A stretch of 64,000 nucleotides of DNA from an uncultured Paracoccaceae bacterium. Its GTDB lineage: Bacteria > Pseudomonadota > Alphaproteobacteria > Rhodobacterales > Rhodobacteraceae. A program made the position numbers and the translations under genes. This document shows, piece by piece, positions 1 through 64,000 of this stretch; position 1 is the first letter of the stretch; every line of letters starts with the position of its first letter. The notes beneath the pieces were generated by a model. It was given only the letters and a program-made list of their open reading frames with translations, searched no databases and was not told the origin of the DNA. The stretch is from the NCBI GenBank assembly GCA_947499725.1, contig CANMPK010000003.1, positions 62,001 through 126,000 of the forward strand. Reading direction: 5' to 3'.

Positions 1-1
1 G

Positions 2-1189
2 CCAAGAGGGAGGCGTTGGCTTTATCTCGCCATTGATGCTGCTACGCGTTGTGTTCTTGGCATGCGGCTCTGTGTGGAACCAAACGCAGAAGATGCGATT
101 GCATTACTTGCTGATGTGACACAGGACAAATCAAGTTTGGCTGCTGCTGCTGGGTGCCAATCCGATTGGGGGCAATATGGCGGTCTCAAGACCGTCGCTA
201 CCGATCTCGGTGCGGCATTTGTCGATAATAGGTTTCGGGCAGCGGTATTCGATGCAGGTGGCTCTCCAGAAACCCCGACAGGTGGTTTGCCACAATTGCG
301 GCCGCAAGTGGAACGGATCTTCGGAACTTTTGGGACAGATTTGATGCCTGGCCTTGCTGGCCGGACATTTTCGAACCCAAAGGAGAGAGGTGATTATCCT
401 TCTGAGGAGATGGCCGCGATTACAGATGATCAATTGATGCAGATTTTGATTTTGTACGTCGTGGACGTTTATCACAACCGGCCACATGCAGGGCTTAAAG
501 GCGAGACACCAAACAATTGTTGGAAACGACTGAGTAAAGAAAAAGGTGTTGTGCCAGATGTCCCTGAGCGGATCAGGCGTCGCGCTTTTGGGAAGCCACA
601 AAACCGTAAAGTCTCGGGTCGTGGTGTCCGTGTATTTGGGATCGATTATACCTGTGCTGCGTTGCGGCACTTCCACCTTCACAGCCATGAAACCCATGTT
701 GATCTGCGGGTAGATCTTAATGACATCGGTTGGGTTATGGTTCGAATTGGAGAAGAGTGGTTCCCTGCAACAGCATTGCAAAAGTGCTTTGACGGTGTGT
801 CTTACGATGAGTGGGAGGCGGCAGCGCGCCAGCTGCGGCTTAAATATCGGGAGGAAGCAGCTCTTCATGAAAGTATGGTCGTGGAGGCCTTCGAAAAAAT
901 TTCGAGGGTGAATGCTACGGCTGAGGCGACAATTGGTGTTGCTTTGCGTTCCGTGACACCTGCGGGTTTACGCCGTGGAGAAGAAGATCTCTTTGTGGGG
1001 TTGTCTATCGCCCCAGATGATCCAGAGGAGTTTGACTTGCCTCAAGACGAGGACCTTTTTGGTTACATAATACCTCTCGTCGACAAGGGGGGTGACGGAG
1101 CTGCTGCAATCCCAGAAGCAATTGATGCTCAAGAGCCCGCAGCCGAAGACGATCACGAGTCTCTTACATGGAAGTTCGATGATGAATAG
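2..1189 (+). CDS. tniA: DDE transposase, Tn7/Tn5053 type (TniA/TnsB-like), 5' end outside window
   Basis: Catalytic transposase of the rve-integrase/Mu-C-terminal family that cuts and joins transposon ends. The frame is open from the first bases, so the N-terminal HTH part lies upstream of the window. The acidic triad is visible: Asp in LAIDAAT (35-37), Asp in VATDLGAAF (203-205) and Glu in PQVERIFGT (311-313), with 35 residues between the second Asp and the Glu (DD35E). A Mu-transposase C-terminal beta-barrel region follows, then an acidic tail that in family members contacts the ATPase. Its stop codon overlaps the start of the TniB-like ATPase, giving a tniABQ-type operon. The family call is firm. 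The exact Tn7-like subfamily cannot be set without the N-terminus and the transposon ends. Confidence 0.9.
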   Translation, partial: PRGRRWLYLAIDAATRCVLGMRLCVEPNAEDAIALLADVTQDKSSLAAAAGCQSDWGQYGGLKTVATDLGAAFVDNRFRAAVFDAGGSPETPTGGLPQLRPQVERIFGTFGTDLMPGLAGRTFSNPKERGDYPSEEMAAITDDQLMQILILYVVDVYHNRPHAGLKGETPNNCWKRLSKEKGVVPDVPERIRRRAFGKPQNRKVSGRGVRVFGIDYTCAALRHFHLHSHETHVDLRVDLNDIGWVMVRIGEEWFPATALQKCFDGVSYDEWEAAARQLRLKYREEAALHESMVVEAFEKISRVNATAEATIGVALRSVTPAGLRRGEEDLFVGLSIAPDDPEEFDLPQDEDLFGYIIPLVDKGGDGAAAIPEAIDAQEPAAEDDHESLTWKFDDE

Positions 1190-2150
1190 CGTTTCCGAAA
1201 CTCACATCCAGCTTGCCAAGCTCCGCGGAAAATTCATCCGGCATGCCGCTTACGAACAACTGTGCGATCAGTTCGACCGACATCTGCAACGGCGGCGTGC
1301 TGCGCTGTCCCTTGGTCTTATCGAGGAGGCGCGAGGGATTGCCATCGTGGGTGCATCAGGCAGCGGGAAATCAACGCTTGCTACACGCCTACTGACGCAA
1401 CATCCAGATATTCTACAACCCCAAGCCGACAGTCAAAAGGCGGAAGTTATAAGCCTTCTGGTGCCATCGCCTGCCACACTCAAGGATGTCGGTTCTACGA
1501 TTTTGGGCGCGTTGGGATATGACTCAATGCGTCGAAGTCCGGCGGGTGCAATTTGGGATCAGGTGCGCACCCTGCTGCACAATAGAGAAACCTTGTTTGT
1601 GCACCTCGATGAGGCACAAGATCTGTTCTCCAGCCAAAACGCAAATGTGCGCAATGACGTCGTAAATACTCTTAAATCTCTCATGAACAGCAAAGCCTGG
1701 CCTGTCGGGCTCATTTTGTCGGGTACGCCCAAGATGATCGAAATGATCAACTCAGACGATCAACTCAAGCGTCGGGTAGACATGGTGAGCATTGAGGCCG
1801 TGACCTGGGCATCCCATGAACGGGAAGTGCGGGCATACTTCAAGTCTTATGCGGACAGGGCAGGCCTTTCTATATGCCCTGAGCTTGACCTGCAGGATTT
1901 TTTGCCTCGCCTACTCCATGCGGGAGCCAATGAATTTGGTCTGACGGTTTCAATGATTTTGAGCGGAATTGAGAACGCCGTTTTGGAAGGGACGGACGTC
2001 CTGCGTTGTGACCACTTCATTGATGCCTTTCAGAGTAAATCTGGCTGTGTGCGCGGGCTCAACCCCTTTGTCGTCTCTGACTACCAAGCCATCGATGCAC
2101 GTGCTGTCATGGGGACATTGAATTTCGGAAATGGGGAGGGTGTACGATGA
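1182..2150 (+). CDS. tniB: TniB/TnsC-family AAA+ ATPase of the transposition module
   Basis: AAA+ ATPase that in Tn7/Tn5053 relatives polymerises on target DNA and links the target selector TniQ to the transposase. The Walker A motif GASGSGKST is at residues 57-65 and the Walker B region LFVHLDEAQD at 138-147. A sensor-like LILSGTP follows at about residue 183. The ATG at 1182 (or 1179) overlaps the transposase stop, so translational coupling is likely. The frame is open further upstream to 1092, but that start would overlap the transposase by about 100 bp and is not supported by a ribosome site. Length (about 322 residues) is normal for the family. The stop overlaps the tniQ start (ATGA). 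Confidence 0.9.
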   Translation: MNSVSETHIQLAKLRGKFIRHAAYEQLCDQFDRHLQRRRAALSLGLIEEARGIAIVGASGSGKSTLATRLLTQHPDILQPQADSQKAEVISLLVPSPATLKDVGSTILGALGYDSMRRSPAGAIWDQVRTLLHNRETLFVHLDEAQDLFSSQNANVRNDVVNTLKSLMNSKAWPVGLILSGTPKMIEMINSDDQLKRRVDMVSIEAVTWASHEREVRAYFKSYADRAGLSICPELDLQDFLPRLLHAGANEFGLTVSMILSGIENAVLEGTDVLRCDHFIDAFQSKSGCVRGLNPFVVSDYQAIDARAVMGTLNFGNGEGVR

Positions 2151-4012
2151 GTATCAAGCATTCTCTATCCTTCCCAATCCTCACGTACGAAACAGCGACG
2201 TCCTATGTTTCCCGCCTCACGCGGTATTGCGGTTTGGCTTCGCCAAATGACTTTTGCCTAGATCACGGATTTCGGTGGCAGGACTTTGTGCGAGGCGATG
2301 ACATCTTGTTTGATAAAATGGCTGCAATCGGTGGCGCAAATGCTGAGGATATGAAGCATTGGGCCATACGCACGGTTGATCGACAGTCCTTTCTCACTGC
2401 GGGAGAATACGTAACAAAAAAGTCGTTGGTAAGGACGCGTGTACGTGTTTGTCCCAAGTGCCTTGTTGAAGGCCGAAAGCTGCGAGGGCGCTACGGGGCG
2501 TACCGGAGGCATCTGTGGCATTTCTTATCGATGCGGTCTTGCGCCATACATGAGACGCCTTTGATGAATGTCGAACCCGAAAAGTACACAATCCGAAATT
2601 ATGATTTTTGCAAGGTCATCGAACGTCATTGGACAACGATTCAAAAGGAAGCGCATCGCGAGCGATATCGTCAGTTCACCTCCTTGGAGGCCTATATTCA
2701 ACGGCGATTGGACGGAAGAAAGCAGAACCAATTTTTGGATGACATGCCGTTGCACATAGCGGCGCGGCTTTGTGAACTGCTGGGGTTTGTTCTTGAGTTC
2801 GGACCTGATCGAAAAATCACGAGTGCATCAGAAGATGAACTTTCAGCAGGTGGCCAAATTGGATTTGACGCGTTGAAGCAAGGCGAGGCAGGGCTCTATG
2901 CGGCCCTTGATACGCTGGTCAGTCCGAACGGATTGCGTACTGTCCGCCATAGATCTGATCTAGGTGCTTTGTTTGAGTGGCTTCGACTGTCTCCTGCAGG
3001 TGGCGAGGCTGATCCGCTTAGGACACTTGTTCGAGAATACATTTTCCGAACGTATCCCTGCAGTGAGAAGGACGTTGTGTTGGGGAAGACATGTCCAACG
3101 ACATCCAGGTACTCAATCCATGGGGCCTGGAAGTCATTGGGTATTCAGAGAGAACGAATGAACCGTATTCTTATTGCGGAAGGCGTTGCTCAGAAAAAAG
3201 ACGGTGAGCCAGAAATTAGACTGCGTGATGGCTTGAGCGCCCAAGATATTACACGGCTGTCTGAGCAAATTTCTAATCGTTTGACCGTGGCAGAAGCGAC
3301 TAACGTCTTAAATGTGAGCGCAGAATTTTTGATGCTGTTGCGTAAATCTGAAATCGTTGAACCGGTGATTGATGCGTTAGACCAAGTCCCTAAGTATGAA
3401 AAACGTGCGCTCGAGAGTCTATTGGAGGGGCTGACAGCCGCGGTGAATTCGAAGGTGAAAGAGACTGATGAATTGGTGTCGATCATTGACGCGGCAAGGC
3501 GCATCCGTTGTCCTGCATCAGACATTGTTGGCTTGGTTCTGAATGGCGAACTAACCAAGGTTTCTCGGGATTCTACGGTCCGTGGTATCGCCGGATTTCG
3601 AGTGAACCCACAGGAGGTGCGCGCTTGCCTGCCTCCTCTTGAGATGGACGGAGTTACAAAGGGCGAGGCAGCCACAACATTGCGCGTAACATATCAAACC
3701 GTAAATTATTTGATTGATGAAGGTCTGCTCAAGTCGCTCAGGGTAAGAAACCCAAAGTCTCGCCAGTTCTTGGATGCGGTGACGAAGGATAGCATCAAAG
3801 AGTTCCAACGTGAGTATGAGACTCTAGGCCAATTGGCGCATCGCCTTAGGCGTGCATCCGGCCCTCTCGGATGTCACCTTGAAACTAAGGGTATTTGTCC
3901 GTTCGAAACGCCACGGGGTATAAGTTGGTACTACAGCCGCCGAGGCTTGGATCACCGCTTGAAGAAAGTGGGGTTGGTTGAACCTAAAGTGAAACAGGCG
4001 GCGTCCGCGTGA
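2147..4012 (+). CDS. tniQ: TniQ-family target-selection protein
   Basis: Target-selection subunit of Tn7-like transposons. The N-terminal TniQ domain shows the zinc ligands CPKC (residues 102-105) and CAIH (132-135), with the family-typical segment RRHLWHFLSMRSC between them. The remaining ~450 residues hold HTH-like segments near residues 370-400 and 505-530 and resemble long TniQ/TnsD-type proteins, which may recognise a specific attachment sequence. The start at 2147 overlaps the ATPase stop as ATGA. At 621 residues it is longer than the ~400-residue TniQ used by CRISPR-guided elements. That length, and the absence of cas genes in the window, suggests sequence-specific or generic targeting (inference). 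Confidence 0.9.
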   Translation: MSIKHSLSFPILTYETATSYVSRLTRYCGLASPNDFCLDHGFRWQDFVRGDDILFDKMAAIGGANAEDMKHWAIRTVDRQSFLTAGEYVTKKSLVRTRVRVCPKCLVEGRKLRGRYGAYRRHLWHFLSMRSCAIHETPLMNVEPEKYTIRNYDFCKVIERHWTTIQKEAHRERYRQFTSLEAYIQRRLDGRKQNQFLDDMPLHIAARLCELLGFVLEFGPDRKITSASEDELSAGGQIGFDALKQGEAGLYAALDTLVSPNGLRTVRHRSDLGALFEWLRLSPAGGEADPLRTLVREYIFRTYPCSEKDVVLGKTCPTTSRYSIHGAWKSLGIQRERMNRILIAEGVAQKKDGEPEIRLRDGLSAQDITRLSEQISNRLTVAEATNVLNVSAEFLMLLRKSEIVEPVIDALDQVPKYEKRALESLLEGLTAAVNSKVKETDELVSIIDAARRIRCPASDIVGLVLNGELTKVSRDSTVRGIAGFRVNPQEVRACLPPLEMDGVTKGEAATTLRVTYQTVNYLIDEGLLKSLRVRNPKSRQFLDAVTKDSIKEFQREYETLGQLAHRLRRASGPLGCHLETKGICPFETPRGISWYYSRRGLDHRLKKVGLVEPKVKQAASA

Positions 4013-4235
4013 TCCGAATTATGGCATTGTTCTGAAATTGGCGATCTCCGCGGGCGGCGTGGAGTTGCCTAACCATCTTTTGGGAAACGTTTAGGACAAA
4101 GCAGTCTAACGGCAGTCATTGGAGGAGGTGAAACTACAGTGCTGATTGGTCACGTAAGTGGCTTCGATCAGCCTGAAATCATTGAGTTACGACCACAATT
4201 TTGGTACCTAGAACTAGTTGAAATTGGAGAGTGCG
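4013..4235. other. Spacer between transposition genes and Fic module
   Basis: No reading frame of convincing coding character and no clear terminator was found. The stretch probably carries the promoter for the vbhA-fic pair. The purine-rich GGAGGAGGTG near 4121-4130 looks like a ribosome-binding site, but the short frame starting after it ends quickly and resembles nothing I recognise. Confidence 0.4.
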
Positions 4236-4460
4236 TTGGACAAAAATTTGTCACCTACGGCGATCACAACTGAAGAGGTACAGCGGCGAAGAAAGATCGT
4301 ATCTAGGGCAAATTGGAGCGCGGAAATGGAAGGGCTTGGGCGACAAACTCCTGAATACAACGCCCTGTCTGAGCTTTGGATTACGGGAAAGATCGATCGG
4401 CAGGAGCTGCAAGAGCGACGCATGCGAATGGTCTTAGATAGGATGCGCGACCTTGGTTGA
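4236..4460 (+). CDS. VbhA-like antitoxin of a Fic toxin
   Basis: Small antitoxin (about 74 residues) that blocks the AMP-transferase activity of the following Fic protein. The class I inhibitory motif [S/T]xxxE[G/N] is present as SAEMEG in the first helix, where the Glu would contact the Fic ATP-binding Arg. The later segment ALSELWITGKIDRQEL matches the VbhA-type tail. I chose the TTG at 4236 because GGAGAG lies four bases upstream. An in-frame TTG at 4218 has no ribosome site. The 3' end overlaps the fic start by 8 bp, the usual toxin-antitoxin coupling. Located just downstream of tniQ, it is probably transposon cargo. Confidence 0.85.
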   Translation: MDKNLSPTAITTEEVQRRRKIVSRANWSAEMEGLGRQTPEYNALSELWITGKIDRQELQERRMRMVLDRMRDLG

Positions 4461-5142
4461 TCCATTTTTTCAAGCCGATCAGAGGACAATGAAAAATCGT
4501 CTCGGGGTCAACAATAACCCGGACCTTTTACGGATTGCAGAACGTGAACTTGTTTCGGCTCGTACAGAGACGGTTGACGAAATCACCGGTGAATTTGATG
4601 CAACACATTTGCGCGCCATTCATCGGCATTTGTTTCAAGACCTGTTTGAATGGGCGGGGACAATGCGATCGGATGTGATCGTTTTGGAAGGTGAGACTTT
4701 TAAGGTCCTGGATTTCGCGAACCTCTTGTCCAAAGGCGGTAGTACTTTCTTACCGGCGTCTCATCTAGACAAAGGGTTGGCGCATATTCAGCGGCTGGCA
4801 AATTCACCAGAAGCAAGGTCAACGAACCTTGAGACCCTTGCAAAGGCGGCGACCGAGATTTTGTCTGATCTCAATTATGCGCATCCATTTCGCGAAGGAA
4901 ATGGACGCACCCAACGTGTATTTATGGAGCAGCTCGCAAGGCGCGCGGGGCATACGTTAGATTTTGAGGGGATCACCGCTGCGCGCAATAATACTGTAAG
5001 CATCGAGTCTCACAGCGGGAATACATTGGCACTCGAAAAAATGGTCTCGGAAAGCCTGGTGCCTGAAGCGGTGGAGAAGAGATTGAAGGTCGTGGAGGAC
5101 TTAGGTGGATCCGTTGTTGATCGCCAGGCAGTCTACGTTTGA
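4453..5142 (+). CDS. fic: Fic-domain protein adenylyltransferase (toxin)
   Basis: Fic/DOC-family enzyme that transfers AMP from ATP onto target proteins (gyrase and topoisomerase IV in characterised VbhT/FicT toxins). The full active-site motif HPFREGNGRTQR is at residues 144-155, with the catalytic His144 and phosphate-binding GNGR intact. The N-terminal DPFF...KNRLGV segment and RAIHRHLFQDLFEWAG at 54-69 are typical of short Fic proteins. The TTG start at 4453 keeps that conserved N-terminus. The ATG at 4489 would remove it. Length is 229 residues. With the overlapping upstream antitoxin it forms a class I Fic toxin-antitoxin cassette, likely a stability or defence cargo of the island. Confidence 0.9.
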   Translation: MVDPFFQADQRTMKNRLGVNNNPDLLRIAERELVSARTETVDEITGEFDATHLRAIHRHLFQDLFEWAGTMRSDVIVLEGETFKVLDFANLLSKGGSTFLPASHLDKGLAHIQRLANSPEARSTNLETLAKAATEILSDLNYAHPFREGNGRTQRVFMEQLARRAGHTLDFEGITAARNNTVSIESHSGNTLALEKMVSESLVPEAVEKRLKVVEDLGGSVVDRQAVYV

Positions 5143-5230
5143 GTAGGTGGTTCAACTCTAAGGTGGTTAACATAACGTCCGTTAGGCGACGTTCGCGTTT
5201 TGTTGCGCCGCAGGATTTCACCTAAAGATT

Positions 5231-5268
5231 GTCTGCGCGCACCCCTCGTCTGGGAGGTGCGCGCAGAC
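5231..5268. repeat. 13-bp perfect inverted repeat beside the ParB-like genes
   Basis: GTCTGCGCGCACC is followed after 12 bases by its exact reverse complement. It lies 166 bp beyond the 3' end of the RepB-like gene. It could be a factor-poor terminator hairpin, a partition-like (parS) site or a recombination-related dyad. No U-tract follows, which argues against a standard terminator. Confidence 0.7.
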
Positions 5269-5340
5269 CGCGCCATCCAGTGTTTTGCCAAACATATGGT
5301 CTGGCATGATGGGCCTAAGCGGGATCGCCGCCATTCCCAT

Positions 5341-5371
5341 CGCCGCACTTGATCCGCCCCACAGTGCGGCG
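5341..5371. repeat. 9-bp inverted repeat
   Basis: CGCCGCACT and AGTGCGGCG are separated by 13 bases, between the Fic module and the RepB-like gene. No T-run follows on either strand. The role is unknown. Confidence 0.5.
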
Positions 5372-5433
5372 TCTCCTGCGGTCCCCGCGCTTAGTGGGTC
5401 CGGGTCCCCAAACAGGCTCTTCGGTTGATAAGT

Positions 5434-6333
5434 CTAGGACGCGAATGCCTCTCGTTCGGTGATTTTCTCAAACTCAGGTAGAAACTCCTCATGATGCTGG
5501 GCGAGGTATTTGCTGATCCGTTCATTGCTCACCAACCGAGTGACGTAGCCGCGCGCCAAAACAAGATCGAGATGGTCTTCTCCGTAACTGTCTTCTACCA
5601 AACGAACCTCACGTTCGAGATTGGCCGTTTCACGTTCCATAAGATCAAGTTGTTCACGAGAAATGCCCTTGATCTTCTTCGGTGTCGCACCAGAGACCAA
5701 CTGGCTTTCGGACGTCCCGGCCAAGAGAGATTGGGCATAGTTGACGGTGTATTTGTTCATCGTCACCATCAGCTGCGCCGCTTCAATTTGGCGTATTGGC
5801 TTCATTTTCTTGAGAATACGAAATCCGGTCAAAGCAACTTGCTTATCTTTCAGCACTTCGGCTGCTTCAGGACAAATGCCATCAAGCAAACGTCGCTTTT
5901 CTTGCAGCGTCTTGATGTTCACATTCAGTGCTTTTGCTATACGTTCTTCCGACGCACCGAGGGTCAGTGCGCGCAAAATCATCTTATGTTCTTGGATTGT
6001 CGCAAGCCTGCTGATCCTCTTGTTATAGGTGAAGGCTTCATCGTCGGTGGAAATAATGCAGGGCGTATCGGTGGCACCTTGATCCTTAAGGACTTCCAAG
6101 CGCAGATGCCCGTCAAGCAACGTGTATTGCGTCGGATCTTGTCGATCACGGGTCACAACGATCGGCTCAACGAGGCCAATCTCCGCAATGGAGGAGGCGA
6201 TGCGTTTGAATTTGACCGTCTCTTTCGTTTGTGGGCTTACGACGTAAAGAGGTGCGATCTGATCAAAAGCGATACGTCGTAAGTCGCACTCGAATGCTGC
6301 GACAACAATCTGATCTTCATCCCCAATTGTCAT
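5434..6333 (-). CDS. RepB-like ParB-family protein (second ParB of recombinase operon)
   Basis: ParB/RepB-type DNA-binding protein of 299 residues. The N-terminal ParB-like fold includes LLDGHLRLEVLK (about 72-83) and a degenerate third box NKRISRLATIQEH (104-116). A central HTH lies at about 126-148, and the C-terminal half resembles the RepB plasmid-partitioning domain. Its CTP-binding boxes differ from canonical ParB (no GxRR, no ENxQR), so CTP switching is doubtful. The start overlaps the stop of the upstream ParB-like gene by 4 nt. The two proteins and the recombinase form one leftward operon without any ParA ATPase, so plasmid-style partition is unlikely. A role in recombination or element maintenance is my inference. 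Confidence 0.8.
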   Translation of the reverse strand: MTIGDEDQIVVAAFECDLRRIAFDQIAPLYVVSPQTKETVKFKRIASSIAEIGLVEPIVVTRDRQDPTQYTLLDGHLRLEVLKDQGATDTPCIISTDDEAFTYNKRISRLATIQEHKMILRALTLGASEERIAKALNVNIKTLQEKRRLLDGICPEAAEVLKDKQVALTGFRILKKMKPIRQIEAAQLMVTMNKYTVNYAQSLLAGTSESQLVSGATPKKIKGISREQLDLMERETANLEREVRLVEDSYGEDHLDLVLARGYVTRLVSNERISKYLAQHHEEFLPEFEKITEREAFAS

Positions 6334-7232
6334 GTCGTAGCTCCATCAATGCGGGTCAATCGATCTGCGAGTGTTTTGGGAATGTTGGACAGGCCTTCGG
6401 CACGCAACAACGTCACAAAGTTCTCGTCTGAAAACAACGTCTTCAAGGATTGGGTCAAAAACATGATTTCGCTTCGTGTCGCTCCTGCCTTTCGCAGCAG
6501 GATTTTCTTCTTTTCCACATCGTTTTGATAGGTTCGAAGCAACGTTTCGACGGAAAGGTTTTTCCGTGACCGTTTGTCCGAGGTGCCACGGCCTTTGCCA
6601 AACTGCTGGCGCGCTTCAACCAAACGTTTCGCCGCCATCAACCGACCACCGCGCAAAACCTTGCTTTCATAAGCCTGACGTAGCACCGTTTGTACGCCAA
6701 CATCATCGGCCTCGGCGATATCAACGGCGACGCTGACCGGAATTTTCCCGCTTTCAACGGCGCGCAAAAGTCGGTGTTCATGACTTTCCAACAATCGAAT
6801 GACACCGTGCACGTATTTGGCCGATAGCTGGGTCTTCGCGGCGATCTCACGCTCAGAGTATCCATAGTCTTTGAGGCGCTTGATATCCCTCAGTAGATCA
6901 AGCGAGTGGTGCTGCCTGCGCGCGAGGTTTTCGACCAAGCTCATCACAAGACAATCCTCAGAGCTGGCGGTGATGACAACTGCCGGTATTTTTTCTTGCT
7001 TTAAGGCCTTGAAGGCTTCCAATCGACCTTGGCCACACACCAATTCATATGTCAGGTCACCGCTCTCATCATCCGTGCGAGCGGCAACAGTGATTGGGCG
7101 TTTCAGGCCAAGTTCAGCGATATTCGCGACGATTCCATCAAAGACCTTTTGATTGCGGATACGCGGGTTGACCACGGTGATAGTATCGACGGCAATAAGC
7201 TCGGTGTGTTCTTGCGGGGCGTTAGACATCAT
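6330..7232 (-). CDS. ParB N-terminal-domain protein (first ParB of recombinase operon)
   Basis: ParB-like protein of 300 residues. The N-terminal domain keeps recognisable nucleotide-binding boxes: CGQGRLEAFKAL (66-77) in place of GERRxRA, and VENLARRQHHSLD (100-112) in place of ENIQRxDL. An HTH follows at about 125-150 (YSEREIAAKTQLSAKYVHGVI). The C-terminal part is basic and unlike ParB dimerisation domains. It overlaps both neighbours by 4 nt (ATGA), so the three proteins are probably made in fixed ratio. I see no parA in the island. The better-preserved boxes make this the likelier CTP-binding member of the pair. Confidence 0.8.
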   Translation of the reverse strand: MMSNAPQEHTELIAVDTITVVNPRIRNQKVFDGIVANIAELGLKRPITVAARTDDESGDLTYELVCGQGRLEAFKALKQEKIPAVVITASSEDCLVMSLVENLARRQHHSLDLLRDIKRLKDYGYSEREIAAKTQLSAKYVHGVIRLLESHEHRLLRAVESGKIPVSVAVDIAEADDVGVQTVLRQAYESKVLRGGRLMAAKRLVEARQQFGKGRGTSDKRSRKNLSVETLLRTYQNDVEKKKILLRKAGATRSEIMFLTQSLKTLFSDENFVTLLRAEGLSNIPKTLADRLTRIDGATT

Positions 7233-8785
7233 GCGACCTCCAAGATCGAAGTGCGCTCACAGATGGCAAAGAAATGGGTAAGATCATCAAATCGGTAAGC
7301 GTCGAGCGACAAGCCATTGCTTTCCGATAGGCGCAGTTTGGGAAGTGTCATATCGGCAGTTGGCAGCAAGTAATAATCTAGCGGGGTTTCGTTTGCCTGG
7401 TCCATTCGTACAACTACTGTGATATCGGGCTGAAGCCCGGTATCTAACTTGATGTTCCATCGATACGCACCAGCACTGGTCTGCAGACACCTCGCAATGA
7501 CGAAGGACGCAGAAAACTCCTGATTAATGGTCAGAAGGTCCGTCTTGGTATCCTGTTTGACCAGCCCGCCGACCTGTTCGATCCCACATACCGTCTCATG
7601 GATAGCCTCGGCATGGATCCTACGCAGACGCTTGTTGATTTCTATGTACCGGTAATCCCTGTCAGGGGTGAACCCGACCAACTTGTACGCTCTGAGCAAG
7701 CTACCAAACCTGCTTTGATATGCGCCACTGGACGGCAATGCGCTGGCTTCGTTGATGACAATGCCAGACAGAAATCCATGTGTCTCCAGCGCGTCCCGCA
7801 AGCCATCCAACATTTCTTCGTCAGAATATCGGTGTGCTTTAGCAGCAAAGATGGCTTTAGCAGCGGCAAATAATCCAGCGTCGACAATCGCTTCAAAAGC
7901 GCCCTCCGATCTAATCCAGTTATCGGGATTATTTCGCACATGGCGTTTTTTCAATTTGAATGAGTGGCGGTTCCAGATGTTGTTGCCGATGTACTTTTCG
8001 TTTGAGAGTAACTGGCGGACCACGGACGGAGTCCAGTCCCGATCCAAATCTGTTTTGATACCCTTGGCGTTAAGGTCGATCGCGATCATAGCCTCGGACT
8101 GATTGTCATCGACAAAGCAACGGAAAATCTGGTTCACAACTGCGATTTCGTCTTCAGGTCCTGGAACGAGCGTGATGCGGTCAGTCTGAATACTCTTATG
8201 CTCGCCTCGCGTTAAAATACCTTTTGGGTTGCCTGCTTCATCGATCAGCATCCGCCGTAGACCGTACCCGGGCGGCCCGCCTTGTCGGTAACCCATTTCA
8301 ATCAACCGAGACTGTCCGGCAAAGACCTTTTGCGACAGCTCACGGCTGTACTCACCCGCCATCGCACGTTTGACGCCTTTAACGATCGTGGAAACTGGAC
8401 TGCCGTCATTCTCAAACTGCTCGGCGCAATACTCGACTGCGATGCCAGCGCGTTTGCAGATATACTCGTAATAGGCGCTCTCATCGGCATCCTGAAACCG
8501 ACCCCAGCGGCTGATATCGTAGACGAGAACAGTATCGAATTCTGTTTTCCCGGCTTGGATGTCATTTAGCAGCTGCGTAAGGCCATCGCGCCCTTCAATA
8601 CGTAATCCACTCTTTCCTGCATCGGAATATGTCTCAACGATCTGGTAGCCGCGTTCATCGGCATAACACAGAATGGCATCCGACTGGTTTTCGGTCGAGT
8701 AACGCTGATGCTCGGTCGACATGCGGACATATTGCGCGGCCTTTCGACGGCCGCCTTTTTGATTGTTGTCTTCCGGCCAATTCAA
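7229..8785 (-). CDS. Large serine recombinase
   Basis: Large serine recombinase of 518 residues, the class that integrates phages and conjugative elements. The resolvase domain (about 15-165) starts AAQYVRMSTEHQRYS with the nucleophile at Ser23 and has VYDISRWGRFQDADE typical of the catalytic core. The recombinase domain (about 190-310) contains NEKYIGNNIWNR. A zinc-ribbon Cys set is not obvious in the last 200 residues, which look divergent. The start is TTG (minus strand, 8785) with GGAGGG eight bases upstream. An in-frame stop lies just before it and the N-terminal resolvase motif would be lost with later starts. It is the first gene of an operon with two ParB-like proteins. Confidence 0.9.
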   Translation of the reverse strand: MNWPEDNNQKGGRRKAAQYVRMSTEHQRYSTENQSDAILCYADERGYQIVETYSDAGKSGLRIEGRDGLTQLLNDIQAGKTEFDTVLVYDISRWGRFQDADESAYYEYICKRAGIAVEYCAEQFENDGSPVSTIVKGVKRAMAGEYSRELSQKVFAGQSRLIEMGYRQGGPPGYGLRRMLIDEAGNPKGILTRGEHKSIQTDRITLVPGPEDEIAVVNQIFRCFVDDNQSEAMIAIDLNAKGIKTDLDRDWTPSVVRQLLSNEKYIGNNIWNRHSFKLKKRHVRNNPDNWIRSEGAFEAIVDAGLFAAAKAIFAAKAHRYSDEEMLDGLRDALETHGFLSGIVINEASALPSSGAYQSRFGSLLRAYKLVGFTPDRDYRYIEINKRLRRIHAEAIHETVCGIEQVGGLVKQDTKTDLLTINQEFSASFVIARCLQTSAGAYRWNIKLDTGLQPDITVVVRMDQANETPLDYYLLPTADMTLPKLRLSESNGLSLDAYRFDDLTHFFAICERTSILEVA

Positions 8786-8873
8786 CGTTGCGGCCCTCCA
8801 TCATTCAAATTCGTAAATCTGTACGGGAATTCTGCGATTCCTTTCTCAATCTTAACTGGAGAGGGGTGGAAGC
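8786..8873. promoter_or_regulatory. Divergent promoter region, recombinase / small HTH gene
   Basis: An 88-bp gap separates divergent genes, with ribosome sites on both sides (GGAGGG for the recombinase, GAGGGGTGG for the HTH gene). A regulator acting here could control both. No clear -35/-10 pair can be named. Confidence 0.4.
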
Positions 8874-9242
8874 ATGTTTCATAAAAAGGGCAGCTTGTTT
8901 CATCGAGAATGCGAGGGACTGGTTTCTGCTTCAGAATACCGAAAGGCGATCAGTTCAGCGCTGTCTCAAGAATTGGGTGGCGCTGGTCGCGCGGCGAAAG
9001 AAACAGCACGGTGGACGGGAGCAAGCGAACGTACAGCTAAAAACTGGATATCGGAAACCTACGGTCCAACCGGTGAGAACCTAATTGAGCTGATGCGGCA
9101 TTCAGACACCATCCTTGACGTTGTTCTAGTTTTGGCAGGTCGTCACGAGAAACGGTTAGCTCGACGCCTCAGCCACGCCAGAGGCGAAGTAGCTGAGGTC
9201 TTGAAACAACTTGATGCAATCTGCGGGCCCGATGACGGCTGA
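8874..9242 (+). CDS. Small HTH protein of the mobile island
   Basis: Protein of 122 residues with a probable helix-turn-helix: GAGRAAKETARWTGASERTAKNW (about residues 36-58) has the spacing of a bipartite HTH found in small phage and island regulators. The rest is helical and charged, ending KRLARRLSHARGEVAEVLKQL. A good ribosome site (GAGGGGTGG) precedes the ATG. It is transcribed divergently from the recombinase and could repress or activate that operon, or act as a recombination directionality factor. I do not recognise a named family, and the HTH assignment is from sequence pattern only. Confidence 0.7.
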   Translation: MFHKKGSLFHRECEGLVSASEYRKAISSALSQELGGAGRAAKETARWTGASERTAKNWISETYGPTGENLIELMRHSDTILDVVLVLAGRHEKRLARRLSHARGEVAEVLKQLDAICGPDDG

Positions 9243-9626
9243 CTGAATGCCAGAGACTAAGTTTTTGAGCAGTACCGCCTTTGGGCGAAAGGAAAACCTT
9301 CGAGTCGCAAAAGGCAAAGCCTGTGCGTCATGGTTTCAAAATTTCCTTTAAAATCAGAGCAGCGTATTCCCCAAAAAGGTAAAACTATGTGTCGCCCCAC
9401 ACTCCATGTAGAACGTCAGACAACTTTGACCTTTGCGTCATAAACTGACCCAATTTCCTCATTTCATGCTCCTGCAATCCAGTGTGCTGGAAGAGTGCAT
9501 TGCTAAACCGCAAAGCCACCAGGCGCTATAACCCTAATCTGGACGTTCGGAAACCACACCAACGCTGCGCGGGTGCCCGTGTCGCTTAATTCTTTAGTGT
9601 TGGTTCGGTTCAATGAGCAACACGGT
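9243..9626. other. Gene-free stretch at the likely right edge of the island
   Basis: There is no convincing gene in these ~380 bp. A 12-bp near-repeat CCT[G/T]TGCGTCAT occurs at 9320-9331 and 9430-9441, each followed 8-10 bp later by AATTTCCT. Repeated short sites of this kind are what transposase-binding ends of Tn7-like elements look like. Beyond about 9500 the sequence leads into the sulfonate locus. Confidence 0.4.
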
Positions 9627-10424
9627 TCACACGCCTTGCATCAAAGTCTTGCTCAGTTTTTCTGCTGCAGCCACCAAAAATGCTTTTCGATCGATTGCCT
9701 CAGACAGAGAGACTCGTTGTGTCGGTCCGTGATAGGCGAGCGCCGCAAGAAATCGACCTTGTTCATCGAGAACTGGCACGGCGATCGCCACCATGCCTTC
9801 CAGAAACTCTTCCCTATCAATTGAGTAGCCTTGTTTGCGAATTTTCCTGAGCTCATCCAAAAGCGTTTGGGGAACAACATGGGTATGGTCGGTCATTTTC
9901 TTAAGAGTGAGGGAGTTGATCAAAGTCTGTTGCTGCCTTGGCGCAAGACTTGCCAGGAATGCTTTTCCACTGGCTGTGCAGTGGAAGGGTACACTTGTTC
10001 CGATCGGTAACTGAATGCGAAAGGGCCAGTCTGTTTCGACGCGGTCCAAGTAATTCATGCCGTCGTTTCCCGGAACAGCATAGTTCACCGTCTCTCCAAC
10101 GTATTCAGCAATGTCACTGAGGATTTGATGCCGTGCAACGTGGTCTCTGGAGTTATGAAGCAGTCCTGACCCAAGTTCGCGAAGTCTGCGTGCGATTTGG
10201 TACTGTTTGCCATTGCCGGGTCTCGTCAGAAAGCCATTGTCTTCAAGTGTCGCGCAAAGCCTGTGAACAGTTTGCTTTGGGAGACCGAGTTGATCGTTGA
10301 TCTGCGTTGCCGTCATAGGCCGGTCACTTTTGCCCAGAATTTCCAAGATCAGAAGTGTTCTGAGGTTCGTTGGAATGCGTTCAGTCACAACCCCTTTTTC
10401 CCTTCGGTGAATTTTTTCGTGCAT
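9627..10424 (-). CDS. IclR-family transcriptional regulator
   Basis: IclR-type regulator with an N-terminal winged HTH (MTATQINDQLGLPKQTVHRL, about residues 37-56) and a C-terminal effector-binding domain (from about 95; CTASGKAFLASL and IAVPVLDEQGRFLAAL are family-typical). It is divergent from the GMC oxidoreductase and the sulfonate catabolic genes, so it most likely controls them in response to a pathway intermediate. The ATG at 10424 lacks a ribosome site. A GTG at 10388 (253 residues) has AAGGG upstream and may be the real start. Confidence 0.88.
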   Translation of the reverse strand: MHEKIHRREKGVVTERIPTNLRTLLILEILGKSDRPMTATQINDQLGLPKQTVHRLCATLEDNGFLTRPGNGKQYQIARRLRELGSGLLHNSRDHVARHQILSDIAEYVGETVNYAVPGNDGMNYLDRVETDWPFRIQLPIGTSVPFHCTASGKAFLASLAPRQQQTLINSLTLKKMTDHTHVVPQTLLDELRKIRKQGYSIDREEFLEGMVAIAVPVLDEQGRFLAALAYHGPTQRVSLSEAIDRKAFLVAAAEKLSKTLMQGV

Positions 10425-10463
10425 TTGATGCGAATCGTTGTACGGTATTTTTCTGCAATAAAC

Positions 10464-10478
10464 GAGACAAAAAGTCTC
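10464..10478. promoter_or_regulatory. Inverted repeat, candidate IclR operator
   Basis: GAGACAAAAAGTCTC is a perfect 5-bp dyad with a 5-bp centre, in the 78-bp divergent gap between the IclR gene and the GMC oxidoreductase, 25 bp before the latter. IclR proteins bind short imperfect palindromes in this position, so it is the natural operator candidate. Confidence 0.4.
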
Positions 10479-10502
10479 ATTATTTGATAAAATGGGGAAT
10501 TT

Positions 10503-12104
10503 ATGGAGTTTGACTTCATAATTGTTGGTGCTGGATCAGCCGGATGCGCGTTGGCGAACCGTCTTTCTGCAGATGGTCGGGTGACTGTTGCGTTGATCGA
10601 AGCAGGCCCTAAAGACAGCAATCCGTGGATCCACATTCCCGTTGGCTATTTTCGTACAATGGGGAATCCGAAAACTGATTGGATGTACCAAACGCAACGG
10701 GACGCGGGCATTGCTGGGAGATCTATTGCTTGGCCCCGTGGTCGAGTGCTTGGGGGGTCGAGTTCGATCAACGGACTGCTCTATGTGCGCGGGCAACCGC
10801 AAGACTATGACCACTGGGCGCAATTGGGATGTACGGGGTGGTCTTGGGAGAACGTACAGCCTTTATTCAAACGCTCAGAGACGTGGAGCGGCGCGCATAA
10901 GACCGATGAGCGTGGAACGGACGGCCCGTTGTCTGTGCAGGATTCTCGCTTAAAACGACAAGTGATCGATACCTGGCTCGATGCGGCTGAGGCTGCTGGG
11001 TATAAGCGTACGAAGGATTACAACGCGGAAGATCAGGAAGGCGTTGCCTATTTTCAGTTGACCATGAAAGGTGGGCGGCGGTGCTCGTCTGCTGCAGCTT
11101 ATTTGAAGCCTGCCCTGCACCGTGAAAACCTTACGGTCCTGACTGACACTCAGACGGAAAAGGTGCTGATCGAAGACGGTCGCGCCTCTGGTATCAGCGT
11201 AAAACGCAAAGATGGAATGGAAAAAATCTTTGCCAGGCGCGAGGTTATTCTGAGTGCGGGCGCCATTGGGTCGCCTCAAATTTTGATGTTGTCAGGTGTG
11301 GGAGACCCATCAGAGCTTAAACCGCAAGGCATCGATGTGCGTGTGGCGCTAAAGGGTGTCGGTAAGAACCTGCAAGATCATCTGCAGGCACGCCCTGTAT
11401 TTAAAACCACGCTAAGCACCATAAATGTCGAAACCAACAGCCTTTTTAAGAAGGGTATGATGGCCATGCAATACGCGCTGACCCAGCGCGGGCCTATGAC
11501 GATGGCGGCAAGTTTAGGGACAGGGTTCCTAAAGACAGAACAGCGGCTCGAAACCCCTGATATCCAATTTCATATCCAACCTTGGAGCGCTGACAAGCCA
11601 TCCGAAGGGCCACATAAATTCTCGGCGTTTACAGCGTCTGTTTTGCAACTTCGCCCGGAAAGCGCGGGACATCTGTCATTGCGGTCTTCAAATATGAATG
11701 ACCATCCAGAGATCCACCCCAATTATCTCGCAACAGAGCGAGACTGCAAAACACTGGTCAAAGGTATCCAGATCGCGCGGAAAATTGCGCGAACTGATCC
11801 GTTGAAATCGCACATCACCGAAGAACACGCGCCGGGTGCCAACGTTGCAATAGACGACGAGGATGCCACGCTGGATTGGGCGCGCCGTACAGCGGTGACA
11901 ATCTATCACCCAACAGGCACCTGCAAAATGGGGATCGATGACATGTCCGTCGTTGACCCAAGATTGCGGGTGAAAGGAATTGACGGGCTGCGAGTCGCAG
12001 ATGCGTCAATCATGCCGAAAATTGTAAGCGGTAATACAAATGCCCCTTGCATCATGATCGGCGAGAAAGCTGCGGATCTCATATTGGAGGATTTGAGATC
12101 ATGA
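10503..12104 (+). CDS. GMC-family FAD-dependent alcohol dehydrogenase (choline-dehydrogenase-like)
   Basis: Glucose-methanol-choline oxidoreductase, 533 residues, the usual length for BetA-like enzymes. The N-terminal FAD dinucleotide motif is VGAGSAG (8-14). The second signature WPRGRVLGGSSSING is near 76-90. The catalytic His lies in IYHPTGTCKMG (His469), and the C-terminal SGNTNAPCIMIGEKAA region supplies the conserved Asn. It oxidises a primary alcohol, passing electrons to a quinone or oxygen. It sits between the IclR regulator and the TRAP receptor, 114 bp upstream and codirectional, so the substrate may be dihydroxypropanesulfonate or a related sulfonated alcohol rather than choline. 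That is inference from context. Confidence 0.9.
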   Translation: MEFDFIIVGAGSAGCALANRLSADGRVTVALIEAGPKDSNPWIHIPVGYFRTMGNPKTDWMYQTQRDAGIAGRSIAWPRGRVLGGSSSINGLLYVRGQPQDYDHWAQLGCTGWSWENVQPLFKRSETWSGAHKTDERGTDGPLSVQDSRLKRQVIDTWLDAAEAAGYKRTKDYNAEDQEGVAYFQLTMKGGRRCSSAAAYLKPALHRENLTVLTDTQTEKVLIEDGRASGISVKRKDGMEKIFARREVILSAGAIGSPQILMLSGVGDPSELKPQGIDVRVALKGVGKNLQDHLQARPVFKTTLSTINVETNSLFKKGMMAMQYALTQRGPMTMAASLGTGFLKTEQRLETPDIQFHIQPWSADKPSEGPHKFSAFTASVLQLRPESAGHLSLRSSNMNDHPEIHPNYLATERDCKTLVKGIQIARKIARTDPLKSHITEEHAPGANVAIDDEDATLDWARRTAVTIYHPTGTCKMGIDDMSVVDPRLRVKGIDGLRVADASIMPKIVSGNTNAPCIMIGEKAADLILEDLRS

Positions 12105-12218
12105 GGCAGTCGACTGAAACCGGCCCACTTTAACGGCCCAAAACAATTCAGGGATGTGCCTTCAGCCCTGAGCAAAGCAAGGACGACAGTGAAGGTTTAT
12201 CTCTAGGGAGGAGAACAC

Positions 12219-13313
12219 ATGTTTAAACTAAAACATCTAGCCGCCAGTGCTGCGGTACTTGCGATAACAACATCAGCCGCATTTGCTGAGAAGGTTCTGC
12301 GCATTCAATCCGTGCTGCCAAGCACCGCAGACGAAGTCTTCATGCTCGAAGAATTTGGGCGCGACGTCGCTGCTTTGACTGGTGGATCTCTGACGATCGA
12401 AGTTTTGCCAGCAGGTGCGATTGTTGGCCCTCGTGACATTCTTGACGCGGTCGACGCGGGGCTGGTCGAGGGTGGCTTTGCTTGGACCCACTATTGGGGT
12501 GGTAAACACGTTGCTGCGAACCTGTTTGGAGCCCCAATCGCGGGCGCCGGAGTCGGCATGGACAACATCGCGTTTCTAAGTTGGTTCCAGTATGGCGGCG
12601 GTAAAGATCTGTATGACCAGCTTTGGGATGAGATGGGCGTGAATGTCAAAGGTTTCATGCTTCAGCCAGTTGGTCCAGAAGCGTTGGGTTGGTTCCCTAA
12701 ACCGATTGAATCCATGGATGACTTCCGCCAAATGCGGTTCCGTGCGCCCCCAGGTATGGTTGGTGCTGCCTATGCAGACATTGGCGTGCCTGCAGTTGCG
12801 ATGGGCGGTGGTGACATTCTGCCAGCGCTGGAAAAGGGTACAATCGACGCTGCCGAATGGTGCTGTCCAAAACCTGACTCTGTCTTTGGGTTTCAGGATG
12901 TTTTGAAGCACTACTACCTTCAAGGCCTACACCAGGTTGTTGTGAACGCCGACATGTATGTGAATGGTGATTTCTATGATGGCCTGTCGGATCTTGAGAA
13001 AACAGCTCTCGAAGTGGCTGCGAACGCATCTCTTTCGAAGTCTTTGTCTTACCGTATCTACGAGAATGGTCGGGCGCTTCATGACTTGACTGAAAACCAT
13101 GGTGTGATCTTGGAAGACACGCCAGCAGAGTATTTCACCGAGTACATGGCTGCAGCACAAAACGCGTTGCAGACGGCTGCGGACGAGAATGAATTCTTCG
13201 CAGAAGTTTGGCAGTCTCAGAAAGACTTCGCTGACGTGGTTGTTCCATTCTGGGCCGGTGCTCAGACATCGAACGCGAGCTTGGGCCGCGCCCACGCGGA
13301 CACACTCCAATAA
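12219..13313 (+). CDS. TRAP transporter solute receptor (DctP family), sulfonate locus
   Basis: Periplasmic receptor of a tripartite TRAP transporter, 364 residues, with a signal peptide (MFKLKHLAASAAVLAITTSA..AFA). The conserved Arg region RFRAPPGMVGAAY is around 172-184, and GTIDAAEWCCPKPDSVFGF (about 211-229) matches receptors of the keto-acid/mannitol-type subgroup. The ribosome site AGGGAGGAG is strong. In known DHPS gene clusters the equivalent TRAP genes are called hpsKLM. By position this would be the DHPS (or sulfolactate) receptor. A hairpin follows at once and probably boosts receptor over membrane-subunit expression. Confidence 0.9.
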   Translation: MFKLKHLAASAAVLAITTSAAFAEKVLRIQSVLPSTADEVFMLEEFGRDVAALTGGSLTIEVLPAGAIVGPRDILDAVDAGLVEGGFAWTHYWGGKHVAANLFGAPIAGAGVGMDNIAFLSWFQYGGGKDLYDQLWDEMGVNVKGFMLQPVGPEALGWFPKPIESMDDFRQMRFRAPPGMVGAAYADIGVPAVAMGGGDILPALEKGTIDAAEWCCPKPDSVFGFQDVLKHYYLQGLHQVVVNADMYVNGDFYDGLSDLEKTALEVAANASLSKSLSYRIYENGRALHDLTENHGVILEDTPAEYFTEYMAAAQNALQTAADENEFFAEVWQSQKDFADVVVPFWAGAQTSNASLGRAHADTLQ

Positions 13314-13321
13314 TAAAAATT

Positions 13322-13345
13322 GTGCGAGGCCTTCGGGTCTCGCAC
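13322..13345 (+). terminator. Hairpin between TRAP receptor and permease genes
   Basis: GTGCGAGGCC and GGGTCTCGCAC form a stem with a TTCG loop, followed by TTCCTTTTT. This is a classic intrinsic terminator or attenuator 8 bp after the receptor stop. Some read-through must feed the permease gene. Confidence 0.8.
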
Positions 13346-13421
13346 TTCCTTTTTGATGGGGGCCTTTGCGCTTTTCAAAGAGGAAGATCCGGTGCGGATC
13401 CAATTGAAAAAGGAGACTGAA

Positions 13422-15887
13422 ATGGCGGCTGACGAGGTGAACCCTAACGAGCTCGAAATTGCTGATGAGCTGATTGCGGAAAGACGTGCTGAAGCTCCAG
13501 GTGAAACGCCTGAAAGCATGACGTCGTGGCAGCGGCCGATAACGGCAGCCATTGACGTTCTAAATTATCGTGCAGGTCAGCTGATTTCGCTCCTGATGAT
13601 CCCGCTTATCATTGTGGTGGTCTACGAGGTACTTTCGCGGAACGCTTTCTCTATCTTGAATAGCGCCGGTATGGGCGATTTGGCGCGGTCCCTGGGACTT
13701 GGTCCGACGCTTTGGGTTTATGATACCAGTCGAATGTTAGCCGGGGTTATCTTCATGGCAGCCGCTGGTTACGGGCTTATGCGCGGTGTGCATATTCGTG
13801 CCGATTTTTTGTACCGTGGTTGGACCGACAAGACACAAGCGACAGTCGACGCCACGCTGTACCTGCTGTTCTTTATTCCATCGATGATTTTCTTCAGTGT
13901 CGTGGCCTGCCAATTCTGGTGGTTGGCCTATTCCACAGGGGAAACAATGGCGCTTGATAGCGCATGGGGGCCAATATTGTGGCCTGCTCGTCTTGCTATG
14001 CCTGTGGGGGGAATCCTGCTTGCGTTGCAAGGCATCTCCGAAATTTTCCGTGCTTTCCATAAGATGGGGCCGGAGCGTGAACGGATCTTTGTGCGCCTGC
14101 TGCCGATCTATTTGATTGCTTTGATGTGGCTTGTCTTGGCGGTTTTCGTACCAGACATCGTTCCTGGCGGCGGATGGTTCGCTGAAATCATGAGCGCACG
14201 TCCCAACATTGATAAGCCCATTATCGGTTTAATCATGCTTGCCGCGATGTTGTTCGTGATCTTCATTGGCTTCCCAATCTCGTTCACGTTGATCTTTCTC
14301 GCCTTCGTCTTTGGGATTTGGGGCGCAAACTTTAAGTTGACCACGTTGTTGATGACGTTGAACACCAACTCAACCATGCTGAACGATCAGTTGATGGCCG
14401 TGCCCCTGTTCGTTTTGATGGGGATCATCATGGAAGCGGCTGGGTTGATGGAACGTCTCTTCGTGTCGACTCAGATGATTATGGCCCGTGTTCGTGGCGC
14501 TTTGTTCATCGCTGTTTTGATCGTTTCAACGATCTTCGCTGCTGCAACAGGTATCGTCGGCGCGTCTGTGACGCTTTTGGGCATTATGGCAGGCGCGACG
14601 ATGATTCGGTCAGGATATGATGTGAAATTGGCCGCAGGCTGTATCACGGCTGGCGGCACCTTAGGCATTTTGATCCCGCCTTCGATCATGTTGATCGTCA
14701 TGGGGCCAGTCTTGGAAGTATCAACATTGGATCTGTTCCGAGGTGCATTCATTCCGGGCGCTCTTCTGGCCTCGCTGTACCTGATTTATACGCTTGGCCG
14801 TTGTTGGCTAAACCCGAGCTTGGGTCCGATCCTTGCGAAAGAAGATCAGCCCGATACCTCAAAATACTACGGGGCAGAAATCGCATTGATCTGCCTTGGC
14901 GTTTTGACGTTGTGTCGGGTTTTCGGGCTGGGTCTTGCTGGCGCGTTTGGGTTTATTCCATTTGGTGGTCTGTTGGCGCTGATCGGCGCATTGGTTCTTG
15001 CCTATGGTGCATACCGGAACCTTAAAGTTCTGCGCATCGTCCTGCCGATTGCTGTGCTGTTCCACCTTTATATGATCGTCGCGAACCTTGGTGACGGCTT
15101 GCCGATGTGGCCGATCATACTCGCCGTTTTCACGACATTCTTGGCCTATCTCGCAAGCCCTATCTATCGTGAGGGAGCAGAGGGTGATTTCTACTTCTCT
15201 GCGCTTTGGGATGAATTCTTTGCTGGCCTAATGCCGCCAACAATTTTGATTTCCTTCGCGCTGGGCTCAATTTTGCTCGGTCTTGCAACACCTGCTGAAG
15301 CCGCTGCGATGGGAGCGTTCGGTGCGATCTTGCTTTCTATCGCCTACCGGAAATTCACGATGCCTAGCTTTTTTGACAGCCTCGTCAAAGCATTAGAAAT
15401 TACTGTTCTAATCATGTTCTTGGTTGCTGCATCCAACTTTTTCGGTGCCCAATTTAGTGCTCTGGGGACGCCTAAGATGATGACCGAACTGTTGCTCGGT
15501 TTGGACATGTCACCCTATGTTATCCTGCTGCTGGTGATGGCGCTGATCTTCTTGTTGGGTTGGCCACTCGAGTGGGTGCCAATTGTTCTGATCGTCGTTC
15601 CGATATTGCTGCCAACGGTGGAGGCTTTGGATGTTCATGGCCTAGACCGTTACGACCTGATGGTTTGGTTCGGGATATTGGTCGCCGTAAATTTGCAAAC
15701 AGCATGGCTGTCGCCGCCCGTCGCATTGTCGGCCTATTTCTTGAAGGGCGTCGTTCCAAATTGGGATCTCAAAGACATCTACCTTGGAATGATGCAATTC
15801 ATGTTGGTGCAATTGCTTGGTTTGATCCTGCTGTTTCTCTTTCCACAACTGGTGCTTTGGCTGCCAGAAGTCATGTCAGGAAACTAG
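13422..15887 (+). CDS. Fused TRAP transporter membrane protein (DctQM), sulfonate locus
   Basis: Single polypeptide (about 821 residues) combining the small DctQ-type and large DctM-type TRAP subunits. Four hydrophobic helices in the first ~230 residues are followed by a DctM-type body with the conserved stretches GIPLS-like FIGFPISFTLIF, AATGIVGASVTLLGIM and GGTLGILIPPSIMLIVMG. It uses the sodium gradient to import the acid delivered by the receptor. I start it at 13422 (AAGGAGA just upstream). The longer open frame from 13320 would run through the terminator hairpin. An unusual extra hydrophobic region of about 150 residues splits the large domain (near 490-640), as in 12-TM-type TRAP fusions. 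TerC-like gene follows 3 bp later. Confidence 0.88.
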   Translation: MAADEVNPNELEIADELIAERRAEAPGETPESMTSWQRPITAAIDVLNYRAGQLISLLMIPLIIVVVYEVLSRNAFSILNSAGMGDLARSLGLGPTLWVYDTSRMLAGVIFMAAAGYGLMRGVHIRADFLYRGWTDKTQATVDATLYLLFFIPSMIFFSVVACQFWWLAYSTGETMALDSAWGPILWPARLAMPVGGILLALQGISEIFRAFHKMGPERERIFVRLLPIYLIALMWLVLAVFVPDIVPGGGWFAEIMSARPNIDKPIIGLIMLAAMLFVIFIGFPISFTLIFLAFVFGIWGANFKLTTLLMTLNTNSTMLNDQLMAVPLFVLMGIIMEAAGLMERLFVSTQMIMARVRGALFIAVLIVSTIFAAATGIVGASVTLLGIMAGATMIRSGYDVKLAAGCITAGGTLGILIPPSIMLIVMGPVLEVSTLDLFRGAFIPGALLASLYLIYTLGRCWLNPSLGPILAKEDQPDTSKYYGAEIALICLGVLTLCRVFGLGLAGAFGFIPFGGLLALIGALVLAYGAYRNLKVLRIVLPIAVLFHLYMIVANLGDGLPMWPIILAVFTTFLAYLASPIYREGAEGDFYFSALWDEFFAGLMPPTILISFALGSILLGLATPAEAAAMGAFGAILLSIAYRKFTMPSFFDSLVKALEITVLIMFLVAASNFFGAQFSALGTPKMMTELLLGLDMSPYVILLLVMALIFLLGWPLEWVPIVLIVVPILLPTVEALDVHGLDRYDLMVWFGILVAVNLQTAWLSPPVALSAYFLKGVVPNWDLKDIYLGMMQFMLVQLLGLILLFLFPQLVLWLPEVMSGN

Positions 15888-15890
15888 GTT

Positions 15891-16943
15891 ATGATCACAC
15901 AACGCAGTACGCGATCCTATCTCAAATGGCCGCTCATCACGACCGTGATTGGCCTCGGTTTAAGCGCATGGCTCGGCTGGGCCACAATGGGCACTATGGG
16001 CGGTATCGTGTCGTTCCTAATCGTTGGAACGATGTTGGCCGCACTGGAAATTGCGCTTTCGTTTGATAATGCAATCGTCAACGCCAACAAGTTGGTCGAA
16101 ATGACGCCAGTTTGGCAAAGACGTTTCCTGACATGGGGTATTTTGATCGCTGTTTTTGGAATGCGCATCGTCTTCCCACTGGCAATTGTCGCGATTTTTG
16201 CTTGGATCAATCCCTTTCAGGCCATGCAAATGGCCATGGCCGATCAAGAGCAATACTCAGAAATCATGGGGCATGCCCACGGACCGATTTCGGCCTTTGG
16301 TGGTACGTTCTTGATGATGGTCGCACTTAAGTTCTTCATTGATGAAGATAAGTCCATTGATTGGATCGCCGTTTTGGAACGCCGTTTGCGTCAGTGGGGG
16401 GCAATCCGCGGATTTGAAATTGCGTTTGTTCTTATCATTGTCGTCATCATTTCGCAGACCTTGCCGGACCAAGACGTGGGTGCGTTTATGTCTTCAGCCG
16501 TGATGGGGTTGTTGGTGTTCACCCTTGTTGATGGGCTTGGGACCTATTTGGATAACGTCGCTGGTTCGACGGCCGAAGTTGGGGCAAAGGCGGGCCTAGG
16601 CGGGTTCCTATACCTTGAAGTACTAGACGCGAGTTTTTCCTTCGACGGTGTTATCGGCGCATTTGCATTGACCACGAATATTCTGTTGATCGCAATCGGT
16701 CTTGGAATTGGCGCGATGTATGTGCGGTCTATGACAATTATGCTTGTTGAGCGCGGCACGCTGGCTGAATTTCGCTACCTTGAACATGGCGCATTCTATT
16801 CGATTTTCGCGCTGTCGGTGATCATGTTCCTGCAATCCATTGTGCATGTGAATGAGTTGGTCACAGGCGGCATTGGCATGACGCTGATCGGCTTAGCGTT
16901 TTATGCCTCAATTCTTCACAACAGAAACGAACTTCCGGGATGA
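15891..16943 (+). CDS. DUF475 / TerC-superfamily integral membrane protein
   Basis: Multi-spanning membrane protein of 350 residues with the two TerC/DUF475 acidic motifs: LEIALSFDNAIVNANK (about 51-66) and YLEVLDASFSFDGVIGAFA (about 242-260), which place paired Glu/Asp residues in opposed helices. Relatives are implicated in metal-ion (Mn) or metalloid handling. DUF475 itself is uncharacterised. It starts 3 bp after the TRAP permease and is followed by hpsN, so it is cotranscribed with sulfonate degradation. Sulfonate pathways need sulfite or sulfate export, normally by TauE/TauZ/CuyZ-type carriers, and none is seen here. A role as exporter is possible but unproven. Metal supply to Zn-dependent HpsN is an alternative. 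Confidence 0.85.
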   Translation: MITQRSTRSYLKWPLITTVIGLGLSAWLGWATMGTMGGIVSFLIVGTMLAALEIALSFDNAIVNANKLVEMTPVWQRRFLTWGILIAVFGMRIVFPLAIVAIFAWINPFQAMQMAMADQEQYSEIMGHAHGPISAFGGTFLMMVALKFFIDEDKSIDWIAVLERRLRQWGAIRGFEIAFVLIIVVIISQTLPDQDVGAFMSSAVMGLLVFTLVDGLGTYLDNVAGSTAEVGAKAGLGGFLYLEVLDASFSFDGVIGAFALTTNILLIAIGLGIGAMYVRSMTIMLVERGTLAEFRYLEHGAFYSIFALSVIMFLQSIVHVNELVTGGIGMTLIGLAFYASILHNRNELPG

Positions 16944-17019
16944 TCTAGCCGAGCCCCTCGCTATGTCTGCCGACCCAAAATCGTTTTTGCCCAAAGTTTA
17001 CATATAGGACACGACCGAT

Positions 17020-18327
17020 ATGACACGTGAATACCTCAAAGTTGCGACACTGACATCCGCTTCTGGAGCATCTGATGTTCATGACACTGTCGTCTCAATT
17101 CTCAATGATATTGAAGCGGGCGGGGATACCAAAGCGCTAGAATACGCTGCGAAGTTCGATCAATACGACGGGAATATCGTGCTCAGCGACGCTGAAATCG
17201 AGGCGGCCAGCGCGTTGGTGCCGGACAAACTAAAATCAGACATTCGGTTCGCACATGACAATGTGAAACGGTTCGCCGAACTCCAAAAGGCGACGGTTGA
17301 AGATGCGCAAATGGAGATCCTGCCAGGCTATATCACGGGCCAAAAAACGATCCCTGTAGATGCAGCAGGATGCTATGCGCCTGGTGGTCGTTACAGTCAC
17401 ATTGCCAGCGCGATTATGACGGTAACCACCGCGAAGGTCGCAGGTTGCAAGCATATCACGGCCTGCTCCCCGCCACGTCCTGGTGTCGGGGTGGCACCCG
17501 CTATCGTTTATGCTGCGCATGTTTGCGGCGCTGATAAAATTATGGCGATGGGCGGCGTGCAAGGCGTCGCTGCGATGACATTCGGGCTCTTCGGGTTGCC
17601 GAAGGCCAACATTCTTGTCGGCCCAGGAAATCAATTTGTTGCTGAAGCAAAGCGCATTCTTTTTGGGCGCGTGGGTATCGACATGATCGCGGGGCCAACT
17701 GACTCGCTCATTTTGGCGGACCAAACGGCTGACCCGCATGTCGTTGCGACCGACTTAGTTAGTCAGGCGGAGCATGGCTACAACAGCCCAGTGTGGCTCG
17801 TCACCGATGACCGAGCTTTGGCGCAAGACGTTATGAAACGGGTTCCAATCCTTATCGAAAATCTACCAGAGCTGAATCGTGAAAACGCCTTTGCGGCGTG
17901 GCGCGATTACGCTGAAGTCATTGTGTGCTCGAACCGTGAAGATATGGCCAAGTGCAGCGATGAATATGCGCCTGAACACTTGACCGTACAGGCCGCCGAC
18001 TTGGATTGGTGGCTTGATACTCTGACCTGCTACGGTTCCTTGTTTCTCGGGGAAGAAACCACCGTGTCATACGGCGACAAAGCGTCGGGGACAAACCATG
18101 TTCTGCCAACCTCCGGCGCTGCGGGATACACCGGCGGCCTTTCCGTCCACAAATTCATGAAAATCGTCACATGGCAGCGCGCGTCGAAAGAGGCGTCAAA
18201 GAATGTCGCAATCGCTACTGCGCGTATTTCGAGGTTGGAAGGTATGGAAGGCCACGCGCGGGCGGCAGATGTGCGTTTGGCGAAGTATTTTCCAGATGAG
18301 ATTTTTGACCTGAGCGCGGAAGGTTAA
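17020..18327 (+). CDS. hpsN: Sulfopropanediol 3-dehydrogenase HpsN (histidinol-dehydrogenase family)
   Basis: Zn- and NAD-dependent enzyme that oxidises (R)-2,3-dihydroxypropane-1-sulfonate in two steps to (R)-3-sulfolactate. It is a histidinol dehydrogenase homologue of 435 residues. The catalytic pair EYAPEHL (Glu319-His320) and the GPGNQFVAEAKRILFGRVGIDM cofactor region (about 203-224) are intact. Histidine biosynthesis is unlikely: the gene is embedded in a TRAP-SDR-ADH-ComDE operon, and the family split between HisD and HpsN is known from Cupriavidus and Ruegeria. AGGA about nine bases upstream supports the ATG at 17020. The SDR gene follows 5 bp after the stop. Confidence 0.9.
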   Translation: MTREYLKVATLTSASGASDVHDTVVSILNDIEAGGDTKALEYAAKFDQYDGNIVLSDAEIEAASALVPDKLKSDIRFAHDNVKRFAELQKATVEDAQMEILPGYITGQKTIPVDAAGCYAPGGRYSHIASAIMTVTTAKVAGCKHITACSPPRPGVGVAPAIVYAAHVCGADKIMAMGGVQGVAAMTFGLFGLPKANILVGPGNQFVAEAKRILFGRVGIDMIAGPTDSLILADQTADPHVVATDLVSQAEHGYNSPVWLVTDDRALAQDVMKRVPILIENLPELNRENAFAAWRDYAEVIVCSNREDMAKCSDEYAPEHLTVQAADLDWWLDTLTCYGSLFLGEETTVSYGDKASGTNHVLPTSGAAGYTGGLSVHKFMKIVTWQRASKEASKNVAIATARISRLEGMEGHARAADVRLAKYFPDEIFDLSAEG

Positions 18328-18332
18328 GCGGC

Positions 18333-19094
18333 GTGTTACTCGAAGGTAGTCCATTTGATCTGACCGGAAAGGTGGCCTGTATCACGGGAGCCAGCTCGGG
18401 CCTTGGCCGCCGGAGCGCAATGGCGCTTGCTGCCGCAGGGGCTCAGGTGGTCGGTGTGGCGCGCCGCCGCGAGGCGCTAGATTCCATGTGTGAAGAGGTT
18501 GGAACAGCAGCGGCTGCGGTTGTGGCAGATGTTGCGCAGCGGGATCTGCTCGCGCAGCTTGTTGTTGATGTTTCGGCGCCTTTTGGCGCTCCAGATATTC
18601 TTGTGCATGCGGCGGGTATCAACACGCGTGAAGCTGCAGATGATGTTACACCTGAGGGATGGGATCACACGATCGCGCTGAACCTAAGCGCGCCGTTCTT
18701 TTTGTCCCAAGCCTTTGTGCCTGCAATGCGGGAAAAAGGGTGGGGGCGTATCGTTAACTTTGCGTCCTTGCAAAGTACACGCGCGTTTCCGGGGGGGATC
18801 GCCTATGGGGCCAGCAAGGCAGGTATTACCCAACTGACCCGCGCAATGGCACAAGCATGGTCGCCGCATGGGATTACGGCAAATGCAATTGGTCCGGGTT
18901 TTTTCCCAACCGAACTCACATCTTCTGTTTTTGACGACGAAGCCCGCGCAGCACGCAACGCCGAACAAACCTGCGTTGGCCGCAATGGCAAACTCGAAGA
19001 CATCGACGGCCCGATCCAATTTCTATGTTCTGACGCTTCCGCGTTTGTGACTGGTCAGGTCCTGATGGTTGACGGGGGGTTTACAGCGAAATGA
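18333..19094 (+). CDS. hpsO: Short-chain dehydrogenase, DHPS 2-dehydrogenase (HpsO-like)
   Basis: Classical SDR of 253 residues with a GTG start. The NAD(P) motif is TGASSGLG (about 19-26), the NNAG equivalent is HAAGIN, and the catalytic YGASK follows the substrate-side Ser (FASLQS). In DHPS degraders HpsO and HpsP oxidise and re-reduce carbon 2 of DHPS, so that the S enantiomer can be converted to the R form used by HpsN. Position directly after hpsN and a 4-bp overlap with the Zn-alcohol dehydrogenase support that role. The assignment rests on order and family, and the enantiomer preference is not visible. Confidence 0.85.
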   Translation: MLLEGSPFDLTGKVACITGASSGLGRRSAMALAAAGAQVVGVARRREALDSMCEEVGTAAAAVVADVAQRDLLAQLVVDVSAPFGAPDILVHAAGINTREAADDVTPEGWDHTIALNLSAPFFLSQAFVPAMREKGWGRIVNFASLQSTRAFPGGIAYGASKAGITQLTRAMAQAWSPHGITANAIGPGFFPTELTSSVFDDEARAARNAEQTCVGRNGKLEDIDGPIQFLCSDASAFVTGQVLMVDGGFTAK

Positions 19095-20071
19095 AGGCAT
19101 TGGTTTATCAAGGCGTCGAGACACTGGAGTTCACCGAGGTGCCGGATGTGGTTCCGCGTCCGGAGGAACACTTGATCAAGGTCGAAGCTGTCGGGATCTG
19201 CGGCTCCGATATGCACGCATATCTAGGGCACGATCCCCGCAGACCGGCACCACTTATTTTAGGCCACGAAGCCGCCGGTTCTATCGTTGGCGGCCATCTT
19301 GATGGTCAGCGGGTAGCGGTTAACCCTTTGGTGAGCTGTGGTGCCTGTCAGGCCTGTGTCGCAGGCCGTGAAAATTTGTGCCCAGATCGGCAAATCATTT
19401 CTATGGCTCCCCGCGAAGGAGCGTTCGCTCAATACATTTCGATGCCGCTGCGCAATCTTGTGAACGTGCCGGCTTCCGTGCCGCTGGGCAAAGCTGCCTT
19501 GGTCGAGCCTCTCGCCGTCAGTTGGCACACAGCCCGTTTGGCATTGGAGGCACTGCATCCCAGCATGGATCAAGAAGCGCTTGTGATTGGCGGTGGGGCG
19601 ATTGGGCTTGCTGCTGCGCTGGCGCTTAAGGCAATGGGGTTAGAGGCGGTTACAGTGATTGAAAATGACGCCGCACGGCGAGCGTTTCTGACTGACAAGT
19701 GCGGGCAAAATGCCGTCGCGCAAACCGATAGATCCTATCCAATTGTTGTTGATGCCGTGGGGTTTGGCGCAACACGTGCCTTGGCTTCCGCTTTGGTTCA
19801 ACCCGGTGGTGTGATTGGCCATGTTGGGCTTGGCGACGAAAGCCCCGGCTTTGATGTGCGACGCGCCACCCTTCAAGAAATCACATTTGTTGGAACTTAC
19901 ACCTATACAGCCGCAGATTTTAGAGACACCGCTGAAGCCATTTTTGATGGTCGTTTAGGTCCTTTAGATTGGACCGAAACCAGACCTCTCGCCGATGGGG
20001 CAGAAGCATTCGCTGATCTGCGGGCGGGAAAGGTCGCTGCTCCGAAAATCATTCTAAACCCTTGGGCGTGA
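19091..20071 (+). CDS. hpsP: Zinc alcohol dehydrogenase, DHPS 2-dehydrogenase (HpsP-like)
   Basis: Medium-chain Zn-dependent dehydrogenase of 326 residues. The catalytic zinc region is CGSDMHAYLGHDPR and GHEAAGSIVGG. The structural zinc loop CGACQACVAGRENLC has four Cys. The Rossmann motif is IGGGAIGLAAALA (about 166-178). It starts at ATGA overlapping the SDR stop. It likely pairs with HpsO to interconvert DHPS enantiomers through a keto intermediate. Slightly shorter than the ~345-residue norm because of tight loops, with no missing domain. A sorbitol/threonine-dehydrogenase-like sugar activity cannot be excluded from sequence alone. Confidence 0.85.
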   Translation: MKALVYQGVETLEFTEVPDVVPRPEEHLIKVEAVGICGSDMHAYLGHDPRRPAPLILGHEAAGSIVGGHLDGQRVAVNPLVSCGACQACVAGRENLCPDRQIISMAPREGAFAQYISMPLRNLVNVPASVPLGKAALVEPLAVSWHTARLALEALHPSMDQEALVIGGGAIGLAAALALKAMGLEAVTVIENDAARRAFLTDKCGQNAVAQTDRSYPIVVDAVGFGATRALASALVQPGGVIGHVGLGDESPGFDVRRATLQEITFVGTYTYTAADFRDTAEAIFDGRLGPLDWTETRPLADGAEAFADLRAGKVAAPKIILNPWA

Positions 20072-20133
20072 TATGATGTTTTCTCAGGGGCATTTGTTCA
20101 CGCACACAGGATTTCATTCACTCAGAAAGGTCT

Positions 20134-20646
20134 ATGCCTATGAACATCGATAAAAAGATCTGTGATGATCTTGTGGCGAACGATGTGTCGTTCGTGACGA
20201 CAGTGCCATGTAAACAGCTGGCTGGTGTCATCGAAGAGGTCGATCAACGGGAGGATATTTTCCACATCCCCTCTAACAAGGAAGACGAAGGCATGGGGCT
20301 TTGTGCGGGGGCCTTAATGGGTGGGAAACGCTCGGCCATTATTATGCAAAACACCGCCATTGGGGTGACGATCAACACCTTGGCGACGCTCATTCAATAC
20401 TACCGTATGCCTTTGCCCATGATCATTTCCTATCGCGGCGAACTGCGTGAACCGGTGGCCTGCCAAGTAGAAATGGCGGTTCATACCAAAGCGCTTTTGG
20501 CGCAGTTGAATATCCCTACGTACCATTTTCATTGGCAAAAGGATGTCGAAGAATTCGATAACATCCTCAAGTACACTTTCATGTGCAACAAACCTGTGGC
20601 GATCCTGACCGACGCCAATTTCTGGGGAGGCTATGGCGACCAATGA
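20134..20646 (+). CDS. comD: Sulfopyruvate decarboxylase alpha subunit
   Basis: Pyrimidine-binding half of a split thiamine-diphosphate decarboxylase (170 residues) that converts 3-sulfopyruvate to sulfoacetaldehyde and CO2. The expected N-terminal TPP-enzyme features are present: a Glu early in the domain (IPSNKEDEGMGLCAGA, about 48-63) for cofactor activation and IIMQNTAIGVTINTL. A phosphonopyruvate decarboxylase has the same fold, but the hps context favours sulfopyruvate. The preferred ATG is 20134 or 20140. The stop overlaps comE (ATGA), consistent with a heteromeric ComDE complex. Confidence 0.88.
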   Translation: MPMNIDKKICDDLVANDVSFVTTVPCKQLAGVIEEVDQREDIFHIPSNKEDEGMGLCAGALMGGKRSAIIMQNTAIGVTINTLATLIQYYRMPLPMIISYRGELREPVACQVEMAVHTKALLAQLNIPTYHFHWQKDVEEFDNILKYTFMCNKPVAILTDANFWGGYGDQ

Positions 20647-21200
20647 TCCGTTCTGAAATTCTCAAAGATATCGCTCTGATCCTGCGGGACCAACTTGTGG
20701 TCTGCAACATCGGCATCCCAAGCCAAGAATTGCATGCAATTGATGATCAACCGACCAATTTTTACATGTTAGGCACTATGGGGCTTGCCTCATCCATCGG
20801 GCTCGGGCTTGCCTTGGCACAAGACAAAACAGTCATCTCAATCGATGGAGACGGGTCTGTTTTGACCAATCTTGGCACCTTGCCAACCATCGGAAATAAC
20901 TGTCCAAACAACTTTATTCTGATGATCATCGACAATGGTTCTTATGGGTCCACTGGCGATCAGCCGACCTATACAGGTAAGAAAACCGACCTGGCTGCTA
21001 TGGCTCGCGCCGCTGGCTGTGACAATGTTGTGGAAGTGCAGGACGTGGACACAGGCGAAGCATTGCAAGCCGCTATTGATGGCAAACGGGGCACGGTGAT
21101 GGTGGTGAAATGCGACAGCGGTAATGCCAAAATGCCGGTCATCACAATGGATCCGGTCGTCATAAAGGATCGTTTCATGAAAGCGGTAAAGGCCTCATGA
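20643..21200 (+). CDS. comE: Sulfopyruvate decarboxylase beta subunit
   Basis: Diphosphate-binding half of the split decarboxylase, 185 residues. The TPP/Mg motif is IDGDGSVLTNLGTLP (67-81) followed by DNGSYGSTG (97-105), so GDG...N is complete. It forms the active site with ComD. The start at 20643 is an ATGA overlap with comD. An upstream in-frame ATG at 20583 would overlap comD by 64 bp and adds non-family sequence. Its product sulfoacetaldehyde would need Xsc (sulfoacetaldehyde acetyltransferase), which is not in this window. Confidence 0.88.
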   Translation: MIRSEILKDIALILRDQLVVCNIGIPSQELHAIDDQPTNFYMLGTMGLASSIGLGLALAQDKTVISIDGDGSVLTNLGTLPTIGNNCPNNFILMIIDNGSYGSTGDQPTYTGKKTDLAAMARAAGCDNVVEVQDVDTGEALQAAIDGKRGTVMVVKCDSGNAKMPVITMDPVVIKDRFMKAVKAS

Positions 21201-22291
21201 CAGCAGGAAACATCCATAGCTCCGACGACGCGCGGCGAATTGCAAAGCGTCGTTTGCCGTGGATGGTGTTTGACTACATCGACGGGGCCGCTGGGCGAGA
21301 GGTCGGTGCCGCACGCAATCGCGCGGCACTGGATGCCATCACGCTTCGGCCGCGCATTCTGAAGGATGTAAGCGAACGAACGCTGGCGACGGAGATTTTT
21401 GGCGTTTCAGCCGCGCGGCCCTTTGGGATTGCCCCGATGGGAATGTGCAATCTGTCTGCTCCGGGGGCAGATTTGATGCTTGCCAGACTTGCCGCAGAGT
21501 ATCGGGTGCCTCATGGTGTTTCGACACTGGCCTCAACGCCGCTCGAAGAGATTATTGAGGTGGCCCAAGGGCATGCGTGGTTCCAACTTTATTTCAGCGG
21601 CGATGGGGCAGGGACCTTCAAACTTGTCGAACGCGCAAAGTCTGCAGGGTATAAGACGCTTGTTCTTACTGTCGACGTTCCAGAAGTTGGACGGCGGCCG
21701 CGCGAACTTCGTCATGGCTTCAAAATGCCTTTCAGAATTGGGCCAAAACAATTCATTGATTTTGCACTGCACCCGCGTTGGTCATTGAACATGCTGGCCA
21801 AGGGCAAACCCGCAATGGCAAATTTTGAATTGCCAGGTTACGACTTTGACCGAACAGAGAGCCGCGCACGCGCTAATTGGGATACCCTGAAAAAATTACG
21901 TGATAGGTGGTCGGGGAAGCTCGTAGTGAAGGGGGTTTTAGATATAGAAGATGCCGCGCAGCTTAAGGCCGCTGGCGTGGATGCTATTCAAGTATCAAGC
22001 CACGGATCGCGTCAGCTCGATAGTGCCCCTGCTCCCATAGATATCCTTGCAGAAATACGCGCCGAAGTTGGCGTAGATTACCCGATATTCTATGATAGCG
22101 GCATCCGGTCTGGCGAAGATATGTTGCGGGCGTTTCAACGTGGAAGTGATTTCGTTTTCTTGGGGAAAATACTACAATTCGCAATAGCGGCTGGTGGTGA
22201 AGAGGGGCTGCATCAACTTTGGGCCGTCCTTAGTGAAGAAATGAATATTGCGATGGCACAAACAGGGCTTAAACACCCGCTAATCGCCTAA
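21197..22291 (+). CDS. FMN-dependent L-2-hydroxyacid dehydrogenase, probably for sulfolactate
   Basis: Lactate dehydrogenase/glycolate oxidase-family flavoprotein, 364 residues. The catalytic base and substrate Arg lie in SSHGSRQLD (His269, Arg272). Substrate/flavin segments FDYIDGAAG (about 21-29) and FQLYFSGDG are present, and the FMN phosphate loop is DSGIRSGEDMLRA. It overlaps comE by 4 bp, so it belongs to the same operon and would supply sulfopyruvate by oxidising sulfolactate. (R)-sulfolactate has the L configuration, which fits this L-specific family. No ComC or SuyAB is present. Membrane association through a hydrophobic loop is common in the LldD group. Substrate is inferred from context. 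Confidence 0.85.
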   Translation: MTAGNIHSSDDARRIAKRRLPWMVFDYIDGAAGREVGAARNRAALDAITLRPRILKDVSERTLATEIFGVSAARPFGIAPMGMCNLSAPGADLMLARLAAEYRVPHGVSTLASTPLEEIIEVAQGHAWFQLYFSGDGAGTFKLVERAKSAGYKTLVLTVDVPEVGRRPRELRHGFKMPFRIGPKQFIDFALHPRWSLNMLAKGKPAMANFELPGYDFDRTESRARANWDTLKKLRDRWSGKLVVKGVLDIEDAAQLKAAGVDAIQVSSHGSRQLDSAPAPIDILAEIRAEVGVDYPIFYDSGIRSGEDMLRAFQRGSDFVFLGKILQFAIAAGGEEGLHQLWAVLSEEMNIAMAQTGLKHPLIA

Positions 22292-22618
22292 GGCTCTTTT
22301 CCTGAATGAGAATGCATAGCAGAGACCGGTTGCGCCTGTAGCCGTCGTCGTTCCTAGTAAGCCGTATTGAACAGAGCAACGGTGAGGCGACGCGCCGTAC
22401 CGACATCTGAAAAACGAAGGGTGACGAGAGCCTCCTGCAGCGCGGCGGACATCGCAGCGAAATAGCATATTGAAGCGAGCTCAATAAAATCGGGTTGGAT
22501 ATGTGGGAATGGAATGCTTGTTTTGATTGAAGAGCGAAATGAAGCTTATTAAGTTCAATGCGTTACACGCATTGACTAAGTGTGAATACACAGACCTACA
22601 CAAGTCTAGGAAAATCAA
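22292..22618. other. Gene-free stretch after the sulfonate operon
   Basis: These 327 bp hold only short minus-strand frames (up to about 70 codons) without ribosome sites or family likeness. One carries a hydrophobic stretch with TTTATGATGLCYAF that might be a decayed gene end, but I cannot name it. There is no obvious terminator after the upstream gene. The last ~80 bp, with AGGA before 22619, serve the next gene. Confidence 0.4.
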
Positions 22619-23134
22619 ATGCAAGCATTAAATCAAAAAATGTCCACGCAAGAGGCGCTCGACTATTTCGACAGTCTAGATGTGGTCCCAGCAGAAATGA
22701 TGATTGGGAAATGGCGTGGCGAGGGGGTTGATACAGATCACCCGATGGATGGGATGCTTGAGTCCTCGCGTTGGCACGGAAAGGTGTTTGAGGGTCCAGA
22801 AGCTGTCTTTCCACTGGTCCATCGCGGCTTATTTGGGGGCAAATTTTTTGCCAATCCAAACCTGATGCCGATTGGGCTGACCGCAGCTTTGCCTTTCCGC
22901 GATTTTCTTGTGCCGTTGCTTTTCCCGCTTTTGCAGATCTTGTTACGAACCTCTCAGCCAAAGGCACGTCTGCGCATGACTGAGTATCGGGGCAAGGTCA
23001 GTGCAACAATGGTATATGACGCAAAGGCCATCAATGACGTGTTCCGGAAAATAGACGACGATACAGTTTTCGGACTGATGGATAAGAAGGGGGATGAAAG
23101 ACCTTACGTCTTCAAATTATATCGGGAAGTTTAA
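22619..23134 (+). CDS. GXWXG/DUF4334 domain protein
   Basis: Protein of 171 residues with an N-terminal GXWXG segment (GKWRGEG, about 31-37) and a C-terminal DUF4334-like region (TEYRGKVSATMVYDAKAIND...GLMDKKGD). Proteins with this pair of domains are lipocalin-like and of unknown function. It stands alone between the sulfonate operon and the tesB remnant. AGGA seven bases upstream supports the ATG at 22619. There is no signal peptide, so it is probably cytoplasmic. No function is proposed. Confidence 0.8.
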   Translation: MQALNQKMSTQEALDYFDSLDVVPAEMMIGKWRGEGVDTDHPMDGMLESSRWHGKVFEGPEAVFPLVHRGLFGGKFFANPNLMPIGLTAALPFRDFLVPLLFPLLQILLRTSQPKARLRMTEYRGKVSATMVYDAKAINDVFRKIDDDTVFGLMDKKGDERPYVFKLYREV

Positions 23135-23248
23135 GCACCTAAACGTAAGGAAAGAACACTGGTGTCTTACAGGCACGGCATTTCTAAAAGGCGCGAGCCC
23201 GGGGATCGCAGTCTTTTTTGATACGAAACTCTAAGCTTGCGGTGAATG

Positions 23249-23500
23249 CTAGGTAATAGGTCGCATTAGCCCTTCCTGCACCGCGCTTGCCACGAGTTCT
23301 CCGGACTCGTTGTAGATTAAGCCACGGTTGAAACCACGAGCCCCTCCGGCAAAGGGCGCATCCAAATCGAAAAGATGCCATTGGCTGAAGTCCGTCGATT
23401 GATGGAACCATAGCGCATGGTCCAGACTGGCAACCATTAGATCGCCATTGTTCATGCTTAGTCCATTTGGTCTTAGTGCGGACATAACTAGTCGTTGGTC
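23249..23500 (-). pseudogene. tesB: C-terminal remnant of acyl-CoA thioesterase II (tesB)
   Basis: About 80 codons on the minus strand match the end of TesB: SALRPNGLS, MVASLDHALWFHQ, ARGFNRGLIYNESGELVASAVQEGLMR. The preceding ~200 residues of a TesB protein are missing. Instead the frame runs into the antisense of the D-amino-acid transaminase, whose protein-like sequence there is only a shadow. The catalytic Asp/Gln/Thr constellation of the hot-dog fold is incomplete, so this is a non-functional fragment left by a deletion or rearrangement at about 23500. Confidence 0.8.
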
Positions 23501-24352
23501 AGAAGCGTATACGTGAATGGCGTTTACCTGCCCGAAGATCAGGCGCAAATCTCTATTTTCGATCGCGCCGTCCTCTTCGCAGATGCGGTTTATGAAGTGA
23601 CGGCCGTTGTGGACGGCAAGCTTCTTGATTTTGATGGGCACATGGAGCGTTTGAAGCGTTCTTTGAATGAGCTGGATATGGAAGAGGTCTATACTCGGGA
23701 AGATCTTTTGAGCATTCACCGCGCCTTGATTGAAAAGAATGATCTGCAGGAAGGCTTGATCTACCTTCAGGTCACTCGCGGTGTCGCTGATCGTGATTTC
23801 GACTTTTCGGATATGGACGCTCAGCCAGGTTTGATCTTGTTTACACAGGCCAAAAATCTGGTGGACAATCCTCTGGCTGCACGGGGTCAAAATATTTCTT
23901 TGGTAGAAGATCAGCGTTGGGGGCGGTCTGACATCAAAACCGTTCAATTGCTATTTTCGTCTGTGGCGAAATCACGAGCAAAGAAGAATGGGGCTGATGA
24001 TGTTTGGCTTTATCGCGGGGATGAGATTACCGAGGGGTCCTCTAACAATGCTTATATCGTGACAGAAAACGACGAGATCATCACACGCGAGCTTTCGACT
24101 GATATCTTGCACGGTATTACGCGTAAGTCTGTTTTGAACGTCGCGAGGTCACACCAAATGCAAGTTCTAGAACGTGCTTTTACGATCGAGGAGCTCAAGT
24201 CGGCAAAAGAGGCTTTTTCGACATCGGCGTCAGGTTTTGTAAATCCTGTGGTTTGTGTCGATGGTTCTCCGATCGGAAGTGGAAAGCCGGGCTCTGTTGC
24301 TCGGTCGTTGCGGGAAACCTATTTGAAGGCCAGCTTGGCAAACGCGATTTAA
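23495..24352 (+). CDS. dat: D-amino-acid transaminase (class IV, PLP)
   Basis: Fold-type IV PLP aminotransferase of 285 residues that interconverts D-alanine/alpha-ketoglutarate and D-glutamate/pyruvate. The PLP lysine is Lys148 in SDIKTVQLL. SIFDRAVLFADAVYEVTAV (20-38) and EITEGSSNNAYIV are family signatures. The start is a TTG at 23495, giving the expected N-terminus VRSVYVNGVYLPED. No good ribosome site precedes it, and the gene begins exactly where the tesB remnant ends, so its native promoter may have been lost or replaced. Downstream, an 8-bp dyad (TTTGGCAG, 24359-24388) without a T-run may end the transcript. Confidence 0.85.
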   Translation: MVRSVYVNGVYLPEDQAQISIFDRAVLFADAVYEVTAVVDGKLLDFDGHMERLKRSLNELDMEEVYTREDLLSIHRALIEKNDLQEGLIYLQVTRGVADRDFDFSDMDAQPGLILFTQAKNLVDNPLAARGQNISLVEDQRWGRSDIKTVQLLFSSVAKSRAKKNGADDVWLYRGDEITEGSSNNAYIVTENDEIITRELSTDILHGITRKSVLNVARSHQMQVLERAFTIEELKSAKEAFSTSASGFVNPVVCVDGSPIGSGKPGSVARSLRETYLKASLANAI

Positions 24353-24491
24353 ACATGATTTGGCAGGGACTGCTTTGTGTCTGCCAAACCTATTCTGACG
24401 TTGGTTTCATTCTGCGTTTCTATCGCGCGAAGTTTACATTTCAGACAGCTAAGTGCGTACCCCATAAAGCTAAAGCACTCACTGGGGCTAC

Positions 24492-25538
24492 TTAGCGTTT
24501 GCGTAACAACCAGACGAAAGAACAGCCACCGATAAGGCCTGTCACAATACCAATCGGCATATCTTCTGGTGCCATTATGGTTCGCGCAGCAATGTCTGCC
24601 AAAAGCACAAACACACCACCAAACAGGGCAGATACTGGGATCAGTCTTTGGTAGTCGCCGCCGACGAGCATTCTGGCAATATGGGGGACCATCAAGCCGA
24701 CAAAGCCGATTATTCCTGAGAACGCGACCATTACACCGGTGATCATGGCGCCAACGACAAAAACGGTGAGGCGGAAACGGACGACGTTCAGGCCAAGAGT
24801 TGCTGCTGTTTCATCCCCGATCGTCATAGCGTTGAGATCTGCAGATCTAAAGTAAAGCCACGAAAGGCAGGGGATAAGCACTATAAGCGGGTAGGCGAGG
24901 TGCCCCCATTGTGCGAGCCCCAAACCACCGAGCATCCAGAACACGACGGTGTGGGTTGCCCTTGGATCCCCTAGGAAGATCAGAATATTGGCGCCAGCCA
25001 TGATGATGAATGAAATAGCCACGCCCGTAAGGATAAGCTTATCCGCACTTGTGGCCGAGGCAAAATTGGAAACTGCTAAGACGAGCGCAGTTGCGCAGAG
25101 TGCGCCGAGGAATGCCATCAATGGAACTGTAAGAAGACCTAGAAACAAGCCAGTGTGTAGAAGAGCGAGGATCGCGCCAAAAGCACCCCCAGAAGAGATG
25201 CCCAGAAGGTGCGGATCCGCAAGAGGATTGCGTGTGACGGCTTGCAGAGATGCGCCGACAGCCGCAAGGCCTGCGCCGACCATCAAAGCTAAGAGTGCCC
25301 GTGGAAAGCGAATGTCCCACACGATCGCGGCACGTCCCTTAGACCAGGTTGGATCGACCCAATCAGGCGAGATCTTATTAAGCACGATGCCCCAGACCGT
25401 TTGTGCAGGGACTGGAACGGCCCCTACACTGACTGCGAGTGTCACCGAAACGAGAAGCAAAATCAGAGCCAGAAACAGGTTTCTCGAGACGAGAAAGGCC
25501 GGCGCTTTGGCCCTTTTGCCGCTTGTTTCGGTGCGCAT
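24492..25538 (-). CDS. btuC: ABC transporter permease, BtuC/FecCD family
   Basis: Membrane permease of a vitamin B12/ferric-siderophore-type importer, 348 residues with about ten helices. FecCD signatures are GAGLAAVGASLQAVTRNPLADPHLLGISSGG (split here: GAGLAAVGASLQAV, then RNPLADPHLLGISSGG) and the C-terminal MVPHIARMLVG. The coupling region for the ATPase is present. The stop of the binding-protein gene lies 3 bp upstream. Because a cobalamin riboswitch heads the operon, the substrate is probably cobalamin or another corrinoid rather than a siderophore. Confidence 0.87.
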   Translation of the reverse strand: MRTETSGKRAKAPAFLVSRNLFLALILLLVSVTLAVSVGAVPVPAQTVWGIVLNKISPDWVDPTWSKGRAAIVWDIRFPRALLALMVGAGLAAVGASLQAVTRNPLADPHLLGISSGGAFGAILALLHTGLFLGLLTVPLMAFLGALCATALVLAVSNFASATSADKLILTGVAISFIIMAGANILIFLGDPRATHTVVFWMLGGLGLAQWGHLAYPLIVLIPCLSWLYFRSADLNAMTIGDETAATLGLNVVRFRLTVFVVGAMITGVMVAFSGIIGFVGLMVPHIARMLVGGDYQRLIPVSALFGGVFVLLADIAARTIMAPEDMPIGIVTGLIGGCSFVWLLRKR

Positions 25539-25541
25539 ATC

Positions 25542-26477
25542 TTATTCGCTCCAGAAACCAGTGGCGAGTTTCTTAATTGCCTCGATGTTTCGTGGTCCCG
25601 GTGTGGCCTCAACATATTCGAGTGTGACAAAGCGATCATTTTTCACGGCATCCATCTCTGCGAAGGCCGGGTTGGACATCATGAACGCTCGTTTTTGTTC
25701 TGCGGTTACATCGCCGTAATTCACGATCACGATGACTTCGGGGTTACGCTCAACCACTTCTTCCCATGCAACGGTCGCCCAGCTTTTTTCGAAATCATCC
25801 AAGATATTCTGGCCACCTGCAGCTTCGATCAATGCAGTCGGCATGGCATAACGGCCCGCTGTAAATGGCGTATCTTCGCCGCTGTCGTAAACGAAAACGC
25901 GCAGAGGTTCGTCGCGAGTTGCTAAGCCATCTTTGAATTCTTTCAGCTCAGCTTTGTAACCTGCAACTAGGTCCTCTGCTTTTTCAGAAACTTCAAAAAT
26001 GGCACCTAGGTTCAATAGGTCATTGTACATATCATCCATTCCGACTTTTTCTTTGTCGCCGATATGGATGCAGCTTTCAGTTAGCTCATATACTTTGATA
26101 TCAAAGGGAGCCAATGTTTCTGGAGTGACTTCACCGCCAACTTTCATGCCGTAGTTCCAGCCGGCGAAGAAGAAGTCAGCATCCGCGCCAATCAGAACTT
26201 CTTTGCTTGGATATTTGCTCGAAAGTTCAGGTAGTTCTTCAACACCCGCGCGCATGTCTTCGTCTAGTGTTTTCCAGCCTGAGATACCCGTGTAGCCGAC
26301 CATCTTGTCTGCTAATCCAAGAACTAGCATCATTTCCGTAAGGTTCACGTCGTTCGAAATTGCGGCAGAAGGCACCTTGTCAAAGGTGACATCACGGTTG
26401 CAGCTTTGAACAGTGGTTTCGGCAAGCGTCATTGACGCAAAACAGGTCAGGCCTAGGGCCAGCGGCAGTGTTTTCAT
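25542..26477 (-). CDS. btuF: Periplasmic corrinoid/metal-complex binding protein (BtuF/FepB type)
   Basis: Helical-backbone (class III) substrate-binding protein of about 311 residues with a signal peptide (MKTLPLALGLTCFASMTLA). The two lobes and the linking helix are indicated by VLGLADKMVGYTG and NPEVIVIVNYGDV. I start it at 26477, with AGGA seven bases upstream. An ATG at 26492 overlaps the ATPase stop and would spoil the signal peptide only slightly. It delivers substrate to BtuC. The riboswitch suggests corrinoids. Cys30-like residue after the signal (VQSCNRD) is not in a lipobox. Confidence 0.85.
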   Translation of the reverse strand: MKTLPLALGLTCFASMTLAETTVQSCNRDVTFDKVPSAAISNDVNLTEMMLVLGLADKMVGYTGISGWKTLDEDMRAGVEELPELSSKYPSKEVLIGADADFFFAGWNYGMKVGGEVTPETLAPFDIKVYELTESCIHIGDKEKVGMDDMYNDLLNLGAIFEVSEKAEDLVAGYKAELKEFKDGLATRDEPLRVFVYDSGEDTPFTAGRYAMPTALIEAAGGQNILDDFEKSWATVAWEEVVERNPEVIVIVNYGDVTAEQKRAFMMSNPAFAEMDAVKNDRFVTLEYVEATPGPRNIEAIKKLATGFWSE

Positions 26478-26488
26478 GGTAGTTCCTA

Positions 26489-27271
26489 TCATGAATTGAG
26501 TTGAAAAGAGAAATGATCGGATTGGCTCTGGCTAAGTGTTTCAAGCTGAGCTTTTACGCGAAAGGCTCCTGAAACGAGACTTTCAGTCAGCACTTCGTTG
26601 GGCGGGCCAAATGCGATCGTTTGACCATGTTCCATGACCAATACGTCGTCACAAAAAGCAGCGGCCATATTGAGATCATGCAGAGATACGACCACTGTGA
26701 CATCCATGTCTTTCACAAGTTGCAACAGTTCGAGTTGGTGTTGGATATCTAAGTGATTGGTCGGTTCATCTAAAACCAACAGGCGGGGTTCTTGAGCGAG
26801 TGCGCGGGCCATCATAACGCGTTGGCGTTCACCACCGGATAAGGTGCCGATAGGGCGGTCCGCGAAGTCGGCTAGATCGGCCTGAATGAGTACGTCTTTA
26901 ATGACCTGTGCACAGCTTCTTCCTGACGCGGAGACGCTATGGCGATGGGGCAGGCGCCCGAGCGCAACAATGTCGCGAACGGTTAGCGCAAAGTCATTTG
27001 GTTGTTCTTGAAGTACTGCCGCCACTAAGCGTGCGGCGGCTTTCGCGGGCATGGCCCAAATGTCTTTGTTGTCCACAGTAATGGTGCCGCTTGTAGGCGC
27101 CTGATACCGATACAATGATCGCAACAGTGTGGATTTACCTGCACCGTTTGGGCCAACCACTCCTAAGATACGGCCGCACTCCAATACGAAGCTCGTTGGA
27201 TGCAAAATTAAAGGTGATTTGGCAGAAGGGCGCCAGCTTAGGTTGTCGGCTTCAAGCTTTGCGTGGCTCAT
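26489..27271 (-). CDS. btuD: ABC transporter ATP-binding protein (BtuD/FecE type)
   Basis: ATPase subunit, about 260 residues. Walker A GPNGAGKST, signature LSGGERQRVMMARAL, Walker B LLVLDEPTNHLD and the H-loop VVVSLHDLNMA are all intact. LAQEPRLLVLDEP and the whole layout match the B12/siderophore importer branch. The start at 27271 overlaps the DUF1636 stop (ATGA). A start at 27301 would extend into that gene without a ribosome site. The stop overlaps the binding-protein region, so all four genes form one riboswitch-controlled operon. Confidence 0.9.
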   Translation of the reverse strand: MSHAKLEADNLSWRPSAKSPLILHPTSFVLECGRILGVVGPNGAGKSTLLRSLYRYQAPTSGTITVDNKDIWAMPAKAAARLVAAVLQEQPNDFALTVRDIVALGRLPHRHSVSASGRSCAQVIKDVLIQADLADFADRPIGTLSGGERQRVMMARALAQEPRLLVLDEPTNHLDIQHQLELLQLVKDMDVTVVVSLHDLNMAAAFCDDVLVMEHGQTIAFGPPNEVLTESLVSGAFRVKAQLETLSQSQSDHFSFQLNS

Positions 27272-27675
27272 TGCGATTGCTCCACGGTGTTTTCCAAACA
27301 AGGAAAATGAGTGGGAATACGAGCGAGCGTGCTTTTCCGTAACTTGCCAGGGCGATCAACTGAAGAACACCATCCATCGCCGAGATACGCGTACTGGCGC
27401 GCGAATTCGACGAGGTCTTGAATGTCCGTTTCTGAATAGAGGTCTCCAAAGAGGTATGACGTTTTGCCGGATGCATGAAAGGCGACGGTACAAGCATGGT
27501 CACACCCGGCCATACAGGCTACGCCGGAAATCTTGTAATCTACGGGGACTGCATCGCCGGCCTTGTTAAAAGCGACTTGCAGTTTTTCGATTAAATCGAA
27601 GCCAAGTTTATGGCTGGACCCTTTCTGTTTACAACTCGTGCAAACAGAAATTTGGTGAGAACTGGTTTCGCCCAT
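27268..27675 (-). CDS. DUF1636 small metal-binding (ferredoxin-like) protein
   Basis: Protein of about 135 residues with Cys motifs CTSCKQKG near the N-terminus and CMAGCDHACTVAF in the centre. The spacing suggests a [2Fe-2S] thioredoxin-like ferredoxin or a metal carrier. DUF1636 proteins recur beside cobalamin-related genes. Start at 27675 is chosen for GGAGGG just upstream. It is the first gene behind the cobalamin riboswitch and overlaps the ATPase gene by 4 bp. A role in corrinoid reduction or cobalt handling after import is inferred. Confidence 0.82.
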   Translation of the reverse strand: MGETSSHQISVCTSCKQKGSSHKLGFDLIEKLQVAFNKAGDAVPVDYKISGVACMAGCDHACTVAFHASGKTSYLFGDLYSETDIQDLVEFARQYAYLGDGWCSSVDRPGKLRKSTLARIPTHFPCLENTVEQSQ

Positions 27676-27793
27676 TTCGCCCTCCGCGATTAAGCGGGGA
27701 GATAGAAGAGCCCAAAATGTTCTCGGCAAGTGCCGTAAAATTATTCATCAAGCCACCTTCCGAGCCACCCCGCTCGGGTTACGTTTGTTTCTT

Positions 27794-27947
27794 GATGGCA
27801 GGTCTCCTGACTTACGGCTTTTATGCGCTGTCCCTTCCCGGCATTTAGGCCAGTGGTTTTGACAGAGCACATACCGCTCACAGTTGCGGGGGCAGTCGCT
27901 GACTTATCACGTTGGTACGTGCTTCACAGCGTTCCCTTTTCATCCCA
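27794..27947 (-). promoter_or_regulatory. Cobalamin (AdoCbl) riboswitch
   Basis: Read on the minus strand, the element starts GGGATGAAAAGGGAA, contains the B12-box core CTGCCCCCGCAACTGTGAG and the CCACTGG segment, then GCCGGGAAGG and the 3' part GCCGTAAGTCAGGAGACCTG. These are the invariant blocks of the cobalamin riboswitch in the right order and length (~154 nt). It lies 119 bp upstream of the DUF1636 start and should repress the importer operon when adenosylcobalamin is abundant. Confidence 0.95.
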
Positions 27948-28070
27948 ATGTAGACTAAGCAGTCTTAGGAACCATCGGGATCCTAGCTGCCTGCTAGATA
28001 AGATTCTGTCAAGAGCTAGCGCGTGCGTCGCTACGTTACGTTTTGTGGCAGACAGATAGCTGGGAGGAAA

Positions 28071-28685
28071 TCACAGTTGCATTTTTTGGGCAAGCTCCAC
28101 GAGCTCGACGACTGAACCAATCTCGAGCTTTTCAAGAATGCGCGCTCTATGGTGATCGACAGTTCGGGGCGAAATGTCTAGGGCCCGCCCAATCTCTTTG
28201 CTCGACGTCGTTGATGGATGCTTCATGATGAATGTTGCCACTTCTTTTTCTCGAGTGGTCAGGCGTTGGAAGCGTGTCAGTGCATCGCTATTCTCAGAGA
28301 TTTTCTGCCTTGTTTGGTGGTCTCGCTCAAATGCAGCTTCTATGCAGGCAACCAGGTCGTTTTGTCGAAAAGGCTTTTCGAGAAAATCCACGGCCCCCGC
28401 CTTCATCGCTTGTACGGTTTCAGGAACCCCGCCGTGCCCGGAAATAAAGACGATTGGAATGACAAAGCCTTTTTCCAACATCAGAGTCTGCAGCTCCAGC
28501 CCATTTGTCTCAGGTAAACCATAGTCGAGCACAAGGCATCCGGGTCGGTTTGCGTCATACTGCTCTAGGTAAGATTTGGCGGTATCAAAAGCTTCCACAG
28601 AAAATCCACGTTTTCTGAGCGCGCGGGAAAGCGTGGTGCGCACTTCTGCTTCGTCGTCTATCAAAAATACTGTCGGAGTAGTCAC
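28071..28685 (-). CDS. FixJ/LuxR-type response regulator
   Basis: Two-component response regulator, 204 residues: receiver domain (1-120) with acidic pocket DDEAE (10-14), phospho-acceptor Asp54 (LVLDYGLPE) and Lys in EKPFRQND, then a LuxR/FixJ HTH (about 140-200: LTTREKEVATFI...SKEIGRALDISPRTVDHHRARIL). It lies 17 bp after the sensor kinase gene and is its obvious partner. The pair, together with the upstream aminotransferase gene, faces the divergent TAXI-TRAP operon, its likeliest target (inference). Confidence 0.9.
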   Translation of the reverse strand: MTTPTVFLIDDEAEVRTTLSRALRKRGFSVEAFDTAKSYLEQYDANRPGCLVLDYGLPETNGLELQTLMLEKGFVIPIVFISGHGGVPETVQAMKAGAVDFLEKPFRQNDLVACIEAAFERDHQTRQKISENSDALTRFQRLTTREKEVATFIMKHPSTTSSKEIGRALDISPRTVDHHRARILEKLEIGSVVELVELAQKMQL

Positions 28686-28702
28686 ATTCGCGCCCTATGC
28701 TC

Positions 28703-30694
28703 TTAAGCCCTTGAAGCTTTTGGTTTCTGTGCCGTTGGAATGGTAAAGCAAAAGGTGGTCTGTCCCGAAGTTTGATGGTCGTGCCAGAGGCGACCTCCGA
28801 AACTCTCGATGATATTCCGACTTATAGACAGCCCAAGCCCCATGCCGCCCTCTTTGCTTGTTTGAAACTGTTTGAACAACCGAACCCCTTTAAGAACCCC
28901 CGGGCCCGTATCCTTGACTTTCACCAGCAACACTTTTTCTTCGGTTTGCGTTTCTATGATCACTTTCCGATCCTTCGAATTCGCAGCTTCCATAGCTTCA
29001 ATAGCGTTACGGATCAGGTTGATCAGCACTTGCGCGATTTGCACACGGTTCCCTTTGACCCATGGGTTTTCGGCAGGTTCATAGATCAAAGCTACTTGGA
29101 GTTCCTCTGCCTCATGGCGCATGAGGCGGTTGGCCTGATCTAGCAATTCATTAAAGTTAAATGAGGAAACTCTACCTCTATCTTTTCTTACAAACCCTCT
29201 GAGCGCACGTACGATGTCGCCGCCTTGGTGCGCTTGTTCATCTAGCTCGGTCAAAATTGACATCAACTCGTCATTTGCCGCCCCATGCTCTTTGGCTGTC
29301 GAGATGGCAGCATCGACGTTCTGGGTAATCGCGGTTAAAGGCTGGCTCAGCTCGTGGGCCAAGCCACTTGCCATCTGTCCCATCACATTCACACGCGAGA
29401 AATGGGCTAAATCGCGACTTAGCTCATGCACTTTAGCTTCGGATTTTCGTCGCTGCGCGATCTCATTAATCAGGGTTTTGTTTGCCTTGCTGAGCTCGTT
29501 GTATGTTTTGGGCAGTGGCGCTTTGGCTGATACCTCTCCTTGCGACACCAAGGCTGTGCGAACCGCAAAGGCACGCACAGGTCTTAGAATCCATTCTGCA
29601 ATGGAGAGGCCGACAAAAGCGGTTAGAATTGAAATACCCGCCGCAATCCAAATATTGCGCGCGCGGTTCCGTTTGATTTCACCAATAAAATCGTTTTCGG
29701 GCGCGTAAACTGCGACGGTCCAAGGTAATTCGACGCCCTCTAAGGGCTCGAATAGCCCGAGGTAGTTATTGCGACGAAAGGAAAAGTTTGAAGGCAACCC
29801 GAAGTTTGATGCAGCGCCTTCTTCAAAATTTGCGAAGGCAGCTCGAGAAACGGGATCATCTATGTCCTTGATATTTGCAAAGCTGAGCGTTCCATCTTCG
29901 TTCAGGACTTTGATCTGATTAGGATCTGGGTGTGCGAGCACGCTGCCATCTTGGTGAAGGATGACTGCAGCGCCGGTTTCACTCACTCGCAGTTCACTCA
30001 AGAAATTTGAAATATCGGAAATTTCGATGTCTACGCCAACGACCCCTTGCAGCCCTTCTTGTGGAAAAACAATAGGAGTTGCCACGGTTATGCCCGGCTG
30101 TTGAGACGTGAAAAAGATATAAGGGTTGGTCCAAATGCGGCTGTCTAGGTTGCTGGCCTTGATATACCAGGGTCTCGTGCGCGCATCGTATGGGTCAAGA
30201 GGATCGTTATCGCGGGCTATGACTTCATAGTTTTCCGAGCGCCAAATGAAATCCGTTTTGCGGACGCCATCCTCTATGGTGATGAACTTGGTACGAAAGG
30301 GGCCAGGACCGTCGCTTTTCATCACATAGACGAAATTACCTTGCTCATCCCCATAATTGATTCCTGCGACGTTGGATTCTGTTTGAAGCAACTCAAAAAA
30401 ATAGCGCTCCATCGTTTCTCGATCGGTCGTTCCGACAAGGCCAGAATTCAATACGCGCTGGGCTTGTTCGGCCATTTCGCTTGCTGGCTCTAAGAAGCGC
30501 TTTGTGTGATCCACCGCGTTTGCACCAGCGCGTTCCATCAAGCCCCGCGCGTGTTCAAGGATCGCTCTTTCGGAAGAAAGGTAGGATGTCGTCACGACGA
30601 AAAGGATGGCAATGAACTGCAATCCAGCAAGGGAAATCGCAAGGACAAAGCCAAGCGAGAGTCGAATTCCGTCCTTTCTAAATCGATAAACCAA
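28703..30694 (-). CDS. Membrane sensor histidine kinase with periplasmic dCache domain
   Basis: Sensor kinase of 663 residues. A first transmembrane helix (about 13-36) and a second (about 348-370) enclose a periplasmic dCache-type ligand domain with the amino-acid/organic-acid motif TRPWYIKA. A short linker coiled coil is followed by HisKA with MASGLAHELSQPLTAITQN (phospho-His near 450) and an HATPase with N-box LINLIRNAIEAME, G1 VKDTGPGV and G2 GGMGLGLSIS. Organisation resembles DctB/FixL-like kinases that pair with FixJ-type regulators. It starts 9 bp after the aminotransferase gene, an arrangement suggesting it senses the substrate of that enzyme or of the TAXI-TRAP transporter. Confidence 0.9.
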   Translation of the reverse strand: MVYRFRKDGIRLSLGFVLAISLAGLQFIAILFVVTTSYLSSERAILEHARGLMERAGANAVDHTKRFLEPASEMAEQAQRVLNSGLVGTTDRETMERYFFELLQTESNVAGINYGDEQGNFVYVMKSDGPGPFRTKFITIEDGVRKTDFIWRSENYEVIARDNDPLDPYDARTRPWYIKASNLDSRIWTNPYIFFTSQQPGITVATPIVFPQEGLQGVVGVDIEISDISNFLSELRVSETGAAVILHQDGSVLAHPDPNQIKVLNEDGTLSFANIKDIDDPVSRAAFANFEEGAASNFGLPSNFSFRRNNYLGLFEPLEGVELPWTVAVYAPENDFIGEIKRNRARNIWIAAGISILTAFVGLSIAEWILRPVRAFAVRTALVSQGEVSAKAPLPKTYNELSKANKTLINEIAQRRKSEAKVHELSRDLAHFSRVNVMGQMASGLAHELSQPLTAITQNVDAAISTAKEHGAANDELMSILTELDEQAHQGGDIVRALRGFVRKDRGRVSSFNFNELLDQANRLMRHEAEELQVALIYEPAENPWVKGNRVQIAQVLINLIRNAIEAMEAANSKDRKVIIETQTEEKVLLVKVKDTGPGVLKGVRLFKQFQTSKEGGMGLGLSISRNIIESFGGRLWHDHQTSGQTTFCFTIPTAQKPKASRA

Positions 30695-30703
30695 CTTCTC
30701 TGA

Positions 30704-32035
30704 TCACATTCCCAAGTCTGACATGACATTTGCAACCGCGTCTGAAAGTATTCCCACAGCGTCTTCAAGCTGGTGCAATTCAGAGACAAAAGGCGGTGCG
30801 AGTAATACGTGGTCGCCGTTCTTGCCGTCGATCGTACCGCCCATCGGATAGCAAATCAAACCTGACTGAAAGGCAGCTTGTTTGAGGCGCGCATTGAATT
30901 TGAAGGCAGGATCAAGCGGCGCCTTGGTTTCGCGGTCCCTGACAAATTCCACTCCGACAAATAGACCGCGCCCTCGAATATCGCCGACATAAGGGTTTGA
31001 TGAGAGGGATTGGTGCAACATGTTTTGTAATGCTGCGCCCTTGTTCGCAACTTGTTGAACGATGCCGCTCCGCAATTTTTGTACGACCGCAAGGCCCGCG
31101 GCGCAGGCCGTTGGGTGGCCAACATAGGTGTGACCGTGTTGGAAAAAACCGGTCCCCTGTTTTATTGCATCATAGATGGTTGACGAACACATCATCGCGC
31201 CAATCGGCTGATAGCCGGCGCCGAGCCCCTTTGCTATGGTGCAAATATCTGGACTGATCCCTTCCTGTTCAGCTGCAAACATTGTGCCAGTGCGCCCCAT
31301 GCCGCACATGACTTCATCTAAGATCAGCAAGACTCCGTATTTGTCGCAAATCTCTCGGATTCGTTTGAAGTAGCCTTCCACTGAAGGCACAGCCCCCATC
31401 GTCGCGCCCACGACGGGTTCCGCAACAAAGGCCATCACTTGGTCTTCGCCCAAGCGGAGGATTTCTTCTTCCAGCTGGTTGGCCATTCTTTGACCAAAGT
31501 CAAAGAGGCTCTCGCCCTCTTGCTTTTCTCGATACTCATAGCATGGATCGATATGACTGACGTCGATTAACAGAGGCGCAAATTGCGCGCGGCGCCATTC
31601 GTTCCCACCAACTGCCAAAGCACCCAGTGTATTGCCGTGATAGCTTTGCTTGCGCGCGATGATCTTTGTGCGTTGCGGTTGGCCCACTTCAACAAAGTAC
31701 TGGCGTGCTAACTTGAGAGCGGCTTCTACGGCTTCTGAACCACCAGATACAAAATAGACGTGTTCCAACCCTTCAGGCGCGTGTTTTACCAAGAGCTCTG
31801 CCAATGCTTCTGCAGGCTCTGAACCAAGGAAACCTGTGTGGGCGAACGCCATGGAATCAAGCTGTGTTTTTATAGCGTCAATGATCTCTGGATCTCCGTG
31901 GCCAAGGCAAGAAACAGCAGCTCCGCCGGAACCGTCAAAGTAAGCTTTGCCGGATTCGTCATAAAGATAAACGCCAGCGCCTTTGACCCCAATCGGAGGT
32001 AACTTCTTGGAATTGCGCGGGAAAACATGACTCAT
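30704..32035 (-). CDS. Class III PLP aminotransferase (omega-amino-acid type)
   Basis: Fold-type I, class III aminotransferase of 443 residues. PLP phosphate is bound by GGSEAVEAA (98-106), the pyridine contact is Asp240 in LILDEVMCGMGRTG, and the Schiff-base lysine is Lys269 in IAKGLGAGYQP. Enzymes of this group act on omega-amino acids, amines or beta-alanine-like compounds. No substrate can be read from the sequence. First gene of an operon with a sensor kinase and response regulator, divergent from a TAXI-TRAP operon, so the transported compound may be its substrate. Confidence 0.88.
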   Translation of the reverse strand: MSHVFPRNSKKLPPIGVKGAGVYLYDESGKAYFDGSGGAAVSCLGHGDPEIIDAIKTQLDSMAFAHTGFLGSEPAEALAELLVKHAPEGLEHVYFVSGGSEAVEAALKLARQYFVEVGQPQRTKIIARKQSYHGNTLGALAVGGNEWRRAQFAPLLIDVSHIDPCYEYREKQEGESLFDFGQRMANQLEEEILRLGEDQVMAFVAEPVVGATMGAVPSVEGYFKRIREICDKYGVLLILDEVMCGMGRTGTMFAAEQEGISPDICTIAKGLGAGYQPIGAMMCSSTIYDAIKQGTGFFQHGHTYVGHPTACAAGLAVVQKLRSGIVQQVANKGAALQNMLHQSLSSNPYVGDIRGRGLFVGVEFVRDRETKAPLDPAFKFNARLKQAAFQSGLICYPMGGTIDGKNGDHVLLAPPFVSELHQLEDAVGILSDAVANVMSDLGM

Positions 32036-32258
32036 TTGAGTGATTCCTTCAGATTATCCGGCGCATGCAACCATATTTGGTTTGCCGTTTTCTATAGGTA
32101 GTTACGCGCATAGACAGATTGCCCGCCTTAAGAGACCCTTTTGTTATGTGCTGAAACGCATCCCGGCTTTTGATTTTCAGATGCCGAGTGACTGCTTTGT
32201 CGATCTAAGGCCTCGGGGGGATGCCAAAAGCACAAAAAAGACAATTGGGAGAGACGTA
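32036..32258. promoter_or_regulatory. Divergent control region, aminotransferase / TAXI-TRAP
   Basis: A 223-bp region sits between divergent operons. The receptor gene has GGGAGAGA just before its ATG. A reading frame continues upstream of 32259 to 32040 but lacks a ribosome site and would mask the signal peptide. It is the probable target of the neighbouring two-component system. No -35/-10 pair is certain. Confidence 0.45.
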
Positions 32259-33230
32259 ATGTCGTTCAAAAAAATCAATACAGCGGCGGCTGCAGCCGTT
32301 GCACTTGCTGTTTCCGCACCTGCTGCATTCGCGGAAGAGTTTATCACTATCGGCACCGGTGGTGTTACCGGCGTTTACTATCCAACCGGTGGCGCGATCT
32401 GCCGCTTGGTGAACAAGGGCCGTAAAGAACATGGTGTTCGTTGTTCTGTAGAATCCACTGGTGGTTCCGTTTACAACATCAACACGATCCGTGAGGGCGA
32501 ATTGGAATTTGGCGTGGCCCAGTCTGACTGGCAGTATCACGCATTCAACGGTTCTTCTCGTTTTGAAGAAGCTGGTGCATTCGAAGGCTTGCGCGCTGTT
32601 TTCTCTGTTCACCCAGAGCCATTCACCGTTGTTGCGCGTGCAGATGCAGGTGTTTCTTCATTCGATGATCTGAAAGGAAAACGCGTTAACATCGGTAACC
32701 CTGGTTCCGGTCAGCGCGGTACCATGGAAGTTTTGCTTGAAGCGAAGGGTTGGACAACTGGCGATTTCGCTTTGGCGACCGAGCTCAAAGCAGCAGAGCA
32801 ATCTGCGGCGCTGTGTGACAACCAGATTGACGCGATGGTTTACACGGTTGGTCACCCATCCGGTTCCATTCAAGAAGCGACGACTGCGTGTGACTCTGTT
32901 CTTGTGAACGTTTCAGGTGATGCGGTTGAGGGTCTGATCGCGGACAACTCATTCTATCGTACTGCAACCATTCCTGGCGGAATGTATCGTGGCAACGATG
33001 GCGATACATCGACATTCGGCGTTGGCGCGACTTTCGTGACATCTGACTCTGTTTCCGAAGAAGCAGTGTACACAGTTGTCTCTGCAGTGTTTGAGAACTT
33101 TGACGATTTCAAAAAACTGCACCCAGCATTCGCGAACCTGAAACCAGAAGAGATGGCGACTGCAGGTCTGTCCGCTCCTCTGCACCCAGGTGCTGCGAAA
33201 TATTACAAAGAGCAAGGTTGGATCGAATAA
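32259..33230 (+). CDS. TAXI-family TRAP solute receptor
   Basis: Periplasmic receptor of the TAXI group, 323 residues, with signal peptide ([22 protein letters not shown]). The mature start [20 protein letters not shown] (from about 28) is diagnostic of TAXI proteins, as is [23 protein letters not shown] receptors bind glutamate, glutamine or other acids in the few cases studied. The substrate here is unknown. A perfect 10-bp hairpin follows 22 bp after the stop and precedes the permease gene. Confidence 0.92.
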
Positions 33231-33252
33231 TCCAACGATCTTTGCAAAAAGT

Positions 33253-33277
33253 GAAGAGGCGCGATGAGCGCCTCTTC
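33253..33277 (+). terminator. Perfect hairpin after TAXI receptor
   Basis: GAAGAGGCGC and GCGCCTCTTC form a 10-bp stem with a GATGA loop. There is no U-run on the plus strand, so it is more likely an RNA 3'-end stabiliser or partial terminator that favours receptor mRNA than a full stop. Confidence 0.65.
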
Positions 33278-33322
33278 TGAGTGAAAAGCCCAAAAAATGG
33301 GATAACTCTGGGAGTGACACCA

Positions 33323-35926
33323 ATGACGGATCAACAGACGCAAGGCCGCGCGCTGAGCGAAGAAGAACTACAAGATCTCGTATCTTCTTCAGATGCTGGG
33401 GCGCGCAATCCAGAAGGCCATGTCGGTACTTTTTTAGCTATTATTGCGATTACTTGGTCGCTTTTTCAGGTTGTTTTGGCTTCGCCTCTCGCGAACTACA
33501 TCTTGCCGGGGTCCGTTATTAACAACTCGCGCCAAATTCATTTGGCTTTTGCGATTTTCCTGGCCTTTATGGCCTATCCCGCTTTGAAATCGAGCCCGCG
33601 GAATTACATTCCGATCCAAGACTGGATCATGGCTGCTTTCGGCGCTTTTATCGCTTTGTATGGGTATTTCTTTTACCAAAAAATCGTCAACTCTGGCGGT
33701 CTGGCTGACGACATGGACAAATGGTTCGCGCTGGCTGGCTTAGTTCTATTGTTCGAAGCCGCACGCCGTGCACTTGGGCCGGCGATGGCGATCATCGCGA
33801 CAATTTTCTTGTTTTACGTTTTCTTTGGGTCATCAACTGTCGTGCCCGATGTCATCCGATGGGGCGGGGCCTCGCTTAAGAAAGCTATGAGCCACATGTG
33901 GATCACTTCTGAGGGGGTCTTTGGCATTGCGCTGGGCGTATCCACCAAGTTTGTTTTCTTGTTCGTTTTGTTTGGGGCTTTGCTCGATAAAGCGGGCGCC
34001 GGGAACTACTTCATCAAAATGGCGTTTGGTGCCTTGGGGCACCTGAAAGGCGGGCCTGCAAAGGCTGCGGTTGTAGGTTCTGCAGCGACTGGTTTGATTT
34101 CTGGTTCTTCAATCGCGAATGTTGTGACAACGGGTACTTTCACAATTCCGCTGATGAAGCGTGTGGGTTTCACGTCCGAGCAAGGGGGCGCGGTTGAGGT
34201 GGCCTCCTCTGTAAACGGCCAAATCATGCCGCCTGTCATGGGGGCCGCGGCCTTCTTAATGGTGGAATATGTGGGTATTTCCTATGTGGAAGTGATCACC
34301 CATGCCTTTTTGCCCGCGTCTATTTCCTACATTGCGCTTGTTTACATTGTGCATTTGGAAGCGGTTAAACGGAATATGCCAGTGCTTGGCGATCGTGTTG
34401 TGTCGATGGGTAAAACCATTGGCGGCATGGCTGCGTTCTTTGTTGGTTTCGCGCTTCTGTGTTACGGAGTGCAATACCCAGTTAAAGCGATCACATCTGT
34501 TCTTCCGGCTTCGGGCTTAATTCTGTCTGCGCTTGTTTGCCTAGCTTATGTGATTTTGCTGTATTTCGCAGCGCAGGTCCCAGATTTGGAGCCAGACGAC
34601 CCGCATGCCAAAGAGGTACAACTGCCTGTGGTCGGCGAGATTTACAAATCTGGTCTATATTATCTGCTTCCGATCATCGTGTTGGTTTACTTCTTGATGA
34701 TCGAGCAGAAATCCCCTGGTTTGTCTGCGTTCTGGGCGACGTCACTGCTGTTCGTGATACTGCTGACCCAAAGGCCTCTAAAGGCGATGTTTCGTGGTGA
34801 AAGCGCTCTGGTCGAACGTTTTAAAGACGGTGTCGTAGATCTGCTACAAGGATTGGTCGACGGCGCTCGCAACATGATTGGCATCGGCCTGGCGACGGCG
34901 ACAGCGGGTGTGATCGTGGGAACTGTTACACTGACAGGCGTAGGACAGGTCATGGCGGATCTTGTTGAATTTCTGTCAGGCGGTAATTTGATCTTGATGC
35001 TGATTATGGTTGGTCTTCTATCCCTCGTTCTTGGGATGGGGCTACCGACGACTGCGAACTATATCGTTGTATCCTCATTGATGGCTGGCGTTGTTGTCGA
35101 ACTGGGTGCGCAGTCTGGGCTTATTGTTCCCTTAATCGCGGTACACTTGTTTGTGTTCTATTTCGGCATCATGGCCGATGTGACACCCCCTGTAGGTCTC
35201 GCAAGTTTTGCTGCCGCTGCGGTGTCGGGTGGCGATGCGATCAAGACTGGCTTTACAGCATTTTTCTATTCGCTTCGTACAGTGGCGTTACCCTTTGTCT
35301 TCATCTTTAATACCGATTTGCTGCTCATCGATGTGACCTGGGCGCAAGGGATATTAGTCTTTGTGATATCGAGCATTGCCATCCTAGTCTTTACAGCAGG
35401 CACGATGGGCTATTTTGTGACAAAGAGCCGTATTTATGAAAGCATTGCACTTGTGCTGATCGCTTTCTCCTTGTTCAGACCAGACTTTTTCTTGGATCGT
35501 ATTCAGCCGCCATATCAAGACATTGAACCGACCGCATTGGTGGAAGCTGTTGATGCAGCCGCTGCTGGTTCAGAGTTGCGTATTGTTCTGAACGGGCCGG
35601 ATTTTGACACGGGCGAGTTGAAGGATACTACTTTGGTGTTGGCCATTGATGACACACCTGCCGGTGCACGTATGGATGCGCTTGGTCTGCTGACCTTCGA
35701 AGAAGAGGGTAAACTCCTTGTTGAAGAGCCGCTCTTTGGGACGCCGTATTCCGAAACTCTGCAAAGCTATGATTTCTATGCAGATGATTTTGTTACAGTG
35801 AAAGAAGTTCTGGCCCCATCGTCACAAATGCCAAAAGAACTGTTGTTTATTCCAGGGCTGATCTTACTTGCATTGATTTTCTTCGTCCAAAAAGCGCGTG
35901 TAAATAGAGAAGGAGTTCCAGCATGA
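33323..35926 (+). CDS. TAXI-TRAP fused membrane permease (4TM/12TM)
   Basis: Fused small and large TRAP subunits, about 867 residues. Four N-terminal helices precede a DctM-type body with GLISGSSIANVVTTGTF, NGQIMPPVMGAAAF and LPTTANYIVVSSL, all typical of TRAP-TAXI fusions. The last ~130 residues form a soluble domain after a helix near 700-730, ending with one more hydrophobic segment. Start at 33323 has GGGAGTG upstream. The frame from 33281 begins inside the hairpin area. The stop overlaps the UspA gene as ATGA. Confidence 0.9.
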   Translation: MTDQQTQGRALSEEELQDLVSSSDAGARNPEGHVGTFLAIIAITWSLFQVVLASPLANYILPGSVINNSRQIHLAFAIFLAFMAYPALKSSPRNYIPIQDWIMAAFGAFIALYGYFFYQKIVNSGGLADDMDKWFALAGLVLLFEAARRALGPAMAIIATIFLFYVFFGSSTVVPDVIRWGGASLKKAMSHMWITSEGVFGIALGVSTKFVFLFVLFGALLDKAGAGNYFIKMAFGALGHLKGGPAKAAVVGSAATGLISGSSIANVVTTGTFTIPLMKRVGFTSEQGGAVEVASSVNGQIMPPVMGAAAFLMVEYVGISYVEVITHAFLPASISYIALVYIVHLEAVKRNMPVLGDRVVSMGKTIGGMAAFFVGFALLCYGVQYPVKAITSVLPASGLILSALVCLAYVILLYFAAQVPDLEPDDPHAKEVQLPVVGEIYKSGLYYLLPIIVLVYFLMIEQKSPGLSAFWATSLLFVILLTQRPLKAMFRGESALVERFKDGVVDLLQGLVDGARNMIGIGLATATAGVIVGTVTLTGVGQVMADLVEFLSGGNLILMLIMVGLLSLVLGMGLPTTANYIVVSSLMAGVVVELGAQSGLIVPLIAVHLFVFYFGIMADVTPPVGLASFAAAAVSGGDAIKTGFTAFFYSLRTVALPFVFIFNTDLLLIDVTWAQGILVFVISSIAILVFTAGTMGYFVTKSRIYESIALVLIAFSLFRPDFFLDRIQPPYQDIEPTALVEAVDAAAAGSELRIVLNGPDFDTGELKDTTLVLAIDDTPAGARMDALGLLTFEEEGKLLVEEPLFGTPYSETLQSYDFYADDFVTVKEVLAPSSQMPKELLFIPGLILLALIFFVQKARVNREGVPA

Positions 35927-36354
35927 GCCGTCCAGTTTTATGTGCCATTGATATCTCGAATGCAGGTAAGGACGATGCGGTGCTAAAAGAGGCGCAACGT
36001 TTGGCTGATCTAGATGGTGCTCAGCTTGATGTTGTCACCGTAATTCCGGATTTTGGTAAGAGCCTCGTGGCAGGGTTCTTTGATAAAACCCATCACGATG
36101 ATGCAGTAGAAACAGCACGAAAGGCGCTTCAGAATCAGATCGTCGCAAGTCTTGGCGGTGATGCGGATGCCAAAGTGCGCCATGTGGTGGCAACCGGTTC
36201 AGCCTATGAAGAAATTCTAAGGGTCGCAGGAGAAGCGAATTCTGGTCTGATTGTGATCGGAGCACATAAGCCCGACTTTGCTGACTATCTATTAGGGCCA
36301 AATGCAGCGCGCGTTGTACGCCATTCGAAGTGTTCGGTGCACGTGGTGCGGTAA
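35923..36354 (+). CDS. Universal-stress-family protein of the TAXI-TRAP operon (TeaD-like)
   Basis: UspA-family protein of 143 residues with the ATP-binding signature near the end (GLIVIGAHKPDFADYLLGPNAARVVRHSKCSVHVVR; core G-x2-G-x9-G-S/T variant). It overlaps the permease gene by 4 bp. In Halomonas the equivalently placed TeaD regulates the TeaABC TRAP transporter, so a similar ATP-dependent regulation of transport is the best guess. Confidence 0.85.
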   Translation: MSRPVLCAIDISNAGKDDAVLKEAQRLADLDGAQLDVVTVIPDFGKSLVAGFFDKTHHDDAVETARKALQNQIVASLGGDADAKVRHVVATGSAYEEILRVAGEANSGLIVIGAHKPDFADYLLGPNAARVVRHSKCSVHVVR

Positions 36355-36369
36355 GGAAAGCCATCGAAG

Positions 36370-36933
36370 ATGAACAAAGTTTTTGAGCCAATTTCAGACA
36401 GCAATTGGCCAAAGGACATCGAAGACATGCAAAAGGGCTTTGCTGGGGGGCTGAATGTCTACAGAACCATGGCCCATCATCCTGCTTTGCTAAAAGCTTG
36501 GTCGGACTTGCGTGAACACGTTGTCAATCAAACCTCGCTAGGTGCGGAATTTAGCGAGGTTGTCATCTTACGGACAGGTGTGCGTCTTGAGTCCAGTTAT
36601 GAGTGGTATCAGCATATTGTGCGCGGCCGAAAGTCTGGGCTGACGGACGATCGCATCGCCTGTTTGAATGGACCGCTGAAGGACATTAGAGGCAAAGATG
36701 TATTGCTCGCGAAAGCTGTTGATCAGCTTTTTGATCAGCGACAGCTTTCAACTGAGGTCTGTCAGGAATTGGTTGCTGAAATTGGCAAGCAAGGGGTGAT
36801 GGACCTCATTGCGACCGTAGGTTTTTACACAACGCTAGGCTTCATGCTGAATTCGTTCGAAACACCGCTTGATAGAGATATCATGGCAGAACTTCAGGCC
36901 GCGCCTTTTACAGGTAAACTGTCTGGCAATTGA
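36370..36933 (+). CDS. Carboxymuconolactone-decarboxylase/AhpD-like protein
   Basis: All-helical protein of 187 residues in the CMD family. The central helix SSYEWYQHIVRGRKSGLTDDRI corresponds to the AhpD/CMD active-site helix, but the CxxC pair of AhpD peroxidases is absent (SSYEW instead), so a decarboxylase-like or unknown function is more likely than peroxide reduction. It is the last gene of the TAXI-TRAP operon, 15 bp after UspA, and is followed by a strong terminator. Substrate unknown. Confidence 0.82.
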   Translation: MNKVFEPISDSNWPKDIEDMQKGFAGGLNVYRTMAHHPALLKAWSDLREHVVNQTSLGAEFSEVVILRTGVRLESSYEWYQHIVRGRKSGLTDDRIACLNGPLKDIRGKDVLLAKAVDQLFDQRQLSTEVCQELVAEIGKQGVMDLIATVGFYTTLGFMLNSFETPLDRDIMAELQAAPFTGKLSGN

Positions 36934-36971
36934 GTGTGACAGTCTTTTTTGATCGGCACTCCCTAACAGAA

Positions 36972-37004
36972 AAGGCCGACATCGTGGTTCACGATGTCGG
37001 CCTT
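36972..37004. terminator. Bidirectional terminator between CMD-like gene and acnB
   Basis: The 15-bp perfect stem AAGGCCGACATCGTG pairs around a GTT loop, followed by CGTTTT on the plus strand. It sits between convergent genes and likely ends both transcripts. Confidence 0.9.
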
Positions 37005-37024
37005 CGTTTTAGATATCAATCTGA

Positions 37025-39817
37025 TCAGTAGTGAACAGACAGTGTATCAGGGTTCTTTGCGCCAGACGGCGCGAACTTAGTCAGGTCGATGCCTTCAACC
37101 GCGACTTTGTACTCTTCCAAAGTTGGTGTGCGGCCCAAGATGGCGGACAGTACAACAACCGGAGTAGAGCCCAGCAGGGATTCACCTTTCTTAGTCGCGC
37201 TGTCAGCGACAACTCGACCTTGGAACAGGCGCGTAGAGGTCGCTAGAACGGTGTCACCCTTTTCAGCTTTCTCTTGGTTACCCATGCAGAGGTTACAGCC
37301 AGGACGCTCCAGATACAGAATGTTCTCGTATTCAGTACGTGCCGTCTGCTTTGGCGCGGAGTCATCAAATTCGAAGCCAGAGTACTTCTGCAGTACTTCC
37401 CAGTCGCCTTCTTCCTTCAACTCATCAATGATGTTGTAGGTTGGGGCAGTCACAACCAGTGGTGCGTTGAATTCAACTTTGCCATTGGCCGCTTCTAGGT
37501 TGCGCAGCATCTGCGCTACGATTTTGATGTCGCCTTTGTGAACCATGCAGGAACCAACGAAGCCCAGATCCACCTTTTTCTCTGCTTTATAGTAAGAGAT
37601 TGGACGGATTGTGTCGTGTGTATAGCGCTTGGAAACGTCATTGTTGTTGACGTCAGGGTCGGCGATCATTGGTTCAACGATCTGGTTCAGATCAACAACA
37701 ACTTCTGCGAAGTACTTTGCGTTATCGTCTGGAACCAGCGCTGGCTTTTTGCCAGATTTGATTTCAGCGATACGCTCATCAGCTTTTGCGATCAGGCTTG
37801 CCAGCATGCCATTGTCATGCTCCATGCCTTTGTCGATCATGATCTGAATACGGGACTTTGCCAGTTCCAATGAGCCAATCAGCGTTTCATCGTTGGAGAT
37901 ACAGACAGAAGCTTTCGCTTTCATTTCTGCAGTCCAGTCGGTGAAAGTGAAGGCTTGGTCAGCCAGCAGTGTGCCAATGTGAACTTCGATCACGCGGCCT
38001 TGGAAGACGTTGTCACCGTGTTGATCCAGCATCTGCGCCTGTGTTGCGTGAACCACATCGCGGAAGTCCATGTAATCGGCCATTTCACCTTTGAAGGTTA
38101 CTTTAACGGATTCAGGAATTGGCATGGAGGATTCACCAGTTGCCAGTGCCAGAGCAACAGTACCAGAGTCCGCACCAAAGGCGACGCCTTTGGACATACG
38201 TGTGTGGCTGTCGCCGCCGATGATGACATCCCAGTCGCTTACAGTGATGTCGTTCAGCACCTTGTGAATAACGTCTGTCATGGAGTGATAGACGCCCTTA
38301 GGGTCACGGCCAGTCACCAGACCGAAGTCGTTCATGAACTTCATCAGGCGAGGTGTGTTTTCCTGCGCTTTGATGTCCCAAACAGACGCTGTGTGACAAC
38401 CGGACTGGTATGCACCGTCAACGCTTGGAGAAACTGTCATGGCCGCCATGGCTTCCAGTTCCTGCATGGTCATCAGGCCAGTTGTATCCTGAGAACCGAC
38501 GATGTTCACTGCAACGCGTACGTCAGAGCCGGCGTGCAGAGTTTTGCCTGGCGTTGTGCCACGTGCGTTTGCGTTGAAGATTTTCTCTACCGCAGTCAGG
38601 CCTTGACCCTCGTGAGAGATTTCTTTGGATGGCGCGAATGCGGATTGCAGTTCGATGCCCAAAGATTCACACGCAAATGTTTGCAGTTTCTTACCGAAGA
38701 CGATCGCGTAGGAACCGCCCGCCTTCATGAACTCGACTTTTTGTGGCGTAAAGGATGCTGCAAGGTCTGCCAGCTCTGTTTCGCCTGTTTCGTCGTACAG
38801 CTTTTTCTCTTTTGTGTTGATGGTCAGCACGGTGCCTGTTTCAACAGAGTAAGCTTGTTCAAGAACTGCGTCGCCGTTTTCGTCTTCAACAACATTGCCG
38901 TCTGCGTCCAGCTTTTTGACCCAGTTTTTAAGGTCGACACCGATACCACCTGTCACGCCAACAGTTGTCAGGAAGATTGGTGAGATGCCGTTTGTGCCTG
39001 CAACAACTGGAGCGTAGTTCACGAAAGGCACATAAGGGCTGGCTTGCTTACCAGTCCAAAGAGCAACGTTGTTCACGCCGGACATACGGGAAGAGCCAAC
39101 ACCCATGGTGCCTTTTTCCGCGATCAGCATAACACGCTTGTCTGGGTGCGCGGCTTTCATCGCTTCGATTTCTTCCTGAGCTTCAGGAGAGATCATGCAC
39201 TTGCCGTGCAATTCACGGTCCGCACGAGAGTGCGCTTGGTTGCCCGGAGACAGAAGGTCAGTGGAGATATCACCGATGCCAGCGATATATGTGATTACTT
39301 TTACTTCTTCTTCGACGTCAGGCAGCTTTGTAAAGAATTCGGCAGCGGCGTAGCTTTCCAGGATGTCTTTTGCGACAGCGTTACCCGCTTTGAATGCGGC
39401 GTCCAAGCGATCTGTATCTGCTTCGTACAGGAAAACCTGTGTTTTCAGAACGTCTGCTGCTTTGGATGCAGTGTCAGCATCGTCGCCCAGTGCGAGATCC
39501 AGAAGAACCTCAACAGACGGGCCACCCTTCATGTGGGACAGAAGTTCGAAGGCAAAAGTCGGAGTGATTTCTTCTACAGTTGCTTCACCCAGAATGATTT
39601 CTTTCAGGAAAGCAGCTTTCACACCTGCGGCGTTCGTTGTGCCAGGCAGGGTGTTGTAGATGAAATACTGCAGCGAGTCCGCGCGGTATTCGTTGGATGT
39701 GTCTTTGATTTGTTCAATCAGTTCGCCGACCAGGGCGCCGTCGTCGATTGGCTTGGGGTTGAGGCCCTGCTCTTTGCGCGTTTCGATTTCGTTTAGATAG
39801 TCTGTGTACAAACTCAT
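37025..39817 (-). CDS. acnB: Aconitate hydratase B / 2-methylisocitrate dehydratase
   Basis: [4Fe-4S] aconitase of the AcnB type, 930 residues, interconverting citrate and isocitrate in the TCA cycle (and 2-methylisocitrate). The HEAT-like N-terminal domain (1-160) specific to AcnB is present. Cluster and substrate regions include GCHTASVWDIKAQENTPRL, GGDSHTRMSKGVAFG and GCNLCMGNQEKAEKG, whose cysteines bind the cluster. It stands alone in a leftward unit. A perfect TGGTATACCA palindrome lies 88 bp upstream of its start. Confidence 0.95.
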   Translation of the reverse strand: MSLYTDYLNEIETRKEQGLNPKPIDDGALVGELIEQIKDTSNEYRADSLQYFIYNTLPGTTNAAGVKAAFLKEIILGEATVEEITPTFAFELLSHMKGGPSVEVLLDLALGDDADTASKAADVLKTQVFLYEADTDRLDAAFKAGNAVAKDILESYAAAEFFTKLPDVEEEVKVITYIAGIGDISTDLLSPGNQAHSRADRELHGKCMISPEAQEEIEAMKAAHPDKRVMLIAEKGTMGVGSSRMSGVNNVALWTGKQASPYVPFVNYAPVVAGTNGISPIFLTTVGVTGGIGVDLKNWVKKLDADGNVVEDENGDAVLEQAYSVETGTVLTINTKEKKLYDETGETELADLAASFTPQKVEFMKAGGSYAIVFGKKLQTFACESLGIELQSAFAPSKEISHEGQGLTAVEKIFNANARGTTPGKTLHAGSDVRVAVNIVGSQDTTGLMTMQELEAMAAMTVSPSVDGAYQSGCHTASVWDIKAQENTPRLMKFMNDFGLVTGRDPKGVYHSMTDVIHKVLNDITVSDWDVIIGGDSHTRMSKGVAFGADSGTVALALATGESSMPIPESVKVTFKGEMADYMDFRDVVHATQAQMLDQHGDNVFQGRVIEVHIGTLLADQAFTFTDWTAEMKAKASVCISNDETLIGSLELAKSRIQIMIDKGMEHDNGMLASLIAKADERIAEIKSGKKPALVPDDNAKYFAEVVVDLNQIVEPMIADPDVNNNDVSKRYTHDTIRPISYYKAEKKVDLGFVGSCMVHKGDIKIVAQMLRNLEAANGKVEFNAPLVVTAPTYNIIDELKEEGDWEVLQKYSGFEFDDSAPKQTARTEYENILYLERPGCNLCMGNQEKAEKGDTVLATSTRLFQGRVVADSATKKGESLLGSTPVVVLSAILGRTPTLEEYKVAVEGIDLTKFAPSGAKNPDTLSVHY

Positions 39818-39904
39818 GGCTAGCTCGGCAAATTAGAGTTGAATTAAGCTTGATAAGTCGGCGTGCAGAATCTGCGACCGCCTCGGAAGCATTGCTGTAT
39901 GCGG

Positions 39905-39914
39905 TGGTATACCA
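39905..39914. promoter_or_regulatory. Palindrome TGGTATACCA upstream of acnB
   Basis: A perfect 10-bp palindrome of the kind bound by FCD-type GntR regulators. It shares the core TGGTATAC with the operators in front of the algS-like operon at 44.5 kb. It may place acnB under the same or a related regulator. Confidence 0.35.
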
Positions 39915-40114
39915 AACTCTTGCCGCTTGCAAGGTGCTGGCCCCATCGCTTTCTGGGTTACATTCTCTTTTTAGAGAGAAAGTGGCGTTGAAAACAAGGT
40001 GACCTGTCTAAACTGAGGCAAATTTACACGCGAGGGGCAGGATGGCTTAATGGACTGTTTTTGTCGGGCTTTGTCGGGAAATTAAGTTGGGTTTTTCGTT
40101 CACGATAATGAAAA

Positions 40115-40139
40115 CGCCCAGCTGCTTGGCAGCTGGGCG
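40115..40139 (-). terminator. Terminator of pepF
   Basis: CGCCCAGCTGC pairs with GCAGCTGGGCG around a 3-base loop. On the minus strand it is followed by GTTTTC. It lies 26 bp past the pepF stop. Confidence 0.88.
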
Positions 40140-40164
40140 CAAAAATTATTCGTAGGTTGATGGC

Positions 40165-41985
40165 TTAAGCTTCCATCGCTTCAAGTTCATCAATCATAGA
40201 AGAGATCATGGACAGGCCCTTGTCCCAGAATTTTGGATCGCTCGCGTCCAAGCCAAATGGTTTTAGAAGTTCAGAGTGGTGTTTCGAACCACCAGCTTTG
40301 AGCATTTCTAGGTATTTGTCTTCGAACCCTTCATCACCATCAGCGTAGACTGCATAAAGTGCGTTCACCAAACCATCTCCAAATGCATAAGCGTAAACAT
40401 AGAATGGTGAATGCACAAAGTGCGGGATATAAGCCCAGAAAGTTTCGTAGCCTTCCATGAATTCGAATGCAGGCCCGAGGGACTGTGCTTGAACAGACAT
40501 CCAAAGTGCATTGATGTCTTCAGGTGTAAGCTCGCCTTCGCTACGCGCAGCGTGCAGCTTGCACTCAAAGTCGTAGAACGCAATTTGGCGTACTACCGTG
40601 TTGATCATGTCTTCAACCTTGCCGGCTAGAAGCACTTTGCGCTCTTCTTGTGTGTCTGCCTTGTCGAGCATTTTGCGGAAGGTCAGCATTTCACCGAAGA
40701 CCGAGGCGGTCTCGGCCAAGGTCAGTGGCGTGGAAGAAAGCATTTCGCCTTGTTCCGCAGCTAAGACCTGATGCACACCATGACCTAATTCATGGGCAAG
40801 TGTCATAACATCCCGCGGTTTGCCCAAGTAGTTAAGCATGACGTATGGGTGCACATTGGTGACCGTTGGGTGCGCGAAAGCCCCAGGTGCTTTACCAGGT
40901 TTGACTTCAGCGTCGATCCAACCTTTTGTGAAAAAAGGCTTAGCGATATCTGCCATGCGCGGGTCAAAGGCGGCATATGCTTCAATGACTGTGGCTTCGG
41001 CTTCATCCCATTCCACAACGCGTGTGTCTTCCATTGGAAGTGGCGCGTTGCGGTCCCAGACCTGCATTGTGTCTAGGCCGAGCCATTTGCGCTTTAGTTC
41101 GTAGTAGCGGTGGCTCAGTTTTGGATAAGCGGCAACCACAGCGTTGCGAAGCGCTTCGACAACTTCTGGCTCTACATCATTGGAAAGGTGGCGTCCGTGT
41201 TGTGCGCTTGGCATGTTCCGCCAGCGATCAAGCACTTCTTTTTCCTTGGCTTGGGTGTTGTGTACACGCGCAAAGGTCTTGATGTTTGCACCAAGGACGC
41301 GCGCCACTTCTTTTGCCGCGGCTTCACGTTTACTGCGGTCTTGTTCTGTAAGGTAGTTCAGGGTCGCTTCGATATTCAGCGTCTGACCTTCCATCTCAAA
41401 CTCAAGACCAGCAATTGTTTCATCAAACAGACGCTCCCACGCGTCGCCGACAACGCCAAGATCATGCAGGAACTTTTCGAGTTCGTCAGACAGTTGGTGC
41501 GGTTTCATGGAGCGAATGCGGTCAAAAACCGGCTTGTAACGTGCCAAGTCAGCGTTTTCCGCGAACATGGACGTCAGCGCTTCGTCGTTGATGCGGTTCA
41601 GTTCGAGCGTAAAGAAAACCAATGGCGTCGAAAAGTCAGTGAGCTGTTCTTGGCAATTTGACATAAATTGCGCGCGCTCTGCGTCCACAGTCATTTGATA
41701 GTAGCGCAGCCCAGCATAGGACATGATGCGGCCAGAGACTTGGCTGATCTTTTCGTTACGTTGCACACATTCCAGAAGGCCGGCAGCATCAAGGTCTGCC
41801 AGCTTGTTTTCATAGTCAGCTGCAAAACTTGCGCATTCTGCTTCCAGCCAAGCAAGATCGGCCTGCAGTTCTTTCGAATCGGGCGCGCTATACAGGTCTG
41901 ACAGATCCCACTCGGGCAATTGGCCGAGCCCTTCGGTGCCGTTGCTAGAGTTGGCGTCGTAAACAGGGAATGGCAGATTGAGCAT
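40165..41985 (-). CDS. pepF: Oligoendopeptidase F (M3 metallopeptidase)
   Basis: Cytoplasmic zinc oligopeptidase of 606 residues. The HExxH motif is in LAHELGHGVHQ (His398, Glu399, His402) with the third ligand Glu in the following helix (TLAETASVFGEM). The N-terminal helical domain and C-terminal YAYAFGDGLVNALY are typical. GAGG five bases upstream supports the ATG. It is monocistronic with its own terminator and unrelated to neighbouring catabolic operons. Confidence 0.93.
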   Translation of the reverse strand: MLNLPFPVYDANSSNGTEGLGQLPEWDLSDLYSAPDSKELQADLAWLEAECASFAADYENKLADLDAAGLLECVQRNEKISQVSGRIMSYAGLRYYQMTVDAERAQFMSNCQEQLTDFSTPLVFFTLELNRINDEALTSMFAENADLARYKPVFDRIRSMKPHQLSDELEKFLHDLGVVGDAWERLFDETIAGLEFEMEGQTLNIEATLNYLTEQDRSKREAAAKEVARVLGANIKTFARVHNTQAKEKEVLDRWRNMPSAQHGRHLSNDVEPEVVEALRNAVVAAYPKLSHRYYELKRKWLGLDTMQVWDRNAPLPMEDTRVVEWDEAEATVIEAYAAFDPRMADIAKPFFTKGWIDAEVKPGKAPGAFAHPTVTNVHPYVMLNYLGKPRDVMTLAHELGHGVHQVLAAEQGEMLSSTPLTLAETASVFGEMLTFRKMLDKADTQEERKVLLAGKVEDMINTVVRQIAFYDFECKLHAARSEGELTPEDINALWMSVQAQSLGPAFEFMEGYETFWAYIPHFVHSPFYVYAYAFGDGLVNALYAVYADGDEGFEDKYLEMLKAGGSKHHSELLKPFGLDASDPKFWDKGLSMISSMIDELEAMEA

Positions 41986-42096
41986 GGAGGCCTCATAAGA
42001 AAACTTTGTTAAAGTGAGTTAGGCAGAGTGCATGGCAGGGTGCAAGGGGGCAGGGCGTAATCCTTGAGCTTGGAAAAAGAAGTGATCATAAAAATG

Positions 42097-42112
42097 TTGT
42101 AAAAATTTGTAA
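42097..42112 (+). promoter_or_regulatory. Tandem TTGTAA box upstream of ketoglutarate-semialdehyde dehydrogenase
   Basis: The 16-mer TTGTAAAAATTTGTAA carries two TTGTAA half-sites exactly 10 bp apart, 93 bp before the ATG. Nearly identical 16-mers precede the TRAP operon (54011) and kdgK (58509, minus), so it is a probable operator of the FadR-type regulator at 58.6-59.4 kb. Confidence 0.6.
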
Positions 42113-42204
42113 TATTGGTTGTTGGTTTTTATATGTATGACCGACTCGGTGAGTAGAATCTGTTGCTTGCCTAAATGCATTAGAAATTCCAACGTGAGGT
42201 GGAC

Positions 42205-43704
42205 ATGATTTTCGGAAAAAACTTGATCGATGGAGCTTGGCTAGATTCAAGCGACATGAGAGCCTCGGATGACTTGAATGGTCAGTCCTTTGCGCAAGCA
42301 ACGCCAGAGCAGTTGGACCAAGCGTGTAAGGCCGCTCGTCGCGATTTTCGGGCGTATGCTGCCGTATCTCGTAAAGACCGCGCAGCCTTCTTGCGTGAGA
42401 TTTGTACACAAATCGACGTTTTGGGTGATGAGATCACTCAAACGGCAATGGCTGAAACAGGTTTGCCTGAAGCACGCCTTATTGGTGAGCGGGGACGAAC
42501 AACAGGTCAGTTGGGCCTGTTTGCGAACTTGATTGAAGGTACAGACTATCTGGACATTCAAAGAGACGGCGCTCTACCAGATCGTGCGCCTCTGCCGCGT
42601 CCTGATCTGCGCTTGATGCACAAAGCGATTGGCCCTGTCGCCGTGTTTGGTGCATCCAACTTCCCACTAGCATTTTCCACTGCGGGTGGTGATACGGCTT
42701 CCGCTTTGGCAGCAGGTTGCCCCGTTGTTGTGAAGGGCCACAGTGCGCATGCGGGCACAGCTGAACTAGTTGCTCAGGCTATTGCGAAAGCAATTGAAAT
42801 CTGCGGCATGCCAAAAGCGACGTTCCAAATGGTTCAAGGCTCCGGTCGTGTGATTGGTTCCGCATTGGTTCAGCACCCTGAAATCACAGCGGTTGGCTTT
42901 ACTGGCTCTTTGGCTGGTGGTCGCGCGCTTTATGACCTGTGCCATTCTCGCCCAACACCGATCCCTTTCTATGGTGAGTTGGGATCTGTGAACCCAATGT
43001 TTGTTCTGCCAGAGGCGCTGAGTGCGCGCGCTGCAGACATCGGCGCTGGTTGGGCTGGGTCTTTGACAATGGGCGCAGGCCAGTTTTGTACAAACCCTGG
43101 CGTCGCTGTTGTCGTCGATGGGCCGGCAGTTGGCGCGTTTGAAGCAGCGGCAGTTGAAGCGCTGAAAGGCGTTGCCGAGCAAAAGATGCTTACAGATGGC
43201 ATCCACGATGCATACGTCAAAGGCGTTGCGAGCTTCGCTGAGTTGATGACCGAGATCGCATCTTGTGGTGTTGCAAACGGTGCGCGTTCGGCGCTTCCAG
43301 CTTTGTTTAAGATCTCCGCAAAAGAATGGATGGCGAACCCTGCTTTGCAGGAAGAGGTATTTGGTGCTGCGGGTATTTTGGTTGTTTGTGAAACCAAAGA
43401 GGAAGCCGTCTCATTAGCTGAATCCCTGGAAGGTCAACTGACCGCAACGCTTCATTTGGACGACACAGATGTAGAATTTGGCAAACAACTCATGCCGATT
43501 CTTGAAGAAAAAGTTGGTCGCGTTTTGGCCAATGGCTTCCCAACTGGCGTAGAAGTTTGTTCTTCAATGATGCACGGTGGCCCTTACCCGGCAAGTACAG
43601 ATGTGCGTGCCACGTCAGTCGGGACATTGGCGATCGTGCGTTGGTTGCGCCCAGTTAGTTATCAAAACATTCCAACTGCGTTGCTGCCCGAAGAGCTGCA
43701 ATAA
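42205..43704 (+). CDS. Alpha-ketoglutaric semialdehyde (2,5-dioxopentanoate) dehydrogenase
   Basis: NADP-type aldehyde dehydrogenase of 499 residues. Catalytic Cys295 is in GQFCTNPG and the general-base Glu258 in FYGELGSVNP. VFGASNFPLAFSTAGGDTASALAAGCPVVVK is the family-specific nucleotide/substrate region (split: VFGASNFPLAFSTAGGD). It oxidises alpha-ketoglutaric semialdehyde, the end of oxidative uronate, glucarate or pentose routes. ATG 42205 has GAGG five bases upstream. The gene carries the tandem TTGTAA box shared with kdgK and the TRAP operon, linking it to uronate metabolism. Confidence 0.88.
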   Translation: MIFGKNLIDGAWLDSSDMRASDDLNGQSFAQATPEQLDQACKAARRDFRAYAAVSRKDRAAFLREICTQIDVLGDEITQTAMAETGLPEARLIGERGRTTGQLGLFANLIEGTDYLDIQRDGALPDRAPLPRPDLRLMHKAIGPVAVFGASNFPLAFSTAGGDTASALAAGCPVVVKGHSAHAGTAELVAQAIAKAIEICGMPKATFQMVQGSGRVIGSALVQHPEITAVGFTGSLAGGRALYDLCHSRPTPIPFYGELGSVNPMFVLPEALSARAADIGAGWAGSLTMGAGQFCTNPGVAVVVDGPAVGAFEAAAVEALKGVAEQKMLTDGIHDAYVKGVASFAELMTEIASCGVANGARSALPALFKISAKEWMANPALQEEVFGAAGILVVCETKEEAVSLAESLEGQLTATLHLDDTDVEFGKQLMPILEEKVGRVLANGFPTGVEVCSSMMHGGPYPASTDVRATSVGTLAIVRWLRPVSYQNIPTALLPEELQ

Positions 43705-43710
43705 ACAGAA

Positions 43711-43735
43711 AAGGCCAGAGCATTGCTCTGGCCTT
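43711..43735. terminator. Bidirectional terminator
   Basis: AAGGCCAGAGC pairs with GCTCTGGCCTT around ATT, followed by TTT on the plus strand and by a T-rich run on the other. It lies between the convergent dehydrogenase and GntR genes. Confidence 0.9.
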
Positions 43736-43759
43736 TTTCAAATTACGGAATGTATTTAT

Positions 43760-44446
43760 TTAAGCATCTTCAAAGTAATGTGCGTTCGTTGCTTCGATAG
43801 CAGCGATCGTTTCGTCCAAGCGAGACAAATGTATACGGCAAGCAGCGACCGCTTCTTCAGGTTCGCCATTTACCACGTGCTTTGCAATGTTCTTATGGTC
43901 TTTAAGGAGCTCGTGCATGCGCGCTTCTTTCGACAGTCCCAAAGCGCATAGCCGGTCAACCTTCGCTTTTTCTTCTTGAATTATTTCAAAGGCATAGTCG
44001 GCATTTGCGATGCTGCAGATGGTTTTGTGAAACTCGTAGTCCAGAGCCCCGAAGGCATCTAGATCTTCGTTATCCACTGCGACGGCTTGCTTATCCAAGC
44101 TGTCTTCTAGAAGTTTTTCCGCGCTGGCGTCGCTATTGAGAGCCGCGCGGCGCAAAACCTCGGCTTCGATCGCTGCGCGTACAAAACGGGACTTTTCAAT
44201 TTCTCGAATAGAGAAACGTTTCACTTCAGTCGCTCGTTGAGGGCGGATCAACAGAAGGTCTCTGTTGGCCAGGCGGCTAAACGCGTCACGTACAGGTTGG
44301 CGCGATACGCCAAACTGAGTGGCGATTTCCGCCTCTGAAATTTTGTCTCCAGGCATTAGCCGTAGCGAGCAGATTTCATCTTGCAAATATGCAAAGATCT
44401 CATCAACTGCTGTTCGACGAATGCGCGCTGGCTTGAGATCGGCCAT
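43760..44446 (-). CDS. GntR-family (FCD domain) regulator of the alginate-type operon
   Basis: GntR regulator of 228 residues. The winged HTH (about 10-75) includes LMPGDKISEAEIATQFGVSRQPVRDAFSRL (core SEAEIATQFGVSRQPVRDA). The C-terminal FCD all-helical domain has metal-binding His/Asp positions such as DYEFHKTI. GGGAGA precedes the ATG. It is divergent from the ABC transporter/lyase operon, and the intervening region carries two copies of a near-palindromic site. It therefore most likely represses that operon and is released by an uronate ligand. Confidence 0.9.
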   Translation of the reverse strand: MADLKPARIRRTAVDEIFAYLQDEICSLRLMPGDKISEAEIATQFGVSRQPVRDAFSRLANRDLLLIRPQRATEVKRFSIREIEKSRFVRAAIEAEVLRRAALNSDASAEKLLEDSLDKQAVAVDNEDLDAFGALDYEFHKTICSIANADYAFEIIQEEKAKVDRLCALGLSKEARMHELLKDHKNIAKHVVNGEPEEAVAACRIHLSRLDETIAAIEATNAHYFEDA

Positions 44447-44542
44447 GTCATTCTCCCTCGCTTAAGGCTCTATGGACAATCCCTCCTCCGTCCACAAGCC
44501 TGTAGTAAACTTGGTTAGGCTTTAGCGACTTTCTTTTCAACC

Positions 44543-44554
44543 CTAGTATTCCAG
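44543..44554. promoter_or_regulatory. Operator copy 1 for GntR regulator
   Basis: CTAGTATTCCAG, an imperfect palindrome and near copy of the site at 44563-44574. Centres are 20 bp apart, so both face the same side of the helix. It falls between a possible -35 (TTTTCA, 44534) and -10 (TAATAC, 44558). Confidence 0.55.
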
Positions 44555-44562
44555 TTTTAATA

Positions 44563-44574
44563 CTAGTATACCAG
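44563..44574. promoter_or_regulatory. Operator copy 2 for GntR regulator
   Basis: CTAGTATACCAG, 10 of 12 positions palindromic, overlaps the possible -10 region of the algS-like operon, about 96 bp before its ATG. The core GTATAC is typical for FCD-type GntR operators. Confidence 0.6.
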
Positions 44575-44669
44575 TTCCATCGGCGATTCGAGTTAAGGAT
44601 GATTCTTATCTGGAATCGGGGGAAGGACGCGACCAATGGGTCGCACTACAAAGGAAAGAGGGAGGAGCC

Positions 44670-45764
44670 ATGTCCGGTGTTCAATTGGATGGCATCGTAA
44701 AGGCGTACGGAAGCGTACAAGTCGTTCACGGAATTGACCTAAATGTAGAGGAGGGTGAGTTTGTTGTACTCGTTGGCCCTTCAGGATGTGGTAAGTCCAC
44801 GACCCTGCGCATGGTTGCGGGTCTAGAAGAAATTACTGGCGGTGATCTTACGATCGACGGACGCGTTATGAATAACGTAGCTCCGAAAGACCGCGATGTT
44901 GCGATGGTTTTCCAGAACTATGCGCTTTACCCGCACCTGACGGTTGCGAAAAACATCGGTTTCGGTTTGCAGATCCGCAAAGTACCAAAGGACGAGATTG
45001 AAAAATCCGTTAAAGAAGTAGCTGAAATTCTTGGTCTGACAGAATATTTGGAACGCCGTCCGGCGGACCTTTCTGGTGGTCAACGTCAGCGTGTTGCGAT
45101 GGGCCGTGCGATTGTTCGCCGCCCTAAAGTGTTCCTGTTTGATGAACCGCTGTCTAACCTTGATGCGAAGCTGCGTACGCAAATGCGCGCAGAGATCAAG
45201 CGTCTACACCAACGCCTTGGCGCAACAAGCATCTATGTAACGCACGACCAAGTCGAAGCGATGACATTGGCAGACCGTATTGTTGTAATGCATGACGGCC
45301 GTATCGAGCAAATCGGTACTCCAATGGATCTGTTCAATAATCCAGTGAACACTTTCGTTGCGGGCTTTATCGGTTCTCCTCCAATGAACCAGTTCGAAGC
45401 AACTGTTGAAACATCTGATGGCGGCCCTTGTGTCACTGTTAACGGTGCGAAATTGGCACTGCCAGGTTTGGAAGAGCTAAGCGAAGGCCGTAAGGTTGTC
45501 GTAGGCGTTCGTCCAGAGCACGTTTCTTTGGAGAAAACTGAAAACACAAGTACGCTGCCGATCAACCTTGATCTGGTTGAAACACTTGGTTCAGAAGCTT
45601 TGTTGCATACGTCAGTTTCTGACAAACTGTTCGTCGTAAAGACAGAGACACGTGGTGAAGTTGAGCATTTGAACGCGGTGAAAGAAATCCACGTTCCAAC
45701 TGATCTGATCAAAGTGTTTGATGGCGAAACTGGTGTGGTTCTTGGCCAGGCGAAAGGAGCCTGA
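44670..45764 (+). CDS. ABC transporter ATPase (AlgS/MalK/UgpC type)
   Basis: ATPase of a carbohydrate importer, 364 residues. Walker A is GPSGCGKST (36-44), signature LSGGQRQRVAMGRAIVR, Walker B VFLFDEPLSNLD, H-loop YVTHDQ. The C-terminal regulatory OB-fold region (from about 240) is typical of MalK/UgpC. GGGAGGAG precedes the ATG. First gene of an operon with two LplB/YtcP-like permeases and a large binding protein, the arrangement of the Sphingomonas AlgSM1M2Q alginate importer. Confidence 0.92.
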   Translation: MSGVQLDGIVKAYGSVQVVHGIDLNVEEGEFVVLVGPSGCGKSTTLRMVAGLEEITGGDLTIDGRVMNNVAPKDRDVAMVFQNYALYPHLTVAKNIGFGLQIRKVPKDEIEKSVKEVAEILGLTEYLERRPADLSGGQRQRVAMGRAIVRRPKVFLFDEPLSNLDAKLRTQMRAEIKRLHQRLGATSIYVTHDQVEAMTLADRIVVMHDGRIEQIGTPMDLFNNPVNTFVAGFIGSPPMNQFEATVETSDGGPCVTVNGAKLALPGLEELSEGRKVVVGVRPEHVSLEKTENTSTLPINLDLVETLGSEALLHTSVSDKLFVVKTETRGEVEHLNAVKEIHVPTDLIKVFDGETGVVLGQAKGA

Positions 45765-45767
45765 TCC

Positions 45768-46697
45768 ATGCAGACCTCTTCACCAAATAAAGTAGAAAGG
45801 ATCTGGCGGCACCTGCGCAGCAATTGGCAAGTCTATGCTATGCTCGCGCCGACCATTATCTGGTTCCTCGTCTTTAACTATAAGCCGATGTATGGCCTGC
45901 AAATCGCGTTCAAAGATTACTCAATCTTCCGCGGTATCGATGGCAGCCCTTGGGTTGGTTTAGAACACTTTGATACGCTGTTTAACAGTGATCAGTTCCT
46001 ACGAGCGTTGAAAAACACGTTCATGATCAGCATGCTAAGCCTTATCTTTGGCTTTCCTGTGCCGATCTTGTTGGCGCTGATGTTCAATGAAATCACACAC
46101 CATGTGTTTAAGCGGACGGCGCAAACGATTGTGTATTTGCCGCACTTTATCTCGACTGTGATTATCGCGGGTATCGTTATTACCGCGTTCTCACCTTCCG
46201 CTGGTATTGTGAACGCATTGCTGGAATGGCTTGGTATTGACCCAATCTACTTCTTGATCAAACCAGAATGGTTCCGCCCGATCTACATCGGTTCCGGCAT
46301 CTGGCAAGAAGCGGGCTTCAGCTCCATCGTATTCTTGGCAGCGATCGCTGGTGTGAACCCATCCTTGTATGAATCCGCTGTGGTGGATGGTGCATCTCGC
46401 TGGCAAATGATGTGGAAGATCACACTTCCATCGATCCTGCCAACCATCATCATCATGCTGATCATCCGTATCGGTAACCTTTTGGAAGTTGGCTTCGAAC
46501 TGATCATCTTGCTCTATCAGCCTGCCACCTATGAAACCGCCGACGTAATCAACACGTTGATTTATCGTCAGGGTATTCAGGGCGCGCAATATGACTTGGC
46601 TGCTGCTGCAGGTCTGTTCAACGCCGTCGTTGCTTTCGTCCTCGTGATGACAGCCAACACAATTTCCAAGCGCTACTCGCGTACGTCCTTGTGGTAA
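45768..46697 (+). CDS. ABC permease, AlgM1/LplB type
   Basis: Inner-membrane permease of 309 residues with six helices. The long N-terminal segment YKPMYGLQIAFKDYSIFRGI is specific to the LplB/AlgM1 subgroup of oligosaccharide importers. The EAA loop for ATPase coupling is ESAVVDGASRWQMMWKITLP. It starts 3 bp after the ATPase stop and is followed 12 bp later by its partner permease. Confidence 0.9.
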   Translation: MQTSSPNKVERIWRHLRSNWQVYAMLAPTIIWFLVFNYKPMYGLQIAFKDYSIFRGIDGSPWVGLEHFDTLFNSDQFLRALKNTFMISMLSLIFGFPVPILLALMFNEITHHVFKRTAQTIVYLPHFISTVIIAGIVITAFSPSAGIVNALLEWLGIDPIYFLIKPEWFRPIYIGSGIWQEAGFSSIVFLAAIAGVNPSLYESAVVDGASRWQMMWKITLPSILPTIIIMLIIRIGNLLEVGFELIILLYQPATYETADVINTLIYRQGIQGAQYDLAAAAGLFNAVVAFVLVMTANTISKRYSRTSLW

Positions 46698-46709
46698 GGG
46701 GTTAGAAAA

Positions 46710-47591
46710 ATGCAAAATATGAACCTCTACTCCCGCGGAGATAAGCTGTTCGTTTATGTGAACATGATCCTTATTGGCCTGTTCACAATCTCAACACTGT
46801 ACCCGTTTATCTATATCGCAGCCGTGTCCTTCTCTGATGGTCAGGCAGCTGCTGCGGGTACTGTTTTTTGGCGCCCAATTGGTCTGACTTTGGCTGCCTA
46901 CGAGCGTGTCCTTTCTGAGCCTCTGTTCTGGAGCTCTTATAAGAATACTTTCATCTACACGTTCGGTGGTACGCTGGTTAGCCTGATGATTATCATCCCA
47001 GGATCCTACGCTTTGTCGCGTCAGAACCTGTATGGTCGTCGCTTCTGGAACCTGATGATCGCGTTTACCATGTGGTTTAACGCTGGCCTGATCCCGTTCT
47101 TCTTGAACATGCGTGATCTGGGTCTGATGGACAGCTACTTTGGCCTGATCATCGGTTTCGCGTGTAACGCCTTTAACATCATCCTTCTACGTAACTTCTT
47201 TGAGGGTATTCCTGAATCCTTCGAAGAAGCGGCTCGGATGGACGGTGCAAATGATTTCCAAATCCTGACCAAGGTATACCTACCTCTGTCTAAGCCTGCT
47301 CTCGCAACAATCATCTTGTTCTGTATGGTTGCGCGTTGGAATGGCTTCTTCTGGGCGATGGTGCTTTTGAAGGACGAAGAAAAAATCCCATTGCAGGTTT
47401 ACCTGCGCCAAGTGATTGCCACGCTTCAAGATGACGAAGAGTTCGGCGCCTCGTTGATACAATCTGTGTATTCTTTCGAGACCGTTACAGCTGCGATTAT
47501 GGTCTGTTCCATTATCCCAGTTCTGATCTTCTACCCGTTCATCCAGAAGTACTTCAACAAAGGCATCATGTTGGGTGGGGTAAAAGAGTAA
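46710..47591 (+). CDS. ABC permease, AlgM2/YtcP type
   Basis: Second inner-membrane permease, 293 residues, six helices. EAA loop EEAARMDGANDFQILTKVYLPLSKP and the C-terminal FIQKYFNKGIMLGGVKE are hallmarks of the YtcP/LplC subgroup. It pairs with the LplB-type permease. Its stop abuts the leader of the binding-protein gene, whose ribosome site overlaps the end of this unit. Confidence 0.9.
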   Translation: MQNMNLYSRGDKLFVYVNMILIGLFTISTLYPFIYIAAVSFSDGQAAAAGTVFWRPIGLTLAAYERVLSEPLFWSSYKNTFIYTFGGTLVSLMIIIPGSYALSRQNLYGRRFWNLMIAFTMWFNAGLIPFFLNMRDLGLMDSYFGLIIGFACNAFNIILLRNFFEGIPESFEEAARMDGANDFQILTKVYLPLSKPALATIILFCMVARWNGFFWAMVLLKDEEKIPLQVYLRQVIATLQDDEEFGASLIQSVYSFETVTAAIMVCSIIPVLIFYPFIQKYFNKGIMLGGVKE

Positions 47592-47626
47592 TGAATGTTG
47601 ATGAAAAGCGTAAAGGGAGGAAACTT

Positions 47627-49177
47627 ATGCGCAAGATCACCACAATGGCAGCGGCGCTGCTAGCAACATCAGTGATGACTGCACCTGCATTCGCAGACGG
47701 TCACCTGAAAATCACGGACGAACCGGTAGAGTTTACTGTGCACCTGCACAACAAACGTTACCAGTACGACGAGAGCTGGCCTGTTGAGCAAGCCGCACGT
47801 GAACTGACTGGTGTGCACCTGAAAGCTGCGACTTTCGGCACAAACACACCAAGCTCTGCTGAAGCGCACAACTTGATGCTGGCGTCTGGCGACATCCCTC
47901 ACATCGTGGGTGGTGACAAGATCAAGAACATGGTCAACGAATACGGCCCACAGGGAGCATTCGTTCCATTGAACGACCTGATCGACGAGCACGCGCCAAA
48001 CCTGAAAGCGTTCTTTGAGAAGTACCCAGAGAAGAAAGCCGCTGTGTCTTCCTTCGACGGCAACCTGTACTACATCCCATACCTGCCAGATGGTAAGTAC
48101 GGTCGTGCATACTGGATGCGCCGTGACTGGCTGGACACATTGGGTCTGGACGCGCCTACTAACGTAGACGAGCTGTACGAAGTTCTGACTGCATTCCGCA
48201 ATGACGACCCGAACGGCAACGGCATCAAAGACGAAGTTCCTTACTTTGCACGTCAATGGCCAGAGCTGCTGCGTCTCGTAACACTGTGGGACGGTCGTTC
48301 CTCCGGTTCCGACACATACCATGACTTCCACGTTGCTGACGGCAAAATCCAACACGGTTATGCTGGCGAAGGCTACAAAGAAGGCATCAAGAACATTGCA
48401 AAATGGTATGCTGAAGGCCTGATCGACGCTGAAGTTTTCACACGCGGTTCTTCTGCACGTGAATACCTTCTGTCTGAAAACCTGGGTGGTATGACACACG
48501 ACTGGTTCGCGTCTACGTCCGGTTACAACATCAGCCTGAAAGACAAGGTTCCTGGCTTTGACTTCGAAGTGATCGCGCCACCAGCGTCGATCTCTGGTAA
48601 GCAGATTGCTGAGCACCGTCGTATTCCGGTGAAACCAGACGGGTGGGCAATTTCCCACACGAACCCTGATCCGGTAACAACCATCAAGTACTTTGACTTC
48701 TACTTCACAGAAGAAGGTCGCGAATTGGCGAACTTCGGTGTGGAAGGTGTAAGCTACGAGCGTAATGATGCTGGCGAGCCAATCTTCACAGATGAGTTCA
48801 AAGCAAAAGGCCCGATCAACAGCTCCCTGTACCAGCTTGGTTCCCAAGTTCAGCGTGGTTACTTCCAGGACTTCAACTATGAAATCCAGTGGACAAATCC
48901 ATCTGCTCTGAAGGGTATCGAACTGTATGACGCAGGCGACTACCTGATCGACCAGTTCCTCGGCGTTGCATTCAACGAAGAAGAGCAGGGCGTTTACGAC
49001 AAAAACTGGAGCTCCATCCAAACTTACATGCTTGAAAAGCAACAAGCTTGGGTTCTGGGTTCTGCTGACATCGAAGCAGACTGGGATGACTATCTCGCGA
49101 CCCTGGACAAAATGGGCTACAATGACGTTCTGGCCGCAATGCAATCTGCATACGACCGTCAGTACGGCACCAACTAA
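47627..49177 (+). CDS. Extracellular solute-binding protein, AlgQ/LipO type
   Basis: Large periplasmic binding protein (about 516 residues) with a Sec signal peptide (MRKITTMAAALLATSVMTA..AFA) and no lipobox. The calcium-type loop region NDDPNGNGIKDEVPY (about 188-202) matches the EF-hand-like Ca site of AlgQ1/AlgQ2, which bind alginate oligosaccharides. GGGAGG precedes ATG 47627. The frame from 47591 would overlap the permease. Codon use is strongly biased toward a few codons, as expected for a highly expressed receptor. A hairpin terminator/attenuator follows. Confidence 0.9.
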   Translation: MRKITTMAAALLATSVMTAPAFADGHLKITDEPVEFTVHLHNKRYQYDESWPVEQAARELTGVHLKAATFGTNTPSSAEAHNLMLASGDIPHIVGGDKIKNMVNEYGPQGAFVPLNDLIDEHAPNLKAFFEKYPEKKAAVSSFDGNLYYIPYLPDGKYGRAYWMRRDWLDTLGLDAPTNVDELYEVLTAFRNDDPNGNGIKDEVPYFARQWPELLRLVTLWDGRSSGSDTYHDFHVADGKIQHGYAGEGYKEGIKNIAKWYAEGLIDAEVFTRGSSAREYLLSENLGGMTHDWFASTSGYNISLKDKVPGFDFEVIAPPASISGKQIAEHRRIPVKPDGWAISHTNPDPVTTIKYFDFYFTEEGRELANFGVEGVSYERNDAGEPIFTDEFKAKGPINSSLYQLGSQVQRGYFQDFNYEIQWTNPSALKGIELYDAGDYLIDQFLGVAFNEEEQGVYDKNWSSIQTYMLEKQQAWVLGSADIEADWDDYLATLDKMGYNDVLAAMQSAYDRQYGTN

Positions 49178-49195
49178 GATCTAAAACTGATAATG

Positions 49196-49219
49196 CTCGG
49201 CAGCCTTTCGGCTGCCGAG
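49196..49219 (+). terminator. Attenuator hairpin between binding protein and lyase
   Basis: CTCGGCAGCC pairs with GGCTGCCGAG around TTTC, then TGTTTCTATTTTT. Strong intrinsic terminator shape. Downstream lyase expression must come from read-through or a second promoter. Confidence 0.85.
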
Positions 49220-49264
49220 TGTTTCTATTTTTGACGACTAAGAAAACCGAAAAGGACTCTGTCG

Positions 49265-51601
49265 ATGGACTCGACGACAAAAAAACGCCTCGCATATCTT
49301 GATGAACCACGTGCCGGACGACTGAACATTCAGTATTCCCCAACTGGTGGCGAAGCGATCGCGGAAAACCCTCCTCGGTTTAAGTGGCTTCCTGTTGTAG
49401 AGGAAGAGGCCACTTACGTTCTGCGTATTTCCCAAGATTCTGAGTATCCAGATGGCGCGACCATCTATTACAAAGATATTCCACTGAACTTCTTTACTCC
49501 TGATGCGACCTTGGAAGCTGGTGAGTACCACTGGTCCTATGCTGTTTGGGATGCAAAGGCTGATGCACCATCCACAAACTGGAGCCAGACACGTGAGTTC
49601 AGTGTTGCAGGTGGCATCTACGAGACACCTCTGCCAAGCCGTGAAACCCGTTATGCGGATGTAGACATGGCGCACCCTCGCTTGGTCATGGGGCCAAGCG
49701 ATCTGACAGAATTCAAAAAAGCACTGAAGACTGATCCTGACCACAACGGTTGGGCTGCCTTCTATGAAAAATCCGTTCTGCCTTGGATGGATCGCGAAGT
49801 GATGCGCGAGCCTGTTGGTTATCCCAACCATCAGCGCGTCGCGCCGATCTGGCGCCAGACATACATCGATTGCCAAGAACAAATGTACGCTATCCGCCAC
49901 TTGGCGATTGGTGGCCACGTCACCGATAACGCTGACATGATTGCGCGTGCAAAAGAATGGCTTTTGGAAACCGCAACATGGGATCCAATGGGCACGACCT
50001 CTCGTGGTTACACCGATGAATGGGCATACCGCGTCTGTAATGCTCTGACTTGGGGTTATGACTGGCTGTACAACGAGCTGTCAGAAGACGAACGCAAAAC
50101 AGTGCGAGCCGCTTTGCTTGAGCGTACTCGCGACGTTGCACATCACGCGATCCTACATGCGAACATTCACTTGTTCCCATATGATAGCCACGCTGTTCGT
50201 TCTGTTTCCTCCGTTATTGTTCCGGCATGTATCGCCATGTTGGGCGACGAAGATGAAGCTCTGGAATGGTTGAACTACTCGATCGAATTCCTGAACTGCG
50301 TTTACACACCTTGGGGTGACACAGATGGTGGTTGGGCGGAAGGTCCACACTATTGGATGACAGGTCAAGCCTATCTGGTTGAGGCCGCAAACTTGTTGAA
50401 AGGCTTCACTGGCATCAACATTTTCGCACGCCAGTTCTTCCAAAAGACAGGCGATATGCCGCTTTATACCAAGGCGCCTGACACGCGTCGTGCAACGTTC
50501 GGCGATGACTCTACAATGGGCGATCTGCCGTGCTTGAAAATTGGCTACAACCTGCGTCAATACGCGGGTGTGACTGGCAACGGCGCGTATCAGTGGTACT
50601 ACGAAGAGATCAAGCGCAACGATCCTGGCACAGAGATGATGTTCTACAACTACGGTTGGTGGGATCTGAACTTTGACGAATTGGTGTATCGTTCACTTTG
50701 GCCACAAGTCGAAGCCGTTCCACCAAAGGACATCGATAAGCTGCGTCACTTCAAAGGTGTTGGTTGGGCTGCAATCCAAACTGACATGCATGATCCTGAC
50801 AAGCATGTTCAGTTTGTGATGAAGGCGTCTAGCTTTGGGTCTATCAGTCACTCTCATGGTGACCAAAACGCATTCTGTCTGGCCGCTTATGGTGAAGATC
50901 TGTGTGTGCAGTCTGGTTACTACGTGGCCTTCAACAGCTCTATGCACCAAGATTGGCGCAAGCAGACTGTTTCTAAGAACGCGATCCTGATCAATGGTAA
51001 GGGTCAGTACGCGGGCCGCGATAAGTCTTTGCAGATGCGCTCGACAGGTGAAATCTTGGCGGCAGAAGAGCGTGAAGATCACATCTATATCAAGGGTGAT
51101 GCAACCAACGCTTACAAACTTACCTCTCCTGAGGTGACCTCTGTAACTCGTGAATACTATTACGTGCGAGACAGCTACTTCGTGATCATCGATAGCATCG
51201 ATGCTGAAGAAGAAGTTGAGATCGAATGGCGTCTGCACGCAAACCACGAATATGATTTGGGCGAAGGCTCATTCCGTATGAATGGCGAAAAAGCAGGCTT
51301 CTACGGTCAGGTTGTTTGGTCCGAAGGTGGCAAGCCAGAGATCACGCAAACGACGGGTTACCCAGGCGTGGATATGTCCGAAATTGAAGGCCTGCCAGTT
51401 GGCACCTTCATGAGCGCGAAATATCCAAAGTCTAAGCGTCATCGCATTGCGACACTGCTGGTGCCGTACAGCCTGAAAGAGCCAAAGCGTGTTTTCCACT
51501 TCATGGATGACCAAGGCTACGACGCTGACCTGTATTTCACAGACGCAGACGAAAACACATTCAAAGTTGTCATGAAAAAGCTCGCGGCAACTGGAATCTA
51601 A
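49265..51601 (+). CDS. Exo-type oligoalginate lyase, PL15-like (heparinase II/III fold)
   Basis: Heparinase II/III-family polysaccharide lyase of 778 residues, close to the 776 of Agrobacterium Atu3025 (PL15), an exolytic oligoalginate lyase. An N-terminal beta domain is followed by an (alpha/alpha) toroid and a beta-sheet domain. Candidate catalytic residues are His309 (DSHAVRSV), Tyr363 (GPHYWMTG) and His531 (ISHSHGDQNAF). Position 531 coincides with the Atu3025 His I recall from structural work. There is no signal peptide, so it acts in the cytoplasm on oligomers brought in by the adjacent ABC importer, releasing unsaturated uronate (DEH). AAGGA precedes the ATG. Other uronan substrates (for example heteropolymers) are possible. 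Confidence 0.85.
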   Translation: MDSTTKKRLAYLDEPRAGRLNIQYSPTGGEAIAENPPRFKWLPVVEEEATYVLRISQDSEYPDGATIYYKDIPLNFFTPDATLEAGEYHWSYAVWDAKADAPSTNWSQTREFSVAGGIYETPLPSRETRYADVDMAHPRLVMGPSDLTEFKKALKTDPDHNGWAAFYEKSVLPWMDREVMREPVGYPNHQRVAPIWRQTYIDCQEQMYAIRHLAIGGHVTDNADMIARAKEWLLETATWDPMGTTSRGYTDEWAYRVCNALTWGYDWLYNELSEDERKTVRAALLERTRDVAHHAILHANIHLFPYDSHAVRSVSSVIVPACIAMLGDEDEALEWLNYSIEFLNCVYTPWGDTDGGWAEGPHYWMTGQAYLVEAANLLKGFTGINIFARQFFQKTGDMPLYTKAPDTRRATFGDDSTMGDLPCLKIGYNLRQYAGVTGNGAYQWYYEEIKRNDPGTEMMFYNYGWWDLNFDELVYRSLWPQVEAVPPKDIDKLRHFKGVGWAAIQTDMHDPDKHVQFVMKASSFGSISHSHGDQNAFCLAAYGEDLCVQSGYYVAFNSSMHQDWRKQTVSKNAILINGKGQYAGRDKSLQMRSTGEILAAEEREDHIYIKGDATNAYKLTSPEVTSVTREYYYVRDSYFVIIDSIDAEEEVEIEWRLHANHEYDLGEGSFRMNGEKAGFYGQVVWSEGGKPEITQTTGYPGVDMSEIEGLPVGTFMSAKYPKSKRHRIATLLVPYSLKEPKRVFHFMDDQGYDADLYFTDADENTFKVVMKKLAATGI

Positions 51602-51675
51602 ACAACATGAACAAACGTCTGGCAGCGATCTGAAAAGGCGCTGTCAGGCGCAAACGACATCTTGGAGATGTAACT

Positions 51676-52008
51676 ATGACGGTCAAAAATTACTTTCCAG
51701 CGTCCGAAGCGCAGAAGGTTGATGCTGGCGGCGGCCTTTCCCGAAAGGTTGGCGCATATAACGACAACATCATGTGTGTTGAAGTGAAGTTCGAAAAGGG
51801 CACGGTTGCAGCGATGCACAACCACCCCCATGAGCAAATCACATACGTTATCTCAGGTAAGTTCGAGTTCACGGTAGGTGACGAAACCTACATCGTGACG
51901 GCGGGTGACTCTCTCTACAAAGAGCCACTGGTCATGCACGGCGCGACCTGCCTGGAAGCCGGCACACTGCTCGACATGTTCACGCCACACCGCGAAGATT
52001 TTCTTTAA
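51676..52008 (+). CDS. kdgF: KdgF cupin, unsaturated-uronate linearising enzyme
   Basis: Small cupin of 110 residues. Metal ligands are in MHNHPHEQITYVISG (His48, His50, Gln54) and His88 (VMHGAT). KdgF converts the 4,5-unsaturated monouronate released by lyases to the linear ketone (DEH/DKI), speeding a step otherwise spontaneous. It follows the lyase and precedes two candidate DEH reductases, exactly the expected order. GGAG precedes the ATG. Confidence 0.9.
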   Translation: MTVKNYFPASEAQKVDAGGGLSRKVGAYNDNIMCVEVKFEKGTVAAMHNHPHEQITYVISGKFEFTVGDETYIVTAGDSLYKEPLVMHGATCLEAGTLLDMFTPHREDFL

Positions 52009-52043
52009 TACGCCAACACTAAAATAATTAAGGGGCGAAAAAT

Positions 52044-52925
52044 ATGACTAAACCTGTAATCGGATTCATTGGCCTAGGCCTGATGGGCGGCAACATGGTC
52101 GAAAACCTTCAAAAGAAGGGTTTTGAAGTTGTCGTGATGGACCTGAACAAAGACGCTGTTGCGACTGTTCTGGGCCGCGGTAACGCAAAAGAAGCCTCTT
52201 CTCCTAAAGAATTGGCCGAGTCGTCTGATATCGTAATGCTGTGCCTGACAACGTCTGAAGTTGTCGAGAAAGTTGTCTATGGCGACAACGGTATTCTCGC
52301 AGGTATCAAAGAAGGCGCCGTGTTGGTCGACTTCGGTACATCCATCCCAGCGTCTACTCGTAAGATTGGTGCTGATCTTGCTGCGAAAGGCGCAGGCATG
52401 ATCGACGCGCCTTTGGGCCGTACACCTGCGCACGCCAAAGATGGTCTTCTGAACATCATGGCGGCTGGTGACAAAGCTACATTTGAAAAAGTTAAGCCGG
52501 TTCTAGACGAGCAAGGCGAAAACGTTTTCCACTTGGGTGCGCTTGGCGCGGGTCACGTGACCAAACTGATCAACAACTTCATGGGCATGACAACAGTTTG
52601 CACCATGAGCCAAGCTTTCGCGGTTGCAGAGCGTTCCGGCGTTGATCGTCAGCAACTCTACGACATCATGTCTACAGGTCCGTCGAACTCTCCGTTCATG
52701 GGCTTCTGTAAAAACTACGCAGTAGATGGCGTGAGCGATCTCGGTTTCTCTATCAACAACGCAAACAAAGACCTCGGTTACTTTGTGAAGATGATGGAAG
52801 ACCTGGGTTCCGTAGCTGACATCGCAGAAGCGACGTCTAAGAACCTGCAAGCTGCTGTCGATGCCGGTATGGGCGAAGGCAATGTTCCAGAGATTTTCGA
52901 CTACTTTGTGAAGCTCGAAAAATAA
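52044..52925 (+). CDS. Beta-hydroxyacid dehydrogenase family reductase (candidate DEH reductase)
   Basis: 3-hydroxyisobutyrate/tartronate-semialdehyde reductase-family enzyme, 293 residues. The NAD(P) motif is GFIGLGLMGGNM (8-19), the substrate loop is DAPLGRTPAHAKDGLL, and the catalytic Lys174 is in GHVTKLINNF. In some marine bacteria DEH reductase belongs to this family, elsewhere it is an SDR. The neighbouring SDR makes the division of labour unclear. Alternatives: 2-hydroxy-3-oxopropionate reductase. The unit is part of the lyase operon. Confidence 0.85.
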   Translation: MTKPVIGFIGLGLMGGNMVENLQKKGFEVVVMDLNKDAVATVLGRGNAKEASSPKELAESSDIVMLCLTTSEVVEKVVYGDNGILAGIKEGAVLVDFGTSIPASTRKIGADLAAKGAGMIDAPLGRTPAHAKDGLLNIMAAGDKATFEKVKPVLDEQGENVFHLGALGAGHVTKLINNFMGMTTVCTMSQAFAVAERSGVDRQQLYDIMSTGPSNSPFMGFCKNYAVDGVSDLGFSINNANKDLGYFVKMMEDLGSVADIAEATSKNLQAAVDAGMGEGNVPEIFDYFVKLEK

Positions 52926-52996
52926 TCAGCTCGTCTGAGCTTAAATTTTAAATGGTCTGCTGAGAAGTTGGCGGGCCATAATTCAAGGAAGAAACT

Positions 52997-53740
52997 ATGA
53001 AACTGCAAGGTAAAACAGCCATTGTTACTGGTGGCGGTCGCGATATCGGTCGTGCATGCGCTATGGCGCTGGCGGCTGAAGGTGCCAACGTTGCGATCAA
53101 CTATTTCAAGAGCGCTGAAGGTGCTAACTCAGCGGTTGAAGAAATTAAAGCAGCCGGCGGCAACGCAATTGCTGTGCAAGCGGACCTGTGCGATCAGGCT
53201 GGCGTAGACGAGTTTGTTGGTAAAACTGTCGAAGCATTCGGTGGCGTAGATATTCTTGTGAATAACACTGGCGGTTTAATCGCTCGTAAAACGCTGGCGG
53301 AAATGGACGTTGAGCACTGGCTTAAAGTCATGGACCTGAATGTCACAAGCACATTCATGATGACCAAAGCTGCGGTTGCGCAAATGAAAACTGGTTCTGT
53401 TATCAATCTGGCTTCCCAAGCTGGTCGTGATGGCGGTGGCGGTGGTTCTATCGCTTACGGTGCTTCCAAAGGCGCAATCATGACACTGACACGTGGCCTC
53501 GCAAAAGAGCTTGGTCCAGATATCCGTGTAAATGCGCTTTGCCCTGGCATGATTGACACTGATTTCCACAATATCTTCACCAAAGATGAGGTGCGCCGCA
53601 ATGTGGAAGCTGCGTCTCCTGTGAAACGTCAGGGTACATCTGAAGATATCGCCAATCTGGTAACGTTCTTGGCGTCCGAAGATTCTGCGTTCATGACCGG
53701 TACCAACGTCGACATTAACGGCGGCATGCTGTTCAGCTAA
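52997..53740 (+). CDS. Short-chain dehydrogenase, candidate DEH reductase (A1-R-like)
   Basis: Classical SDR of 247 residues: cofactor motif TGGGRDIGRA (11-20), NNTGG, catalytic Ser in NLASQAG and YGASK (Tyr154, Lys158). The fold and length match Sphingomonas A1-R, which reduces DEH to 2-keto-3-deoxygluconate (KDG). KdgK for the next step lies at 57.6 kb. Last gene before a strong terminator. Confidence 0.85.
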   Translation: MKLQGKTAIVTGGGRDIGRACAMALAAEGANVAINYFKSAEGANSAVEEIKAAGGNAIAVQADLCDQAGVDEFVGKTVEAFGGVDILVNNTGGLIARKTLAEMDVEHWLKVMDLNVTSTFMMTKAAVAQMKTGSVINLASQAGRDGGGGGSIAYGASKGAIMTLTRGLAKELGPDIRVNALCPGMIDTDFHNIFTKDEVRRNVEAASPVKRQGTSEDIANLVTFLASEDSAFMTGTNVDINGGMLFS

Positions 53741-53792
53741 GGTCTGTTCATAATTTTGGGATGTCGATTAGGTTGACGACCCTCGAAATCAT

Positions 53793-53818
53793 AAAGAGCG
53801 GCCCTAGGGTCGCTCTTT
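53793..53818 (+). terminator. Terminator of the lyase operon
   Basis: AAAGAGCG...CGCTCTTT forms a 12-bp stem (one G-T pair) around a TA loop, followed by TTA. It lies 53 bp after the SDR stop. Confidence 0.88.
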
Positions 53819-54010
53819 TACGTTTGCAACCATAGGAAGAAAGGCGCATTGTTTGAACATCGCAAAGGTTTTGCATGTAAACAAACTTAACCACTGAATT
53901 GATTCCAATTAGGGCATAAATCACAAGTTCATGAGGTGGTGACTTCGTCATATTGATCGTAAGTCATTGTTTTTTAACGATTAAAAAAAATCAAAAAAGC
54001 CTTGGAATAT

Positions 54011-54026
54011 TTGTAAATATTTGTAA
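54011..54026 (+). promoter_or_regulatory. Tandem TTGTAA box upstream of TRAP operon
   Basis: TTGTAAATATTTGTAA differs at one position from the box upstream of the dehydrogenase at 42097. Half-sites are 10 bp apart. It lies 49 bp before the receptor ATG. Confidence 0.6.
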
Positions 54027-54074
54027 CTCTACATGCCAAGACAAAACGTTCTTATGCCACTAAGGGAGGAAATC

Positions 54075-55064
54075 ATGGCATTTCAATCAATGAAAAAATA
54101 CGCGACTGGCGTAGCGGTTGTTGCAACATGCATGACAATCGGTACAGCATCCATGGCGAAAGACATGCGCGGCTGGAACATTCACGTTGAGGACTATCCA
54201 GTTTCTCACGGTATGGAAGCATTCGCAGCTGAGCTGGCGGAAAAAACTGGCGGTGACCTGACTGCTAAAGTTTTCCACGGCGGTGTTCTGGGTTCCCAGC
54301 CTGACGCGATCGAACAGCTGCGTCTTGGCGCACTGGACTTCGGTGTATTCAGCCTCGGGCCGATGGGTCAGGTTGTTCCGGAAGCAAACGTTGTTTCCCT
54401 GCCATTCATCTTCAAGTCTGTACCTGACATGTACCGTCTGATGGACGGCGAAGCAGGCGCGGCTCTGAGCGCAGGCCTGGAAGCAAAGGGCATTAAAGCT
54501 CTGGGTTACTACGATGCGGGCGCACGCTCCTTCTATAACTCCATCAAGCCAATCAACGAGCCTGCAGACGTTGGCGGTATGAAAATCCGCGTAATGAACA
54601 ACGACCTGTTTGTTGGCATGGTTGAGTCTCTGGGCGGTAACGCGACACCAATGGCGTTCGCGGAAGTTTATCAGTCCATCAAGACTGGCGTTGTAGACGG
54701 TGCGGAAAACAACCCACCATCCTACGAATCCACAAACCACTTCGAAGTGGCTGGCTACTACTCTATGTCTCAGCACTTGATCATTCCTGAGTGCCTGTGC
54801 ATGTCCCTGAAAACATGGGAATCCCTGTCTGCAGAGCAGCAGGAAATCGTAGCAGCAGCTGGTAAAGCGTCCACAGATCTACAGCGTCAGCTGTGGGGTG
54901 AGCGCGAAGCAGCTTCCATGGAAAAAGTTCTGTCCGGTGGCGTTGTAGTCAACGAAATCGCAGACAAAACACCATTCCAAGACGCGATGAAGCCAGTATA
55001 CGCACAGTTCCTGGAGCAAAGCCCAGATCTGGCTGACTTGGTTGCCCTGTTCCAAGCGAACTAA
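54075..55064 (+). CDS. TRAP solute receptor (DctP family), uronate locus
   Basis: Periplasmic receptor of about 329 residues with signal peptide (MAFQSMKKYATGVAVVATCM..SMA). The DctP Arg motif is in GGMKIRVMNNDLFVGM (about 167-182), with GVVDGAENNPPSYEST further on, typical of sugar-acid (galacturonate/KDG-type) DctP proteins. GGGAGGAAA precedes ATG 54075. An upstream frame from 54033 has no ribosome site. By context it binds unsaturated or keto-deoxy monouronates. A strong hairpin follows. Confidence 0.9.
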   Translation: MAFQSMKKYATGVAVVATCMTIGTASMAKDMRGWNIHVEDYPVSHGMEAFAAELAEKTGGDLTAKVFHGGVLGSQPDAIEQLRLGALDFGVFSLGPMGQVVPEANVVSLPFIFKSVPDMYRLMDGEAGAALSAGLEAKGIKALGYYDAGARSFYNSIKPINEPADVGGMKIRVMNNDLFVGMVESLGGNATPMAFAEVYQSIKTGVVDGAENNPPSYESTNHFEVAGYYSMSQHLIIPECLCMSLKTWESLSAEQQEIVAAAGKASTDLQRQLWGEREAASMEKVLSGGVVVNEIADKTPFQDAMKPVYAQFLEQSPDLADLVALFQAN

Positions 55065-55081
55065 TCTCGCTTAATATGTTT

Positions 55082-55109
55082 GGGGCACCCTTTGCAAAAA
55101 GGGTGCCCC
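55082..55109 (+). terminator. Hairpin between TRAP receptor and DctQ
   Basis: GGGGCACCCTTT pairs perfectly with AAAGGGTGCCCC around GCAA, followed by TATTCTTT, 17 bp after the receptor stop. Probably limits expression of the membrane subunits. Confidence 0.85.
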
Positions 55110-55127
55110 TATTCTTTGGAGAAAGAT

Positions 55128-55670
55128 ATGAGCAATACCCCCCCAATTGCGGATCGCCATCCTATCCTGAAAGTTCAGGATCTCTTGGCAAAACTGTGCA
55201 TCCTTGTTTGCGCAATTTGCCTAGTGATCTTGGTTGCCACTTTCGGCTGGTTGGTTTTTGGCCGCTATGTTCTGAACGTAACCCCGACTTGGGTTGAACA
55301 GCTTGCACTTCTGCTGATTTGCTACATCACCTTTATTGGTGCTGGCGTTGGCATTTACGAGAACACACACCTTGGCGTGACGATGTTCCGAGATGCGATG
55401 CCAAAAGCTGTACAAAAGCTCATCTTTATCCTGACAGATATCATTCTTGCCGGTTTTGGCGCGGTGATGCTGATTGCTGGTCTCGAGCTTTTCAATTTCG
55501 GCTGGAGTACTCTGCTACCAATGCTGAACATCCCTGAGAGTTTCCGCACATTGTCCTCCATCTTCTGTGGCGGCCTTCTGCTGACATTCGCAGGTATTCG
55601 CGCATGCCTACGGATTTCCGATTTCACAGGCCGCACTCACTTCATTCAAGATCAAGAGGAAATCTCTTAA
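55128..55670 (+). CDS. TRAP small membrane subunit (DctQ)
   Basis: Four-helix membrane protein of about 180 residues. The conserved FGRYVLNVTPTWVEQLALLLICYITF segment (core NVTPTWVEQLA) is the DctQ signature. Start at 55128 has GGAGAAAG upstream. The frame from 55080 begins inside the hairpin. It separates the receptor from the large subunit, with a 1-bp gap before DctM. Confidence 0.9.
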   Translation: MSNTPPIADRHPILKVQDLLAKLCILVCAICLVILVATFGWLVFGRYVLNVTPTWVEQLALLLICYITFIGAGVGIYENTHLGVTMFRDAMPKAVQKLIFILTDIILAGFGAVMLIAGLELFNFGWSTLLPMLNIPESFRTLSSIFCGGLLLTFAGIRACLRISDFTGRTHFIQDQEEIS

Positions 55671-55671
55671 T

Positions 55672-56952
55672 ATGGGCCTGACGATCCTTCTTTGTGTATT
55701 CTTCGGAAGCGTCTTCCTCGGAATTCCAGTTGCCTTTGGTATGGGTTTGGCTGCGTTGACAGCCTTCTGGTACGAAGGTTTCCCTTTGCTGATCACTTTC
55801 CAGCGTACGATCTCCGGTATTTCGGTGTTCTCGCTGCTAGCGATCCCATTCTTTGTTTTCGCCGGTGAGCTGATGCTGCACGGCGGTATTGCGATCCGCC
55901 TTGTGCGCTTTGCCTCTGCACTGGTTGGCCACATCCGTGGTGGTTTGGCCTCTGTAAACATCTTCTCTTCCATGCTGTTCGGCGGCATCTCTGGTTCTGC
56001 GATCGCGGATATTTCCGCGCTGGGTTCCTTGCTGATCCCGGTGATGAAAGAGCGCGGCTATCGCCCAGACTATGCTGTGAACGTTACGGTGACCTCTTCG
56101 ATTGCCGGTATCGTTATCCCGCCAAGCCACAACATGATTATCTATGCCATTGCAGCAGGTGGCGGGATTTCGATCTCGAAACTGTTCTTGGCTGGCGTTG
56201 TTCCAGGTATTCTAATGTGTAGCTGTCTGGCGCTCGCGGCCTATTTCTTGGCCCGAAAACACAATTATCCTGCGGAACCGTTCCCGGGCGTGAAAGCTGT
56301 TGCATTCAGTGCAGCGTCTGCGATCCCTGGTCTGGTCACAGCTGTGATCATCGTGGGTGGTGTTTTGTCAGGTGTCTTCACAGTGACAGAATCTGGTGCC
56401 TTCGGTGCGATCTATGCGCTTGTGCTGACAACATTCTTCTATCGTTCCCTAAGCTGGGAAGGTTTCAAAACCGCAGTTGTGTCTTCTGTAAAGACAACAG
56501 CGATGGTTATGATCCTGATTGGTTTCGCGAGCTCCTTCGCTTATCTGTTGGCCCTTTACCAAGTTCCAACAAAGCTGGGTAACTTGTTGATCGGTATCTC
56601 TGAAAACAAGGTCGTTATCCTTTTGATGATCAACGTTATCTTGCTGATCCTCGGTATGATCATGGACATGGCTGCGCTTCTGTTGATCTGTACGCCGATC
56701 TTCCTGCCTATCGCGAAGAGCATCGGCATGGACCCGACCCAGTTCGGTATCATGATGCTGATCAACCTTGGCCTTGGTCTTTGTACACCTCCGGTCGGCA
56801 CCTGTCTCTTTGTGGGTTGTGCTGTCGGTAAGATTAAGATTGAGCAAGCGTTGAAGTCGATCTGGCCATTCTATCTGGCACTTCTGCTGGCGCTCGTGTT
56901 GATCACATATGTTCCAGGGTTCTCCCTGTGGCTGCCATCTTTGCTGGATTAA
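55672..56952 (+). CDS. TRAP large membrane subunit (DctM)
   Basis: Large permease subunit of 426 residues with about 12-13 hydrophobic segments. SGSAIADISALGSLLIPVM, GIVIPPSHNMIIYAIAAGG and LGLCTPPVGTCLFVGC are canonical DctM motifs. It forms the sodium-coupled channel with DctQ. Redoxin gene starts 5 bp later. Confidence 0.92.
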   Translation: MGLTILLCVFFGSVFLGIPVAFGMGLAALTAFWYEGFPLLITFQRTISGISVFSLLAIPFFVFAGELMLHGGIAIRLVRFASALVGHIRGGLASVNIFSSMLFGGISGSAIADISALGSLLIPVMKERGYRPDYAVNVTVTSSIAGIVIPPSHNMIIYAIAAGGGISISKLFLAGVVPGILMCSCLALAAYFLARKHNYPAEPFPGVKAVAFSAASAIPGLVTAVIIVGGVLSGVFTVTESGAFGAIYALVLTTFFYRSLSWEGFKTAVVSSVKTTAMVMILIGFASSFAYLLALYQVPTKLGNLLIGISENKVVILLMINVILLILGMIMDMAALLLICTPIFLPIAKSIGMDPTQFGIMMLINLGLGLCTPPVGTCLFVGCAVGKIKIEQALKSIWPFYLALLLALVLITYVPGFSLWLPSLLD

Positions 56953-56957
56953 TCTGA

Positions 56958-57479
56958 ATGCCTGAAACTCTGGCTGCAAACTCACCTTTCCCAACGCTGG
57001 TTTTAAACCGCGTTGGGGGGGGCACCATCACAGTTGGCGCTGCGAAAGACAATTGGACCTTGTTTGTGGTCTATCGCGGTAAACATTGTGGGCGTTGCAA
57101 AAATTACCTGAACAAACTTGAAGAATTGAAATCCAGCTGGGAAAAGGCTGGGTTTGATATTGTTGTGGTCTCAGCAGATGCTGAAGCCAAAGCACAAGCA
57201 GATTTGGACGAATTTGGTTGGTCCTTCGACACGTGCCATAGTTTGTCTTTGTTGCAGATGCGCGCGCTAGGCGTGTTTGTAAGCACTCCGCTTTCGCCAG
57301 ATGAAGCCGATGCGCCATTTGCTGAGCCTGGGGTGTTCTGCATTACACCAGAAGGCAAAACGCAAATCGTTGCGATTTCAAATGGGCCGGCGGCCCGTCC
57401 TGATTTAGCTGAACTGTTGGATGGTATGATCTTCACGATCAAGAATGATCGTCCGGCACGTGGTGACGTTTCTCTTTAA
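56958..57479 (+). CDS. Redoxin (AhpC/TSA-like) protein of the TRAP operon
   Basis: Thioredoxin-fold protein of 173 residues. VYRGKHCGRCKNYLNKLEEL holds a CGRC pair where peroxiredoxins have a single peroxidatic Cys in PxxxTxxC, so it may be a peroxiredoxin-like or thiol reductase variant. VFCITPEGKTQIVAISNGPAARP follows in the C-terminal half. It is the last gene of the TRAP operon, followed by a terminator. Its role in uronate use is unknown. Protecting against reactive keto-sugars is a guess. Confidence 0.82.
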   Translation: MPETLAANSPFPTLVLNRVGGGTITVGAAKDNWTLFVVYRGKHCGRCKNYLNKLEELKSSWEKAGFDIVVVSADAEAKAQADLDEFGWSFDTCHSLSLLQMRALGVFVSTPLSPDEADAPFAEPGVFCITPEGKTQIVAISNGPAARPDLAELLDGMIFTIKNDRPARGDVSL

Positions 57480-57508
57480 GCGATGCCAATCACAAGCATC
57501 TAAAAGAA

Positions 57509-57535
57509 AAGGCCCCTAGCATCGCTAGGGGCCTT
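57509..57535. terminator. Bidirectional terminator, redoxin / kdgK
   Basis: AAGGCCCCTAGC pairs perfectly with GCTAGGGGCCTT around ATC, then TTT. It sits between convergent genes. Confidence 0.92.
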
Positions 57536-57557
57536 TTTGCATGAGAGGTTTGGTTGC

Positions 57558-58463
57558 TTAGACCAAATCATCAAAAGGGATCAGTGCGCCATGCTTGCAC
57601 ACAACTTGTGCCGCACAGTTTTGCGCAGCAATCACAGCATCGCCCAAATCACCTTTTTCGAAGTAAGAGGCCAAGAAGGCACCATTGAAAGAGTCACCTG
57701 CTGCAGTGGTATCTACAACGCCTTCTGCAGGGGACACAGGATGTACGCTCAACACGCCGCCTGTGAGCGATAGTGTCGCTGTCTCGCCGTTCTTAACAAC
57801 AACGGTTTCCGCACCCAGGCCAGCGTAGCGCTGTGCTGTGACCTCTGGGGATTCATCACCAAAACAAGCAGCTTCGTCATCAGAACTTGGAAGAACGATG
57901 TCCGAGATTGCCGCAGCGCCTTCGATGACCTTTTTCATACGATCTTTGTCGGCCCAGAGAGCAGGGCGAATGTTCGGATCAAAAGCAATTTTAGCGCCAT
58001 CTTTCAAATGGCTCCGCAGTTCTTGCAACAGCAGTTCAGCACCATCATCTTCGATGATCGCAAGCGTAATTCCGGACAGGTAGACAACATCAGCCTCTGC
58101 AACGCGTGCCCAAAGCGCCTCAGGATCTTTCATCAGCAGGCGAGCAGCTGATTGGCTACGCCAGTAGCTAAAGCTGCGCTCTGCGCCGTCCAGATGGATC
58201 ATATATAGGCCAGCAGAGCGATCTGAAACCTCTGTGCTTTTCTCGCAAGAAATTTCGGCGCTTTGAATGAATTCGAGCATTTCTTGAGAAAGCGGATCTG
58301 CACCAAAAGCAGAGTGAAAACCGATTTTCGCGTCTTCAGACATCTTTGCGCGTGCATACCACAAGGTGTTCAGCACATCGCCTGCATATTTCTTGCACAG
58401 AAGGCCATCTGAACGTTGGTTCAGTTCAACCATACATTCACCAATGCCTAAGATATTTACCAT
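57558..58463 (-). CDS. kdgK: 2-keto-3-deoxygluconate kinase
   Basis: PfkB-family kinase of 301 residues phosphorylating KDG to KDPG. N-terminal IGECMVELNQRSDG, substrate region RSQSAARLLM and the C-terminal anion hole/catalytic Asp TTAAGDSFNGAFLASY are typical for KdgK. It completes the route lyase, KdgF, DEH reductase, KdgK. KDPG aldolase (Eda) is not in the window. A tandem TTGTNA box lies 31-46 bp upstream. Confidence 0.92.
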   Translation of the reverse strand: MVNILGIGECMVELNQRSDGLLCKKYAGDVLNTLWYARAKMSEDAKIGFHSAFGADPLSQEMLEFIQSAEISCEKSTEVSDRSAGLYMIHLDGAERSFSYWRSQSAARLLMKDPEALWARVAEADVVYLSGITLAIIEDDGAELLLQELRSHLKDGAKIAFDPNIRPALWADKDRMKKVIEGAAAISDIVLPSSDDEAACFGDESPEVTAQRYAGLGAETVVVKNGETATLSLTGGVLSVHPVSPAEGVVDTTAAGDSFNGAFLASYFEKGDLGDAVIAAQNCAAQVVCKHGALIPFDDLV

Positions 58464-58493
58464 TGTTGTGCCTCGTGTGCCTTTAGAGTGGGG

Positions 58494-58509
58494 TTACAAA
58501 TTCTGACAA
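58494..58509 (-). promoter_or_regulatory. Tandem TTGTNA box upstream of kdgK
   Basis: On the minus strand TTGTCAGAATTTGTAA matches 14 of 16 positions of the boxes at 42097 and 54011, with the same 10-bp half-site spacing, 31 bp before the kdgK start. Confidence 0.6.
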
Positions 58510-58598
58510 ATATCTGTGTTTCCGAAGGGAGAATGTCAACCCGCTCAGGGTCAACATTTCCCAAAAAACACAAGGATTTTCGCCTTTGATTAAGGGCT

Positions 58599-59363
58599 CT
58601 ACAGAGTTTGGCCGTCTGTGCCTTGGAATACGCGCGTTCGCGCATTTTCGACATGAGATCGCATCGCGGCGCGCGCCGCCTCTGCATCAGCCGCTTCGAT
58701 TGCATTGAAGACGTCATAGTGCTCCGCTTGAACGAGCTCTAGGCGCGCTGCCGGATGGGTCAAAGACAGGTTCCGTGTGAGATTCATACCTGTCAGGATG
58801 TTGTCTTTCATCGAGCCGCGTGCCGACAAGAAATAGTGGTTATCTGCAGCCGTACAAACTGCGACGTGGAAAGCTTCATCCGCATCCACACCCAAAGTGC
58901 CTGTTTTGATGCAGTGATCAAGGTTGTCCAGTGCAGCTTTTAGACGATCAATATCAGCCGCTGTTCGACGTTGAGCTGCCAAAAAGGCGGCTTCGCCTTC
59001 TACAGCTGCGCGGAACTCGAATGTACGTTGAATATCGGCGATCGAGCCGACCGGCGCAAAGTCTAGCACGGCACTATCTGGGCGACGTTTCACAAAGGAG
59101 CCAGAGCCTTGGCGAGAGACGATGACATCGTCTTCTCGCAGCTGTTTTAATGCCTGTCGTAGGACAGGGCGGGAGACTTCGAATTGCTCACTAAGCTTTT
59201 GCTCAGTGGGAAGTTTGGAGCCAACTTCAATCTCGCCATCCATGATCATCGATAGAACGCGTTCGTAAACACGATCAGATAGGGTGCGATCCCGCACGGA
59301 CTTTTCGATGGGTTGAATGATAGACTTCGTTTGACGGCCTATCTTCCTGTTTCTTTTCTCCAC
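58599..59363 (-). CDS. FadR-type GntR regulator of uronate genes
   Basis: GntR regulator with FCD domain, 254 residues. The winged HTH at about 28-95 includes LPTEQKLSEQFEVSRPVLRQ and VSRQGSGSFV. The FCD domain has metal ligands around DADEAFHVAV and ADNHYFL. It overlaps the 3' end of the rraA-family gene by 25 bp and lies upstream of kdgK, so it probably autoregulates this group and binds the tandem TTGTNA boxes found at four promoters of the locus. KDG or a related keto acid is the expected effector (inference). Confidence 0.9.
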   Translation of the reverse strand: MEKRNRKIGRQTKSIIQPIEKSVRDRTLSDRVYERVLSMIMDGEIEVGSKLPTEQKLSEQFEVSRPVLRQALKQLREDDVIVSRQGSGSFVKRRPDSAVLDFAPVGSIADIQRTFEFRAAVEGEAAFLAAQRRTAADIDRLKAALDNLDHCIKTGTLGVDADEAFHVAVCTAADNHYFLSARGSMKDNILTGMNLTRNLSLTHPAARLELVQAEHYDVFNAIEAADAEAARAAMRSHVENARTRVFQGTDGQTL

Positions 59364-60055
59364 TGTGCAAACCTGTCGCTCGTTTCTGGGTCTGTTGGCG
59401 GGTACAAACCATAAGTCGACGCACCTGCCTTCACCATATCCATAACAAAGTCTTCAAAAATTGTCATTTCAACAGCTTCATCAGCTACATCATCTGCCAG
59501 ATGCGCAGGGATACATACAACCCCTTCATTGTCACCAACCATGACATCGCCTGGGAAAACAGACACTCCACCACATGCGATTGGGTCATTTACCGCTACA
59601 GCATGGTGTTTCGTGAGGTTTGTCGGAGCACTTGGGCGTGTGTGATACGCTGGCATGTCCATCTCAGCGATTTCTGGCGAATCTCGGAAGCCGCCATCTG
59701 TGATGATGCCGCGGCATCCACGAACCTCGAGGCGTTTCGCCAGGATGGAGCCAGCAGATGCTGCAGAAGCGTCTTGTCGCGAATCAATCACAAAGACAGC
59801 GCCAGCAGGGAATTCTTCAACGCCTTTACGCTGTGGGTTATCACGATCCGCAAAGGATTCCAGACCATCCAGGTCTTCACGCGCCGGGATGTAGCGAAGC
59901 GTATAAGCTGGCCCAACCATGTTTTCACCGGACGACAAACGCTGAGCATCTTGGATAAAGATGTTGCGCAGGCCACGTTTAAATAGGGCTGTCGTGAGGG
60001 TCGCGACGCTCACGCGCATGAGTTTCTGGCGCGTTTCGTCAGATAGCTGGGACAT
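59339..60055 (-). CDS. RraA-family protein (aldolase/decarboxylase-like)
   Basis: RraA/HMG-aldolase-fold protein of about 238 residues. The conserved VRGCRGIITDGGFRDSPEI segment (core GIITDGGFRD) supplies the metal/substrate Asp and Arg of class II HMG/CHA aldolases and oxaloacetate decarboxylases. CGGVSVFPGDVMVGDNEGVV follows. Starts at 60055 with GAAGAGAGAAA upstream. The frame from 60088 has no ribosome site. As first gene of a unit with the uronate regulator, it may act on a keto-acid product. RNase E inhibition is unlikely in this context. Confidence 0.85.
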   Translation of the reverse strand: MSQLSDETRQKLMRVSVATLTTALFKRGLRNIFIQDAQRLSSGENMVGPAYTLRYIPAREDLDGLESFADRDNPQRKGVEEFPAGAVFVIDSRQDASAASAGSILAKRLEVRGCRGIITDGGFRDSPEIAEMDMPAYHTRPSAPTNLTKHHAVAVNDPIACGGVSVFPGDVMVGDNEGVVCIPAHLADDVADEAVEMTIFEDFVMDMVKAGASTYGLYPPTDPETSDRFAQWRKETGR

Positions 60056-60131
60056 TTTCTCTCTCTTCTTCGTGTCTAAATCAAACATTCGATTGGAATG
60101 CGTTCATACAAAAGTATAAAAATGGAGGCTG

Positions 60132-60172
60132 TTGTCAATAATTTGTAAAATAATAAATTACAAATTTGACAA
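60132..60172. promoter_or_regulatory. Extended dyad with TTGTAA half-sites upstream of rraA
   Basis: TTGTCA (60132) and TTGTAA (60143) are mirrored by TTACAA (60158) and TGACAA (60167), an extended inverted arrangement of the half-site found at the other three boxes. It overlaps -35-like TTGACA sequences. Probable autoregulatory site of the FadR-type regulator. Confidence 0.5.
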
Positions 60173-60240
60173 AAAATAACAAAAATCAAAAGCTTGTGTT
60201 ATTTGGAGTGGGCGTGAAAATCAGAATTTTTAATTCTTTT

Positions 60241-61311
60241 TTAATGGCTTAGCGAGATCAGGTGGTTGTCCCAAGCAACTTTTTGCACAACATCATATTT
60301 TACGATTTTGTTCTCTAAAATATTAAATTGTCCGCTTCCAGTTGTGAGCGCAACCCCATTAACAGCCGACGCGGCACCACAAACGTCCTTAAAAGAGAAT
60401 CCTTTTGTGCTTTTGGTCTTCAAAGAATGAAGCATCGCGATGCCGCCTTTTGGAGAGGTCGCTAGCACTTCACTACCATCACGTGAGAATGCGATGCTGC
60501 CGATGTATCCCTGCACGTCGTACGCCGCGGATTCAGATATAAGTTGAATTGTTTCACCGCGCTTGTGGGTTGCAACGAGAGCAAGGTTCGTTTGACTTCC
60601 TTGCCATTGGCATCCAAGCGCGACGAGCCCATCAACATTTACGTCGATATGCCGGATTGACGCGAGGCGCATGTCGCCGGGCAATGATTGAGTTTCCTGA
60701 AGTTCTCCGTGTAACGAAATGTAGCTTAGGTTTGGCTGCATCATTGGTATGTTTAGTTTTTCCCGACCACTATCAGGGTGCGTTTCAATTCCTCCATTGG
60801 CAATAACAAGCGTTTTGCCATCTGGCATAAGGCGTAGCTCATGCGGGCCGACGCCTCCTGATGAGAATTCACCAATGCGCTTATATCCTGCGTGAACGTC
60901 CCAAACGCCGACCATACCTTCGGCGTTTTCGTAGTCATTTTCGGTGGTAAAAAGATGAGCCCCATCTGCTGAGAAAGCCCCGTGACCATAGAAATGGCGG
61001 TCTTTAGGTGCGTTAAGTCTTTTAAGCTCTTTGCCTTTTTCACAGTCTAGTACGATGGCGAAAGTGCCTGGGCGGCGTGCGAAAGCTACAGCTACAGGAA
61101 GGTGGGGGTGCGCAGCAGCGGCGTGGCCTCTATCAGGTAGGGGGATGTTGAAAATTACATGTCCCTCTTCAGTCAATCCAAAAAGCGCATAGTTTCCGTT
61201 CGGTTTGCGCGCGGCGCTAAGATAGGCAGGGCTTCCCGCGTTTGCCCAACTGGATGTAGGGTAAAGGCTTGCTGCTAAGACACCGTTAAGGAAGTTTCGT
61301 CTGGTGGTCAT
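60241..61311 (-). CDS. DUF1513 protein of imelysin iron operon
   Basis: Exported beta-propeller-like protein of 356 residues with an N-terminal Tat-type signal (TTRRNFLNGVLAASLYPTS). Repeated blade-like segments such as GHGAFSADGAHLFTTENDYE and GSIAFSRDGSEVLATSPKGG suggest a WD/YVTN-type propeller. DUF1513 proteins accompany imelysins and di-haem proteins in bacterial iron-uptake clusters. Start overlaps the imelysin stop (TAATG). A weak AT-rich hairpin (60223-60237) follows. Confidence 0.85.
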   Translation of the reverse strand: MTTRRNFLNGVLAASLYPTSSWANAGSPAYLSAARKPNGNYALFGLTEEGHVIFNIPLPDRGHAAAAHPHLPVAVAFARRPGTFAIVLDCEKGKELKRLNAPKDRHFYGHGAFSADGAHLFTTENDYENAEGMVGVWDVHAGYKRIGEFSSGGVGPHELRLMPDGKTLVIANGGIETHPDSGREKLNIPMMQPNLSYISLHGELQETQSLPGDMRLASIRHIDVNVDGLVALGCQWQGSQTNLALVATHKRGETIQLISESAAYDVQGYIGSIAFSRDGSEVLATSPKGGIAMLHSLKTKSTKGFSFKDVCGAASAVNGVALTTGSGQFNILENKIVKYDVVQKVAWDNHLISLSH

Positions 61312-62315
61312 TAGTCACCGTCCAACGCGTTAAAGCCTTCCGTTACGCCAAGCGCTGGCGCCAATTCCAACGTTATTATTTCGCGAATTCGATCTACGGC
61401 TTGTTGTAAAACCTCAACCCTGAAACGGCCCGATGGATCTGCGACATTGGCAAATGTTGGGTCATCCATCTCCTGAGCTAATTCAATTGCACGATCATAG
61501 GCATCTATGAGTCTCTTTTGAATAAGTGGTTCGTTTTGAGACAGTAGTACCGCCAAGTCGTAGGTGGCGCGTAGTGAAAGTTCGACGTGTTGCCGAGAGC
61601 GCTCCGAGCGGCGTGCTTCAGCGCGGGCAGGGCGGGGGTGATCAAATGTTCCCAAAGGTCGCCCAAGCCGAGCATCTGATGTGAATTGTAAGCCTGCGAT
61701 AAGCACTTTGAATACTTCACGCAGTGTTTCTGTTTCGTCTTTGAACGTGCCTTCCAAAGAAGGGTTGCGCAAAGTCTCTTGAAAGCCTTGCCAGCCTAGG
61801 TAGATGCCAGCGGAATTGCGGTGAATCTCATGCGTGATCGCCCGAACGAGATCGCAATGATATCCTGCTTCCTCTGAGGGCAAAAACGTTGTGTCGTACA
61901 GGAGAAATTCCAGAGCATAGAAGCCGCGAGCTGCGATTGAAAGTTCAGCAAATGTTGCCGGCTCGTAGATCGCCGGATCTTGATTGGTTATGAGGTCGTT
62001 TAAGCTGCGCGGCGTAAACCCTTTTGTATCTGGCCAAAATGCCAAGGCAAAGGCGCGCTCGTTCTCTTCTGATGGTCCTAAACGTAGATGGCTTGCCCGA
62101 ACCCAGGAATCAAAAGCCTTGTGAAAAGCGGAGCGAAGTTCAGGCGCAGTAGCGGTGCAGTGGACCCTGGCCACCTCCTCTAGGACAGCAGTTTGTTCGT
62201 TAAGCAATGCAAAGCTTGGCAGGATGTGCGTCTCAATTGCTTCGTCGACCAATGTTTGATCTGCAAAAGCACCTTGGGCTACGAAAGCTAATAAGCAGGA
62301 TAGTCGTTTCAGCAT
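61311..62315 (-). CDS. Imelysin-family lipo/periplasmic protein (second copy)
   Basis: Imelysin (peptidase M75-like) protein of about 334 residues with signal peptide MLKRLSCLLAFVAQGAFA. The GxHxxE metal motif appears as ARGFYALEFLLYDTTF, with Phe in place of the His, so metal binding may differ. Family proteins act in periplasmic iron uptake. The start at 62315 overlaps the di-haem gene stop (TAATG). A frame to 62411 is antisense-like overlap and not credible. Confidence 0.85.
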   Translation of the reverse strand: MLKRLSCLLAFVAQGAFADQTLVDEAIETHILPSFALLNEQTAVLEEVARVHCTATAPELRSAFHKAFDSWVRASHLRLGPSEENERAFALAFWPDTKGFTPRSLNDLITNQDPAIYEPATFAELSIAARGFYALEFLLYDTTFLPSEEAGYHCDLVRAITHEIHRNSAGIYLGWQGFQETLRNPSLEGTFKDETETLREVFKVLIAGLQFTSDARLGRPLGTFDHPRPARAEARRSERSRQHVELSLRATYDLAVLLSQNEPLIQKRLIDAYDRAIELAQEMDDPTFANVADPSGRFRVEVLQQAVDRIREIITLELAPALGVTEGFNALDGD

Positions 62316-63829
62316 TACAAGCTCTCCAAAAAGCGGATCAAATCGGCTCGGTTTTGCGCGGGCATGGCCGCGACGGCATCTCGCTGCGCTTGCGCTTCGC
62401 CTCCATGCCAAAGCACGGCTTCAAGCAGATTTCTTGCACGTCCATCATGTAGGAAAAAGGTGTGGCCAGAAACTTGTTCGGTCAAACCAATTCCCCACAA
62501 AGGCGGGGTGCGCCATTCTGTGCCGGTCGCGCGTGCTTCTGGGCGGTGATCTGCAAGACCTTCGCCCATGTCGTGCAGCAGCATATCGGTATAGGGCCAA
62601 ATGAGCTGAAAGCTCTGCTCATCTTGGTCGACAAGCCGGTGCGTTACAAAATTCGGCTGGTGGCAGGAGATACAGCCAGTTGTGTAAAAGACTTCTTTGC
62701 CGCGAAGAACCTGAGGGTCATTGACATCGCGTCGCGCGGGAACCCCGAGGTTGCGGCTGTAAAATGCTGTGAGATCTAGGCCTGCTTGATCTATTTCAAA
62801 TCCGCGGACGTCTTTATCTCCATGGGGTAACGCATGGCACGCAGGTTGTTCATTTGAACATTCGCCTGCAGGGCTGGGGAACATTGGGTTTGAAATCCCA
62901 ATATCACCTGCAAAGGCACCTGCATTTTGTTGTTGGATTGTTGGATTGCCAGCCTTTAGTCCAAATCTACCGAGCATCGGGCGATCAAATTCCTTAGACC
63001 AAACAATGTTGGCACGACCGGAAATACCATCATTGTTTTTGTCATCAGGGTCAGAGAGCGCCAGAATATCTGCAGCGGGAATAGCTTCGAGCAACCCTAG
63101 CCCGATCATCTGCGGAGCAATGCGTGGGGAAATCATTGCGCCTTCTGCGAAGGGGCCATACCCTAAATCAGCTGCGGTATAAGTCGGAGCGCGCAAATAA
63201 GCGGTTTCGCCTTCCGAAAGGGGCACCTCAATTTCTGTATATTCAATTTGTAGACGATATTCCGCAGCAATACCTGCGAGTGACTCGTCTTGCAGTTGCT
63301 CGCCATAAGTCGGCTCTGGAGCTGTTGCGATATAGTCTTCAATTTCCGCTATGTCGTGTTCGGCGCTGCCAGGTACTGAAACGCGAAGAAACATTGAAAC
63401 AGCATTGTCGTCGTTATTTTCGGGGGGGTGACCACGTCCGTCTTTGATGTGGCAGCGTTGACAAGAACGCGCATTGAATAAAGGCCCTAAACCATCCGAG
63501 GCCAGTGTAGACGATGGTGAACTGACCCAAACTTTGCGAAAGAGGCCATTTCCGACTTTAAAGTCGAGTTCTTTGTCAAAAGAGATGTTGCCCGAAGGGT
63601 CTGAAAACGCATTTGCGTCATTACGTACCCGAACAGTCGCAGCGCCTGCGCTGTTTTCTTCAAATTTTTGAGCGGTAGAAAAGTCTAAGGTTGTAGAAGT
63701 AACCTCTGCGATCCGCGCAACTTCTTCCGCCGTGCGCGGAATGATGTTGAGGTGTGGATCTCCAAGGTCATTTGCGTGAGCGGCCGAGGCTAAGGTAGCC
63801 AAGGTGGCAACGCACATAGTGCGGAACAT
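62315..63829 (-). CDS. Di-haem oxidoreductase (DUF1111, COG3488)
   Basis: Periplasmic c-type di-haem protein of 504 residues with signal peptide (MFRTMCVATLATLASAAHA). Haem sites are SCQRCHIKD (Cys123-His127) and TTGCISCHQ near 390. It resembles MauG/CcpA-like peroxidase folds of COG3488. Between two imelysin genes it may oxidise or reduce iron during uptake. It is translationally coupled to the downstream imelysin. Confidence 0.88.
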   Translation of the reverse strand: MFRTMCVATLATLASAAHANDLGDPHLNIIPRTAEEVARIAEVTSTTLDFSTAQKFEENSAGAATVRVRNDANAFSDPSGNISFDKELDFKVGNGLFRKVWVSSPSSTLASDGLGPLFNARSCQRCHIKDGRGHPPENNDDNAVSMFLRVSVPGSAEHDIAEIEDYIATAPEPTYGEQLQDESLAGIAAEYRLQIEYTEIEVPLSEGETAYLRAPTYTAADLGYGPFAEGAMISPRIAPQMIGLGLLEAIPAADILALSDPDDKNNDGISGRANIVWSKEFDRPMLGRFGLKAGNPTIQQQNAGAFAGDIGISNPMFPSPAGECSNEQPACHALPHGDKDVRGFEIDQAGLDLTAFYSRNLGVPARRDVNDPQVLRGKEVFYTTGCISCHQPNFVTHRLVDQDEQSFQLIWPYTDMLLHDMGEGLADHRPEARATGTEWRTPPLWGIGLTEQVSGHTFFLHDGRARNLLEAVLWHGGEAQAQRDAVAAMPAQNRADLIRFLESL

Positions 63830-63893
63830 TGTCTTTTCCTTTACGGTACTGCGGCGGTCGCGCCTCCGCCGCAGTGCTTTCTTTGCTTAGGTC

Positions 63894-64000
63894 TTAGTTA
63901 AAGACCGCGGATGGATTGTCCAGAGAATCGGAGCCTTCGAATTCGATTGTGTTAACATCCAAGGCCGCGACGATGCGTTCGATGGTTTTCGTTTGATCGA
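63894..64000 (-). CDS. Imelysin-family protein, C-terminal end only (cut by window)
   Basis: The last 34 codons of a minus-strand gene are visible, ending with TIEFEGSDSLDNPSAVFN and a TAA stop. The LDVNTIEFEGSDSLDNPSAVF type of ending is characteristic of the ~430-residue imelysin-like iron proteins (ICMP). It precedes the di-haem gene by 64 bp, so this is probably the first gene of the operon. Confidence 0.7.
   Translation of the reverse strand, partial: DQTKTIERIVAALDVNTIEFEGSDSLDNPSAVFN

Follow-up and report, generated by a model that had tools for sequence, protein, structure and literature searches.

Genes and tandem boxes of the window

The window, meaning the whole 64-kb stretch of DNA that was analysed, contains an island of probable uronate genes, in which two GntR-FCD regulators are encoded:

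42205-43704 (+), aldehyde dehydrogenase (Pfam Aldedh 1.6e-42; best NCBIfam models far under their cut-offs)
43760-44446 (-), second GntR-FCD regulator (Pfam GntR and FCD), adjoining a box-less ABC operon
49265-53740 (+), DUF4962/heparinase-II/III lyase, KdgF-like cupin, beta-hydroxyacid dehydrogenase and SDR (Pfam domain search)
54075-56952 (+), TRAP transporter dctP, dctQ and dctM (ORF list; labels read from the translations alone)
57558-58463 (-), kdgK, PfkB-family, 2-dehydro-3-deoxygluconokinase-like (Pfam PfkB; NCBIfam KdgK model 234.6 bits, under its cut-off of 400)
58599-59363 (-), FadR-type regulator (Pfam GntR, PF00392, 7.1e-21; FCD, PF07729, 2.7e-24), the proposed box-binding repressor
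59339-60052 (-), RraA-like gene that overlaps the 5' end of the fadR-type gene (Pfam RraA-like 2.7e-29; an upstream ATG at 60088 is also possible)

The alpha-ketoglutarate-semialdehyde type of the dehydrogenase at 42205-43704 is a label from the original prediction. The DUF4962/heparinase-II/III lyase is presumably PL15-like, and the beta-hydroxyacid dehydrogenase and the SDR encoded in the same stretch are candidate DEH reductases. The ABC/lyase operon is without a box and has its own GntR-FCD gene adjacent; no box with a PWM score above 8 is found in the gap between that gene and the ABC operon (44447-44669), where an imperfect dyad is seen at 44629-44644.

The following boxes, made of TTGTNA half-sites, were located:

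42097-42112 (+), tandem box TTGTAAAAATTTGTAA, 93-108 bp 5' of the aldehyde dehydrogenase gene (assumed to begin at 42205), PWM 29.0
54011-54026 (+), tandem box TTGTAAATATTTGTAA, 5' of the TRAP operon (with dctP assumed to begin at 54075), PWM 29.1
58494-58509 (-), tandem box TTGTCAGAATTTGTAA, 31-46 bp 5' of kdgK, PWM 21.0
60132-60148 (+), 11-bp tandem box TTGTCAATAATTTGTAA, part of the rraA-fadR operator; relatives have similar rraA boxes
60158-60182 (-), three half-sites in opposite orientation, closing an extended dyad (TTACAA, TGACAA and TAACAA on the plus strand)

A scan of the window with TTGTNANNATTTGTAA returns exact matches at 42097-42112 (+), 54011-54026 (+) and 58494-58509 (-), the three places where single boxes had been predicted, and the 42-kb and 54-kb boxes are, as claimed, identical at 15 of 16 positions. 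The strict pair TTGTNA-N4/5-TTGTNA (10- or 11-bp spacing) occurs five times in the 64 kb, always at the four named promoters; with three mismatches the pattern is not above chance in the window (16 found versus 18.3 expected). Five half-sites lie upstream of rraA (TTGTCA at 60132, TTGTAA at 60143, TTACAA at 60158, TGACAA at 60167 and TAACAA at 60177), the opposite array including TTGTTATTTTTTGTCA at 60167-60182. The extended dyad predicted here does have its half-sites, but because of TAACAA at 60177 the array runs to 60182 rather than 60172, and its first pair is spaced by 11 bp rather than 10 bp. The constant orientation of box relative to gene is true for the three single boxes of the window, but not more widely, as the boxes of rraA, kdgF, PL7 and pckA are reversed.

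The FadR-type regulator and its half-site

The FadR-type protein consists of an N-terminal GntR winged helix (residues 28-91) and a C-terminal FCD domain, in which D162, H166, H215 and H237, presumably the metal ligands, are conserved to 95% or more across 68 sequences. With the start codon assumed, 27 residues precede the GntR domain, of which residues 1-24 are not conserved. The best family model is LldR with 122.2 bits, the model scores being far under the curated cut-offs, and the best solved-structure match is a PdhR chain (9jpj, 3.4e-27). NanR is a distant similarity (NCBIfam NanR model 89.9 bits, cut-off 260; 6on4, E 5.9e-10).

The half-site of the FadR subfamily is described as NyGTM, and its operator as the palindrome NyGTM-N0-1-KACNy (PMC4494728). 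In the boxes at the regulator loci of relatives, where the search pattern itself required TTGT, the base that follows it in the first half-site is A in 63 and C in 3 of the 71 sites with 10-bp spacing, and C in 23 and A in 15 of the 46 with 11-bp spacing. The resulting TTGT(A/C)A fits NyGTM and is of the FadR-subfamily type. The palindrome that is usual, although not universal, in this subfamily is replaced by predominant direct repeats at 10 or 11 bp. Palindromes of the form TTGTNACAA also occur, with 22 in the loci; nothing clear was found when palindromes were sought upstream of distant FadR genes.

Conservation of the box at related loci

Orthologs of the FadR-type gene were collected at 67 loci, 66 of them distinct (L003 is the same as L065). 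These loci are not phylogenetically independent, as many belong to Roseibium and roseobacters and several genomes seem to be identical assemblies to those of other, named loci. They contain 71 head-to-tail TTGTNA pairs at 10 bp and 46 at 11 bp (70 and 46 with one duplicate locus dropped), as opposed to 0-8 pairs at each of the other spacings from 7 to 19 and 0-4 in three Markov copies. A box is present in 59 of the 67 loci and none above PWM 17 in the other eight, by a PWM trained on the same loci that it scored. The gammaproteobacterial Leucothrix and Cocleimonas loci are also box-bearing, and distance from the gene and orientation of the box vary across the related loci.

In a neighbour screen of the related loci, which covered the window's own genes, TRAP genes are near fadR in many relatives. 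The comparison of promoters across relatives that had been suggested bears the box out: 40 of 47 dctP homologs have a forward box within 300 bp upstream. A box also lies upstream of 21 of 49 rraA genes, and 23 of the 28 rraA genes without one sit behind dctM on the same strand. In all 21 box-bearing rraA promoters, the box overlaps a TTGACA -35 element with a TA 17 bp (19 promoters) or 18 bp (two promoters) 3' of it, and this overlap suggests that the box at rraA acts in repression.

Genome-wide distribution of the box

Fifteen exact boxes are found in 14 genomes bearing the regulator, six in the genome of the window and nine in 13 other family genomes with an ortholog, versus none in 25 genomes without it (eight congeners and 17 family genomes), whose box counts are at the control level. 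At one mismatch or fewer, the own genome has 13 matches against two for the reversed control, so that the frequent random matches feared in AT-rich gaps did not occur. Two of the 13 family genomes with an ortholog (G089 and G126) show no box at this level.

The regulon is wider than the four promoters first proposed, all of which share the box, since boxes elsewhere in this genome, outside the island, are found at the gene of a PL7 alginate lyase, at another TRAP gene and at zwf, zwf-edd-eda, pckA, fba and atpH. PL7 genes have a box in three of six regulator-bearing genomes and in none of four genomes without the regulator (best PWM 13.5), a comparison in which the starts of the G258, G376 and G275 genes are uncertain and a contig end cuts the G015 locus short. 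The PL7 genes of G264, G243 and G275 have no box despite the regulator, whole loci having been scanned.

Proposed regulation

As far as the comparison shows, the tandem box marks the regulon of the FadR-type protein, and this is supported by its co-occurrence with the regulator across genera and classes, by the control-level counts without the regulator and by the FadR-type half-site. A ligand-relieved repressor of alginate and uronate catabolism is accordingly the preferred assignment for the protein, at a probability of about 0.83. It would bind operators of at least two head-to-tail TTGT(A/C)A half-sites with 10- or 11-bp spacing, sometimes closed as a dyad, and be released by a uronate catabolite (KDG, KDPG or DEH). 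The rraA-fadR pair would be autorepressed by masking of the -35 element, the TRAP operon, kdgK and the aldehyde dehydrogenase gene would be under the same repressor, and the secreted PL7 alginate lyase, the second TRAP gene and the zwf-edd-eda operon, the source of KDPG aldolase, are probable further targets. The uronate regulon of the original prediction is supported by comparison, with its substrate narrowed; judging from the genes, this is most likely alginate-derived uronate (DEH/KDG).

Proteins of the OmpR/PhoB family bind head-to-tail sites about 11 bp apart, and the 11-bp form of the box appears similar to a Pho box. This direct-repeat geometry with one-turn spacing, together with the histidine kinase gene opposite pckA, would suit a response regulator, but exact boxes track the FadR-type gene in different orders and classes. 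The half-site fits NyGTM, and the control-level counts in the 25 genomes without the FadR-type gene would not be expected of a core response regulator; the idea was set aside because the box excess follows that gene, and is very unlikely. Slightly less likely still is binding by the second GntR-FCD protein, which shares the island and the family: no box scoring above PWM 8 lies in the gap beside its gene, and it has matches in 18 of 78 loci (E 1e-15), of which only three reach 50% identity and have a usable start, while boxes are present in 59 of the 67 FadR-ortholog loci. The boxes could also be promoter elements rather than operators, as TTGTAA looks like a -35 and TTGACA, with a TA at a suitable distance, lies within the rraA box. 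A promoter would have no need of two or more phased copies, and neither the variable distance and orientation nor the control-level counts in genomes without the regulator agree with this reading, the least probable of these.

Boxes at core metabolism genes

Upstream of zwf1, zwf2 and pckA, PWM scores are 18.4-23.7 in this genome and at most 8.6 in eight congeners. All five core boxes (zwf, zwf2, pckA, fba and atpH) are 0-108 bp from putative CceR sites, which we take to be GTTAGCGCTAAC, and they make up five of the nine independent non-island places; at zwf, the CceR-like site is present in congeners that lack the tandem box. The ten non-island matches compare with two in the whole-genome control (Poisson tail 4.6e-5, the two atpH matches being counted separately).

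These three observations, scores, neighbouring sites and excess, speak against the reading that the island boxes are real while the core ones are due to chance or to another, species-specific regulator. That reading nonetheless has a substantial likelihood, if clearly below even. None of 15 zwf upstreams in the 13 other regulator-bearing genomes has a box (best PWM 7.7), which rules out zwf boxes as a general feature, and the pckA of G235 is the only second case of a box at a core gene; a one-mismatch match in G289 sits at the 3' end of pckA. Intergenic placement does not separate the own genome from the chance matches of congeners (8 of 10 each, in a test that left out three of ten family matches near contig ends). 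For two of the five CceR-like neighbours, a match requires two mismatches, a level at which the pattern is unspecific (43 sites versus 281 for the reversed control).

It is tentatively proposed, at a little under even odds, that the FadR-type repressor reaches core metabolism in this one species through new boxes beside the CceR sites at zwf-pgl-pgi, zwf-edd-eda and pckA, probably also at fba and the ATP-synthase operon. Alginate catabolites would then tune the switch between the Entner-Doudoroff pathway and gluconeogenesis, and in at least one other genus (G235) the pckA promoter would have come under such control independently. Tandem binding may also be more general in this FadR branch, because the same boxes occur with a 38%-identical relative (G036) at another catabolic cluster.

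Comparison with known systems

The original prediction regarded a direct-repeat operator as unusual for GntR proteins, which is agreed, yet the FadR subfamily offers a precedent. NanR of E. coli is described as binding GGTATA repeats at several promoters, with poor binding to a single repeat, and as requiring a 32-residue N-terminal extension for cooperativity (PMC8012715). The proposed system shares with NanR a GntR repressor, at least two head-to-tail hexamers of fixed spacing at several promoters and a sugar-acid regulon; it differs in the half-site, which is TTGT(A/C)A here, and may differ in the cooperativity extension, residues 1-24 of the FadR-type protein not being conserved with the start codon as assumed. 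PdhR and LldR are closest by model and structure matches and share the NyGTM half-site, but have the subfamily palindrome instead of head-to-tail half-sites at 10-11 bp.

HexR, an RpiR-family regulator of gammaproteobacteria, is reported to control glycolysis and Entner-Doudoroff genes and pckA and to respond to KDPG (PMC5507952). Its target set is like that of the core boxes, but it belongs to an unrelated protein family and the analogy is one of function only. CceR, a LacI-family protein of alphaproteobacteria, is closer in its dependent genes, which are the core genes boxed here: Zwf, Pgl, Edd, Eda, Pgi, PckA and Fba are listed as CceR-dependent proteins in P. denitrificans, and ATP synthase in R. 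sphaeroides (PMC11323563). It differs in having its own putative, separate site, found at zwf of congeners without the box. The alginate utilization locus of Vibrio sp. C42 similarly has GntR genes with kdgF, kdgK and dehR, and the words "promoter" and "EMSA" do not occur in the main text of its description (PMC13390454). Literature searches returned no report of a tandem TTGT(A/C)A operator.

A likely repressor of alginate breakdown in this marine bacterium seems to read a directly repeated DNA word in the promoters that it controls, an arrangement described for few members of its family. It would be the second, widely conserved case of a head-to-tail operator in the FadR subfamily after NanR. 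Its half-site is defined, it has two spacings and dozens of variants exist in nature, so that the reading of an asymmetric repeat by a symmetric dimer is directly testable here. If the core boxes work, a patchily distributed pathway regulator would have been wired into central carbon metabolism in one species.

Gene content of the island and its boxes

The 42-60 kb region of the window (window = G000:C3:62001-126000, G000 being the own genome of 3.15 Mb) carries genes for an aldehyde dehydrogenase, a GntR-FCD regulator beside an ABC operon, a DUF4962/heparinase-type lyase, a KdgF-like cupin, a beta-hydroxyacid dehydrogenase, an SDR, a TRAP operon, kdgK, a FadR-type regulator and an RraA-like protein, the ABC and TRAP labels coming from reading translations. 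We interpret this gene set as an island for alginate or unsaturated uronates. The original prediction placed three exact tandem boxes and an array of half-sites at four of its promoters, and all are present:

42097, exact box upstream of the aldehyde dehydrogenase gene
54011, exact box upstream of the TRAP operon (dctP)
58509, minus strand, exact box upstream of kdgK
58599-59363, minus strand, FadR-type gene (GntR-FCD), the proposed box-binding repressor
60132-60182, rraA array of five half-sites, two in one direction and three in the opposite one

The strict pair TTGTNA-N4/5-TTGTNA occurs five times in the window, every time at one of the four promoters; with three mismatches allowed, the box pattern is noise there.

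Within 43760-44669, the second GntR-FCD gene, gntR2 (43760-44446, minus strand), diverges from a box-less ABC operon; in the space between them an imperfect dyad, GCGACCAATGGGTCGC, lies at 44629. Adjoining the island, 60241-63829 encodes proteins resembling DUF1513, imelysin and di-haem oxidoreductase (labels from reading translations), perhaps an iron-related set.

Conservation across ortholog loci

One collection scan gave 68 loci, of which three remote ones (35-36% identity) were left out of the count; the other 65, with L002 and L003 from a separate search, form 67 ortholog rows (59-77% identity). L003 is the same locus as L065, leaving 66 distinct loci, many from close relatives. Head-to-tail TTGTNA pairs in these rows number 71 at 10 bp and 46 at 11 bp (70 and 46 without L003), against 0-8 at the other spacings from 7 to 19 bp and 0-4 at 10 and 11 bp in three Markov control copies. 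The box weight matrix exceeds a score of 17 in 59 of these 67 rows and finds 158 matches in all 77 loci scanned, against 3 in shuffled sequence of the same length (1.34 Mb); it was trained on sites of these loci and is partly circular, whereas the spacing count is not.

Within 300 bp upstream, a forward box precedes dctP in 40/47 cases and a reverse box precedes rraA in 21/49. Boxes are also found at sdr (9/48), fadR (7/67 loci), kdgF (5/24), kdgK (3/12), prx (2/10) and the aldehyde dehydrogenase gene (2/15), and none in this interval of the ortholog loci at abcS, abcM1, abcM2, sbp, lyase, dctQ, dctM, gntR2 or the beta-hydroxyacid dehydrogenase gene. By weight matrix, abcS has weaker upstream boxes in some relatives, e.g. 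L039 and L044. Because 23 of the 28 box-less rraA genes sit behind dctM on the same strand, these probably belong to the TRAP operon.

In eight dctP upstreams (L020, L025-L027, L035, L037, L042, L047), a short palindromic stretch resembling GACAAATTGTC recurs immediately ahead of the ribosome-binding site, some 40 bp beyond the box; it is a possible second operator. Arranged as a classical palindrome, TTGTNACAA, the box half-site occurs 22 times in the 67 ortholog loci.

Geometry of the rraA promoter

Twenty-one rraA promoters carry a TNACAA-N4/5-TGACAA box. T precedes TGACAA in all of them, giving TTGACA, and TA lies 17 bp (n=19) or 18 bp (n=2) past it; TGACAA was a selection criterion for this set, the spaced TA was not. 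This is as expected for a -35/-10 pair. The operator thus overlies the -35 at rraA, an arrangement that argues for repression. In the window's own rraA promoter TTGACA is present and the -10 is less clear.

Distribution of the regulator and of the box

The FadR-type gene is patchy, being absent at E 1e-30 from the eight congeners (genomes of the same genus) and present at E 1e-70 in 14/394 family genomes, G000 included. Scans with TTGTNANNATTTGTAA at up to one mismatch, with the reversed pattern as control, gave 13 matches (6 exact) versus 2 in the own genome, 55 (9 exact) versus 23 in the 13 other ortholog-bearing family genomes, 10 (0 exact) versus 10 in the congeners, and 11 (0 exact) versus 10 in 17 family genomes without the ortholog, taken from 20 match-less genomes after leaving out three less complete ones. 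Many of the extra matches in ortholog-bearing genomes lie at the island genes themselves; two such genomes, G089 and G126, have no match at this threshold. The box excess tracks the regulator. Three genome-locus pairs (G152/L023, G250/L015, G235/L044) look like the same assemblies, so the genome and locus data sets are not fully independent.

Boxes beyond the island

Beyond the island, G000 carries three exact and seven one-mismatch boxes. Two of the seven lie within coding frames; the other eight boxes are upstream of zwf1 (-25), zwf2-edd-eda (-218), pckA (-193), a PL7-type gene (-71), fba, the atpH operon (two matches) and another TRAP dctP. The route KdgF, DehR, KdgK, Eda is described in PMC13390454; the island genes examined include no eda, so that the missing step would be provided through the box at zwf2-edd-eda. 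Second-TRAP genes with a nearby box also occur in G235 and, with the box some 450 bp upstream, in G021.

The PL7-type product is secreted-looking, with Alginate_lyase2 and F5/8 domains. Its homologs (E 1e-30) occur in 6/14 genomes with the regulator versus 4/380 without (Fisher 1.2e-7, taking both searches as covering the same 394 genomes). A box lies upstream in G000, G235 and G015; the PL7 loci of regulator-bearing G264, G243 and G275 have none above a weight-matrix score of 13. Among the four PL7 genomes without the regulator, three have no box and G159 has one at 13.5.

At zwf1, zwf2 and pckA the own-genome boxes score 23.7, 21.9 and 18.4, and the best congener score is 8.6; the comparison covered these three genes. 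The zwf boxes are found in G000 only, 15 zwf upstreams from the 13 other regulator-bearing genomes reaching at most 7.7. The pckA gap of G235 holds two weaker boxes, scoring 18.5 and 17.7, next to a 15-mer, GTTAGCGCAATCATT, that also occurs in G000, at a different position; this suggests independent capture.

The palindrome GTTAGCGCTAAC, or a close variant, is kept at congener zwf genes and is taken by us to be the CceR site; a literature search for its letters found no paper containing them among the 20 matches listed of 82. The gap from box to CceR-like site is 11 bp at zwf1 (site exact), 0 at fba and 108 at zwf2 (one mismatch each), and 3 at pckA and 5 at atpH (two mismatches each). At up to one mismatch the genome has ten such sites, 4/10 at core boxes; at up to two the pattern is unspecific (43 sites, reversed control 281). 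Five of nine independent non-island places lie near CceR-like sites (P about 2e-6 if 43 windows fill about 2.8% of intergenic DNA, a hand estimate assuming 12% intergenic, with the window picked after the data were seen). The CceR-dependent proteins named in PMC11323563 (Zwf, Pgl, Edd, Eda, Pgi, PckA, Fba, and ATP synthase in R. sphaeroides) cover the genes with core boxes here. The core extension of the regulon, drawn from one genome and one pckA case, is suggestive.

The gap that separates a methyltransferase-like ORF from the atpH operon (G000 C1:76004-76043; L177, box at 2529) contains two oppositely oriented boxes together with a CceR-like site of two mismatches.

The binding protein and its kin

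As a half-site, TTGT(A/C)A equals NyGTM of FadR-subfamily regulators, for which palindromes are the norm and NanR is a direct-repeat exception (PMC4494728). NanR binds as successive dimers on two or three GGTATA repeats (PMC8012715). Among solved chains, PdhR is closest to the FadR-type protein and NanR more distant. As comparative genomics, the predicted island regulon is secure, and the FadR-type protein very likely binds the boxes; KDG, KDPG or DEH as ligand are guesses from the gene set.

G036, from another family (L007/L266), encodes a FadR-type protein 38% identical to the window's, whose gene is flanked by two gaps with exact or near-exact boxes (scores 29.0 and 24.9; L266:6846-6861 and 7958-7973). 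It adjoins a dehydratase-like ORF, an SDR-like ORF and a sugar-type ABC transporter (labels from reading translations), a different catabolic cluster. Nine other remote loci (L004-L006, L008-L010, L076-L078) have one weak box match in total. Tandem operators may therefore predate the alginate clade.
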